From contig CM037783.1 of the NCBI GenBank assembly GCA_021229015.1, positions 28,776,605 to 28,840,604 of the forward strand: DNA of 64,000 nucleotides. Direction: 5' to 3'. The notes below the pieces were generated by a model that had not been told where the DNA came from, ran no database searches, and saw nothing but the letters and a program-made list of their open reading frames with translations. Shown here in pieces: positions 1 through 64,000 of this stretch. Source of the DNA: Solen grandis (taxonomy: Eukaryota; Mollusca; Bivalvia; Adapedonta; Solenidae). Each line of letters starts with the position of its first letter. The stretch's first letter is position 1. Made by a program: the position numbers and the translations under genes.

Positions 1-795
1 ATCAGACCGTCGGAAGATCAACGGTATCGAAATTCGCCCTCGATGAGTTGCATCCCTTGTTTATATATATAAATATATATATATTAACTAGATTTTTTCC
101 AAATACTACGCGCCGAATCCCTGTGGTCGTTGTTCCGGAGAAGCTTCAGAAGCATCGCGAGCAATGTGGTGTCATCGGGAGGCCTCGAGAAAACTGCTTG
201 CGCTGAAATTTTCCCGATGTTTTAACGGGAAAACAGGCCGGGGAAAAATCTGCGGAGCTTCCCGGAAGCTCCAAGAACAGAACATATTTTTATGTAGATT
301 TGTACATAGTACATCATCTTCAATACAATATCATCATTACACTTTTCGTTAATACAAAATTAAGAAGTGAAGTGGGGATGAACACCCTATTTAATCATTT
401 GATTATTTTTCCTCTTGCTAAAAACTTCCTTAAAATTTTTAGATAAATTTAACAGTCTTTTTATCAGTTGATTTCAGAAGTTCCAAACATTTAACATTGA
501 TGGTCTTCGATAGAAGTATTTTTTACATATATTTCCTATATTCGTGAAACAAAATCTACATATACAAATAAAATGATATTAATCTCCAATGTCACCAGAG
601 TCACAATTAAGACAAATTCGTTCGTTACGAGCTAATCTATTATCAGCAAATCTACCTGTCTGAACTCTCAGGGAAAGCGATGATAACCTAATTCTGGAAA
701 ATAAACATCTGTGCGAGTATGGCAATATATCTAGATACGATAAAGCAACCCCCTCACAAAGTTTATTTACAATATATAGAGTCGAAACAAGCCTG
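1..795. other. No recognised gene; AT-rich with one GC-richer patch
   Basis: No coding signature, repeat family or RNA gene was recognised. Positions about 105-290 are richer in G+C than the surroundings and hold a 62-codon open frame without any familiar motif. The first 50 bases (CCGTCGG-AAGATC words) loosely resemble 33390-33430, so they may be the edge of a dispersed element. Confidence 0.4.
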
Positions 796-802
796 GTATA
801 TA

Positions 803-1266
803 ACCTAACTAAACATCACCTCAGCCATGGGACACAACATATAGAACTACAATATATATAACCTAACTAAACATCACCTCAGCCATGGGACACAACATAT
901 AGAACTACAGTATATATAACCAAACTAAACATCACCTCAGCTATGGGACACTACATATAGAACTACAATATATATAACCTAACTAAACATCACCTCAGCT
1001 ATGGGACACAACATATAGAACTACAATATATATAACCTAACTAAACATCACCTCAGCTATGGGACACAACATATAGAACTACAGTATATATAACCTAACT
1101 AAACATCACCTCAGCTATGGGACACAACATATAGAACTACAGTATATATAACCTAACTAAACATCACCTCAGCTATGGGACACAACATATAGAACTACAA
1201 TATATATAACCTAACTAAACATCACCTCAGCTATGGGACACAACATACAGAACTACAGTATATATA
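803..1266. repeat. 58-bp tandem repeat, eight copies
   Basis: The word ACCTAACTAAACATCACC starts at 803, 861, 919 (one substitution), 977, 1035, 1093, 1151 and 1209, an exact 58-bp period with no indels. Copies differ by a few point changes: copies 1-2 carry GCCATGGG where copies 3-8 carry GCTATGGG, and AACTACAA alternates with AACTACAG. Each unit contains a TATATATA stretch. It is a minisatellite; there are no unique spacers, so it is not a CRISPR. Confidence 0.95.
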
Positions 1267-2935
1267 AGTCACATGCCAGCAAGACGGCTAGTCGTATTCC
1301 CAGCTTATCACTATGTTGAGCGATTCCAAATCAATGATTTCCCAAACTAATGAAAACCTTATGATAAACCGAATGCTGGGCTTTGTTTAGAGCCTTATAA
1401 AACTGTGTCGCATACACATACCTACTATTAGTCCCTAATTATAAAACCTAGACGTAAACTTTTTCACCTTTTTTTTCCCTTCATTATATCTGATATTTTA
1501 CATTTTTCATTTTCCATATTAAGTCAGGTCTTAAAAGATGTCTGCAAAAACGTGTAGCAAAATAATCGGCATTAGACATCGATTTAGATCTAATACATTT
1601 AAGCGTTTAATCAGTGATAATGTTAAGGAATTGCTTATCCGATGAAAGCTAAATGCAAACTGAACATGCTAACACTAACTGAACTTAATTCATTGCCTTA
1701 GATAGGAGATATGTCCATTTTATATCACCACAGTCGCTTCAAATATCTGATCCACTTCCAAGCATACATGTTGACATCATATTTTCAAAGTACGGTTGAT
1801 TGTGAATCTATTTTTATTTTTAAACGAAATTTTAAAGGACAGTACCTGGAATGGGGAAGAGTGATTCCTGTGACAAATTACTGTGTCATTGTCATCTAGA
1901 TATTCTGTATTAGTTATTGTCTTGAAACATTCTAAACACCACCGGTATGTACTCGGTAATTTTCGTTTAAATTTTTTCGTCTCTTCCACTTCGCAAATTT
2001 ATTTATCACATTGAATTAATAAGCTTAAATGAATGTATTTCGGCTTAATTTTGTACAACATTTAGCGGATTTGGATTTTTAGGGTTTTATTCAATCATTT
2101 AATGAGTTATCACTGATACTATGAAAGTTTCACATTTTGACTTTGCTGTACGTTTTTGAGGCTTTTCGATATGACGTCGCCTTGCCTCAGCTAAAAAATA
2201 TCGCAAATCGACGGAATATTTATAGGACTAACCTAATATCAAACCCCTCAGCTTGGATATTCCATAGCCTCTATCATGAAACCTCACCGTGGCTATGGTT
2301 CCCGAGCATGAGCAATGTCACAGCCCACCGATCTACACTCCTACTAATGTCTGAGCCAGTCCCAGACCTCTATGGACAGAGTGCTCAGAGCTCTAGCTGA
2401 TAGCTTGTAGGTAAGTCTACACGCACAATTTTCATACCCACAGAAGCAAGCTTCTGAGACAGTACTTCCCCAGACACAAAAACGCAATGCTCTCAAATGA
2501 CTGGTAACTGTGCAGTATGTCTACCAGACAGCCTTTAATACTTCGTCTCTGGTTATATGCACAAGGTGTATATGAACCAGGCACAAACTAGCTTCTACAC
2601 ACAGAGAAGCCCGTCACCAAAACATAATATATTTTGATGACCTGATCATATGGGTGCAAACAGTGATCGTTTAATATCCCGCGCACGTGGGCCGAGGTTC
2701 TTGCTAACCTTCTAAAATTTAGACTTTCTGTATGGACTAATTTTCAGCCAACAACTAACCATCTTACACGTTTTATTTAAATGTACACTACGTTTCTAAA
2801 CCTATCTGACATATACTTATATGATCCATGGTCTTCAAGTTTTACAAAATAAATATCGGAATAAAAAAAAAAACACTTTAATATTAATCCCCAGAAATCC
2901 TTCAGAATGAATCTCAAACATACTAACCCCCCAGC
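1267..2935. other. Unassigned AT-rich sequence
   Basis: Nothing recognisable as gene or repeat family. An open frame at 2137-2400 (+) has 87 codons but no family signature and no flanking splice pattern that I could join to another exon. Confidence 0.4.
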
Positions 2936-3115
2936 GCGTATATTATATTTTACCGATTTCTTCAATGAGGATGTTTACGAAAAAAGTGTTTCCCGTGCAA
3001 TATGACCTACATTTGCTGAATCATTTTGTCATGAAACAAAATCGTCATAAACATAAATAAAGGCGAGTAGATTTTTTTTTATTTACACCGATCATCTGGA
3101 AACAAATAGCTTTTA
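2936..3115 (+). mobile_element. 3' fragment of the 0.5-kb TIR element family (copy A)
   Basis: Matches the last third of the copies at 19937-20472, 39550-40060 and 47251-47775: a CCCGTGCAATATGACCTAC block, then TTTGTCATGAAACAAA, then the terminal CCGATCATCTGGAAACAA end. The upstream two thirds are missing, so this is a truncated copy. Confidence 0.75.
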
Positions 3116-3204
3116 GATCTATATGAAGGGCGCATATTTTTACACCTTATAGCAAAATACTGATATATTTTCACCAGATTACTAAGTGAATGCAGTTAGT
3201 GTTG

Positions 3205-3852
3205 ATAATCGAGATGGTGCTCAATAACCAAAAGGTCGTGGGTTTGATCCTCGACGGCGGCATAAAAACAAAAACATGAGGGCCATGATGGCCCTGAATC
3301 GCTCACCTGATTATAAATGAGCAACATATGTTGGATTTTTCATATTGACTTACTTTTTGACATCACATGACCCACTTTCGAGCTTGTCCAAGATTTTATG
3401 GAAACAGGCATTCCAACCAAGTTTCGTGAAGATTGGGCCAAAAATGTGGCATCTAGAGTGTTAACAAGGTTTTTCTAAGATTTGACCTCATGACCTACTT
3501 TTTGACCCCACATGACCCAAATTTGAACTTGTCCAAGATTTTATATAAATAAACATTCTGACCAAGTTTCATGAAGATTGGGCCAAAAATGTGGCATCTA
3601 GAGTGTTAACAAGGTTTTTGTAAGATTTGACCTCGTGATCTACTTTTTGACCCCACATGACCCAATTTCGAACTTGTCTAAGATTTTATGGAGACAAACA
3701 TTCTTACCAAGTTTCATGAAGATTGGCCTAAAAATATAGCCTCTAGAGTTTTAACAAGCCAAATTGTTGACGACGCACGTCGCACGACGGACGCCGGAGG
3801 AAGGGCGATCACAAAAGCTCACCTTGAGCACGTTGTGCTCAGGTGAGATTAA
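3205..3852 (+). repeat. Bivalve-type composite repeat: tRNA-like head plus about 146-bp triplicate
   Basis: Begins with a tRNA-like segment whose B-box-like word GGTTTGATCC lies near 3240, followed by GGGCCATGATGGCCC and TCGCTCACCTGA. The body holds three diverged units of about 146 bp (AAGTTTC.TGAAGATTGG at about 3419, 3566 and 3711), with shared TGACCTACTTTTTGACCC words. It ends in GCACGTTGTGCTCAGGTGAG, which forms an inverted match with the left CTCACCTGA. Non-coding; sequence of this type is very common in bivalve genomes. Confidence 0.75.
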
Positions 3853-5470
3853 AAACAATACTAACCTTCTATGATAAAAAAGATAATTTATCATGTGTCA
3901 TGTGGGGTCAAATAAGCATAACTAGTTTTGTACGTTTACACACATTGTGATGATTTTATGTCATCGTAATGGTACTGGTAGCTCCCTTCTTAGCACAGGG
4001 TAGTTCCAGGACTGGTTAGCCCGATGACAGAAAGTGTGTGCTGTCATACCACTTGCCTACACCATGGCAGTGCAGAACAGAGACATAAGAGCTCAAATGT
4101 CAGAAATTCTGTCTATGAGATGTTAAAACTAATAAACAATCCTCAGGTCATCTGATTTCAGGTAAAACACGTTAAATTGCGGACCCATATTTTTAATACG
4201 GGGTATCAATGCGGTATATGGAGGATTTACGAATCTTGCTTCACAGTTGGCATTTTTCAACACGAAAATTCGGGACACAGTCTATTCTTTGGTTACAGTC
4301 CTCTATTTGTATTTTATGTCCGTCACAACCAATTCTTTCATCATGATTTCAATTTGTGAATATTAATTTTATAGTTCTATCTAAACATGAAAAACTGAAT
4401 TATTTCAAGTTTGCAAATAACAATTAAATATGTCATTTAAACACTTTCGAGTCGATCAAGGAATATGTTCGCCAAAAATCAAAAGAAAGAGCGTTATATT
4501 TTTGGAAAGAGCCTGAATTCGTGTAAAGCATATTAAGTCAAGTCAAAACATTTTATAGCTCTCAAATTCATGTACAACATGAAAATATGGAGGTACAATT
4601 AAATAATACCATGAGAGGCTAATTTTATTTAGTTGATAATAATTATTGCATATTGAATAAATCTTTTTTTGTATATTTTTGATACACTTTTAACTAAACT
4701 ATTTATGATAGATAGAAAGATATTTTATTTGCAAATCCAATAGACCTATAGACCCATGAGGTACAATGTTTATTATAATATAATGGCAAGACAGTGCAGT
4801 TTTACAAGTGCATATACAAATAATAATTAAAATAATTTAAAAAAAAGAGTAAATAATTAAAAATAATAAAAGAAAACAAGAATACAAGGAAATAACAGTC
4901 GACACCTCGAAAACATAACATTATGAATTGTACGTAATTACAAAAGACTTACATAAATATTATACAATAAAACAAAACACCTTTAATTTTTATCGAAATC
5001 GAAATATATCAAAATTGTTTTGTGAAAGACAAATACAACAGCATTTTATTTACATTCTACAAAACATCCTAATTTTATTTTGGGTTGTTTATATTTAAAT
5101 GGTATAAGATATAAGAGAGATAGAGAGAGAAAAATGATTATATAATAGAAAAATACACAGAAAGACAATACAAAACATAAATAGATTATATGTAATGTAT
5201 AATATTTTCTGATATATATTTAGTTGGAGGCAGAGTAGAGAGATTCGTTTCTGATTTTAAGAGCATAGCATGTGTACATCGCTAATCTATTTGAGTGACT
5301 TCATTGTTTGAATTTAATAATTTAACGATTTTTTCCATATTTTGTCTAGTTTTAAAATATTTTGCTATATTTTTTTTTTCATAAATCATTATACATGTAT
5401 ATCTTACATTCCATTATAAAATGATACTCGTCCTCAAGGAGGGGCCTCCGTGAATATTGTCTTTTGCGCT
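3853..5470. other. Intergenic; one short dispersed-repeat fragment
   Basis: Positions about 3965-4125 contain TTCCAGGACTGGTTAGCCC and resemble 10690-10822 and, on the opposite strand, 29065-29185, a mollusc interspersed repeat type. The remainder is very AT-rich with A-runs and no recognised gene. Confidence 0.45.
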
Positions 5471-5489
5471 TCAGAAAAAGATCCATCTC

Positions 5490-6100
5490 GTAAATACAAT
5501 CCCTAAATATGAAAATTTGTTAGTGACTTCAATAGACTGGTTGTTATATATAAATGTTGAGATTCTGCATGAATTACTTCCTTTACCAAATATCATAAGT
5601 TTTGTTTTAGATTCATTTACTACTGATTTCCAGTGACTGCAATAATCTAACATCAAATCTAAACCACTCTGCAATTGTTCAGCGAATTGTCTGCAAATAT
5701 AACTATATCATCAGCATATAATATAAACAATTCAAATAGCCCAATATCAATACCATCCAAACCACTATCTGGGTATGTTTGTTCTAAATAATTTATAATA
5801 ACATGGAGAACAAGAATGGCGATAAGCACTCGCCTTGTCTTGACTACAGCCCAATGATTCACTGATATTGTTCACACGATATTAAACTCTAGATTTTATA
5901 GCAGTATACATTGATTTTATAATGTTTAACATTTTCCGTTCTTATACCTAACTTTATCAATTTATACCATACATTATCTCGAACAATGTAATTAAAGGTT
6001 TTAGTGAAGCCTATAAATGCGCAATAAAGTTTATTTTCCTGCTTAATAAAATGATTAATAAGACCTTGCAAAGTAAAAATATTATCAGTCATACTCATGT
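5490..6100 (-). pseudogene. Decayed LINE reverse transcriptase
   Basis: Three adjacent minus-strand frames together give the core of a non-LTR retrotransposon reverse transcriptase. The upstream frame (5889-6098) has the ...KLYCAFIGFTKTFNYIVRDN... region, where a live element would have an F-x-D-F-x-K-A-F-D box. The middle frame (5659-5862) has the catalytic L-YADD-IVIFA box, and the downstream frame (5471-5674) has the VNESKTKLMIFGK and FSYLG motifs. Frameshifts separate the three, and neither the endonuclease nor the 3' end was seen, so it is a dead 5'- and 3'-incomplete copy. A jockey/CR1/RTE-like clade is likely; I cannot decide which. Confidence 0.85.
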
Positions 6101-6245
6101 TCTGAATCCTGCCTGCGCTTCCCTATATATACTGTACTCTTCCGCCTATTGTTTAAAACCATTGTTAGTAATTTCCCTAATGTGCTTAGTAGTGTACAAT
6201 CTCATTAAAATCATAACATCGCATTAGGGGTTACGTCAATAACAT

Positions 6246-6246
<1 letters not shown>

Positions 6247-6276
<30 letters not shown>
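6247..6276. repeat. Poly(T) run, 30 nt
   Basis: Uninterrupted T homopolymer just beyond the LINE remnant. Read on the minus strand it is a poly(A) tract upstream of the reverse transcriptase, so it may be the tail of a different inserted element. Confidence 0.9.
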
Positions 6277-6346
6277 CTTTTGACATGTATTGAAATCACC
6301 CGTGACTACACTCCGTTGTACTGTAGTGCAAATACTGTTGTTAGAT

Positions 6347-6440
6347 AACCGAAGTGGCGCAGTAGGATGACAGCCGTCATATAACCGAAAGGTTCAAAGT
6401 TCGAGACCAGTATAGAAAGAGTTTTGTTTTATTTAAAATA
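6347..6440 (+). mobile_element. tRNA-derived SINE head
   Basis: GAAGTGGCGCAGTAGG looks like a pol III A box region and GGTTCAAAGTTCGAGACC like a B box about 45 bp later, followed by a T-rich, non-tRNA body. No cloverleaf with a 3' acceptor arm is possible, so this is a SINE fragment and not a tRNA gene. Confidence 0.6.
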
Positions 6441-8963
6441 TCAGTCCTGTTTTCCTCTTGAAAGTTGAGTTATGTGTTCAAATCATATACATAAGTATTC
6501 ACTACCGGTTTTTCTTAGTTCATTATTTTCCTTAGCACATGTACAATATTAAAACGTCTCAGGAAAGATGAGTAAACTAGATTCCAAAAGTGTACAAATT
6601 ATGGAACAGAATTAGGGCAAATATTACAACATGCCTTCTGACATGTTTATTGCTTCATTTGTCAAAATGACAAGCATCATTTTAACTAGTACGTACAATA
6701 CGGCATACTCGTTTGTTTTCGTCTGCGTTATTTGTTTTTTACATTAACCATTCATTATGAGTACATATCACAAATGCATCTGCTTTTATTTCCAATTTAT
6801 CACTATTGCACTGTGTATTAGCTGGACAGTCCAGTTTGCATTCGATTAAAATGTAACTTGTTTCGATCGGCGAATGAATCATGCAGCTAAGCAAAATAAC
6901 GCATGTACGCAAGCAGAATAGCAGTTGTCAAAATGTGTACTTAGCATTATGACGTTGGAGGGCACTTTTCCGGTGTAAATCGGTAGTTCGGGAAGAGTCG
7001 GCAAAATTAAGTACGAAACTGCGGCTATTTTCCAGAGAGTAAATGATTGGAAAAAGTTACCTCCCTCTTTTTACTTCCCGCGGAAAATGTAAACGGTAAT
7101 GTATCAAATTTATTTACATTATCAACAAATTTTAATCATAGTTATAATGCCAAAACGTGTGATAAATATTTAGGTTTTTTTAGTAGTAATTAGTTCAAAA
7201 TATGATCGTGTATCCTCAAGTGTTCAGTTCAAACCATGTTGTTCTCGAGTTGGGCATGACGTAATCACAGGCAATTCTTATACTTCTTTATAATTCCGTT
7301 GTGTAAAATCCAGTATTGGGATCTACAACGATTTCGATTCAGATTCAGACACTACTGGTAGTCTCTTTATTTTATGAGTATAAGGCAAGTGGATTTCGAG
7401 TCGGATGCCTCAGTTTGACAGGGAAACCACATACACTTCGCAGAATAGACCGGCCCGAATAGACTGATCTTTCTCAGTGATTTATGGTGGTTTCGTCAAA
7501 CTGGACATTATGAACAAAACAAGTTTAAGTATATCTTAAATCCTTTTAATAAATATAATTAACCTGTTATTGTACATTAAAGAAATACACCTTTTAAGTA
7601 TGCTCTATACATGTACATTTTTCTCTGTATTTTTTTTGTAAAGTATACATGAATTTACAATGATTTAATGATTTAAGAAATGTGTGGTTATTTATTTTTC
7701 AGATATTTACCAGTGAAGTAGCCTTTTTTTTAACTCTTTAGAAAACACATTTTTACAATACTATATGATTTGTAATTTTATTTATATATTTTTTTTGTAC
7801 AAATATCCCTCTCCCCCCCCCCCTCTCTCTCTGTAGATACGCACAAGATTTTGTGTTAAAAATAATTGTCATGTGTCTTAAAGCAGACAACACATCTGAT
7901 TACAGGCGGATTAAGCAAATACTCTGCAAATATAACAATTTCAGCATCTTATACCATTCCAACTGTATAAATATCAGTTTGACGAAACCACTATTCGCCT
8001 TCTATATGTAATCAGTTTGACGAACTTGTAATTCGAAGAAACCATCAATACCTTGCACATGTCCTTGGACTTCCTAGGCTAAAAAATGCAGAAAGTATAC
8101 ATCCTTGCATTTTCCATATAGAGGATGCATGAATATAAAACATTGCATTCACACTGAAAACTAGAATTCAGGATGCAGAGGTTAAAAAAAACTGCATTGT
8201 TTCCAAACTTTCATCTTTTTTTCTATGTGAAAATGTTCCAGCTAAAGATAATCACATACATTTGGTAAAATATCATAGATTTATGCAGTTTTTACTTCTG
8301 ATTTATTTTAAAACCACATTTCAAACCACATATTAAATCTTATAGTACTAATAACTCAGCTAGCAGACAATGACTGATTTCTGAAGACCATCATCTGTTC
8401 CTGGAGTAGCCATTTCTTGATAGTGCAAGAAAAACATATATCAGTGTATTCCCTCAAAATGTTACAAATATCCAAATTTTTAGAGATGGAATTTGGAAGG
8501 AATACATTAATGTTTTCAGGAATTAATTTTAAAATATAGTTTAGTGATTGTTTAAAAGCAATAACTTCTCATTGAAAACTGGCTAGTCCTGGAACTAGAT
8601 CTATAACAAAATTGGACAGTTCTTTTAAGCATGAATGTTTAGACATGTCCATTATCTAAACTGCCTCAGTCAAGCCTACATACAAAGCTAGCAGACAAAT
8701 TAACAGTAATTGGCATCCAACTTTGTTCACAGACCAGAACTATAGAGCTTTTTTCACAAAGTAATTTAAAAGGAATCAAACTTATATTGATTATGAAGTT
8801 CCTCATAATACAACAGGTGGTATGAAATAATGTATAATCAGCAGTCTAATCAAATAATTTCAAATATTTACATTTAATGTAATCCTTTTTTTAAAAAAAA
8901 ATTATAACAGAACTGCTTACTTGTAAAGGAAAAATATGCATTAAAGAAAACATTTTATTTTAG
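6441..8963. other. Upstream region of the HECT-like gene; no exon assigned
   Basis: Holds the possible inverted-repeat element at 7487-7991 and a C/T tract at about 7807-7834. Positions 6950-7110 are richer in CpG and could contain a promoter and 5' non-coding exon for the gene at 8964, because that gene's first coding exon starts at a splice acceptor. No TATA box or exon boundary can be proven. Confidence 0.35.
7487..7991. mobile_element. Possible 505-bp element with perfect 17-bp terminal inverted repeats
   Basis: GTGGTTTCGTCAAACTG at 7487-7503 is exactly repeated in inverse complement at 7975-7991. A partial third copy of the right arm (CAGTTTGACGAA) follows at about 8014. No clear target-site duplication was found and the interior has no coding potential, so a MITE is a reasonable but unproven reading. 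Confidence 0.4.
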
Positions 8964-8974
8964 GATCACAGGAG

Positions 8975-11234
8975 ATGAGTTCCGGAAACCAACATCGAGC
9001 TGCTGCTCTCCTAAGAGAAGCAGCGCAGCTTTTGAATTCTGGTAATGAATCCAGCAATTCAAATGCCACTCATTCTGCCCATGCCCCTCAGTCATCTCCA
9101 GGAGCAGGGTCTCATGCTGCACAGCTTAGAGCTGCATCTAGAGCACTGTTTGCTCCTTATCAGCCAAACAGACGCAGACAGAGGGTAACAAATGCTTTAG
9201 AAAAGCCACCTGTGACATTCTGGTCACACAGGTTTTGTGCCCTCTCAAAATGTTGTCAGGTAAATTTTAGATCCTCAGTACTGCCAATATGTTTCATCAT
9301 TTAATCTAGTGGATTTAAATATGTTTACTCTTTTATATGCTGGGGGCTGTTGTGGCCGAGCGGTTACAGTCGTGGACTACAAATCTCTCAGCCTCTCACC
9401 GCTGTGGGTTCGAATCCAGTAGGGACTTCGGATTTTTCATGTGAGGAAGCCTTCCAGCTGGCTAGTGGTAGGTCGGTGGTTCTACCCGGGTACGTCTGTG
9501 TATTCGGGGTCTTCCTCCACCTGTAATTAGCTGGATGTCGCTATATGATTGAAATACTATCGCAGCGACGGTAAACCCCAATACAACAACAACAACAACA
9601 GATATTACTAGGGTAACTCTCTACCAAGATGGCTAAAAACTTTCCAATTCGTAAAAATACATGGCCGCCAGGGGTGGAGCTAAATATGCCTTAAATGTAT
9701 ATAGTGTAAACTTTAAAAGACTTCTGCTCCAAAACTTCTGGGCAGATTTTAATATGTTTTGGCACAGATGTTCTATGGGTAAACCTCTACTAAGATTGCT
9801 CCTTTAGAGCAGTGGTACTCAGGTGAGCAATATAGGGCCTGTTTGTTTGTTTGTTTGTTTGTTTTTTCTGTTAAAGCCCAATGCTTTAAAATGTTATTTT
9901 CTTTTTGACTATTTAAGGATGTTGTTCCAAGCAGGGAGGAAAAACTTGAGCTGTTCAATGGTGGTCTTGGTGAAAAGAAAATTACTTTCATAAAGTCATC
10001 AGATACAGAGAAATTTAAAGAAAAGATAGAAACTGTATTCCCCCTGTTGAAGAACTGTGGTGGATATGAGCTTCTGCGTACAGCAGCTAATTCAAGGTTT
10101 AGTCTGCAGGTGCTAATCATTCCACCAGGGGGTTACTCCTCTCAGTACCTTGCTGATGAAAGTCAGTTAGGACAAGCCATGTGCTACATCAGACCGGTGC
10201 AAAAGGACCTGGCCTGTACAAATATACAAGTAAATATTACACATTTTTTTTCTATTTCAACATAAGCTATTATCCACTATATACAAGAGTATAGCCAAAA
10301 GTTTGTGGAAATATTTTTAATTTGACTATTTGATGAATAAGAAGAGTTATTCTATCTGCCCAATCGTCGGCGTTGGCATCACCATAATGGTTAAGTTTTT
10401 CGTACCACCTCAATTATTTCTGAACTCCTTAAGGTATTGTTTTGAAACTTGGAATACTTGTTTATGACTATCTCCTCCACCTGAAGGCATGAGGACATTA
10501 CTCTTGTCATGGATTTTGACCAAATTGGGCCCTTTTTTGACTTAGAATTTTGGTTAAGTTTTCCATTCCATCTTACTTTTTTTAATTGAACCCTTTATGG
10601 TATTGCTTTGAAACATGGAGTACTTGTTATTGACCATCACCTTCACATTTAGGCAAGAGAGGATGACTCAAAAAATGATACTGGAAGCTCTTTGCCTGGT
10701 GCTCAGCCAATATATATGGTAATTCCAGGACTGGTCAGCCCAGTGTCAGGTTAATGTGACTGGGTGTGGTTACATGTCACATGTATATACAGCGTGATAC
10801 TTCCGTGTGGCAGCACTTTATCTGGCTCAAGTAGAAATAGTCTTCAAATGACTGAAATACTGTTGATAGGCTGCTAACAAACATTTTATTCAAATGTAAT
10901 CAGTTTGCATAATTTAGTAGTTGTTTGGTTTCCATACATATAAAGTACTGAAAATATATATTTCTGAAGGTTTGTGAAGCATTTAATGACCTTAGGATTT
11001 TTCAACATATAATATGATGAAAACTGGCTGACCATTGTAAATGAAATATTATTTCCATTGAAATGAACAGTCCAAAACAATCAAGTGGTTTATGAACTTG
11101 AGATTCTTGTGTAGCAGACTGAGACAGAGACTTTTGATGGTGAAGACACAGAAGAGGTCTGCTTGAAGTGTGGGACATCTGTTCCCCTTCGGAATCTCCG
11201 AGATCACATAAGCCACTGTGGAGAAGAAGAAAGT
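8975..11234 (+). CDS. HECT-type E3 ubiquitin ligase (G2E3-like), N-terminal part only
   Basis: Three exons, all phase 0: 8975-9259, 9918-10229 and 11115-11234 (95, 104 and 40 codons), joined by GTAAAT/AG, GTAAAT/AG and followed by a GTAAGT donor. A splice acceptor at 8962-8963 precedes the ATG by 11 nt, so a 5' non-coding exon exists upstream. Residues 1-25 carry a helix rich in Ala/Leu (AALLREAAQLL), then a Ser/Gly/Ala linker and FAPYQPNRRR. Exon 2 carries GGLGEKKITF, GGYELLRTAA and CYIRPVQKDL; exon 3 ends in a short zinc-binding-like C-x2-C-x11-H-x3-C motif. This N-terminal layout is known to me from expanded fish and oyster families annotated as G2/M-phase-specific E3 ligase-like proteins, which end in a HECT domain. 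No HECT exon is visible before or after the gap at 11638-11737, so the catalytic part is missing, displaced or in unsequenced DNA. Intron 1 holds a full SINE. The family call is from memory of its motifs. Confidence 0.7.
9342..9600 (+). mobile_element. Full-length tRNA-derived SINE (family S1)
   Basis: tRNA-like head with A box TGGCCGAGCGG near 9352 and B box GGTTCGAATCC at 9407-9417. The body has GTGAGGAAGCCTTCCAGCTGG and TCGGGGTCTTCCTCCACCTG blocks, and the 3' end is GACGGTAAAC followed by a (CAA)n tail. It sits inside intron 1 of the HECT-like gene. Related copies lie at 22259-22495 (+), 30575-30690 (-), 35822-35955 (+) and 35956-36096 (-). Confidence 0.9.
9601..9842. repeat. Dispersed mollusc repeat fragment
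   Basis: Contains ACCAAGATGGC, TCTGGGCAGATTTTAATATG and ends in TACTCAGGTGAGCAATATAGGGCC, the same kind of terminus as the repeat at 3272-3310 and the segment at 11518-11637. It is followed by a (GTTT)n microsatellite at 9838-9865. Confidence 0.55.
10365..10822 (+). repeat. Two-unit tandem repeat and adjoining SINE-like repeat in intron 2
   Basis: Two units of about 190 bp share GGTTAAGTTTT, a TATTG.TTTGAAAC.TGG block and a TACTTGTT.ATGACCATC-like block (about 10380-10500 and 10550-10660). From about 10690 a different repeat begins, with AATTCCAGGACTGGTCAGCCC and GCAGCACTTTA, of the same type as 3965-4125. Non-coding. Confidence 0.6.
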
Positions 11235-11517
11235 GTAAGTTTCTGCATTAATAATTTCATTCTATTTGCTGTGTAAATCTTAACAAAATGTACTGATCGT
11301 GCCTTTGCTTGTTATCTATTTGAACTTTGATAATTATGATCAAACTTTGTGAAAATAATGTGGAGTTTAAGCAGAAAACAATGTCCTCAATATTATTGAG
11401 TAGCAGATAAAAAGTAAAAATGAAAATAATTAGCAATGTAATTATTTTTTTTTCCACATCTGACTTTTCTTTCTTATTATTTCATTATATATATTATCTC
11501 ATCTGAGTACAAAGTGC

Positions 11518-11637
11518 TCAAGTCAAGTGAGATATTGTGATCAGCCTTTGTCCATCATGCATCGTCAAGGTTTGCTTTGAACAACATCTCCTAAAACTCT
11601 GAGCAGATTTCGATGAAACTTTAAGGGGGTACTGATC
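11518..11637. repeat. Dispersed repeat end adjoining the assembly gap
   Basis: AAGTGAGATATTGTGATCAGCCTT followed by a CATCATGCATCGTCAA segment matches the general form of bivalve repeats that begin GTGAGCTATTGTGATCGCC. The repeat probably caused the gap. Confidence 0.5.
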
Positions 11638-11737
11638 NNNNNNNNNNNNNNNNNNNNNNNNNNNNNNNNNNNNNNNNNNNNNNNNNNNNNNNNNNNNNNN
11701 NNNNNNNNNNNNNNNNNNNNNNNNNNNNNNNNNNNNN
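11638..11737. other. Assembly gap, 100 N
   Basis: Exactly 100 N, a conventional placeholder; true length unknown. It separates the HECT-like N-terminal exons from whatever follows. Confidence 0.98.
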
Positions 11738-13215
11738 ACACGGATTTGAATCGAAATCAAGCTTTCTACATGGTTTATAATGACACCATAAAATGACCGG
11801 AACCTGCATATTTACTGTAACTAAGTTATTTAAGAGCCACCTTTGCATTAAACCAAACTTTATTCCTCCACAAGGTAAAGTGATAGTTACGCAACATCAT
11901 GGAGAAATTAGTTCATTTGTGCCTTTATGTAATAGACATTTATTGTGTCCCGTAAATATTAATTTTTGAAACAAAATTGAAATTTCAACTGGTTTGCTTA
12001 AATCGTTCGATCATTTTACAAAATTGAGAAGTTCCTCGGTTTTCAAAGTAGAGAATCAAATGCTCAGAAATTAGGTACGTCAACCACAACTTTAAACATA
12101 ACCCGGTCCCAAACCTGATCTAATAAGTTAGGTTTTACTGTATGTATAATACTTTGAATAGGAATGAAAATGATATCTGGTATTATACATATCTATGCAT
12201 AAACTTATGCTACGTCCTCATTACCTCAATATACACCACAATTGAAATCGGTCTTAATCGTGGACTTATCGTGGCGCTCGTATCATATATAAAATCTTGA
12301 GGTCAGTTGTGGCAATCGTGTTGATCGTTGAAAATATTTTGGAGGTTCAAAACGTTTCTACAATCAACATTATTTCGAGTAGTATATCATCTCATCCGTT
12401 CGTAATGCATCGTACCAATTCGCATCTTATCGTGCTTCCAAATCGTGGTAATCGGAATCAGTCTTGGTTAAGACAAACACCAAGCTCTCTTGGGATGTTT
12501 TGCGATCTCTCATGATCTGTGACGCGCTGCTGGGACCCGTTGCTCACGAATGACTCACGAGCGAGTTGATACGAGAAGATGCGAGTAAATGTAAATAGTT
12601 ACGAGATGAAAAATCTTTTTCCTGACGCTCATGATCTGTAACGAGTTTTTGCGCCCATAATTTTTAACCGCCTAATTCATTAATCCTAAAGAGAACACAT
12701 CTACAGTAAACAAACCTTTAAGCCGTTGAGAGATGCTTCCCAAGAGAACCAGAGGAAAGAGGGGAACTGGTAAGTATGGTCAGTCTTGCTTCTTATTCTC
12801 AACGACCAAGCCACGCTGATGCACGCGGGTCGCACGATTGAAACACGCTTTTGCCGCTGCTTTAACGTTCCGCCCGCAATCCCGATACTCTGTCACTACG
12901 ATCATTAACCACTACGACCTCGCTACGTAAATTTTGAGCTGGTACAAAACTCACTTCGCTCTACCACGTTATACCATGTTCTATCACGCTCAATTCCGAC
13001 TCATTTACGTTCTTGATACGCTCTCGAAGACCTCGCCACGACTCTGCGACGTTCTTATTTTTTGGCTGAATTTTCAGATCGTTATGCGGTCGTGGTTCGG
13101 TTTTAAGTGGTTCAATAGATAATAGCATAAGGAAACGTGATGCATCATAAGTATAAAACTCTAATTAAAAAAATCTAGTATAATCATGCATTTTTGTATT
13201 TAAAATGCACAGTAC
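11738..13215. other. Unassigned region with strand-biased TCGT/ACGA words; possible short first exon
   Basis: Between 12250 and 12450 the plus strand has nine TCGT and no ACGA; between 12540 and 12640 it has five ACGA and no TCGT; ACGA continues to dominate to about 13050. In between, an ATG at 12733 opens a basic 12-codon frame (MLPKRTRGKRGT) ending at a good GTAAGT donor (12770), which could be a first coding exon on the plus strand. No partner exon was found. The next cysteine-module exon expected for the giant minus-strand gene is not seen here. Confidence 0.3.
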
Positions 13216-13357
13216 CTAAGTCAGATTTGATGTATTTTTTAGATAGTTCTTCTAACGATCCATTCGTTGATAAGCCTTTTGCATGCAGACGCTCTATCAG
13301 TTCACTCTTTTCAAAATTTCTTGGACGAGGACAGGAAGCCTTCCCTATTAATAGGTC
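13216..13357 (-). CDS. Giant gene: SAP-like exon (last one seen)
   Basis: One exon, phase 0 in, phase 1 out with GTACTG donor. It encodes ASCPRPRNFEKSELIERL..., then AKGLSTNGSLEELSKKYI: a helix, a Gly turn and a second helix in the spacing of a SAP motif (L..RL...GL.t.G....L). The same arrangement occurs at 16577-16715, where it directly precedes a CC exon. If the donor is not used, translation runs on for 9 codons to a stop ending at 13184, a possible terminal exon. No polyadenylation signal supports that. Confidence 0.75.
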
Positions 13358-16300
13358 CTGCAAACCAGTAAACAATTAATTAAGATTAACTAATGACAAT
13401 ACTATGACTATTTGGTCCTTTAAAAAATCCGTGAAAATCAAAACAGTTAAAATTAAATTATTGAGGATAACGATCTTTAGATGAATAAGGAATGTTTTTC
13501 ATTTAGAAAGAATATTAAAGAAAACTACATACCAGTGATATCCCAAGGTTCTGGAGAAAAGAATCGACTATCTTCTCTACAGAATGAGCAACGGTTTGAC
13601 CCCAAAGCTCCTTCCCTAACTCCTGGTTGAAATGGAAGTCAACTGTAAGATATTATAATTTTTCACGGTAATCCTTCGATGGCAACAGTAAAAATGATTT
13701 CAGAAACTCAATTTAAAAAAAAAGATCGGGCTCAACTGAATGTACTGGCTCTTAAAGAGTCGCCATTAGTGGTCTGATATCAGCCACTATGACTTTGGTC
13801 TAAACATTGTTTCCGAGTATGATTAAGAATGCATAACAAAGGAAGATAAAAGAGTGTACAGGCACTATTGGCCGTAACACACATCCTTGTGAAGCAACTT
13901 TAGGCGGTAAATTATACATGCACATTGTCTTCTCCCAGGTCATTTAAGATTGATTACTTGTATGCTGATGTAAGAGTGAGAATGAACAATGTTATGCTTG
14001 AATACTGAATACTCCTTCCTTATCTTAACGCGAAATGAAATGAATATTTCATCAAATAAATATCATCTTCATTTAGATTCAAATCCGCACACATACAAAT
14101 ATAAAAATTATACAAATAATATGCAAATACGAAAAAAATTTTAAACGTAATGCATGACTTTCTGTTTATAAAGATTGACGGAAGGTTGAGAAATTCTTTA
14201 TTACTTTGTCCGATATTTTTAAACTTATCAATTAAATATGGAATAAACAAGTTTTATGACAAGACACGAGAAAACCGTATTAAGGGAAAATTCAGGAATG
14301 CAATATAAAGTTTTCTTTAACATGCTGTGAAGAAAAGGCAAAAGAAATGAGCAATCAGAAGAAGTTAAACATATTTGACCCCTACTTTGTATATATTCTG
14401 TTGGTATACATGTGAGTAATTAAGTGTTTATCTTTCTGTCTAACTGTCGTGTAAACACCAAGTTAATTAGTTGTTTTTTCTATATCAATACTTATTTAAA
14501 TTTTCATGATTATGATAATATAGTACATGTATGAAAATTTAATTATACGAGTAACTACAATAATAATGTCTGTACAGAGGTATTTTTGAAAACCTATTAA
14601 TTTTCTTCGAGTGGTAATTCATCTCATTTTGTCTAGAAGGTTTATAATATTCGCAATTCGTTCATTTTCGTGTCGATTATCGCCATTATAATATGGTTCA
14701 TGCTGTTACAGATTGGCACGGAACAGAAGTCAGAATCGGAAATAAAATATCATGAAACTTTCTTCCTCGTAAAGCTTTCGCTAAATCAAATCTTTTGAAG
14801 TCTTTATACTGACGTTACAACCTCAAGATAGATGTTCGTTTCTTTCCGGAGGTATTCCTGCCATTTTCCGTACAGGTATTGTACTAGTTAATGTTGGTGC
14901 ATTATGTCTTGCCCGTAAGAAAATTATCGATGCATTTTGGAAGTGAAACCATCAGTAACAACCATTCGTCGATCTCATGTGACATTTGCTTACTTGATAC
15001 GACCATCAAATGGGACTTTAAATTATGCAGTTTAAATTTATTTATTTATTCTTTTCTTTTCTTTTTTATTTATTTATTTATTGGGCATTTGGATAATCCA
15101 ATTATCATTACTTATGACCGAATGAAAACAAAGTGAAATAGATATAATTCAAAAACCATTTAAGAGCCATAAAGACTTATAATGTCATGATCGTAAATTA
15201 ACATAAGGCACTCCTTCACAATTGGGAGACATTTAAATTCGCACTAGTTAGATGTGATGGAACACATTGATGAAGTCAATATTTCAGGAAAACCAACCTT
15301 TTCCGAGGACAACATTTCCGTTCTCATCGACCGTTGGCAAAGGAAATTTGGCTCCTTCAAATAAGAAGACGAACACAGAACAATCTGTATTGTCGTCCTC
15401 ATTACATATTCCGGCCCCAAATGATACCACAATTGTTGTTTCAATTATATTCAGTTTGTACCTGAAGTAGTAAGTAGTGAAGAAGTAAAACTTGTTGCTT
15501 TACCAATCAGAAAATATAACAACGATTATTTCACTTGTAAATAAAGAATCAACTGTTGAGTTCTTGTTACACTTACTTAATAATAAGTCCGTTGCCATCA
15601 AGGAACGGGTACTTTATATTTGTAGGAACTGTACGTTCGTCCTCTGAAATGAAAGTAACAGGTTAGAAATCTGACAGTCAATATCATTTTAATCAATGTA
15701 AATTTATACAAACTGCATTATTTTACTCAAATTATAAGTTACAAATAAGAGAATCATTTCATATACGAGTCCGTAATGCATACGACTCCAGGATGCTATG
15801 TTACGTCACATCCAATTACGAATGATTTTGTTACGTTCAGTATTTGTATAGTGACCTCGATTTACATGAATTTAATCTTCTTAATCAACAAAATTTGCAC
15901 AAGCATTTTTGTTCATGATTGGCAAATATGTACGTGCGTTTATTTAAAGCAAACTCTTACTTTTTCGTGGATGCTCTGTAAAATAAAATATGGGTAGCGT
16001 GTTTTTCATATGCTTTTCTAAATAGTCTGCAATGTAAATAAAATAAATAACAATACCGATGTAACTAAAGTGAATTGAAATATACCTCTGAAAAGCCCAG
16101 GTCCTTTTATGACATATTTCCAGTCTTCAAATCCAAATGTGATCGAAGGATATTTAGGATCAAGCCTGACGTACGCTTTAAACGATTTTTCCAACAAATT
16201 AAACAACTCGATTGTCAGACAGCATTCTATACCAAGGCACTTGTCATCAAATGTGCAAAACATTAATTTATTGCTTGGCATTTTTAAGGTAATAAATGGG

Positions 16301-19300
16301 CATGCTGAAAATAGAATAAATGGATAAAGTACAGATATACGTAAAAAATTAGTTATCCTGTAGTATCTTATATTGAAAACTACTTTTTTGATGTTAAATG
16401 TGTCTCAAATTTTAGATTGAGCATTAAAAACACATAAAATGTGTCATGTGTATTCAAAATGTAAATAAAAAAAAAACTAATTTGTATTAACTATGAATGA
16501 ATAAAATGATGTAAATAGGAATATATTATATATAGAGAGTCATACAATGCACTTCCATATAAAAATATCAATATACCATGATCCGGTTTGACAAGTTCAT
16601 GTATCATGTCCTCATGATTTCCTGATGCGATTTTGCCTCTATTAAATAGTTCTTGCTTTAGTTCATCATTTGACATTGCCGACGGATTCATACACGATTT
16701 GCCTCCAACCGCTCTCTGTAAATAAAAGTAACGTCTTGTATTCATAAATACATTTTTTTTCAAATTACATTTCTAATGTTCATTAAGATTCATCTCGTTG
16801 TATTTTGAAATCGAGACAATCGAAATGTCTTTCTATTAATATGAACGTATTTAAATCACTTTTATTAAAAGAAGCATAGATATGAAAATTTCAAAAATAT
16901 ATCACCTTAACAGTCCTCATGAGCGTTGCCATTTTCTTTTTGGATTTGTCCATTCCAAGTTTGTCGAGCAAGTCAATGATTGCCCCCATCTTTAAACGTC
17001 TTATTGAAAACCTCTTCAAGAATGATTTGATGTCTTTAATAAAATGCTCCACAGTGGCTCCTATGCATACAAAGCGATACATAATTACGAATAATTAGTG
17101 ATGGTAGTTTTACATTAAACGGGTAAAAGTAATATAATAAGAATGTTTTCTGTAGTTGCTGTTTCTTTCTCTTTTTTTTTTTTTTTTTTTTTGCTTTAAT
17201 CACTGTATATTAATAGGAACTTGAAAAGTGACTTGTAGTAGAAACAAAAACGATCAAGATCAAATCAAATGTACATTAGATTTATAAATGATGTTAGCCA
17301 ATACTTTTAACATAAATAAAAGATTCCAACCAATTTTATCCATAATCCCCCTCTTTCTTCTGCGAAAAATTGAAGATATTTGACTGAACATTCCGTCTGC
17401 GTTATCTGTAAAGAAACATAAAAACATTTTGTTCAAGTGTAAATAATAAGGTAATATTGATTCATTTGATAAAAATTGATGCGATGTCGGTTATTTAAAT
17501 AATCATTATTCATACTAAATCCATTACACTAATAGGCAAATTTAGCTATTGATCAGATCAATTATTACTTTTAATTGCATTGATTTCTTGTCCCGGACTG
17601 TCTGATTCATCCAGTTTTGAAGGGGCTGTTGTGCCTGAATCAGAAACATCTGGCGTTGTGTCCTCTTCATTCTTCCCGTCCGGTCCAACGATTGAACCGG
17701 CTCTTATAGTTTTATCCTGTGAACAAACAAGACACACTCTAACATTATTTTATGTTATGTAATTTGAATATGATTATAGATAGGAAAATCAGATAAACTT
17801 CTTTGCCAAAAAATAGAATGTAGCGCAATTTTCAATATTTCCTCAATTATTCCATTAACATTCATTGCTTGAATCTGTCATAATCAGGGACACACATATA
17901 TCAAAATCAGTTTAATATGAAATAAGCTTAAATTACAACCGTCATATTAATGTTCATCATTGGGCTTACATTTGTTTAGTATTTTCTGTAATTTATTTAA
18001 ATGTCTATAAGAAGCAAAGTAAGTACTATGAACACTAGTTTGTAGTCGTCACATAATTGATGATAGTCAGCTTCGATTGGCCTCCCAGATAAGTATTTGC
18101 TTGGGTCCAATACACCATTTCCCTTTTTGATGGCATAGTGAATATGGTTTGATTCGTGACATGCCGATTTCGCAACCATACCTATGGGATCACCAGCCCC
18201 TACCTGCAAGTGATTGTTACTAAGAATTATGCCCATGCAGATTTAATATGTTGTGAAAGAATACATGCATTATTATAACTGAAAATCATACTGTACAAGT
18301 TTGTGGTACATCAAAAGAAAATATATTTCCAAAGACAAATTAAACAGACTCAGACAGGGAACTCCTGTATAAGCCAGTGGAAAATTTTGTTTAGGCATAG
18401 AGCAGATCATTGAATATAACCATATTATACAATAATCTTTTCTCTACTTCAAGGAATTATTTTCAGTTTGATTTTTTTAAGTATCATTTCATTCAATCAG
18501 TGTAGCAGAGAAACAATACATTTTACATAGTTATCATCATGCAGGTACTTTTCAATTTTACATGAAACATTTTTATTTCTTGACTAATTGTAATACATTT
18601 GCATCATTTTGATGGTAATGTTCTTTTGTAAGATACAATTTTCTTTTACACACCTTCAGTAGAAAAGGAAATATTTGAAAACGAGAATTCGACAATTTGT
18701 TATGTGTTTCTGTGAGATTTAGACTAGTTGCCAATCTTTTTTAATATGGCTTTTTTTTTGTAAAAGATTAAGGGCATATGCTACGGTTTTTTTTTCTTCA
18801 ATAGTATTTTTTGATTTTCACATATGTTACGTAATCATCTGAATTAATGAAATAAATATCCTCGGGGTTTTCAGTTATACAGAAATGAACAAAGACCCAT
18901 AGGTTTTTTGGAAAGGGGAGAGAAGAAATATCTTCATTTCCAAACACTTTTTTCTTTTTACAGAAAATCCTTCAACAGTTTTTTTTTGTTTTTTTTTTCA
19001 TGTTAATTTACTTTAATGGATGCTTGATCAAGCTAATGAAGAAGTATAGGTCACCGAGTTCATTTTCGAGAACTAGAGCCGTTTCTATGTTAATGGGCTG
19101 ATGCTAAAAAGAAATCAAAGTTTAACATCTATTAAACATACTTAATTCATTACTTAATTCATTTAAAAGTAATACACTTTTCGAAAAAAATATGTTTTAA
19201 ATACAAACAATACAAACACATGTGCTTTACTGGCGAAAGAACTTTTTAGTGTAGTTTTGTTGACATTGTGACAGCTTATATGCAAACATTAGGAATATCC

Positions 19301-22300
19301 AAAATAGGTTTACATGTCCGAAACATTGTAATGGTAAACTGTAACACACGCCCTTAAGTGTTTAAGACTTGTTGCGATTATCAAATAGTGTTTGTATTCA
19401 CATATTATAAAATGAATTTGCAATATGGTGGTCAACTTTCAATAAAGTGAATAACATTTTAGAAAGTGCTATTTTAAATTCAATATTACTTCATATAGGA
19501 TATTAAAAAATAGGCCGAAGTTTGAGAGTAATGTGTTGAAGACATTTTAAGCGTATTGCAAAATGTTCGAGGTCACAAATCAATCATTTAAGCATCCTCT
19601 ATGGAATTTTGGTTATAAGCAATGAATGAATACATACTTTTAATATACGGGTGTTATTTTTAGTGTACGCATGATCCTTATACAATGACCTGTCATACAT
19701 GCTGTGTATTTTCAATGCAAATTTCATTCCGAACTTATAAAGTATAACATTATCATCACAATACATATACACTGTATTATCCTTTACTATTATTTTACAG
19801 TATCAAAAGTATTTAGTTAGACTTTAATATAGCTTTGCGCCTAATCTCAGAATAAGAAAAAAACTTGGTGCAAAAAAAACCATCGCTGTAAATATTTTAT
19901 CTGTAACCATGTGACAAATGTTAAATTGACAAGTAATTAAAGAAGCTCTTGCACAGATGATCAATGACTAAGAATTTTTTATTTAAATATCAGTGTGTAT
20001 AACGTCTATCATTACCCATCTACAGACGCATTGTCACCAAATGAAATAGTCCGTGATTTTAAAAAAGATGGTTTCTCCACCACAGACAATAGCGTCACGA
20101 ACGGTATTGAACATATTTTTGAATAACAAAACCTATATTTAGACATCCTATTTTCATATGACTGGTCAAATTCACTCTTAGCGCATGCGCTCACTTTACA
20201 CGCTTAACGTACGAATTCTCTACCCGGCCTGGTGAAGACGTCATGTTGCGGAACGTGTCACGTGGTACCGATACACCTGTGACGGAGATTCCGTATTCTA
20301 TATTCAAACGATTTCCCCAAACTCGGTGTTAACAAAAATAGTGCTTCCCGTACAATGTGACCTACACTTGCCGAATTTATTTGTCATGAAACAAAGACTT
20401 CATAATCATTAACGAGAGAGAGTAGAACACCTTTCTTTCGACTACCGATCATCTGTGAACGAGTTGCTTGAAGAGCCATATGCGGCATCTTATTAAAATT
20501 GTACGAGTTACACTGACATTGTTATCACAATAAACTAAATATAGCTACGGCAATTACTTTATAGAGCATGCTTTCCGGAAAGAAACTTATTCAACTGATA
20601 TTATTCATCAATTATTTCTACAATAACGACTTACCGCATTTTCAACATAGGATGGGTCATCCATAGACTTAATATCTGCATTCGGTTCAACATTAGTGAT
20701 GATAATGATGGCGTCTTTTGGAAGTTCTCCGCTGTTTTTAATAGCAATTTCATTTTTATTTCCGGTCAGATAAACTACGCCCGCAAACGGTGCAACCAGC
20801 TGGAATGAAGATAAACAGTACCATGTCAATTTGTCAAATGTACTTGTCTTAGTGAAATAATAACATGATTTAATTAGGATCATTCAATACCAGCAGTGTG
20901 TATCGTTATATTATATAATTTTAAGATAGGAGCGTAAATACCTCTTCGCCTTCGTTGATGAGAAGATCGATCCCAGAAAGTGCATACTCCTTATTATTTT
21001 CCAGTTTTGATGGATAAAAACCTGACCCAGGACAATCCGGACTACTCAGTCTCCTGACCCTCGGAAAGTCTTTGTGACTTGTTGGTCCAAAGATTCTATT
21101 CACCATTGACCTTGCAAAGTCATACCTACATAAGATTGTAAAAAATTATGTAACATTATATCATATAATGGGTTACCCACTTACGTGTCGTAGCACCTTT
21201 CTAGTTGTGCCAGTTTCCATTCCACAACTCAAAAGCAAGGAAATTGTGTCTAGCAGCGAGGTGCTATATGACGTCGAATTAACCGACTGAGGAAGCCGGG
21301 TAATCCCTAAAAATGTTATTAATTAACCCTCATAGTGCATGAATAAGAATTAGAGATAAATTGCTTAGTAGGAAGAATACAATTGATAATTACCCCTTTT
21401 TTAAAGCTGTATATGCGTCTTTGATGGCTTTGAAAACATCATAGATACTTTCAAATAGTTTGAAGAATTTGTTTCCTATGTCGAACAATCCCTGGAATGG
21501 CTCAAAAAGTTCGTGTAGTACGTTTTCGACCTCCTTAATTACTGTGTTCTTTATGTCTTTCTAAAAAGTAAACATTTGTGTCATACTTAAATAATAAACA
21601 AGAACTATCATTAAAAATGATGATTTCCCCCAGATACAGCTTTGTCACAGATACTGTTACCTTGTCAGACAGTCTTGATGAAATAAAAAAAATATCAGGT
21701 AGAGCTCTGATATATTTTTACATGTATCGCCGATAAAAAAAATAAGCAAACATGACATGCCAAGGATATATGCTACTGTTGGAACTTAAAAATGCTGTAA
21801 AGTTATATGAAAATCTGACCAATAGTAGCTGAGAAAAATTGTTTTAAGAAATATGGCACGGGGGGATAACTCAAAGAATATTGAAGCAAGCATGAGATGC
21901 CTACAATATGAGCTAGTAGACCTGGTATTTATAATTGTTGTGAAGTTAAATGAAATAGTGTGGACAAAATATGTTCAATAAATAAAACAAAGTGCCCTAA
22001 CTCATATAAAATCAAGCTGTTCATGATCTGCCAACGATGTGCGCAACTAGACTTGGTACTTATTAATATTGTGAAGTTAAATCAAAAACAGACCATTGGT
22101 AGCCGAGAAATACTGTGGACAAAATATATTCAATTTATATAACAAAGGAACATAACTCATTTATTATCAAGCCAGTCATGATGTGCCAAGAATATACGCA
22201 ATTAGACTCGGTTCTTTTCAATGCTATTAAGGTACTAGTAAATCAAAATCTGACCAATGGTAGCCGTGGTCGAGAGGGTAAAGTCGCTGACTTTAACATT

Positions 22301-25300
22301 CACTCAGCCCCTCACCGCGTGGGTTCAAAACCCGACAGCGTCATTCAGATTTTCATGTGAGGAAGCCTTCCAGCTGGCTTGCGATAGGTCGGTGGTACTA
22401 CCCGGATGCCTCCGTGCATTCGGGGTCTTCCTCCACCTGTAATTAGTTGGACGTCGCTATATGACTGAAATACTCAGAAAATCAGTCAATCAATCATTTA
22501 AATCAAGCGAATTAAGATGTGCCAAGGATATGAACAACTAGGCTTGGTGCTTATCAGTCTTGTAAAATGTGATCTAAATCCGAGCAAATGTAGCCTAGGA
22601 ATAGGGCAGACAAATCTCATCTACAGACGGACCGACCGACAGACGGACCAACAGACGTGACTCCAATATAGCCCCATTATTCTTCGTATCTGAGAGTATA
22701 ATATCTAGATAGCAGTAGTGAAACTTATTTAAATAATCTCTCTTTTGTTACCAAAAAAAATGTATGTGTACAAAACACTACATAATCTATACTGTTCTAG
22801 TTACATATAATTTAAAATTAGGTTTATGTATTTTTTGTATGTTTATGTATTTTTTAAAATATATTAGGGAGGAAAAGTTATTATGTCTTAGCAATAACAT
22901 AGTTTAAACCAGACGAAAAAAAATTTGTTTGCTTAAAAAATATAAGCAATAGTAAATACTTGCTTGATAATATATCACATCCCGTACTATAGAGTCTAAA
23001 ATTGTTGTGTATTTGGTATTAAAATGTTTTCAAAGTACAGTGGTTTTATTTGATATTTTCAAAACAAGTACATGCATTTTAAAAATTCATACTTTTCATA
23101 AATCAATTATTATAAGAGCGAAACTACTAGAGGTAGTTCTTAAAAATTAGAAAATTATTTAATGAAAGTCCTGGTTCAAATCAGTTTATTCAGAAGATAT
23201 ATGGAAAACATATCTACAATCATTTTAAATCTTTATCAAACTAATAAAAAATCTACAATTTTTCACTTCAGTATTATTGCCTTTAAAAGCATTCAAAAAC
23301 CTCATTCCGCTTACTTACCAGACTTTTCTTTCCTTTTGATAACGTTTTCACGGGATCGTCTGAATGCACAAATTCGTTTAACCAGTCTTTGCCGCCCGTT
23401 CTTAAAACTTCAAAAGCGTGTTTGAATTGGTCGATAACACTGGCTGCTTCTACTCCAAGATTGCTCCAGGACGGCTTAATACCTTACATAAATGGTAATC
23501 GGGAATTTTTTTTTTTCAAAATCAAAGACTGTATAATGAAGCCTGTATTAAAAGCTTTTGTCAAAAAACACAAACCATTTATCATTCAGCAGTTGTGTTC
23601 GCATGTATTAAGCGAGTTTTGTATAGATCATCTGACAGGCACGGGGTATAATGGGAATCTCTTTGGCAGATTTTAAATCATTAAGAGAAGCCGACAGTTG
23701 TTTTAAAGCAGCTCGTTCACAGATTTCGGTATTAATGTTTGTGAAGTATCTGTTTCCTGACCAATAAACTCGGTAAGTGTAGGTCACATTGCACGGGGAA
23801 ACGCTTTTTCGTAAAGGCCTACCTACCGTAAAGGAAATCGGTTAAATAAAGAATACCATGTACCAAGAGTCCCATGTGACACGTTCTGAAACATGGTGTA
23901 TTCACTATTTCAAGCTAGCCACGGGTTCAGCCTATGAAGTGAGCGCATGCGTGAGGAGTAAATGTGATCACTCATAAGACGGCACACGAAATAGAAAGTC
24001 TAGATATTGATTTTAAAATCTAAATATAGGTTCAATACCATTCCTTACAGTATTGCCTGTGATGTAGAAAGCACCCTTTTTTAAAATAACGATTTATTGT
24101 ATTGACAGTCGTAAAACACACAGACTGTTAAAAGTCAAAATCTTTGTCACTGACCATCTCTGAAGGAACTGCTTTACCATTCGGGTCACACTCATATTAT
24201 TTTATAATGTTAATACATTTTCATTTAACTAAACTCACGACTATTACAATACTTACATAGACGTAGACGGCAAAGATAATTTCAAATAGCAATAAAGATA
24301 ATCATACCATCTTTTACAAAGACTTGCTGCAATATTTCAGCAAGTGCTTCTTTCATCTGCTGATCATTAATCCAAATCCTGAAACAAATCGTCATCATTA
24401 TCAACAACAACAATGCATACCCGACATGAATACCTTAAATTCAATTCAACATTCTCAATTGATATATTGTTCATGTTTGTGTACGTTGATTGTTAAGGCG
24501 TTTAATATGATTCTTCGATTTCATTATCTATATGTTTATAAAAACGGAAAGAATTTAAATAAATGAGTAAATACAATAACACAATTTGCCATAATAATGA
24601 TAGATATGTGGTAGTATAAATATCACACATACATTAGGGCGCCTTTTCCTATGTTGAACAGTGACGTTTTCGGGTCCTTGAAAATGTTCATGAATCCTTC
24701 TATGATGCCTTTAATAGCTTCAAATATCTGCTGAGCTGATTGGGGTATCACAACTTTCACAGCTTGGACAATGGACTGTTGATAAAATCGAAACCAATCA
24801 ATATCAATGGTTAACGCACATGATCAAACCTCCATTTTATTTCTTTTATCATACTCAGACCTGGTGTATATCGTATGTATATGGGTCATTGAGTGTATGA
24901 CACTATGCCTGCATTGATCCTACAGTTCATCAAGTGGTCGGTGGAATTTTGAACAATAGAGCCTATAGCCCAAAGTCAATGTAATCTTTGTATCTGCACT
25001 GAAGTATTTTTGTTGTTGTTGTTTTTTGTTGTTGTTTTTTGTTGTTGTTGTTGTTTTGTTGTTGTTGTTTGTTTTTTTTTGGGGGGGGTTTAGAATTTGA
25101 CGGACCATGAATATGATATATTGATAAATGGGTTACAATAACCGAATATTGAATAATTAATATCTAATAATATGGAATCTTATATATTTCTTATATATTT
25201 TTATATATAAATATTTCATATGGCATTATATTATTATATCATATTCATGAAATAACCTTTAATAACATATATGTACATGTGTAATTCGTGTTTATTTTTA

Positions 25301-26836
25301 TTGAGGAAAAACACACACACATATACAAAACAATATAAAATATTGAACTGATTTGCTGAATGCGGGAGAGTTAAAGTCGTGACCCCTGAAAAGAAGATGT
25401 CAGTTTCATAAATCTTTTTCACCCATAATAGTATGAGAGGAAGTAATTTGTAATTGAAAAACTTGGTATAAATTTATTTTTATTTTACTTTATTTGCTAT
25501 CTTCTTTTCTCTTAAACATTGTTATTTCTCTTAAGAAAACAGTGGCACACATAAAAATTAAATTTAAAATACATTATATATGCATACAACACACAAGGGG
25601 TCATATGTCTAATGATAAATGTCAATATGTGAGCGGAAAAAGCATGTCAAATATCAAGTCTTAATTCCATATTGTGAGTAATACTCTGGAAGAGATAAAG
25701 GGAGATAATTAAAATGGGACCAAATAAATTATTGGTTGCTTCTCTTCACCTTCACGTTATCTACTTAGATCTAAAGTTGTTTTTTTTAGTTAAAATTCAA
25801 TTATATACCTTGTATAGTTACTTACGATCTGGACAAATATTTATGAATAAAAATTAAACGGAGGTAAAAAAAATGGACATACGAGTAGTAGAGATATGTT
25901 TCTTAGTCAATGAACTGCTTCTACTCATCTCACTTTATCAACCATATATCAAGTTTTAAATCATTACCTCGTATTGTTTACGAGTTATGCTTCTTACAAA
26001 AAAAAAAACATATTAAAAGGAAAAAAATGGAGAAGACTTTAAAAATGAATTAGGTTTTTCCTATTGTTCTCTATTTATATATGATGTTTCAAGTCAATGT
26101 AAAGTCATCAAATATATAGTTAAAGAGTAATGCAAAGTGTAAAGCAGGCAATTTACCGGCATTTTATGCAATATTTAAAAAAGAATATAATGAAATGGGG
26201 AAAACTTTTAATAAGAAGATACAGATATATGTTCACTCATTCCTTTATATTCTAGTGAAAATGATTCACATTTTAATTTCTGACTGTGTTGTTGTTGTGC
26301 TTATGTGAATTATGTGAATTTTACTTTTTTATCAATGCTCTTCCTGTTTTTACTGCACCTGACACTCAAATTCAAGCAATTTCATCCTGGAAAAAAATGT
26401 GATTTTTGCCTATTTAAATTCAACTATAAAACTATGTTTACAATAGGAATGACAGACGACAAATAGCAGTCTGGTACCGGACCCTGATTTTAGGTATCAC
26501 TCGGTAAAATGTCAGTTTATCAGTGATCGTTGGGAATTGTTATTCAATTTGCATATACAGTACCTTCACATATACATGGTCATGAACTGCTAATTACCAC
26601 AACATGAGTCCCATCGGCTCTGCTGAAAATCCGGTTTTGACCAGTTTTGGCAGAATATAATCAAAGAGCTGATAGCGCTTTCAATGTGAGTGAAGTAAAT
26701 TTAATAAACGAGGATAAAATTTTTCTTTCAAGCGATGTCGATAGACCTAATGTTATAAACCCGCTTTTACGTTTTCTCTTGCCTACAGTTTATAAGATTT
26801 ATATCAATATGTGAAGCAAATTTAAAATAGCAAGCA

Positions 26837-26886
<50 letters not shown>

Positions 26887-29800
26887 ACTGTAAAATGTTC
26901 TCCGACAATGAATCGATTCCTCAAACCTCGCTGGCAACACATGTCTGGCATACATCCTTGTAATCTTACCCACCATTAGGCCAATAGTTTTTTGTAGACG
27001 AATTTTTATCACATATTTGTTACATTCAAGCCAGTGATGGTTTAAAATACCTCAGAATGATTTGCGATACCGACCGAAAAAATCAACATCATTATATTCC
27101 TAGTCGAGGACTTGTCGTGAAATATACAATCTTCGTTGTCGCCTTTGTCGACGACGACTGATGCGAGCGACCATTTTATTTCACTTTAGCTAAGTTGCCA
27201 AACATGGAAATCTTTTGAATATCTTATGAGTTTAAGTACTAGATAATTCTACTTGAGAAAAGGGTGTGGATGAAATACAAATATTTAAAATAAGTATTTT
27301 ATCTTTATTTGACTAGTCTAGGCACTAAGAATTATTAATGGAATCGTGTGTTTTATCCCAAGCTTTTATAAAAGGGCTTGGATAGATTCTTGAGAGAAAA
27401 ACTGTACGATGTGCTTGTTTCTGTTATTAAGTATCAGGGATTAAAAGCAAGTTACAAGTTTATACACATGTTTATATATTGTTTCGTTAACACTTAGATA
27501 AATTTCTTAAATGCTAGTCATGATGCATTTTCTAGATGAAAATATCTAATGTAAAAATTGATACTGGTGCACTTACGTTGTAAAAGGTCATGACATCCTC
27601 TCGAACACGTTCAAATAGATCTCTCGCTGAATCTATTGCTGTTTTCACTGGTCTAAGGAAGGGTGGCAGACTCTTTGCTTTTATCTGACCGAGTTTAATG
27701 GCCGCGTTTTTTATTTTGACAGCAAGTGATGCAATCTGAATTAGATCAATCGCAAAATAAATTCATAATGATGGACATAGGGGATAATTATTTTAATAAT
27801 GATAAGGAGATAACGACTTCCATAATGGATCCATTGATGGATTTATATAAGTTACAGGAATCAAACTTTAATAATAATTATTAAGGAACTTGATTATTCC
27901 CATTTAAGATGATGTACTACGACTACATTGTGTAATTGTCATGTTTAAATAAAATAGGAAACAGAATTTGTCGTGTTTTCGCACATTCAAAAACAAAGTA
28001 AACAAAATATTTTTTCCTACGAAATTTCAAGAAAAACATTATACTTGCTTTGTCTGGAATATGTGTAAATGCATCAATAAGTTCTTCCACCATATCTTTC
28101 AGTGAAAAATCGGAATGAATTATAGATATGAAAGCATCAACACCTCTTCTGATTGCACCAATTAAGTTTGTTACCACTTCCCCGAATTCCTTCACAAGTT
28201 TTATCGCTTTTTCCAGATTCAGTTCCTTCAAATAATATTAGAACAGAATAGTATATTTCTATCAATGTTAATAGGCTGGAAATACTACAATAAAGTTAAT
28301 ATACATAAGTATTTATTATTCATACAAAATAAGTAATTTGAGGTATGCAAAACTGCTCTAAAATTTTAAGTTACCAAATGTATTAAACAAGACGTACATT
28401 TGATGAAAATCAAAGCTCGGTGTAAGTACGCATTTTAAACATTAATAATCTGATAAGTGGGGATAATATATTAATATTAAGTGACTGTTAAAATGCCATA
28501 TTACCAAACGTGATCTGAACATGTAAGTACAGTCAAACCTGTCAGTAAAGGGAACAATAGAAAGTGAACGTTTGACAGAGATGGCGGCTAAATGAAGGTC
28601 AAACGCATTCCAAAATGCTAGTTTGGTTATAATAAACTGACCGCTAAATGCAGACTACCCGCTTACTTCAGGTGGCCGCTAATACAGGTTCAAACTATAT
28701 ATCATTCATATCATTTTGTTTCTATGAATATATAATACCTTGATTATGTTGATACTATAGGTTGCAGTTCCTTTAAAGCAGATTCTTGCTAGAAAAAAGT
28801 TGAGATTCATATGGAACATCCCCAGGTGGATCCTCACGTATGCTTCATCGTGCACTTTGAGCTCCATTCCTCCGTGTAAGAGAGCTGGAATATACGAAAT
28901 ATTTAAAATTGATATTATTTCAGTCTCTACGGCGTTTGTTATACATAACATGGTTCCAGATTATTTAACTCTATCGCCTTAAAATGGCAGAATTTCGTAA
29001 TTTACTTGGGTTTAATGTCTTATCGACAGTAGTTCAGTCATTTGAAGATTTACCTACATGAGGTACCTATAGGGCTGTCACAATGCAATATCACTCTGTA
29101 GACAAGTGGCATAAAATGCATTTAACGTGCAGTGACATTATCCTGAAAATAGGCCATCCAATACTGGAACTACCCTGATGTATCGACTACTATTATGAAT
29201 TAAATCAATCGGCGTGATAGAAAACCTTACTTTCAAGTATTAGAACTTAATGGCTATGCATGTCTAAAATTTAATTTTATATTATATAACATAATATTAC
29301 GCTATCGAGAGCCAGGCTTGTCTCTTATTTTTAATAACTATTATGCCACAGCATCATTAGTAAAGGCAACGTACAAATTTGAAGGTTAAGAAGATTTTCC
29401 ATAATGACACCAAAGGTTGCACCAATCGCCTCAGTGCCAATCTTCTTTTGCCAGTCAACGCCTGGAGCTTCAAGTCTCAATTTCAACGACGTGTCAAGGA
29501 ATGACCTCTTGTCGACTGAAACCAACGCCGTGTCTTCAGCAAAACTATAATTACACACATATATATATATAAATATGAGTTTGGTGAGGAGAAAACCATA
29601 ATTTTATTAATATCATTAATAATAAAAATAGCTGAAAAAAAAACATGAAAAAAATAAAAATGCGTTTAATTCAAGATATGTCATAAATATGTGTACAATA
29701 TAGTATATGCAATTAAGCTATTTTAAACGGCACACATTTCAGTAAAAAGGTATGCAATGCATGTTAGATACCTTATATTGTTAGCAAGAGGGTGAGATTT

Positions 29801-32800
29801 AATCTGTAGCATGGCTTCGTATCGAACGGTGACGTCATCATCAAATAATGCTGCAGATTGCAGTTCTTGGAGAGTCTGCGTAATACAAGAAGACACATTA
29901 ACGTATAGGTGGTGTGTTCCTAACATCTGATCGGCAGATGCCGTTAGAGTTCAATATAGACGTTTCATCCCACTCCATTTCTTCCCTATTTTCAAAGGCC
30001 AAGATCTTTTACCTCATTCTACTAATACTTATCTATGTATACAAGATATAAAATTTCCTTTGAAAAACCGGTCGTTGCTTTGCCACCAGGTGTTTTTGTA
30101 CGAGTCTTGGCCCCTGTAAAATAACCATGTACTTACTGTCAAATAAACTTACCGTAGTGTTTGAATTTAGCTTTCAAGAATTGTTGGATCATGCATGCAA
30201 GTGTTGTTCAATACTGTGTGTATATATGAACAGATTGCATCAAAGGTTTTCATACAGATTTTTTTTTTTAAAAAAAAGTGTTATGCTGATTGCTATATCT
30301 TCTAACTTACAAAACGACCTGTGAAGGCCAATATAATAATAAATGCTCTCTGGGCATGAATTTTGATAAATATAAAGGCAGAGTACCAGAACAAGCAGCC
30401 AATTGCTGATCACAAGGGCTCGAAGTTGTCTGGGGCGAATCATATTTATTAAAACTTTGGGAAACCAGCTTATGACGTAAACACAAAAGGATAAGCTCGA
30501 CTATTTGCCATATGCAACATGTCCGAAATGTTACGAGAACAATGATGAAGAAATCACAAATACGAGTAAATTAATAGGCTTGCGACCGTGGCAACATCTC
30601 AGGTGGAGGAAGGCCCCAAGTGTACAGAGGTAACGATGCAAACCACCGAACTACCGCAACGCAGTAGGAAAGCTTCCTCACATGAAAACTCTTCATATTA
30701 AATACTTACATGTTTCAATCATATATTTTTATCTTTTCTATCTTACAGTATGTGTGGGAGAGAAATGTATAAAAAAAAACTTGCACATGACAGGGTCATT
30801 TTTTTCAGTACTGTTGACTACTAGGTGGTACATGATCCACTGACACAAAATATATCTAATATACGTTACATAAACGAGTACTCTGATAGTATAGTTCTTT
30901 GTTTCAATTACTGTAAATAATTACTATAATCATCTTAACACAGTTGACGGATGAAAATAAAAACATGAAGAGCTTTGATACATTTGTATATGAACTGCAG
31001 ACAAAATATATTCAATAATTATAAAAAAAGGGCAATAATGTCGATGATGACGTGATAAGGATATGCGCAACTAGCAATGGCACTTATAAGCATGACATGC
31101 CTACAGTATGCGCAAGTATGATTGGTGCTTATAATTGTTGTGAAATTAATTAAAAATGAAATTCCGATCACAACTGATAGCTGACAAAATACATTAAATA
31201 AATATAACTCCATAACTCATTTAAAATCAAGCCAGAAATGATATGCCAACGATATGTGCAATACATTATGGTACTCAAAAGGGCGGACAAAATATATTAA
31301 TAATATTTATGATAAATATAACAAAGGGCCATAACCCATTTAAATCAAGCTGATTATGACCTGCCAACTGTATGCGCAACTAAGTTTGGTACACATCAGT
31401 CTTGTAAAGTTTAATCAAAATCCGACCAAAGGTAACAGAGAAATAGCCCGGACAAATCTCGTCTACAGATCAATAGCATCGACCGACCAACTAACCGTCC
31501 GAACGACGTGACTCCTACGTTTGCTCCTGCTATAGAGCTAACTATTTTTGTGAAACAAAATGGGGGGCGGGAGCTGTGGGTCCGAGCGGATGAATCTGGA
31601 CATGTCCAGTGCACACATACTCCTACCGGAAACATTTATCTATAGATAGTGACTATCAACATGTCTTTTATTTCCGTGAGTCAATTTTCAAGATAAATCG
31701 CGGTATTTATTCAACATGCATAAAATGTAAAGTAACTTATGATAACACCAGGACATATTCTATAAATAATATAAACGTCTTAAGATATATCCTTAAATCA
31801 TTATTATCTTTGTATATATCAATTAGTTTAATCGAACTTTGAGGGAACGAAGCCCAATAAAGCTATCCCCGTTTCTTGCCCTTTTTTTCGAAATAAGCAG
31901 ACAGAAAAAAAGGGAAAACTGTGCAAGTATAAACTAATTGTCAAACCTCTTTGTGGTAGAAATGCCTCAATGCATGGATCCCTGCCCGCTTGACCCACTC
32001 AGAGTTAGTAGCGTTGATATGGGATACTATGTACTCGAAGGAATCCGGCATATAGGCGTTGCCCAGTGACTCAAGAAGGATCACTTTCTCAAGATTGTAG
32101 TCATGCATATCGATCTCACTTAGCGTATCACGTCGTTTTCTATATACCCACGGGTCTGTGAACAATGGAGAAAAAGTCAGCTTGCATTTGATACATTTGA
32201 TACATTGCTTATCAATTGTTTTGCAATTATTATTATCATTATCATCAGTTGTAGTAGCAGTAACAGTAGTAGTAAACTTAGTACTTTCGTTAAACAATTG
32301 TAAGAATATTATATTTATCTTTCTAGAATATAACATATGGACCTCAGAAATCCATTTTCTGATAATGTTATCAATTTCTCAAACAAAATTTATACAAGAA
32401 AGAAAGTCTATTTAGATCATCCTTCTCGGGTATAAACAATAATGATGAACAAACCATGAAGCCCTAGACGTGCGTGTAAATGTTCAATTATGATCTTTGC
32501 TCGCTCTCCTTCGCCGTAATCCTGTAGTTGTGATACGAGCGATCCCATTGTTAGAAGGAAGGAATGGCGAAGATCACGAGGCATGGTCGGTAAAGTTGTC
32601 TTCTCCGGATAGAAACAGAACTCCATGACTGTCTCCACCAAGGTCTGCCATAAATAATATGATAACAAATTATGGATCATATCGGTTGTCGGAGGGATGT
32701 GAATTATAATGACTGCAAGTATTCGCATGGAAAATAATAAAACCGGTAGATACTTTTGGCCACAAGAATGCGCCTGAGCCAAATTAAAATCGGTAGTTTG

Positions 32801-35800
32801 GTTGATATAATCTTACGTAATTCTTACAGTCTTACTTAATACATGTAAAATCGGTAGTTGGGTTAATGTGAATTATTGTGACTGCAAGTATAAATGGAAC
32901 ATAATAAACTTCATGATTGGGTCGATATGAATTATTGTGTCTGCAAGTATGCATACACATGTAACATAATAAAATCGGTAGACAGATCTTTGTGATTTTT
33001 TGGAACTGCAAGTATATACATGGAACATAATAAAATTGGCAGTTGGGTTGATGTGAATCCTTGTGACTACAAGTATTCACATGGAAATTATTAGAATCAC
33101 TACCGGTGATGGTATTTTAAGGCAACATTATGTTGTCATGCAGAAGCTTATATCTTAGAAATACATGCATAGCCATTTGCTTTTGAGCAAAGGTGACAAT
33201 ACATAACACCTCTTTGTTTTCTTGTAAACACATTGAGGCATCTTTCACCTTATTAGTTTATGTAAGTATTATTCCTAATGACGTTCACCTGTATTATTCT
33301 TCAGTAGTTTCTTTTTGTATACTTCGTCCATTTTACTCGGATCATTATAATTGTGATATGTCTAATCATGTTACATATGTAAGACCCAGATCGAGACCGA
33401 CGGGAAGATCCTCGGCCGATTTGTAAATCGAGGGCCTATTTTTCCCAAATCGTGGGCTGATTTCTAACCCACTACGTTATCAATGGCGGCAAAACCGAAG
33501 TCAGACGACAGACTGTTATTATTGAAGAAGAAAAAGAAATAATGGACACACTCATAGGTGTCGCAGTCAAATTAAATATAAAAATAATAAAGATGATTAA
33601 AGACCCAAACCCCGATTGGTTCTTGACCAAGATGGACTTAATAACGGAGGACTCAAAGCACACTGTCCTAATTCCTTAATTGGGTTTGGGGGGCGTATTT
33701 CCTCTAAATGCAACAGATTCTCCGATTAAAAGAACATACGCGTAAACTTGAAAAAAATGTTTGACGAGGAAATCAATATGTTATTCTGGAGAGGTGGAGA
33801 AGTCGGAGAGGATCATCGATAGTGCCTCGACAGAGAAGCTGTGAGATAATTTCTTTCACATTTTAAAATATTCGCCGTATCGAAGAGAACATTCCGTGAC
33901 CTTACTTGGTATCCTTTTTATCTTCATTAACGCTACCCCATCATTTATCATTTAATTGTTTTAAGCGTAACCGTTCCAAAAACAGCCAACCATCTGGAAT
34001 GGCGTCATCATTTTTTGGCCACGATCTCAGATCGGCCCAGGCTCATGATATAGGACCGACTCACCATTAAAGTCTTACATTTATGATACAACAATGATAT
34101 TACCGGAAGTGGTTTTTGGTGCATTCTGACAAGGGAGGTAAGCAGTCTCTCTATGGACCGTGTGTTTGCCGGTTTTGCCCGCAGTATCGTGTTAACGAGT
34201 ATATACTGGACAGACGGCCGCGACATGCCACCGAATGCGTCAATCATGCTGTCTCTGTCAACGGCGTTCTTTCGGACCCTTCAAGAAAAAACAATTAATG
34301 ACTGTAAATAAAACAAATGGCGTGGGTAATATTAGGCCCGGACCTACAAGTTGATCAAGAAAATGACATTTTCAAAAGTCCAAAAAATGCAATGCAAACC
34401 TGGAAGGAGGGGGGTATCAAGCCTTGTTCATGATTTATAGTGTGCATACAGTGTTCAATTAAATTTGCGTGGAACCAAATTCAGAGTTTAAAATGGTTCT
34501 ATATAACGGGTTGTTTGATTGTTTTCCCTCAAAATACATTGGAACTCGCAATTTGCTCTTTTAAATTACCGCTTGTTCCGGCTTCTGGGGGACGAATCCC
34601 CTCATCAAAGGGTAACCGCCACTTGGACCCCCTTCTATGGGCCTACAAGTTGAAAAAAGTTGGATACGCCCCTGAAACCCTGTTACCTCTGCAAGGATTG
34701 TCTTTTGGTGATGCAGTTACTTAATTTATATAATGGTACGTCATTCAAAATCAAACTTGATAAACGGCTTTCATGGCTTCCACAGAAGCATAATTATTTA
34801 ACATATTTTAACTTTAATATGACTTGGTTTTAACAAGATATACATACACAGGTGGCGTTTCTAGGAAGTAAAAGTTGGCCAACTTGTTCAGTTCATTGTC
34901 CGGCAATGTATCCAACATTCTTCCGATATTGTTAAAGCATGCACTTAATTTAGGGGACCCTGGCAATACAAAACATACGTACAAAATATCGTTAGATCAA
35001 TTTCCATCAAACTAGAATAGTCTGATGACGAAATCCATACAGAGGACTGGCTATGTTTACAAATTTACTCGTATGTTTCGTTTATATGACCATGAAATTA
35101 ATGAAATATTTTGCTTAATGTTCACATTAATGTTGCTTAAGCGAATCAGCAAAAAGAGAATATTTTAAAATGTATGAAAAACCTGAATTTGATGAGCGAT
35201 ACATCCTAAGCCTTAGAAAAGAAAGAAGGATATATAATACCATTCTGTGGTTCGCGCCGTATGCAAGTAAGGTTGTCACGTATTGACTCAAGGACGGCGT
35301 CGATTTCCTGACGTGAGGAAACTAGCTTCTGCATCCGCTGAAATTGATTTTAAATTTAAACGAGTTTTGTCCTATTCACAATTACAAATATTACATGTAT
35401 AAGTATGTTATCATATACAAAGCTGATGAGGTAACCTTTCTAACCTTTAAGGGGCGCCGTGGTCCAGTGGTAACGTACTTGACTACGGATCCGAAGATTG
35501 TGGGTTGGAACCCGTTTGGAGGCAAGGAATTTTCATGACCTATCCAGAGCAAATTACTGGTCTAACCCAGAAACCGTTGAAAAGGATGGTATAAGTTGTT
35601 GAATTTGTTTCCAAATCGATGTAAAACCAATAAGTTTAATTAAACTCAGGTGTCTGTGTCTGTTTGGTAACAGGAATTACAAATAACAAAAGTTGTGAAA
35701 TGATCAAGCATTTTATATATAATACAGCAATTGTGATCTGTGTGGTCCAGTACAACTCCTATCGAATTAAGCGAACCATCTTTCCTTACAATTGTTCCAT

Positions 35801-38800
35801 TATAGTGCCAATGCTTCTTACAACCCGGTAGGTCGGTGGTTCTACCCGGATGTCTCCGTACATTCGGGGTCTTCCTCTACCTGTAATTAGCTGGACGTCG
35901 CTATATGACTGAAATACTTTCGAAGCGACGGTAAACTCAAATAGTCAAGTCAAGTCTTAGAACCCGGATAGAGCCAACGACCTATCACAAGCCAGCCGAG
36001 AGGCTTTCCTACATGAATATTCCGTATTTTCACACCCAGCGGTGACACAAATTGACAAATCAGCCACTATCACCTCCCGACCACGGTAGCCCCTTGNNNN
36101 NNNNNNNNNNNNNNNNNNNNNNNNNNNNNNNNNNNNNNNNNNNNNNNNNNNNNNNNNNNNNNNNNNNNNNNNNNNNNNNNNNNNNNNNNNNNNNNNAAAT
36201 AAGCGATGAATTAATGTGAAAAGTATGCAGTATTTCAAAAATTGTACTAACTAGGTGATAATACGTGATGCAGCTATCCACACAGTTAGATTTTCACTTT
36301 TGTTCTTTCATATAATATACAGAATAGAAATGATCATTCAATGGAAGATGCGGCGTGTTGGAAAAGGTATCAGGAATACAAACATGTATATTGTGAAATC
36401 ATTAAAATCATATTGAAAAATAAAATGCAACAAAAACAACCCTGCTCCTATTTTTTGAACTACAGAAATGAAAATTGTTTCAATTAAAATTCATCAATTC
36501 ATCTATTCAGCACATAATTTACCAGGGGCAATCTGTCGTTTCGCCCCGTGCATTGTTTCAAATATCTGGAACTTGAAATGGTCGATGCCGGACTCAGGAT
36601 CGAAGAAATCAAAGTTCATACTTAGTGCAGTTATGTCATTCTGCAAATAGATATATTTCGTTAGCTGATTGAATTTATTTGATCAATGCATCGTCTGAAA
36701 GTCATTTAAATTTACGTAATAAATAACTGTGATTCATACGGTTAAACACATACCGGTTCTATGGTTGCTTAATGAATAAGATATGTCACAAAGCAGATGA
36801 CTAATATTTTGATATCAAAGTAGTCCTTGTCCTACTCAATAAATGTATATTATATACTTGCTAAATACAAGACAAAAGAACATTACACAAGTAATATTTC
36901 CATTTTACATCATAATACAACTTGGCTGTTATTCACACAATGTATATACTGAACATTAAAATTGAATCAATTATTTCAACACGTATGAACTTAAACATTT
37001 AAAACTGTACGCCAGCATATCAGTTCGTATCGCAATATGCGCTCTATTAGTGTAGCATTTCATAAATAGTTTTAAATTAAACATTTTTTACCAATTTACT
37101 AGCATTTTTCTCAATATGAACTCACTTTACATGCGTAATATGGAAGTAATAGGCCATCTCAAGTAATGTTGTTGCTGTTGTTTTCAAATAGGTTTGGGCT
37201 TTAACAACGCAATTTAAACTGTTCAATATTTTCATCAGTTTCTGAATGAGACCTCTGTATTACTTCGGATAGTAGCATTACCTGGAATTCTATATCACTT
37301 CCTGGCACATTTCCGTCACCAAGACGTTTAACCTGTGGAGGCGTAAGGTCAACAAAAAATCCATTAGACTCCGCTTCTACGTCATTCAAAGCTTCATTGG
37401 TTGCCTTCACGATTGATTTTACCTCGTCTCTGTGTTTAAGGTGGAAGTTCCTCCACTCCACATTAGATGCATTCCCATCAAACCTGGACCAGTCCTTTAG
37501 AACTTCCCATTCAGTGTGTTCACTGTAAGTAACAAACAATGGTGAAAACTACGAGTGTAAAATGATAGTTTTGAATGATTAAAATGATCTTGTCAATGAT
37601 TTGGATAGGATCTTTTTGTCATTTTCACCGTGTATATGTATTTGTTGGAATACCGTATAAATTACCATCCTCAAAAAAAAAAAAAAAAAAAAAAAAGCTT
37701 AGATAAAATGCAAAACGTGAATGGAAAGAATTGTTTTAATACAACGTATGTGATACATAATTAAATCATTAAGTATTTAATGTAATAATTTCTAAACATG
37801 CAGCTTGTACTTATTGATAACTATTCTTCTTCATCTTTAGCCTAAATAAAATTCACATGTTTACAACCGGTCATTTTTCTTATATGATTTGAATGCTTAT
37901 TAAGTCCATGGCTTTACCTTTTCCTCATGGCCTGAACAGAATACTCGCGTATACCAGATTCTGGGTCATAGAAATCCTTCCATTGCAGTTTCACAGTGGA
38001 CTTAGAGGCGCTATATTTGAGGTCCTCGAACTTCTCTAGGTCCCAGTCCACCACGGAGCCGGGAATTGGAGGGGACAGGTCAACACGAACTGTAATTTTT
38101 AGAATTTTTTAAAAATGTCAGCGATTAAGGTGAACACGAATGTATAGAGGTTCTTACACGAGTATTTATTTGATATCAAATAAATACGCGTTCAAGATTC
38201 ATTACATAACATGACACTTAACCGCAAATTTGCCTATCATCTGGATATGTTTTGACTATGGGGGAAAACCCAAGACCCATTCACACCTATAGCATATTTG
38301 AAGCGAATAAAAAAGTAGTTCCGCTAAACTGTTTAATATTTTTATTTACATGTAAACAATCGTCCTCTACTGTGACACGCCATGTGTAGTAAATACATTC
38401 GACTTGCGATGCGTGGTACTATTTGTTGATATTACACACGTGTGAGATAAAAAAAAAAATACGTGCTAATTCGTAGTCAAGCTGGGTTATGTGACAAAAA
38501 TGGTTATCATCTTTCTCCATAGGCTGTGTAGTTAGCGATTGACACTTACTTTCCATGTACATGCGTAAATTATGTTCATTTTCGCAAAAAATTGTGCAAT
38601 TTAGGGATTTTGTTCAGAGAGCAACACCAGCTTTAAACAGTAGATGAAATTTAACTGGCTTTCAGTATCTTGTCAAAGATTTAGGGTTTTAGATTAGAGG
38701 ATGGGTTAGAATTTTTCTTCACCTCCGTTGGATGTAGCCGAGATGTTTCTTATGTTGATTCCTCCGTTATTCGCCAGAACGTAGACATAATAAGTACGAT

Positions 38801-41800
38801 CGTGCTCTAGGGAGGCGTTCGCCGCAAGGTTGGCACAGTATTTGTACTCGAAGTTGTCCACCTGCTGTGGCGCAACAATGTCTGTCAAATTTTGTTGTGT
38901 TCCCACACCAACGACATAGGAAGATATTCCCGAATCCGGGTCATAGAAGTCGGCCCAGTTGAAACATAGCTGTCACAGATAAATATATTTTGAAAGCAGG
39001 AATAATAGAATCAATGCACATTGTTCAAAGATATTTTTATTTTTCCAGGTTTACATGTAACAGCTACCGTGAATATATGGCAAGTTGAACTATTACAGAC
39101 ATTTTTATTTTTATAATATGATGTAGATCTATGTATCTTAAGTATATATTAAAGTTTGCTACTTGGTTGGCAAAGAACCTAATGTGTCACAAATATTCAA
39201 ATTGGCAATATGATATGTTTTATGTTAAAATGACCTGATCTTTATCCTTTGTGAAACGGAGGTCTTCCTTGACGAGTGGACCGTCAAAGATTGTTCCTGC
39301 GTTGGGCGGAGAGATATCTACAATGATGGCTTGGTTTGCCCTCCCGATATTGTGAAGCTCAACTGAAAATAGGTCATAATATAGACACTTAATTAAGTAG
39401 GTTAGTAACTATTTAAAAGAAAATGGATACCGTATTTGATAAAAGTGCCTATAATTTCCAATATGACGTACATTACGTCATATTGGAAATTATAGGCACT
39501 TTTATCAAAGACCCATTCTTATTTTTAATATTACGCACATATATTTTGTTTAAAGCTGTTCGTTCACAGATGGCCATTGGCTAAGAATTTGATGTTTAGC
39601 AATCCAATATCAATACCAATCTACAGACGCAATGTCAACCAACGCAAACATCCGTGACTGTAAAAGAAAAAGGGATGGTTTATCCATCATGGACGGTATT
39701 GAAACTATATTGAGATTTTCTGTTTTCATTTGCTGTCACTTGGCTGAATACATTTACTCTTTGTGCATGTGCTAACTTCATACGATGAACTTACAATATC
39801 GCTACCCTGAACTAGTGGAGATCCCATGTTGCGGAACTCGTAACGCGGTACCGTAAGCACCTGGTTCGGGGATATCATATTCTATATTTATTCGATTTCG
39901 TCCAAGTTGCGTTGACGGAAAATAGCGCTTTCCCGTGCAATGTGACCTACACTTGCTGAGCGTATTTGTTAGGAAACAAAGACTTCACCAACATTAACGA
40001 GGGGTTGTTGATTCTTTTTTTTTTAAATTTCCACCGATCATCTATGAACAAGCTGATTTAGGATAAAATACATAGTTTACAATAAGAGGAATATGACCTT
40101 GGATTTTTTAATTTTTGTATGCATTCTTCTTCTCTTTGAAAATAATACATAATTACAAATGTAATCGACGTATAAATCTACTTCACACAATCATACAATT
40201 TATATTCAGACACAGACTGCCCAGTATCTCAATGTACTTAACACGATAGGATTGATATGTATTTCAATAAGCAACCCACCGTGGTTTGTAACCCTGATAC
40301 GCAGCCAGGCCGGCAGGCCATCGGGAATGCGGTAGGTCATACTAAGAGCGGAAGAAAGGTCAACGTGCGTCCAGCCCAGTATGTCACAGTCGCTAGTCCT
40401 TCTTCCAATGCACAGTTCGTTGATGGTCAAGCCTGACTCAGGGTCTCTGAAGGGGAAAATATTGCAAATATATTTTTTTTCACGAAAAAAGCAAAACAGC
40501 TATTTCGTGGTAATTTTTATTATTGTAGGCAATCGCGGCTTATATCACACAAACTAAATGATTGATATTCCTGAGAGCTGCAAGTAAAAGGAGCGTAAAA
40601 AGCAGTTTGACCAAGGGACTCTTGACTTGGATACATATGATGAGCTGTTCTAAACCTTTTTTTTCGATGGCACAGTAGCTAACAAAAAAGATACAAATAA
40701 ACATAGGCATAGGAGAATGCGATTATCATGAAGAAGAACAACTATAGCGACAAAAATGTGTTTCACTTAGTATTTTAAGATTTACATGAATGATACAAGA
40801 CATTTCGCTCCCTCAAAAAGTGGAATAATTGAAAACGATTTATTTTCCACTACAACAGATTCAACAGAAACAGTAAGCCCTATTGAAATGCCATCTAAAT
40901 CTGCTACAAGTCAGTTCAGTGCCTTTAAGGAAATTATTAACTGCTAAAATTAGAGTTCTATCGAATGAAAGGGATACTGCTGTATTATTATGAGATATAT
41001 TCATATGTTGTAACAGTTATATCAAATTCATGTCAAAAGCTGCTAGGATAAACATGTATCGAAATTGCCAAAAGAGCTCTATTACAATGAATAAATTATT
41101 CCATATATTTCTAATGTGTCGGATTTTTTCCTGTGTGTTCGCACATATTTGAAATACAATATTAAAATGTCAAATGATTAATGTATAATTATTAATTTGA
41201 TCTCTAACATACAGATTAACTATACAATCCTATATTGGGATCTAAAACGTACCCTATTTAGATTCAGATACATACTAGTAAGTACATTGAAGGTTGAAAA
41301 ATTATGAAGGAATGATGACCTCTCCTTGGCATACTCGTAGCAGGAAGAATTACTTTTTGATGCTGTCATACCTTTTTGTACAATCAATCGTAGAGAACAC
41401 TATTTCTATGTGCACTTATACTTTTGTTCAATGTTTTGGCAGGTGAATTGATTATTGTAGGTATAACAGGTAGTTCTATAGAGAAATAAAGAGAAAAAAT
41501 AAATTAAATGTATATAAGTATGCTTTTGTATCTCTTGAGTATTTTTACATGTAGGCTCAAAATGTTTCGAATACCGGGTATAATATTTTTTTTTAAAGAT
41601 AATTAATGGAACATGTGAAACGTGCATAATGTAAAATTCAAAAGCACTTTAATAGCAACGGACTGACGTTATTTTCATATGTTTAGCATTACACTGATGC
41701 AAAAGTTTAATTGTAGAAAATAAATGCTGTTACAGTAGTGATACAATACATGCATTAGTTCTCGCATATGCTCTATACCAAATTTATTATCCGACTCAAG

Positions 41801-43472
41801 TGTATTATCCAAAAGAAAAATAGAAAACCTACGATGAATTGTGCTGTAAAGAGATGTTGAAAATGTCTTCCTGATATTTGATGTCGAACACCTCATAGAC
41901 CAACGGTTTAGAGATGTCGATAGTTATTGGTGTGGTGTGACACACTGTGGTCGATAACGGGCCCCCAAACTCGACCTTGTTCAAGGCTCGTACAGTCGTA
42001 TAGTAGTCCCCGGCTACAAATGTACGTAAAATGATACTAAATGAAAACTCTAATAAATGAAATAATATATACATGACATATACATAGTGAACGCTAGATA
42101 TTCAAAAACTACGTTTCAACAATGCGTGATGAATAAAAGGACGACACTACATGGCTATAACTAAAAAAAAAATTCTACTGAAAAGTGTGATTATTTTTGA
42201 AGACTGAACCGAGGTCTTAAATTGTTCCGCGATACCACGAGGTCGGAAGTGACATGTAATTAGCTCGAAAATTCATCACATTCTAGAAATCGTTCCGATG
42301 ACATAGGTTTTGTAATTTGATAGGGGTACTGTGACTTGACATATACTTCAAGCTTGAAAAATAATCAAGTGTATTGATACAATGATGAGTATTCATTAAC
42401 GCACGTTATTTATATAATATATACACGGATGTGTTTATTTTAATGTTCATGAAGTGGTAGAATGGAGTAAATCAAATATGCTATACATTCCAGTGGGAAG
42501 TGTATCCCCGGGGCTTCGGTAATAACACCCATATATGTCCACATGGACTCCTGCGCCAGGTGCTTATGGGGGTCGTGGTGGGGATGGATTAGGTCCTCAC
42601 AAACGTCACATCCAAACGAGAGGGAGTATGCCAGGATACCAGTTTCGTTGTCACGGAAGCCATCCCAGTTGGCTGGAACGAGATAGGATTGTTAAATATG
42701 TATCTGATGGGAACAGGGCTCTTGCGAGCTACAATCATATTACATGTATCAGAATGTACATTAATACTGCGAATTTTCGATTTTATGAAGTATGAAATAT
42801 GAATATCCCGATTAATCGCAAGGTTCTGAAATTCAAGATTATATGATGGTAGATTTAGTTTCATGAAAGGTTATTTAGTCCTTCAGAGGCTAGGCAGCCA
42901 TGGTATTCGGAATTCCTCGGATATCGCCATTATAAAGATATGCATAAGAACCTTTTCTCCTTTAAAATTAGTTTAAAATTGCACAGGTTTTATTAGATTT
43001 CTTTATCATTTATGTTTGTATCGTATAAATCTGTAGCATACAAATGAAGTGAAAAGTGTGATTAACCAATCAATCTTTTTCATAATTTCATATTTTTAAT
43101 CACATTTTTTTTTGCATTATTAAAAATTTTAAGGAAATATCTTAGTACAGTGATTGATTCACTGCGTCGGAGTTTTAATTTTAACGATAAAATCCATAAT
43201 TATATGACTTCATACAAAACATAAAAAAATCAACCACCTATCATCATAGAATTAATGTGTCTGTATGGCGGTGCTAAAAGATATTTTGTTCAACTAATTC
43301 AAAGTATCTTAAGAGTTTTACCGGCTAGATACGTGTTGTGGCGAGTGTACCTCCTGTCTGTCATAGGTTCTTCCCCATTAAACACCGTTTTGGATCCAAC
43401 TCCATCAACAACAGCCCTGCAATACAGCATGTAACGAATGTATAGAAAAGTATTGTTGTTATATGTCGATTT

Positions 43473-43512
<40 letters not shown>

Positions 43513-46500
43513 GAAAATGGTATAAAGGTTTAAAAAGTTCAAATATATAAAAAAGTTTTATAGGTTTTGTCAATATGTAGATTTCGTTAATAATGTTTTG
43601 TTCACATGATGTCCTTTTTATCATTTGTTATGTTACTTTCAATTATTTGGTATTGTTATACGCACCAGTGGTTATGAATGTCTGGATTGATTCCCCTACA
43701 GAATCGCTGTAGGTCGGGCCTGTCAGGCGGGATAGTTGAATTGCACGCCACTGTCTCTAGAATATCACGCGTCGCATTAACAGGTCCTGTAACAAAGTAT
43801 TTTTCATAACATAAGAATTATCATAATCATCATAATTGTCTTAATCATTTTCTTCATCATCATTATCAAAACAACAGTGTCATCATTATCCTCTTTTCTT
43901 TTTTCATCAAGATTATCGAAAGAGTATTATTGCCATTGTCCTATGATAAAAGATACACAGTGAAAATGAAACGGAGAGAAAACCTTACCTGGTTCAGGAC
44001 ATGTGAAATCGGTCAAAATTCCAACGGTATTGATGATGTTTCTGTAGCCGAGACTGTTGGTCAGGTCTAGGTTGACATAGTGGAGGAAATTTTGGATCAT
44101 ATTGAAGTTGTCATAAGAGAAATCAATAGAATGTCCAACACCAAGTCTCTCATAGTGGCAAAACAGTCCGTCCTGAAGCATGACCATGTGATTTAGAAAC
44201 AAAATGAACAAATATGATTTAATTGTCTGAGACATGAACATTGCAGATCAGGGAAAGGAAAACTGAGCGTCTATGCACCGGAACTTAGAAGAATGTGGAT
44301 AGATATTAAATGTGTATAAAAAGACATTTTTAAGTATTTCTGTCAGATATCTAATTTGAAATCCTGAATCATAGTAAGTTTACACACATTTAACCTTAAA
44401 TTCTATATGTTATAATGCTGTATTTCCATGCATGTAAAATGAAAAAATAGAGATGTTTTACACATTAAACATACGTCAATTCGCTCATACTTTTACAATA
44501 CAATTAATTTATTTTAATCATATAGAAACTTAAGTAAATATACGCATGGCCAAATACATTTACATAATGTTATTGCACTGACTTAAAGTTAAACAACCTG
44601 AGCATAGATCATATTACGTACAGAAGCAAGCTGGTCCTCAAATCCTTGAATTGTCTTCATCAGTTCACAAGTGCCGCTACTTCCAAAATCAAAATTAAAG
44701 CTTACACAATGATCAATTTCAATACACTTGCGGGCACAATCTCCCACTGTTATCAGGGATGGTTCGACTTTAAAAGGTTTTGATGAAGTCAACTTCCCAT
44801 CCTTTGATTCAGTGAAGTGTTCAAGAGTTCTTAAGTTATGGGGGTCGTTTCCTGAAATATTCAATATAGAGGAAATGATTCACTGTAGAGAAAAAGGTAG
44901 TTTTAATTAAACTGGACACAATCAATTCCTCTAATAAAACTTTTTTTAAACATTTTCGTTTTTTCAAGATAGCAATATTTATGACTCTTGAAATATATCA
45001 TTGAATGTACTTTTAAATTACGAGATACATTCGTTATGTGCAATGTAACACTAGTTTTGCATAATGTTATTTGTATATTGTAAACATGACACTTGTTTGT
45101 TTTTTTCTTTCACATTATTAAAATTTTACTATATGCAGCATCATTTTTCATTTCGGAGCCAATAAGAAGTAACTCTTCATAACTTGAAGTCTTGACAATT
45201 GTTTCTAAAAGCGATTTTGTTATGCTGAAACAGCACATATATTTGATATATTGTATATGCATATACTTCATGTACTGTGAATATGAGGACAAATATGACC
45301 ATAATAAATAGTATAATGCTATTTATTCACACACCTATATCCACATGTGATTCTCTTTTCGTCAGGCTTGTTCGTGTCCATGCAGACATTTGGTCACCGT
45401 AGCTGTTTTTCCCAAAGCCAACACCCACGTATATATCTGTGATTGGCGAATCCTCGTGGATCACTACTGAAGCCTTCACAATGTTCGGGTTGCTAGTAGA
45501 GCGGAAGTCGGATGTCATCCTTCCTGTCGGCAGTGTGACGTCATACGTTTCAAGCTCACACTGTACACTCGATCGAGCCCCGGCGCTGTTTTGTGCAAAC
45601 ATTGTAAAGAACAAAGGAACACCCGTCTGGTTCAGAACCTGAAATCATAATATTCGTTAAATAAGCGTATCATAAAAAATGACATTTATCACATATATTG
45701 TACAACCTGTGATGAAATATCAATGACATTTTCTTTTATATTTAATTGGCTATTGTCAATATTTGAAAATCATTGAACTGTACTGAATCTGAAATTACAT
45801 ACAGAAACGAACGTAACAATTGAGAGTTTCTTACCATCGCTTGTACAGTTAATGGGCCACCAAGCTCAAGCTCGTGCAATACATCACTTCCGGAGCGAAT
45901 TGTACCAACATCAAGGAAGAACCTGACATCTGCCTTGTCATCAGACGCCGCAACCGCAATTTCGAATGCCGGTTCTGTGTAGTCTTTATAAGGCAACTGT
46001 CTTACATCACATTCTGGAGTATCTCGCCGACTTACGCCACGCTGTGAAACAAAGTAATGATACATGTTCTTTTCAAATTACCCATCACCTTTATTTTTTG
46101 CATGTTATGGTTATGCTAGTTCAAAATACACGTTTTAAATTTTAAATACACGATAAGGTATTCAGATTAGAATATCCCACTTATCTTTATCCATTGCGAT
46201 ATACATGTATGTACTAAGCCACCTAGCAGTTATTTTAAAGTCAAATTATATCGCACTGATTACTTTCAATTTATAGGCACATGATATTTCAAATGCTGAA
46301 TATCAGATGAAGTTTTGCGTAAGGCAGACAAAGTTGATAAACAACAACAATCAAACAAACAAAAATAAACTGATTTCCAATGTTCAGGGTTTACCGGATT
46401 TGAGACAGGATTGGAGAATACAGGTGGTGATGTATCCTCTTCTTTCTTAGAGTTATCAAACATCTTCTTTCTAATTGTAGATGCGCTGTAATGCCAAATT

Positions 46501-48791
46501 GCTTTATTGAACAATGTTGTTTTGATGGTAGTTAATATGATGTTCACCTCCAGCGTGACGATGCCATACAAGGTCAGAGTGATTGGTTTCAGTTCCAAAT
46601 ACATGGACAGTCTGAAATATCATCAGCAAACTACAAGTTTAGCATTTATCCATACCTGACAATATTTGAGTAACTGAATATGTTGTTCTAACCGGTCGTG
46701 TATACATTTCTAATCATGATGGTAGGAGTGTCAATATTCCAAACATGATATTACTAATTCCATCAAATCTAAATCTTTATAAGGGTATGCATAAATGGAA
46801 ACTTTCTCTTTCTAGCATAGTATCTTTTTACGGTGCTAGTGTTTCTTATTTATTTTGACATGCTCTACATTTTGTAACACGCAAATCTTAACTATCTTAT
46901 TTGAAAAAGTATCTGTGCTGCATTTCTGTGTGTGTTTTGTTTACATCAAAACCATGTTCCAGCAGGACACAAGCTATTCATATATCGCCTGCCACAAATC
47001 TGTTATGTAATTTTGTATAAATCATAATACGAATGACGTATTGAACAAGAATGAGTTAGTTGTCGGAAATAAATGTTCATATGGATAACCAACATATTTG
47101 AGAATAATTCTGCAGAGCTCCTGTATTTGAATTATCATTATAAAACATTCAGGCATCATTATGTAAAATATTAAGCCTGAATAAGAAAACCGTATCACAG
47201 TCCATAATTTAAACGCCAATCGAAAGCATAGTGCACAAAGTGCAACGTTCTAAAGCAGCTCGTTCACAGATGACCATTGATTAAGAATTTTTAATTATAA
47301 GTGTGTATTACATCAATGCCCATCTGCAGACGTATGATCACCCAAAGCAATATTCTGTAATTTGAAAAAAAGGTGGTTTCTCCATCATAGACAATAGCGT
47401 TACAAATGGTATTGAATCTTTTTAAAATAATAAAACCTATATTTAGACATCTATTTTCGTATGATGTCACATGACTGGTCACATTCAGTCTTCGCGCATG
47501 CAGGCTGAATTTACGAATTCGCTACCCGGAACAGATGAATATGACACATTGTTGAACGTATCACGTGGTACCACAAGTACCTTCATCGAGAATACCGTAT
47601 TATATATTTAACCGATCTCACTTAAGTGGGCATTTAGGAAAATAGTTTTTCCCTTTTAATGTGTCTTACACTTGCCGAGTATATTTGTCAGGAAATAAAA
47701 CTTTCACCAACATTTATGATGAAAAGTAGAAAATAAAACCTTTTTTTTTATTTATTTCATCTGTCAACGATGAATATAACATGAGAAATATATAGATGGT
47801 TATCTCCATGTATATATATCTGCATGTATATATGTCTTGAAATCAAGACACAATCAGATGAACATTGCTCTGATTATTATTTGCAATACATAAATATTAT
47901 AAATGATTAATTTTATACATAAAGGTTCGAATATTAATTGTGATACTAACATTGCATATTTATCACTTAAGTTTATCTATTAAATATTGTATTCGTATAT
48001 AGATTTTAAGAAATTATGTTTTACTTTTTTGGGGGCGACGTGGTCTTTAAGAACGCTAATTGTGGCCAACAGCAAATTTTGCACGAAATGAATACTGTTG
48101 TTTAAGCTTCAATGAAAGAAAGAACACATGGTATAACGTTTAATTTTACTTCAAATTATATATTTTATGTAAATGTTTTTTTATCAATTTTAAAGTTGGA
48201 GAACAAACTATCGAAATATTTATACTATGCAAAATTTTAATTAGCATTTGTCATTTTGGTATCTTTCCATCATCATTTTGTTCTAACCATGTGATACTTT
48301 TTCTGCGATCTATAATTGATATGGAGGATAAAAGATCAGAGTGTAATGACATTGCTAGCGGGACCACAAGTAACACCTTTCACAATCAACGAACGTTTTA
48401 TGTACAAAGAAGAACATTAATGTAAATACCCATTATCAACATTACTATATAATATAAAATGTACTTTATCATTTACTCTGTGTAGATTACCATAAAAGGA
48501 AACAAATAAAACTTATAATAAAAATGAATTTTAATATAAACATAGATTTCATTATCACTGGATACGAGCAAATGTAGTTCTCCGTCAATGGAATTAGTTA
48601 CTATACCAGGATGCAAACAGACTGTCATTTAAACTACTTCCAAAATAAAAAAAATCACTATGGGATATATATTTTATAGGGTTAATACAGATTTATGAAG
48701 GTTTGTAAACATTATTTCCATATGTATGGGTTATATTTCTGGCACTTAAATTAAAACGCAATATATAATTCATAAATGGCTATTATTTTGT

Positions 48792-48832
<41 letters not shown>

Positions 48833-51800
48833 TTATTATCATTTATTTGCTGTTAATTGGTAACAATAATAGACCCAGGTGTCATTGTCGTTTAAGGAAT
48901 TGGATTTGATATCCGCCATGCCAAGCAAATAAAGCAGTGCAAGGCATTCAGGTTAATGCTGAGGAAACCTCTATAATCTTAGGATAGTTTAAGCGATATA
49001 TAAGTATATGCAGTTAATAACGTACGTAACATCCAGTGGAAACTTTGAAAATCCAATTTCTGCCGCCGTTGGAAATTTTAAATCAATTATTTCACCCTCA
49101 AGTCGTAATTTTCCGACTAGTAAATATCCAACACCCACTTCACCATAGGTAGTCAGTCCTCCGTATGGTAAAACTGTTGCGCCAGCCGTCATTGACATGA
49201 TTTTTGCTTGCCATCCTAGATCCAATCCATAGTAACCACCTGCGTAGAATTCTGCAATTTCGTCGTCAGATGAGGTAATATTTTCTCATTTATGACATTT
49301 ATTTGTATGTAATATGATATCTATTATACTTAGGAAATAATCTACATCCGTTATAGAAAAGTCGAAAATTGACAAAATTGCTGGCAAATTATGTGTGAGT
49401 TTTCTTTCATTAATATTTTGAAAGTTTCCTGTATAATAAATATTAATGAGGTTTATATATAGAAATTGTGTTTTGTACTTACCGAAATTCACTTTTATGA
49501 AACTTCCAAGTGGAAAGGTCTTCGAGCAGTTGAAGAACGATATTTGTTTCCTTGGGTAGCTAAATGTTCCATTCAGTGTTATATCAAATGATTTCAAAGC
49601 ATTGGCCAATACTCCTGATTTCAGCTTTTCCATAAATTCTGAGAACTGCAAAATGCCATTTTACTTTTAATGTACTCTCATACATCCCTTAACATATTCA
49701 GCAGAGTGGGGCGTAGTAAACTGTTAAGTATGCTTTAAACAAAGAAAGAAATAAATAGTAAAATAAAATAAGTGTGTTTAAAATAACATATCTGAGTTAT
49801 TCAAAATTCAGAATTACTCGTCTCTGTCAGAATGAATCATTCATTGTTTTACATGTATTACTGCAACTTTGCCGATAATAATCTGTATATCTGTATAATC
49901 AACATTGCTAAAAGGCACGTTTAATTTTTGATAAAAACAAGTGTATCAAAGATCTTAATACCTTTTTATAAATTGAATGTTCTACTTTCAAATTTTGAAA
50001 CTGAAAAGACTCAAGTTTGAAATCATGTTTATGAATAAACGCTCAAAGTCGAGGCTACTTGTTATTACTTGAAAGAGTAGTTTCAACTGTGTTCTTAAAC
50101 ACATCGCACATAATATACTGACATTCGATAATTTGAGAGTTCGCGATGCCGAAGTAAGTTTTACATTACTGTAAAATCATAATATTTCGTGGGGGATTAA
50201 ATTTTGTTGATTTCGTGGACGCCGCTATCCACGAATTTATGTCCCCACGAAAAGTTTTCATTTATCATGTCAAACAGCTCGCCGATAATGACGACCTTCT
50301 CCCATACCCCAACAGACTCGAGTAAATTGAGTTCAATCATATATATAAAGTTTATGTTCTGGAATATAATGTATTAAAAAGCAAACAAACATATCGCCAA
50401 AGAAAACTTCATAATGTTAGCTGTGTTACTCTTTGTGTTAAATGTACAAGTGCAACTAATCTTGAGTTGGTTTCCACCATAATTTACAGTACTCCACCCA
50501 CTTTTGTTTATACTGCGGTCGCTGTACTAGTCGTGTTTTATGGTACATAGTTTTATAATATATACATGATATATGTACATGTATATATATTACTCGTTTT
50601 ATCCTTTTATTTGTGAAGTTTTGCTTCATTACAAATTGTGTCATAATTTTTTTGAGTACACGAGTGTCTTCAAGTTCCTGCGTAGATAAGCTGCATGGGT
50701 AGGAGAGATCCACCCTGTATTATGGCCAATATAGCACAGTGATTTGTCGTTGTCATCAAGACGACTGATTTGACACCTGCTGTGTCCCCATTGTCCACTT
50801 GCCCCCAGGCACTACAGGACATCCTGTCTAGCCCCAGTTGATGACGAGTGGGTCCGAGATATCATGCTGTGCTACAACTGTGGTGACCTCGGTTTTTATC
50901 CTAAGCAATACATGACCGAAATATTCCGAAAATTATATGGCCACAAGCTTAGATTTATTTACACTTACTTTGGTCTGATTAACGCTCCCTAAAAGTAAGT
51001 TCTGAAAACAGATCTTAACATATACTAAATGTCATTAACATATTATGATAAATATTAGGCTGCATTCTTTTCAACTTAAATTTTGTAAAAGTCTTCAAAT
51101 CAACGTCCAGATAACGTTGAAATAAAAAAAGAATTTCTAACACACGAATCCACGAATTCTTGTCCCCACGAACATGTTTTTTTTCACTGAATCCACGAAA
51201 TTTCATCTTCACGAAATAAAATGATTTCACAGTATACACTAAAATATATGTTGTATGTATGTACATGTATTCTGTTTAGATTTTCACTTATCTTTTTTCA
51301 CGCGCATTTTTTTTTAAAATAAACAATCTTGCTAAAACAGCTTATACTTACCAGTGCCTTAGCCAAATCTATGAAGTCGTTTCCGAGCTCTAGAATCATG
51401 AATGGATCTATCTTGTTCTTATGAAGCAATGCTTCAATGTCCCCAATGGTCATATTAGCCAACTGAGCCCCAAGAAGTTTAGTGCCAACTTCGGAAAGAC
51501 CTTCTCCAACAATGAACATACGATCAGCTTGATCAACTGCACTGTTAGACGTCCCTAGCATTGCAAGAATTTTGTCGGCTGTAATGGAGTAGACAAAATA
51601 AACTGAATCCAGTTGTATGACATAAACTCCCATGTATTTTTTTTATTCTAGAGAGTGTACCGAATTACGAAATGTATCAACAAAAGAAAAAAATTTAAAC
51701 ATGATTACCATTTCTTAGGTTGCTATCCTAACGCCTTTTCTTTTCCTTTCTTACCTTTTAAATTACTCGTTGTGAACTTCGACTGAACGACTTATTGTCA

Positions 51801-53243
51801 TACATCAATTTGACCTCAGATCGATGTTTAGCCCAGTTAGTCAAATATACTGATATGCGCATTTTTGCTAGATAACTTTTGAACCTAAACCTCATTGAAT
51901 TTATTAGCTTAAATAAATTGGATGAATATTTACCGCCTTTTACTGTCATTGTCATTGATGATGTGTATCCGCGCTGGTGAACAAGAGTTTCAGGATTATT
52001 AGATCCCAAAGCTTGCATTGAAACTGTATAACTTGATCTTTTGTCGGAATCGTCAAGATTCTGAACGGTCCACACTTTTGCCCTGTTTTCTTTCTGTGAA
52101 AAACAAGTTCTACAATTCAATAAGACAACGTTGAGACAATAATATGATGGTATGTTATACTTTTCGTAGATTCATATATTTCAATATTGTTCAATTACAA
52201 GATATAAGATAAAGTAAATTTAATGTTGTACACCTCTTGTTGTTGAATTTCACCCAGGAACTCTTCAATATCCTGATCGGTGGCCCCGTTCTCAATCATT
52301 TGTGCCATTTCTGTCCTAACATCATTGGGAATGCTAAAACGTGAATAAAATATACATTCTAAACGATTTTCTAAGCATAAAACAAGACTCGTAGACATGT
52401 ATTACCGTTTTATTGATTTCAACAACATTAATAGTCCATACTATTTCTTATTTAAAATTCGATTATCAATAGAAATTTGTAAATAAGGAAGAAAAAAAGA
52501 TGTCCCATAAAAGTTCAACATATTTTAAGATATAATAAACTCCAAAAGAAGGTGACTCATCATATATATTTTAGTAATTAGTGACTTTCTTTCCTACTGG
52601 TGTATATCAAATAATATATTTAATTGAAGTTTGAAATGCAGCGTCAGAAAACTGGCAGACTGCATGTATATAACGCAAATGTCTCAACAAAACTGTCCAT
52701 TGAAATTTAGCACTTTCACATGCATTCATATGCGATAAAAGAAGTTAAACCAAAGAGGCATGTAAATTACTGACAAGAGACAAGAGAACTCACACATCAT
52801 CGGAACGTTTTTTTCGGCCTACAGGAGGACACTGGTTTTTGGCAAGAACATGGTTTTGTATAATATTGTAGGGATTACAGTTGTCTCGTACGCCATTTCC
52901 AGAACAGATTGATACTGTTGCCTTCAGATTGTATGAACTTGCCATTTTTGAGATAGAATAATCCAAATATATAGTTTCTCCGATTGAATGAGTATGGTTT
53001 CCTGTCAGAAGAAAACACTTATTTTGAATAAAAACAGAAACAAACCGTTCGGTTTCTCGAAGTCTGGTAGTTTTGTTAACATACCGAAATATGAAAATAC
53101 ATGTATTTTTTTAAGTACTGATAATGTTTTTCAAACAAAAACCTCTTTTTAAGATCTAATATTCATCTTATTATCCATATTCTTAAATAAAGGAAATAAA
53201 TCGCGCTTTTATATTTTTTATCAATATTTGTTTATTGTGTGTG

Positions 53244-53289
<46 letters not shown>

Positions 53290-56200
53290 TCTCAAGTTTT
53301 CAGAATCAATTTCTAACCTGATAATGAAGAAGCGTCCTTTCCCCACATCTTTCTTTCTATTCCGTATGACAAGTTTCCATGGCAATCGAGATTGAAATGT
53401 AACCTCATTTTCCTACTTTCATGGTTGAATTTAAAATCAACACAACAAACGATTCCTGCGCAGTTGTCTGTCATTCTGCACATTTGCTCAAGGTACTTGG
53501 GCAGTTGGTGAGTTAAACAAGCTAAAATAAAAAAACAAATATGATACATGTATATAACTTAATTTTCTGTATAATATATGTTTGAATCAAGAACTAAAAC
53601 CAGCTGAGAATATAACAAAGTATAGTATTTAAAATTTCCATGATTACGTTAACAAAGTTAATGATTGTTAAACAGTTTCTGACCTTACCTGCTGGTGGCA
53701 ATACCGATTCATCGCATTGAGGAGACTTCCAGAAGTCATGCGATATACCTACCAAAGGACATATGTTTATAGAAATGCACACTAAAATTAGTTTATCAAA
53801 TTGTATGACAAAATAACATAATGCATTCACAAATATTAACATTTTGCCTATTAATTAATTATAGTGTTACAAGTATTTAAAATCTGTCACTAAGAGTGGA
53901 ACATGTTTTATTTTCATTTGTTATGTTCCGTATGCAAGAAACGTATTGAAACAAAAATAAAAGTAATCGAAAATATAATCAGTACATCCCTTTCTACACA
54001 TGATATTACCGTAGTATGGAGGATAAGAAGCGTTCCCCTTCCTTTCAGGGCAGTCTGGGTACTGAAGGACCAGGTTTGTCAATGCTGGTACATCCAAAGA
54101 ACATATCGTGGATTCTAAGCACAGCTTTGTCGTGAAATCTATCTTGAATTGCTTTGCTGATGGGATATTGTTTACGCTATATCTATAAACGAATATAAAT
54201 ATGTTCAGAATCATTTTAAGAGTTTAGAGCTGTTAAATGAAGCTAGTGATGTAAAACAATAAACAAACTGAATGATAATGCAGTTTCAAAGGACAGTAAA
54301 TGTACGGTCATAATATACCAATAAACAGGCTATAATGTTAAATATTACAAAGAGATATAATTTTTGCACCGTCATGGTGTTTTCCTATCTAATTGATTAT
54401 TGTTAACATGTTTACGTATTTGGGTTTTCACAGTACAGAACATAAATAAACAAATTTGCATTCAACAACGTATAAATAAATGTAAATCATACTTGAGGCG
54501 CCAGATCCCTTTCGTCGTAAGTAAATGATGTTGTCCTCGTCGTAAGTAAATGATGTTGTCCTAAAACAAAATATATTTGATAATAAATACAGAAAATAGA
54601 ATGGATAAATAATCAACTATGCTTGAGGAATATATATGCTTAAAAATACTTAAAATGTATGTCAAAACAGCTTTGTATGATACCAATGTTGTATACTTTA
54701 TCAATTATGTTAATTATACTTGGATTTAACATCACGCCGACAGTAGTTATGCAAATTAGGAAATCTTCTCTACACGAGCCAGACACAGTGCTGTCTCAGT
54801 GCGATAGCAAACCTTAGACAAGTGACATGATGACACCGTTTTGCATTATCATGACATCGGGCCAACTATTCGAATGTGCTTAGCGCACTATGCACAAGGG
54901 GGTAAACCTATTTTAATGGATTTAGGATCAAACTACGAAATGGACGATCTATCCACTCAGTAATGGGATCTGTACGTATTCTGTTGTATAGGATTAATAT
55001 AATCAAAACTATTTTTTGGGATATTTTTACCTACCCCAATTGTAATTCAACAGGCTCACTCTTTGTTTAATGTTCTCTACACGGGCCACAAACTCGTAAT
55101 CGCATGCGCCAATATACAAAGATGCATGAAGGTTACGCTGAAGAATATCCGAGTAGACGCAGCATTCAATCAGTGACTTATCATCTGTATGCCAGCACGT
55201 ACTATTAGTAGTCACTCCTGGTAAATTCAGTTGTGTGTATCCTGCTATTATACGTACATTTATGTTAGGAACGCACATATTAGTTACGCTAACGTTATTT
55301 GACTGTATTAAGTGGGCAACTAGTAAAAGGTTTGCTTAATAATTAACAAAGCAGCCCAAAGGACAGTTATATCCCCCGCCGTTGTCTTAATAAAAACCTT
55401 TTCAACACTACTGTTGTAGTGGGGTTTAAAACTGCATTTTATGTTCAGAAAATATAGCATGGAAACAAAAATATCCAGGAATGAACACTGAACCATCAAA
55501 TGTGAACTTGAACTTGAGCAAACATGACTGTCACCTGTGTTCTGCACATCGCCTCAATTTGGTTTATAATTGAGGCAAGTTTCATTAAAATCCTTCGAGG
55601 AGTATATGAGTTATGGAGCGGACACAAACTTGTAAATTGAAATTGAAGGTTCAAACACTTGACCTTCAAGTGTGACCTTGACATTGAGCCGACATGGCTG
55701 CTGTCTGTGTTCTGCACATCATTTCAATTATATTTATATTTGAGGCAAGTCTCATTAAAATCCATCAAAGGGTATAGGAGATATGGAGCGGACATGAAAT
55801 TGTAAGGAAATAGAAGGTTCAAATACATGACCCTCAAGTGTGACCTTGAACTTGAGCCGACATGACTGCAACCTATGTTCTGCACATCGTCTCAACTAGG
55901 TTTACATTTGAGGCAAGTTTCACAGAAATCCTTCAAGGGGTATAAGAGATATAAGAGCGGACACGAAATTGAAATGGAAATTGAAGGTTCAAATACATAA
56001 CCTTGTAGTGTGACCTTGACCTTGAGCCTACAAGGCTGCCACCTGTGTTCTGCACATCGTCTCGACTAGGTTTACATTTGAGGCAAGTTTCACGAAAATC
56101 CTTCAAGCGGTATAGGAGATATGGAGCGGAGACGAAAACGTTACGGATGGAGAGACAGACAGACAGACGAAGGCCATTCCTATAACCCCCCTCCCGCTTC

Positions 56201-59200
56201 GCGACGGGGGATTAAAAATTAAAGCAATCTAATCTATAACAAAACACGAATGAGTAATTTTCGAGGCCAAAGAAATAAAAGGCAAATGTAAGAAATAGTT
56301 ATGATTTAGTAAATAATGTTACTTAGATGAACTAGAAATAAAGACGCGATTATTGTTTACCTATAGCTGATTTTCCTTCACACATTGGAGACAGCAGGAA
56401 GTGTTGAATACCGAGATCCGTCACTAACTGGTCTAGTGCTTTGAGTGATAGTGCCGTGTTTGTAGAGAAGCTGTGTTTTAATAACCATGACGTCAAGGAA
56501 AATCCTGAGAAATAAGGTGCGTAACGCATTAGACTAATTATGATTGAAACAAAAATATATTTTTCCCTTGACTTGATAGTTTTTTGATAAAATATACAAA
56601 TATAACAGCTTCATAAATATGCCATATAGTAATTTTTGAGTGATATATACTTATACACATTTACGACAGCATTAGAACATGTAAGCTTTTAAAATTACCT
56701 TTTATTTGGTATTCTGCATCAAAGCTGCAGTCTTCCATGGAAATGGCTGTGTTGTCAAGGAGCCTGAATATATCACACTCTCTGTTGCTTTCTAGGCATA
56801 CTTGAACTTGGACATCAATAACGTAACCACTCTGCTCGACGTCTTTGTTGATTAAAATCCTGGAGAATATCATTATTAAAATCAAGAATAGTTTCAATTA
56901 TTTATCAGTCGATTTTTTTATATGAACGTTCCGCCGATAGTATTTCAGTCATTTGTAGAGTTTGTCTATATCTAATGGATAATTTATTGTTGTTTTTTTC
57001 ACCACCATATACCCCAAAGATGAACGCTAAATGGCATGATATCAAAAATATTTATACAATATGGACAATGGGCTTACCAATTCTTGATCTACCGTTATAT
57101 ACTAACCGCCAATTTAGGGATGTACTTATATTACTACCATTACTAAATTATGTTATATCAGTAGCTGTCGTTAATCGATCCACTAACCACCCTAGCCCTC
57201 AATTATGGCGAATGCTATTACAACTTGGCTATCATGGAATCGCATAAATATTCACTGACAAATATGTTTGCATCTTGTGAATACCGATTTTCAGTGTCAA
57301 ATATAGCTAGAGCTTTAAGTATATAATCGAAAATTCAACACTTAACTTCGATATAAAATAATCATGTCAAGATCTGTCCCAGGTAAAAGACTTTGTATAA
57401 ATTAACACAATAGGACATGTTACTTAAATGCTAACCATACTATAAATGTTTTACTTACTGAAGTCTTAGGAATCCATTTAAGGAAACGGGTATGGAAGAA
57501 CCTTGCAAAGAGACGAACAATAATACTTATATTAGTAGCAAATTCTTATAACTCACAATAAATTTATTGTTAAACTGCTAATGCATGTAGTAAGGTAAAG
57601 TATTGTTTTTATATTTATTTATTTGCAAAATGTATTTGAAATAGAATATAAAATTATTAATCACAAACCAAATTCCATTCAAGTATTTGTGCAGATAATC
57701 GTATATCGACTTAAATCTTAAATGTTTTTATCTTACCAATGGCATCTTCCAAGGGAATTTCAAACCTGAGTTTCCCAAATTCTACCGTTAAAATGAGCTC
57801 ACAAGGCTGTAAAAATACTTTAAATGCTGTGTTAGTCCGAAGTTCCTGAATATGTAGGCAGCAGTCAAAACTCGTGCAACTTTGGTTAATGTGACAAAAG
57901 ATGTTTGCTGAATCGGTTATATTTGGTAAAATGATGTCGGATTTGCAATCTGAAAACAGACATAAAACTTCTGACAAGTTTTACTTGTAGATATCATGAG
58001 ACAAATCATATGTTTAATACCAATCTGTCCAAATTATACTTGGAAAAAATGTATTTTTATTTTCATGATGTTTTTTTTCAATGACGCATTCATATATTAA
58101 TTATTATGTGTAATAACAACAAAGATTAACAACAAAATAATAATGACAGTTACCTGATTTCCAACCATTAAGTGATGGCTCATATACGGCACCGGAAAGC
58201 TTGCATTCTTGGTTGCCCATATACTGTATTATGCCTAAATCTCTGAAAATCATCGGTCTAAAAGATTCCGACATGGCAGTCAATTGGTTGTCTTCCATCC
58301 ATTTCGTTAAAGAGAAATCTATAATAAAAATAATAATTTTGATAATATTATTCAGACAAATGCATAATGAAATAAGTTATTATTATACACATATTTTGAA
58401 AATAGTAATACATTGTTACAATGTGAATAGCTCATATACAATGTATATTATCAATCCTTACAGAGAGACACACATCTTTGAGTCTAGCTACAAACCCGCA
58501 TATGACATATTTTTTTACGTATCACTTACCATACAAACAGGCATGAACAAAGCGATCTGATCTGGTTAAGAACTTGTAATTGTCTGTATGCCTGCATAGT
58601 TTACTTATGATAATAATGGTGTTCGACTGTGTGAAATAGATAGCATTCGTGGTAGATATACACACATTGCAAGCCAGTATTCTATATCGGTCAGTCTACG
58701 ATATTTTACATAACGGCAAATATAGCTTTATATATCAGGACATTATCGGTAACCCAACCCGTCTCAAAATCGGGTTGATATCGGCTATCGTTGCTAAACT
58801 AATGAAAGTGAGATGGCACGCATGCTTAACTGTGTTGAGATGTCTAATTAAGCCACGTTTACTTGACCGTTTTGGCTTGTTTTGCGGATCTCTTTGTTAA
58901 AATATGTGCAAGTGTCAAGTGGAATAAAGCCTCGGCCAAACTCTAGCTTTAACAAGCAGTTTTACAACAGGTAAATTGACTAAATCTGAATTTGACTGCT
59001 ATCCAAACAAATACATGTAGAAAAACTGCATCGTCTTACGAGGAAAACAGTCGTTCTATTTGACTTACCAATTTTTAATTTTACGGAAATGGACCACGCC
59101 TCTGCGATTTTAAAAGGTTTTACACGTGACATAATTTTTAAGTGTGTGTAACCTATGTGTAACCCTACATAAATTACTTTCCATATTCTTGAGGAATGTC

Positions 59201-62174
59201 GTGTGTCTCCTTCAATACAACCTAGTTTTTTTTTCTTAATTTATGGTCGTAGATAGAGGGGACTGGTGTTAATAAGGGACAGGTTTGTTTATAACTTTTT
59301 ATTGAAGCTTTCACAAAATTGATATAATTCAATATATATATATAATTGTTATCTATGGAAAAAGGTCAAAGTTGTCGAAGTCAAATCATACGATTTTCCT
59401 GCGATATTTGTGGTTCATCGTCGGAAATTTCCCATTTGACTTATTCAGTTTCACTTAATGACATGAAGCCGTTGGGAAACAGGCAAGCAAAACGTCGATT
59501 TACAACAGTCGTAGACTAAAATATCGACCAACAAAAAAATGCCTAATTTTAGTTTCATTGCTTGGTAAAACCGCGATAGAACCAAATGATGTAAAATGAA
59601 ACACCCTAAAAGAACGAAATACAGGCGTAAAATCACATGGTCGATATCAATATGCAATACTGATCAACCAGGCTTGGTCACCCGACGATATTTGTGGTTA
59701 CGAGATGTATTTTGTTCATGCTTAGAGAAACGCAATATTTTATATTTGCGTCATTATGCGGGATTAAAGTATTCTTACATTCCTGTTTGTATCCTTTGTT
59801 GACTGGACATTCTGGCACAGGAAACAAATAGTCTCTTAGAATTGCGATATCTTGTTGGCAGCTGCTGTTCGTTTCATAGCATTCACGGAATTCGAAGCTT
59901 ATCTTATATACACTTTGTGTTACATATTTTTCAAGGACAAATCTATAATAAAATAAAATATGAACCATTTTATCATAAAGACGCACTTTTAGATTTCAGT
60001 GTGGATAGGTAGGCACGATTATATTTTTCAACGAAATCAGATTCAGATTATTGATGTATAAAAAATAAAATGAATTACATATTGCAATTATTAAAGGATG
60101 GTTTGTCAATATATATAATGATAATCTATATTCTTAAAACTTACTATACATTAACACAATAAATTCGATATTATGTAAATGGAACATGCGAACTAGCAAC
60201 CATTGCTAAGATAATAATGTGATCTGATTAGGAAAACATTATACCTAAGGCTTAGAACTCCGTACAGTGACAATTCTGTAACGTTGCCTGAAAATAAGAT
60301 GCAAGTTGAAAGGTTTGTATTTGTTTTTCATTATATCCCACTTCAAGAAAATATTAAAACAACAAATTCATCAATATTGTGATCTAACCATACCACAGAT
60401 AAGGATATGTTTTCACTATCAAGCTCATTTTTTCTGCTAAAAAAGAAGGGACGTATATAACTGATATATGTTTTACGAAGGTAAACGTGTAAAAATCTTG
60501 AACAATAATGCAATTTAAAGCTTACTTCACTCCCAAAAAGCACAATCACCACAAACAATTCTATAAATGAGTATCTTTTTAAATACTTGAAATTAATACA
60601 ACATACCGTATGTTTCTCCAAAAAGAGATTTGGTTTTTCCTACCGACTCTATGTTAGCATGAATAAGCTGATCGCACGTGTTGATTTTAATAGAAAAAGC
60701 AATGTTTTTGGCTAGGGGTGTTGACATTAGGCAGCAACTTATGTCTGAACAATCCTTGGATATATGGCAAGTAATCGAGGGCGGCAGATGTGGAAGATGT
60801 GTACTGGATGGACAATCTGAAAAATATGTAGATGGGGCGAAAATATAGAAAAAATGATTGTAGGATTTAAAAGTATGGCTCAAAGGACAGAAATAAATGC
60901 AGCTGTCGATTGGTAAACTTTATACGAGAAGGAAGTAATTTTAATTATATTAATATCTTTATTTAACCATACAAAATAATTAAAGATACTTTCAATACTA
61001 TAACAGACATGAGATGAAATCATGCCATACCACATATCCAACCATGCACTGTTTGATTTACGTCATTTGTACATTGCGGTTGAAGAAGATAACTATTTAT
61101 TCCAAGGTCGTTATAAAGCGTGAATTGCTGAAGAGAATCCATTTGATCTAGCTGTGTCTCATGGTTTGTAAGCCATTTGTTTAAAGAAAACCCTAAAGGA
61201 AAAATACAAATAACATTTGAAGTTTATAAACTTGGTAAGAAAAATACATATAATAAGAGACTTCTTGTGGCAATTCTTGAAATAATTTTAGAAATCATTA
61301 TAGAATATTTTCAACTGTTACGTAGTTAAGTCATTGTCAAAGATAAAATAAACTGATGATTATAGAGATTAAATGAGATTATATAATATGGTCATATCAG
61401 TTTCCGTGATAAGGATAGGAACAACATTTATATTTACAAAAATTAACTTTATACCAGGATTAACAAAATCTTCTTTCCAGGAACACATTTGGTGTGGTAA
61501 AATTGTATTCTTAAGAAGGTTGAGGTGAAGAATGCATGTGGAGGGTTCTAGGCATATCGAAATGTCCACATCAGCAACAAATATTTTCTTCAGTTCAACG
61601 TTTTCCAGTTTGAAACTGTAAAGGAAAACAAAATTCCTGACTTATGATCGGACTATGACAAATAATTCGTTGGAAGTAATTTACGCTTATAGCTCAAATG
61701 AGCGATTGTATTTGTGTGATCAGTGAGACGACGGATATACTCAATATCTGATTGTGATATAGTCTACCCAAATAATTGACGTGAATGTATGTGCTGTCTA
61801 TTGATATAAACGGTAAGTTATTGTTTCTATTTATGCATCAACATTATCGATTGTCAATTTAATCTACGTTTATACATCATAATACCATTTAAATGATACA
61901 TGTATTACAAGCCCTGCATTAAAAAGTGGATGGGCTTGCTCTTATCTCAACGATGTCCTAATTCAAAACCATGTCTATATCGAAATAAAATGATGGTCCC
62001 AGGTATTTGAATAACCGGGATTCGTTTGTACATATATTTCACATTGAGTTCAATAAATGGAAAACTCGGCTTGTAATGATAAAATGCAAGGTCAATTATA
62101 TATATAATGCATAACATAACTGTAAACTTACTTCAACTTTATGAAACCATTGATATAAAACTGTTGCGGAGTTC
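13216..62174 (-). CDS. Giant multidomain secreted protein gene, 63 exons resolved, both ends incomplete
   Basis: Reading the minus strand from 62174 down to 13216, 63 exons were placed from conserved frames plus splice sites. They sum to about 10.0 kb or 3,330 residues. Codon phase fits across 61 of 62 junctions; the exception spans the N gap at 36097-36196, where an exon of length 3n+2 would repair it. Order of parts: cysteine (CC) modules, R-K-K-R site, helical and beta segments, Ig/Fn3-like segments with a PAN-like domain, vitellogenin/apoB-type helical domain, beta and helical segments, M23/LECT2-like domain, acidic linker with R-R-R-K-R, SAP-like exons and one more CC module. The parts are listed separately below. 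No signal peptide or start codon is in the window. A secreted protein processed by furin-like convertases and able to bind lipid is inferred from the domains. The alternative is two adjacent genes meeting at the gap, but the 35241 exon begins in the middle of a coding sequence, so even then exons are missing. Confidence 0.75.
13533..16304 (-). CDS. Giant gene: C-terminal CC module (four exons)
   Basis: Exons 16086-16304, 15577-15643, 15298-15461 and 13533-13642. The first has C-TFDDK-C-LGIE-CC, the C-x5-C-x4-CC signature, followed by SFKAYVRLDPKYPSITFGFE. The second is the 67-nt equivalent of the 43-nt micro-exon of other modules. The third holds VVSFGAGICNEDDNTDC and FLFEGAKFPLP. The fourth, using the acceptor next to 13642 so that phase fits, encodes ELGKELWGQ...LQNLGISL, the counterpart of the SLxxW exon. 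The intron 13643-15297 is free of recognisable elements apart from a TTTA-rich stretch near 15050. Confidence 0.82.
16577..16715 (-). CDS. Giant gene: SAP-like exon
   Basis: Phase 0 in, phase 1 out. Encodes KSCMNPSAMSNDELKQELF, then NRGKIASGNHEDMIHELV. Pattern: helix (DELKQELFNRG), turn, helix (HEDMIHELV), as in SAP-type helix-extended-helix motifs. SAP domains are usually nuclear DNA binders, so in a secreted protein this is more likely a look-alike helical hairpin. It lies between the helical exon at 16906 and the CC exon at 16086. Confidence 0.8.
16906..17716 (-). CDS. Giant gene: acidic Ser/Thr linker, basic convertase site and helical exon
   Basis: Exons 17569-17716, 17331-17405 and 16906-17060. 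The first is low complexity, rich in D, E, S, T and P (GKNEEDTTPDVSDSGTTAP), typical of an exposed linker. The second carries FRRRKRGIMD, a strong furin-type R-R-K-R-G site. The third is helical and basic (FIKDIKSFLKRFSIRRLK, LLDKLGMDKSKKKMATL). Phases 0-1-1-0 fit. Together they look like the boundary at which the M23 part could be released from the C-terminal modules. Confidence 0.78.
18036..21125 (-). CDS. Giant gene: M23 peptidase / LECT2-like domain, first zinc ligand replaced
   Basis: Exons 20942-21125, 20635-20799 and 18036-18203, phases 0-0-0 after the initial split codon. Exon one has SPDCPGSGFYPSK and ALSGIDLLINEGEE; exon two opens LVAPFAGVVY; exon three has VGAGDPIGMVAKSACHESNH, IHYAIKK and VLDPSKYL. 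These line up with the lysostaphin/LECT2 fold: H-x-G-x-D, the V-x-AP-x-x-G-x-V strand, the H-x-H box and the DPxxYL end. Here the first motif is L-S-G-I-D, so the usual zinc His is Leu while the Asp and the H-I-H box remain. Loss of peptidase activity is likely, as in LECT2-type binding proteins, but is not proven. The intron 18204-20634 carries TIR element copy B. Confidence 0.85.
18204..20634. other. Intron splitting the M23 domain; AT-rich, one TIR element
   Basis: Contains the inverted-repeat element at 19937-20472 and several long T-runs. No coding exon was recognised on either strand in the rest. Confidence 0.5.
19937..20472 (+). mobile_element. TIR element family, copy B (about 0.54 kb)
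   Basis: Left end TTAAAGAAGCTCTTGCACAG and right end GAACGAGTTGCTTGAA are imperfect inverse complements. Interior landmarks shared with the other copies: CTACAGACGCA..GTCA, CACAGACAATAGCGT, CTATATTTAGACATC, GTCACGTGGTACC, then the CCCGTACAATGTGACCTAC block. No open reading frame for a transposase, so it is a non-autonomous element. Confidence 0.85.
21394..28225 (-). CDS. Giant gene: long amphipathic helical region (six exons)
   Basis: Exons 28049-28225, 27577-27735, 24633-24775, 24308-24378, 23319-23482 and 21394-21560. All encode helical, heptad-like sequence with few cysteines: ELNLEKAIKLVKEFGEVV, AAIKLGQIKAKSL, SAQQIFEAIKGIIEGFMNIF, IWINDQQMKEALAEILQQVF, ASVIDQFKHAFEVLRTGG and FEPFQGLFDIGNKFFKLF. 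Phases fit only if exon 28049 ends at an AAA|GCAAGT donor, making intron 27736-28048 a GC-AG intron. No family was recognised. Amphipathic helices with large aromatic residues would suit lipid binding or coiled packing. Introns are long; 24776-27576 alone is 2.8 kb. Confidence 0.75.
21840..22700. repeat. Tandem block of about 155-bp units, interrupted by a SINE
   Basis: Diverged units share CATAACTCATTTA-like, CATGATCTGCCAACGATGTGC-like and GTGGACAAAATAT words (the last at 21960 and 22115). The SINE at 22259-22495 splits the array, after which a further unit ends in a CAGACGGACCGACCGACAGA-rich tail. A second block of the same kind lies at 30980-31560. Confidence 0.75.
22259..22495 (+). mobile_element. 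SINE family S1 copy
   Basis: Head GTAGCCGTGGTCGAGAGGG, B box GGGTTCAAAACCC, body GTGAGGAAGCCTTCCAGCTGG and TTCGGGGTCTTCCTCCACC, 3' end with ATCAGTCAATCAATC. Same family as 9342-9600. Inserted into the tandem block at 21840-22700 within an intron of the giant gene. Confidence 0.88.
23703..24176 (-). mobile_element. TIR element family, copy C (minus orientation)
   Basis: Starts on the plus strand with TTAAAGCAGCTCGTTCACAG and ends with GAAGGAACTGCTTTACC. The interior is the reverse complement of copies B, D and E: TAGGTCACATTGCACGGGG at about 23780 and CTAAATATAGGTTCAATACC near 24020. About 470 bp, some internal deletions. Confidence 0.85.
24776..27576. other. 2.8-kb AT-rich intron with microsatellites
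   Basis: Holds a TTG/TTTTG microsatellite (about 25010-25090, with a G run), and a TA dinucleotide run at 26840-26884. Otherwise very AT-rich with no recognised exon or element. Confidence 0.6.
26840..26884. repeat. (TA)n microsatellite
   Basis: About 22 uninterrupted AT dinucleotides. Within a long intron of the giant gene. Confidence 0.97.
28530..28697. mobile_element. Short palindrome-ended MITE
   Basis: Left end CAGTCAAACCTGT and right end ACAGGTTCAAACT are near inverse complements, with AAATG/CTAAATG.. and GCCGCTAA blocks mirrored inside. MITEs with a CAAACCTGT...GGCCGC pattern are widespread in invertebrates. About 168 bp, in the intron between exons 28739 and 28049. Confidence 0.7.
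28739..29544 (-). CDS. Giant gene: beta-rich segment after the lipid-transfer helical domain
   Basis: Exons 29375-29544 and 28739-28884 (phases 2-1-0). First exon: LVSVDKRSFLDTSLKLRLEA, then VDWQKKIGTEAIGATFGVI; second: LLHGGMELKVHDEAYVRIHL, then LNFFLARICFKGTATYSI. Alternating hydrophobic and polar residues suggest amphipathic strands. In large lipid transfer proteins the helical domain is followed by beta sheets that line the lipid cavity, and the position fits. Assignment to a named domain (for example DUF1943) needs a profile search. Confidence 0.72.
29065..29185 (-). repeat. Dispersed mollusc repeat fragment
   Basis: On the minus strand reads GGGTAGTTCCAGTATTGG and AATGTCACTGCACG, related to 3965-4125 and 10690-10822. 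Intronic. Confidence 0.45.
29772..35337 (-). CDS. Giant gene: vitellogenin/apoB/MTP-type alpha-helical domain
   Basis: Exons 35241-35337, 34848-34959, 34104-34278, 32455-32644, 31947-32155 and 29772-29875 (phases 0-1-2-0-1-0-2). Motifs in order: QEIDAVLESIRDNL; ACFNNIGRMLDTLPDNEL; MIDAFGGMSRPSVQYIL; RHSFLLTMGSLVSQL; NLEKVILLESLGNAYMP; WVKRAGIHALRHFY; DDDVTVRYEAMLQIKSHPL. These match the helical-pair landmarks of large lipid transfer proteins: the LLDA-x-x-x-x-GT region, LGSLV, L-x-x-LGNA, V-x-x-A-x-x-ALR, and VR-x-x-A-x-x-x-L. The beta-barrel N-sheet that normally precedes this domain was not found; Fn3-like exons and an N gap stand there instead. Exon 31947 contains YRKRRD, a possible convertase site, although inside a folded domain it may not be used. 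Confidence 0.75.
30575..30690 (-). mobile_element. SINE family S1 body fragment
   Basis: On the minus strand: TTTCATGTGAGGAAGC, GTTCGGTGGTTTGCA and GGGGCCTTCCTCCACCTGAG, the middle of the S1 element. Both the tRNA-like head and the 3' tail are absent. Confidence 0.75.
30980..31560. repeat. Tandem block related to 21840-22700
   Basis: Shared words GACAAAATATATT, CATAACTCATTTAAAATCAAG and CTGCCAACTGTATGCGCAACTA in successive diverged units, ending in a GACCGACCAACTAACCGTCC tail before GTGACTCCTA. Same orientation as the other block. Confidence 0.7.
32690..33095. repeat. Diverged tandem repeat, about 60-65 bp units
   Basis: The word ACTGCAAGTAT or close variants recurs at about 32712, 32881, 32940, 33005 and 33066, each preceded by ATGTGAATTATTGTG-like and followed by CATGGAACATAATAAAATCGG-like sequence. 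One unit near 32776 is degenerate. Intronic. Confidence 0.8.
33096..34103. other. Intron segment with an unexplained CpG-containing stretch
   Basis: About 33385-33700 has CpG-rich words (GACCGACGGGAAGATC, AAATCGAGGGCC, CCCAAATCGTGGGC) and an open plus-strand frame of roughly 75 codons (about 33451-33680) without a start codon. It reads like coding sequence (EEEKEIMDTLIGVAVKLNI) but matches no family I know. Nothing else recognised. Confidence 0.35.
35451..35645 (+). mobile_element. tRNA-derived SINE, second family (S2)
   Basis: Head GGGGCGCCGTGGTCCAGTGG with A box, B-box-like GGGTTGGAACCC, unrelated body and an AATAAGTTTAATTAAACT tail. Clearly different body from S1. Lies in the same inter-exon stretch as the S1 fragments and the N gap. 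Confidence 0.75.
35822..36096. mobile_element. Two SINE S1 fragments in inverted, abutting arrangement
   Basis: 35822-35955 (+) is the 3' part: GTAGGTCGGTGGTTCTACCC through GACGGTAAACTC. 35956-36096 (-) is the 5' part: on the minus strand GGGGCTACCGTGGTCGGGAG, then GGAAAGCCTCTCGGCTGG to TAGGTCGTTGGCTC. The minus copy's tRNA head touches the N gap. The two pieces break at nearly the same site in the element. Confidence 0.8.
36097..36196. other. Assembly gap, 100 N, probably hiding at least one exon
   Basis: Exactly 100 N, flanked by SINE sequence. Exon 36523-36640 upstream leaves one base of a split codon; exon 35241-35337 downstream begins in phase 0. An unseen exon of 3n+2 bases between them would restore the frame. 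Confidence 0.9.
36523..40446 (-). CDS. Giant gene: Fn3/Ig-like segments with DPESG and SPP signatures
   Basis: Exons 40280-40446, 39235-39362, 38723-38969, 37918-38089, 37282-37522 and 36523-36640 (phases 2-1-0-1-2-0-1). Recurrent signatures: DPESGL, FNWADFYDPDSGISSYVVGV, QWKDFYDPESGIREYSV and FDFFDPESGIDHFKF in one strand pair, and IIVDISPPNAGTIFDG, VRVDLSPPIPGSVVDW and FFVDLTPPQVKRL at segment starts. The spacing of about 90-110 residues and the Trp plus Tyr positions suit beta-sandwich (Fn3-like) domains. Such DPESG/SPP repeats occur in large extracellular proteins of marine invertebrates. Their ligands are unknown. Confidence 0.8.
39435..39509. repeat. Perfect 36-bp-arm palindrome with 3-nt loop
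   Basis: Left arm 39435-39470 and right arm 39474-39509 are exact inverse complements around CAT. The arms start TTTGATAAAAGTGCC and end AATATGACGTA. The match stops immediately outside (A on the left, G on the right). It lies in an intron, 40 bp from TIR element copy D. Confidence 0.97.
39550..40060 (+). mobile_element. TIR element family, copy D
   Basis: Left end TAAAGCTGTTCGTTCACAGA, right end CGATCATCTATGAACAAGCT. Interior landmarks CTACAGACGCAATGTCA, ATGTTGCGGAACTCG and CCCGTGCAATGTGACCTAC are shared with copies A, B and E. About 510 bp, intronic. Confidence 0.88.
40447..41832. other. 1.4-kb intron, nothing recognised
   Basis: AT-rich. No repeat family, exon or RNA gene identified. Confidence 0.5.
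41833..43416 (-). CDS. Giant gene: extracellular beta-sandwich-like segment (three exons)
   Basis: Exons 43322-43416, 42487-42672 and 41833-42013 (phases 2-1-1-2). Text includes AVVDGVGSKTVFNGEEPM, NWDGFRDNETGILAYSLSF, CDVCEDLIHP and YYTTVRALNKVEFGGPLST, then PITIDISKPLVYEVFD. The W-x-G-F-x-D-x-E-T/S-G-I pattern equals the DPESGI strand of neighbouring segments, and the Y-x-x-V-R-A-L-N-x-V strand equals an Fn3 F-strand. A His-rich loop (HPHHDPHKH) is unusual and could bind metal. The open frame on the plus strand at 42535-42795 is only the antisense of this exon. Confidence 0.8.
43473..43510. repeat. (GT)n microsatellite
   Basis: About 18 GT repeats in the intron just upstream of exon 43322. 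Confidence 0.97.
43666..44172 (-). CDS. Giant gene: cysteine-containing segment between PAN-like and Fn3-like parts
   Basis: Exons 43989-44172 and 43666-43786 (phases 0-1-2). Includes DGLFCHYERLGVGHSIDF, FLHYVNLDLTNSLGYRNI, DFTCPEPG, then ETVACNSTIPPDRPDL and RFCRGINPDIHNH. Four cysteines and no recognised domain; possibly the continuation of the preceding PAN-like unit. Confidence 0.75.
44598..44851 (-). CDS. Giant gene: PAN/apple-like domain exon
   Basis: One exon of 84 codons (phase 1 in, 0 out). The central VGDCARKCIEIDHCVSFNFD, then GSSGTCELMKT gives the PAN/apple spacing: C-x3-C, x5-C, x-SFNFD, then a C before a hydrophobic strand. PAN domains bind proteins or carbohydrates outside cells. 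It is unusual to see one embedded between Ig/Fn3-like segments of a protein that also has a lipid-transfer domain. Confidence 0.75.
45335..46041 (-). CDS. Giant gene: Ig-like segment pair
   Basis: Exons 45835-46041 and 45335-45638 (phases 0-0-1). Contains EPAFEIAVAASDDKADVRFF, LDVGTIRSGSDVL, GVPLFFTMFAQNSAGARSSV, then CELETYDVTLPTGRM and VVIHEDSPITDIYVGVGFG. The repeated D-D/D-S-x-I/V-x-x-x-x-x-x-VG pattern and F-x-x-x-A-x-N-S-x-G strand are those of Fn3-like folds, preceded by the SPPVFS signature encoded at the end of exon 46395. Confidence 0.8.
46395..49645 (-). CDS. Giant gene: amphipathic beta-rich segment
   Basis: Exons 49483-49645, 49026-49251 and 46395-46611 (phases 0-1-2-0). Text: FSEFMEKLKSGVLANAL; SFDITLNGTFSYPRKQISFF; FYAGGYYGLDLGWQAKIMSM; TTYGEVGVGYLLVGKLRLEG; LELKPITLTLYGIVTLEV; TLFNKAIWHYSASTI; EEDTSPPVFS. 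Long alternating strands rich in Gly, Tyr and Leu look like a lipid-facing sheet, then an SPP motif opens the Ig-like region. This resembles the 28739-29544 segment in style, so the protein may contain two lipid-binding halves. No named family assigned. Confidence 0.75.
46612..49025. other. 2.4-kb intron with TIR element copy E and a TA microsatellite
   Basis: TIR element at 47251-47775; (TA)n at 48794-48830. Remaining sequence AT-rich and without recognised exons. Confidence 0.6.
47251..47775 (+). mobile_element. TIR element family, copy E
   Basis: Left end TAAAGCAGCTCGTTCACAGA, interior CATCATAGACAATAGCGT, CTATATTTAGACATC, ATCACGTGGTACC and CTTACACTTGCCGAG blocks as in copies B and D. The right end (CATCTGTCAACGATGAA) is degraded. 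Confidence 0.88.
50166..50262 (+). mobile_element. MITE with TTTCGTGG/CCACGAA palindrome, copy 1
   Basis: Reads TTACTGTAAAATCATAATAT, then TTTCGTGGGG, GATTTCGTGGAC, TATCCACGAATT and GTCCCCACGAAAA. Mirrored TTTCGTGG and CCACGAA blocks give it hairpin potential. A very common mollusc intron element. Confidence 0.75.
51141..51236 (-). mobile_element. MITE with TTTCGTGG/CCACGAA palindrome, copy 2 (opposite orientation)
   Basis: The reverse complement reads TACTGTGAAATCATTTTATT, then TTCGTGAAGATG, TTTCGTGGATTC and GTTCGTGGGGAC. Same family as 50166-50262 but inverted, in the same intron. Confidence 0.75.
51352..52333 (-). CDS. Giant gene: segment following the R-K-K-R site (three exons)
   Basis: Exons 52234-52333, 51934-52093 and 51352-51578 (phases 2-0-1-0). 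First exon is acidic helical (NDVRTEMAQMIENGATDQDI, EEFLGEIQQQE). Second is strand-rich (VWTVQNLDDSDKRSSYTVSM). Third is helical (DKILAMLGTSNSAVDQADRM, GEGLSEVGTKLLGAQLANMT). No family recognised. It would be the N-terminus of the fragment produced by cleavage after R-K-K-R. Confidence 0.75.
52794..53521 (-). CDS. Giant gene: last N-terminal-block CC module, with furin-type site
   Basis: Exons 53318-53521 and 52794-53001. The first has C-RMTDN-C-AGIV-CC. The second is 208 nt, exactly a 43-nt micro-exon plus a 165-nt exon as found separately in other modules: GETIYLDYSISKMASSYNLK, then VSICSGNGVRDNC, ending in CPPVGRKKRSDD. GRKKR-S is a good proprotein convertase site. The end was set at GT|GTGAGT because only that keeps phase with exon 52234. 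Confidence 0.83.
53251..53288. repeat. (GA)n microsatellite
   Basis: About 18 GA repeats 30 bp beyond the donor of exon 53318, in the intron on the minus strand, where it reads as a pyrimidine-rich (TC)n tract. Confidence 0.95.
53689..55319 (-). CDS. Giant gene: CC module 4, with a lost cysteine and a duplicated acceptor
   Basis: Exons 55035-55319 (285 nt, longer than usual), 54493-54535 (43 nt), 54010-54182 and 53689-53748 (60 nt, a short replacement of the SLxxW exon). The signature reads C-WHTDD-K-SLIE-CC, so the second cysteine is Lys. The 43-nt exon is preceded by a 25-bp direct duplication carrying a second AG acceptor. Exon 54010 has FTTKLCLESTICSLDVPAL. All phases fit with the downstream acceptor. 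Confidence 0.82.
55490..56215. repeat. Four-unit tandem repeat, about 169 bp per unit
   Basis: TGCACATC recurs at 55543, 55713, 55881 and 56051, within units sharing GTGACCTTGA.CTTGAGCC, TTGAGGCAAGTTTCA and GGTATA.GAGATATGGAGCGGA. The block ends with GGAGAGACAGACAGACAGAC and a CCCTCCCGCTTCGCGACGGG segment, a common bivalve repeat terminus. Lies in the intron between exons 56361 and 55319. Confidence 0.88.
56361..57949 (-). CDS. Giant gene: CC module 3
   Basis: Exons 57737-57949, 57459-57501 (43 nt), 56699-56859 and 56361-56504. Signature C-HINQS-C-TSFD-CC, followed by a strand pair around FKVFLQPCELILTVEFG. The micro-exon encodes GSSIPVSLNGFLRLQ across its borders. The third exon has VIDVQVQVCLESNRECD; the fourth FSLTSWLLKHSFSTNTALSL and DLGIQHFLLSPMC. 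Phases 1-1-2-1-1 as in the other modules. Confidence 0.87.
58154..60816 (-). CDS. Giant gene: CC module 2
   Basis: Exons 60607-60816, 60245-60287 (43 nt), 59779-59942 and 58154-58318. Signature C-HISKD-C-SDIS-CC, then NIAFSIKINTCDQLIHANIE. Micro-exon: GNVTELSLYGVLSLR. Third exon: YKISFEFRECYETNSSCQQD, then FPVPECPVNKGYK. Fourth: YFSLTKWMEDNQLTAM, RDLGIIQYMGNQEC and NGWKSG. All phases fit. The 1.46-kb intron 58319-59778 has an 83-codon plus-strand frame (58649-58900) without family signature, left unannotated. Confidence 0.87.
61031..62174 (-). CDS. Giant gene: CC module 1, 5' part beyond the recognised exons
   Basis: Exons 62132-62174 (43 nt), 61455-61615 and 61031-61192. The micro-exon encodes TPQQFYINGFIKLK; the next VADVDISICLEPSTC and HQMCSWKEDFVNPG; the third GFSLNKWLTNHETQLDQM and DLGINSYLLQPQC. 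The CC exon that should precede the micro-exon was not found between 62174 and 64000, where a decayed Tc1-like element lies. It is probably farther upstream, outside the window. Confidence 0.85.
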
Positions 62175-62524
62175 CTGAAAATAATTAATGGACATTGATT
62201 TGCATGATATATTGTTAAGAAAATATTCGCGTTTCAAGCAATTTCATCAACAAGAATTTGTCTTAAAATATATGTAATTTGTTATGTTTATTACATATGA
62301 CTAATCACTTAAGCCTCTTATATTCATTTGTTATAATGAAATAATAGTACGAGTATAATGAAAATAGAGGTACATGATTGTGGCATATCTTAGCATATTT
62401 GGTAATCGAACTAACTTCCACATATTAAGATTAAATGTAAATTTTACTATGCTTAATACATTATATTATTTACATACATTATTACCATTATTTTTTAAAT
62501 AAATATGGTACTTATTATAAATAT

Positions 62525-63430
62525 TGTCCAGGGAGATACGTATTCAGCACACTAGGAAAAGGAAAAAACTGCTGCCAAAATATAACGGAGTTTCAAAGCT
62601 GTATAACTTTTCTGAAAACTGAGCCTCTGAACTTAATATTTGATGAAATGATCCTGTTTTCTTCATATTTCACGAATACTGGATTGAATTGTTTCATATA
62701 AACCTCTGATATAAGCTATTGATATGTTTTGCAAAGCTATCCTGATGGCGTCGATTAGCTGATCTCGAGTGGTAATGTTGAATGCGTTTCTCTCTGTGTG
62801 TTTTCAACCAAAGCCAGAAATTTTCTATAAAATTAAAATCTGGGGATTATGCTGGCCTTTCCGTAGTATAAGCCTTGTTGGTTTCTAAATTGGTTTTCAC
62901 AGGCTTTGTGAACTGGTTCATTGTCGCACAATAACAGGCCACATGTTTATTTTATATACTTATTGGAGTTTATAATACCACTAACGGGTGCCAATGTTCC
63001 TATACTCTCAAAACACAAGCAGCCTAAGGCCATAACACTGACACCATTTAACCCTTTTCCTTCTGTTTACCTCCCTGACCATCACCACTGCAACCATTCT
63101 TTTATATCCAGACTTTATGATTTCCTCTGGATTGTATCCGTGCCAAAACTATGATTTATCTCATCATTCACCATACTAGTCAAGTCTGTCAGCGATCTTC
63201 TTCTATTTATGTTAACCAAAAGAGAACGTTGATTTTCACCTCTTTCTTAGAACTACAGTTTCCTTCCCTTCCAGGTCTGATCTTTACATTTCTTAATCGT
63301 TCAAATGTCCTCAAAATACTCTAAATAGTATATCGTGGTATACTAAACACATTCACATTGATTTTGGCCATCTTGGTAATTTTTAAAAGTTAAATATCTA
63401 ACCTCACTACTAATTTCTTTTTTAATGGAG
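62525..63430 (-). pseudogene. Decayed Tc1/mariner-like transposon
   Basis: On the minus strand a broken transposase is readable: SVMALGCLCFESIGTL and SGIINSNKY near 62960-63045 (the G-G-S-V-M-V-W-G region), then SPDFNFIENFWLWLKTHREK near 62800-62855, the DD(34)E catalytic-Glu segment of Tc1-type elements. An in-frame stop just before SPDF and frameshifts show it is dead. CTAGTGTGCTGAATACGTAT near 62545 on the minus strand looks like the 3' inverted-repeat end. Confidence 0.82.
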
Positions 63431-64000
63431 CAATGTATGACGAACACAAATATTCCTTCTAGAATGTTGATGGTGTCATAAATATACTTGATGACGTCAA
63501 CAGCACGACTGCAGTGATCACTGACTTAATTTTCAGCAGCTGACACTATGCTATCCGAGAGTAACAGATGTTTGTATGTAGGGCAATAATCAACTTGGGC
63601 GCTACAATTAACATTGAGTGGTGATTAAGTATGCCCCTTAACAGAATATCATTTTTGAGCAAAAGAAAAAAAATGATTTCTCATTTTATAAACTGAAGCT
63701 TTATATTAGACGCCAAAGAAAACACACCCTTTCTGCACAGATTATCCATATAATGCCATATTATAACCTAAAGATATATTCCCTGTTACCGAAGTTGGTA
63801 GATGGTAGAGTGGTCACCCGTCTAAGCACACGTGTAATTCCGATGTACCCTGATTTCCACTCAAAAATGCGCCTAATTCCGCGCCATTGAGTGTGATAAG
63901 TGTACGTTTGTTGTTTCCCTAGTTATGTGTGTTTATTTCAAAAGTATTCGTTTAATACAATAGCAAAACGGACCTAACATAATACTTTCCTTTGTGTGTT
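63431..64000. other. Unassigned; possible tRNA-like SINE head at 63790-63850
   Basis: GTTGGTAGATGGTAGAGTGG near 63796 resembles a pol III A box, but no convincing B box follows. No exon of the giant gene was recognised here. Confidence 0.3.

What the first reader, a model, noticed from the sequence alone, without database searches (positions are those of the whole stretch)
13216..62174. A giant minus-strand gene joins cysteine modules, a lipid-transfer domain, Fn3/PAN domains and an M23/LECT2 domain
Seen directly: 63 exons can be placed, about 10 kb coding, and split-codon phase agrees at 61 of 62 junctions, which is very unlikely by chance. Known: vitellogenin/apoB-type helical domains, PAN, Fn3-like and M23/LECT2 folds each belong to extracellular proteins. 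Inference: this is one secreted multidomain protein, perhaps a lipoprotein-like carrier or matrix/defence factor, with an architecture I do not know from any described family.
Basis: partly seen in the sequence, partly recalled or inferred. Interest (0 to 1): 0.88.

Follow-up and report, generated by a model that had tools for sequence, protein, structure and literature searches.

The report
Membrane-tethered giant lipid-transfer protein, mis-joined
The exons are real, but they cross an assembly gap that joins two pieces in the reverse of their usual order; they belong to an unnamed family of giant animal proteins predicted to hold a yolk-protein-like, likely lipid-binding head at the cell surface, which would be a membrane-bound form of proteins known mainly as lipid carriers.

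Summary
The exons are real: 50 of 63 match relatives in frame. The single gene is not supported. A 100-N assembly gap (36097-36196) lies inside it, where splice phase fails, an Fn3 domain is cut in half and about 310 residues of a lipid-transfer head are missing. In 23 of the 24 relatives that match both sides, the order is reversed: head, LECT2-like, SAP and cysteine parts first, PAN/Fn3 part later. The window holds either the tail of one copy beside the head of the next, or mis-ordered pieces of one copy.

The parts
36197..64000 (-). Piece A (contig part up to the window's end): cysteine modules, lipid-binding-like sheet, PAN and Fn3-like part
   Evidence: bounded by the N run at 36097-36196; collinear with homologs
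59779..62174 (-). Cysteine module exons 62132-62174 (tentative), 61455-61615, 61031-61192, 60607-60816 (CC exon), 60245-60287, 59779-59942
   Evidence: the two short exons have no homolog match
56699..58318 (-). Cysteine module exons 58154-58318, 57737-57949 (CC exon), 57459-57501, 56699-56859
54010..56504 (-). Cysteine module exons 56361-56504, 55035-55241 (CC exon), 54010-54182; a short exon between the last two was not found
52794..53748 (-). Cysteine module exons 53689-53748, 53318-53521 (CC exon), 52794-53001 (ends in a basic RKKR stretch)
   Evidence: the first has no homolog match
49483..52333 (-). Linker exons 52234-52333, 51934-52093, 51352-51578, 49483-49645
   Evidence: three of four with homolog match
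46395..49239 (-). Exons 49026-49239 and 46395-46611: conserved amphipathic beta region, likely MTP-type lipid-binding sheet
   Evidence: relatives match Pfam MTP_lip_bd below cut-off in 5 of 22 sequences; the window's own copy does not match
43989..46041 (-). Exons 45835-46041, 45335-45638, 44598-44851 (PAN domain), 43989-44172
   Evidence: PAN_1 E = 4e-5 above cut-off
36523..43786 (-). Fn3-like part: exons 43666-43786, 43322-43416, 42487-42672, 41833-42013, 40280-40446, 39235-39362, 38723-38969, 37918-38089, 37282-37522, 36523-36640 (the last is half a domain)
   Evidence: fn3 seen in homologs, not matched by Pfam in the window
36097..36196 (.). 100-N assembly gap inside the reported gene; false join
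   Evidence: phase failure
11738..36096 (-). Piece B (whole contig between two N runs): head, LECT2-like, SAP and cysteine exons; precedes piece A in 23 of 24 relatives
29772..35337 (-). Helical (HEAT-like) half of the lipid-transfer head: exons 35241-35337, 34850-34959, 34104-34278, 32455-32644, 31947-32155, 29772-29875
   Evidence: collinear with P0079 residues 310-583; HEAT_2 below cut-off
28739..29544 (-). Beta-sheet exons 29375-29544 and 28739-28884 that follow the helical part
   Evidence: sheet in the model of P0081
21394..28225 (-). Long-helix region: exons 28045-28225, 27577-27735, 24633-24775, 24308-24378, 23319-23482, 21394-21560 (26598-26668 was in my list but is probably spurious)
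18036..21125 (-). LECT2/M23-like domain: exons 20942-21125, 20635-20799, 18036-18203; first metal-binding His replaced
   Evidence: Peptidase_M23 E = 1.6e-5 below cut-off
16906..17716 (-). Linker exons 17569-17716, 17331-17405, 16906-17060
16577..16715 (-). SAP-like exon
   Evidence: SAP E = 0.021 below cut-off; matches P0041, where Pfam finds SAP above cut-off
15298..16304 (-). Cysteine module exons 16086-16304 (CC exon), 15577-15643, 15298-15461
13216..13642 (-). Exons 13533-13642 (helix) and 13216-13357 (second SAP-like)
   Evidence: only the second has a homolog match
11638..11737 (.). 100-N assembly gap at the other end of piece B

Best explanation
The minus strand holds two pieces of one unnamed family of giant animal proteins, lying in the reverse of their order in relatives and meeting at an assembly gap; the whole protein likely sits in the cell membrane with a vitellogenin-type head and would capture lipid or lipoprotein from outside. 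Shown by calls: the exons, the gap, the reversed order in 23 of 24 relatives, LLTP and LECT2 folds in the model of a relative, and a C-terminal membrane helix (by hydrophobicity) in 41 of 78 relatives. Inferred: that this copy has the signal peptide and membrane helix, which lie outside the window; that the beta region at 49-46 kb is the lipid-binding sheet of the same LLTP core, so that the LECT2-like, SAP and cysteine modules are an insert in that core; that a furin-like site after the helical part is cut; and that the tail drives uptake or signalling. Whether the two pieces are neighbouring tandem copies or mis-ordered parts of one gene is open.
Confidence: 0.6

Rival explanations
1. One reading: one secreted protein in window order, cysteine modules and PAN/Fn3 first, lipid-transfer and LECT2-like domains after.
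For: Overall phase agreement; one Mytilus gene model, P0041, also has the Fn3 part before the LECT2-like part.
Against: Assembly gap at the join, phase failure, a domain cut on either side, reverse order in 23 of 24 relatives. P0041 lacks a signal-like start and membrane helix and also enters the head in its middle.
Confidence: 0.04
2. Tandem copies: piece A is the middle of one copy and piece B the front of the next, with the missing tail and front lost in the gap.
For: Several relatives share a contig, judged by equal contig lengths, for example eight Ptychodera proteins listed with 44014232; Mya P0006 and P0030 carry consecutive LOC numbers; P0041 looks like a model fused across two copies.
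Against: A 100-N gap would have to hide some 2300-2570 residues of exons of one copy and the front of the next.
Confidence: 0.45
3. Mis-ordered scaffold: pieces B and A belong to one copy, and the small contig B was placed on the wrong side of A.
For: B is a 24-kb contig between two N runs. Its last exon (13216) leaves the phase that A's first exon (62132) could take up, in a module position where one CC exon is missing; neither edge holds that exon. Order B then A fits relatives.
Against: Phase fits by chance in one case of three, and the phase of exon 62132 is itself uncertain; A continues beyond the window.
Confidence: 0.4
4. The family works in defence: a surface receptor whose LLTP, LECT2-like and PAN parts bind microbial molecules rather than carry lipid.
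For: Several copies per genome and strong divergence; Vitellogenin is reported to bind pathogens (abstract of PMC8727950 in the listing); the HxGxD pair of the M23 motif is incomplete in 27 of 28 sequences, so a binding role is more likely than an enzyme.
Against: No expression or binding data; the same head serves plain lipid carriers.
Confidence: 0.3

Closest known systems
Large lipid transfer protein superfamily (vitellogenin, apoB, apolipophorin II/I, MTP)
   Different: An insert of long helices, LECT2-like domain, SAP and cysteine modules before the sheet, then PAN/Fn3 parts, a membrane helix and a tail; no VWD, DUF1943 or DUF1081 among the Pfam matches listed for the relatives scanned
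LECT2 and M23 peptidases
   Different: One domain of a giant protein; the HxGxD metal pair is complete in 1 of 28 sequences (P0058), so peptidase activity is unlikely
Database proteins named 'uncharacterized' (for example Mya LOC128235438, Ruditapes LOC132737595, Ptychodera and Branchiostoma entries)
   Same: Same family; nearest row to the window in the tree is Mya P0006 (support 100)
   Different: Nearly all unnamed; two Mya entries are labelled CRB-like and DNER-like
Endocytic lipoprotein receptors of the LDL-receptor type
   Same: Would work alike: extracellular binding part, one membrane helix, cytoplasmic tail, NPxY in a few tails
   Different: Not a member: the binding part is an LLTP head; NPxY in only 5 of 41 tails; likeness is functional and inferred

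Membership tests
Large lipid transfer protein superfamily | Vitellogenin_N (LPD_N) domain at the N-terminus | tested here: met
   Above Pfam cut-off in P0079, P0032, P0046, P0055, P0048, P0053; not matched in the window itself, which lacks the front of the head but is collinear with P0079
Large lipid transfer protein superfamily | barrel plus helical superhelix fold | tested here: met
Large lipid transfer protein superfamily | downstream lipid-binding beta sheet | tested here: inconclusive
   MTP_lip_bd below cut-off in 5 of 22 sequences, not in the window's copy; PDB profile search negative
Large lipid transfer protein superfamily | lipid binding | not testable with these tools
   needs protein
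Vitellogenin proper | VWD and DUF1943 domains (criterion quoted in PMC10799875, passages) | tested here: not met
   Neither appears in the Pfam results of P0001, P0046, P0079, P0041, P0032, P0055, P0048, P0053
M23 metallopeptidase / LECT2 | M23/LECT2 fold | tested here: met
M23 metallopeptidase / LECT2 | HxGxD metal-binding pair (motif recalled) | tested here: not met
   His lost in 26 of 28 sequences, window included; P0027 has His without Asp; only P0058 has both
One gene in window order (reader) | phase and domains continuous across 36.5-35.3 kb | tested here: not met
   N run, phase failure, cut fn3 and missing head front
LDL-receptor-type endocytic receptor | NPxY uptake motif in the tail | tested here: inconclusive
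   NPxY in 5 of 41 tails, NPxF in 4 more; the window's copy has no tail in view

The most novel reading that the evidence does not exclude
A membrane-anchored branch of the large lipid transfer proteins that predates the split of protostomes and deuterostomes: the lipid-binding core is split by an inserted LECT2/SAP/cysteine block and carried on a PAN/Fn3 stalk with its own membrane helix and tail, so that lipid carrier and receptor are one molecule.
Probability: 0.5. Interest if true: 0.8.

Novelty: new variant of a known kind. Interest (0 to 1): 0.6.

Why it matters
LLTPs are known as yolk proteins, lipoproteins and MTP. A branch fused to a membrane anchor, present in molluscs, a brachiopod, a nemertean, hemichordates, amphioxus and a crinoid, and with no vertebrate or insect name in my hit list (absence there is not proven), would add a new way in which animals may take up lipid and a new branch to LLTP history, with genes ready to test. 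It also shows how a 100-N gap can make a false domain order look well phased.

Tried and rejected
Rejected: one gene in window order. PDB sequence searches with the window's head, its LECT2 part and P0079 gave nothing relevant; a profile of seven heads found HEAT-type repeats only and a profile of the beta region one irrelevant weak hit. Search for the missing CC exon at 62.2-64.0 and 11.7-13.2 kb: none above noise. Homolog search with piece B gave one protein and with the head alignment five; both scored only the candidates sharing most words. Plasmid collection: no match to two stretches. Rfam at gathering cut-offs: no match. Plus-strand ORFs 8945-9301 and 9909-10262: no Pfam family. Ten literature searches covered open-licence PMC papers only; I saw listings, plus passages of PMC10799875, which lists four snail LLTPs and has no occurrence of fibronectin, transmembrane or M23. 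Notebook entry 5 is wrong in two points: the 0.0073 match is an unnamed member of alignment A4 (P0055 was not in it; its match is), and 4 of 21 should be 5 of 22.

Left open: tandem copies against mis-ordered contigs, because the genome search did not complete.

Full report
What is in the sequence. A simple exon finder (splice-site matrices plus self-trained codon scores) gives a minus-strand chain far stronger than the plus-strand one (1294 against 415), though it was trained on the minus strand. I kept 63 exons between 62174 and 13216. With each phase chosen by coding score alone, 52 of 62 junctions agree; shuffled exon orders give 22.4 on average and at most 34 in 10,000. Fifty of the 63 match one of 84 relatives in frame; 13 do not.

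The gap. The window has 100 N at 11638-11737 and 36097-36196. The stretch between them, piece B, is a 24.4-kb contig. In four relatives 2301 to 2572 residues follow the point where A stops.

Order in relatives. A search with the conceptual protein found 78 proteins, most of them giant and unnamed, from bivalves, gastropods, the brachiopod Lingula, the nemertean Lineus, hemichordates, amphioxus and the crinoid Anneissia, plus weak hits to fungi and unnamed sources. Mapped back by tblastn, 24 of the 78 match both B (17.0-36.1 kb) and A (36.2-52 kb). In 23 B comes first; in P0041 of Mytilus A comes first. P0041 has no signal-like start or membrane helix, jumps from mid-Fn3 to the sheet behind the helical part, and ends in VWA domains; I take it for a model fused across neighbouring copies, but it is a result against me. 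The 24 rows include several copies per species, and six match B by one exon only. P0016 of Haliotis shows the end of B, then cysteine modules, then A in one protein.

Two ways to explain the window. Several relatives seem to share contigs, judged by equal contig lengths, so A and B may be parts of neighbouring copies. Or B was placed on the wrong side of A: its last exon leaves a phase that A's first exon could take up, with one CC exon missing between, and neither edge holds that exon. The phase of A's first exon is itself unsure. I cannot decide; the genome search did not complete in nine tries.

The second half of the core. In A, exons 49026-49239 and 46395-46611 encode a conserved amphipathic beta region. 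In relatives this stretch matches Pfam's MTP lipid-binding domain, always below its cut-off, in 5 of 22 sequences (E 1e-4 to 0.09); in the four cases where the place is shown it falls within profile positions 161-257 of 294. The window's copy does not match, and a PDB profile search was negative. If right, the two pieces carry the two halves of one LLTP core and must follow each other as B then A.

LECT2 part. The M23 pair HxGxD has lost its His in 26 of 28 sequences, window included; P0027 keeps His without Asp, and only P0058 keeps both. A peptidase is unlikely.

Membrane. By hydrophobicity 41 of 78 relatives have a C-terminal membrane helix with a tail of 25 to 425 residues, and 8 of 84 have both that and a signal-like start; many gene models look truncated at the front. 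NPxY occurs in 5 of 41 tails and NPxF in 4 more. A furin-like R-x-K/R-R precedes the sheet in 9 of the 10 relatives found by my motif; P0079 and the window have only KR there.

Tree. On 62 rows of the A core (sheet, PAN and Fn3 part) there are two subfamilies; the window pairs with Mya P0006 (support 100), so the animal is probably a heterodont bivalve (quick method, P0006 is a long branch).

Mechanism. I commit to a membrane-tethered LLTP that takes up lipid or lipoprotein at the cell surface, with a non-enzymatic LECT2-like domain and cysteine, PAN and Fn3 parts for binding partners. Shown: exons, gap, order in relatives, folds in a model of a relative, membrane helix by hydrophobicity. Inferred: that this copy is complete and anchored, lipid binding, cleavage, uptake. 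Immune recognition is a live rival.

Literature. Ten searches of the open PMC library (listings, and passages of PMC10799875) gave no description. Most subscription papers and all preprints are outside it.

Noticed in passing
8945-11234 (+): Plus-strand ORFs with coding-like composition (8945-9304, 9909-10265, exon-like pieces to 11234); no Pfam match for the two ORFs tested. Unidentified gene or mobile element.
   Followed up: partly
35827-35943, 22382-22474, 9467-9583: A repeat of 93-117 bases, 88-94% alike, occurs three times; one copy lies within 300 bases of the N run at 36097, where the contig ends.
   Followed up: partly
797-1267, 3346-3758, 55492-56137: Tandem arrays with units of 58, 145 and 170/338 bases.
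   Followed up: no
P0041 residues 1511-1672 and 2152-2318: The Mytilus relative carries VWA-type matches among its SAP and cysteine modules; I saw none in the window.
   Followed up: partly
P0084: A 1060-residue protein from an unnamed source on a 5-kb contig has Vitellogenin_N, HEAT_2 and PF13946 and weak likeness to the family head (E = 1.8e-8).
   Followed up: no
53689-53521 to 13216: The cysteine module (helix, CC exon, short beta exon, beta exon) matches no Pfam family and repeats five times by its CC exon in the window; its fold is unknown.
   Followed up: partly
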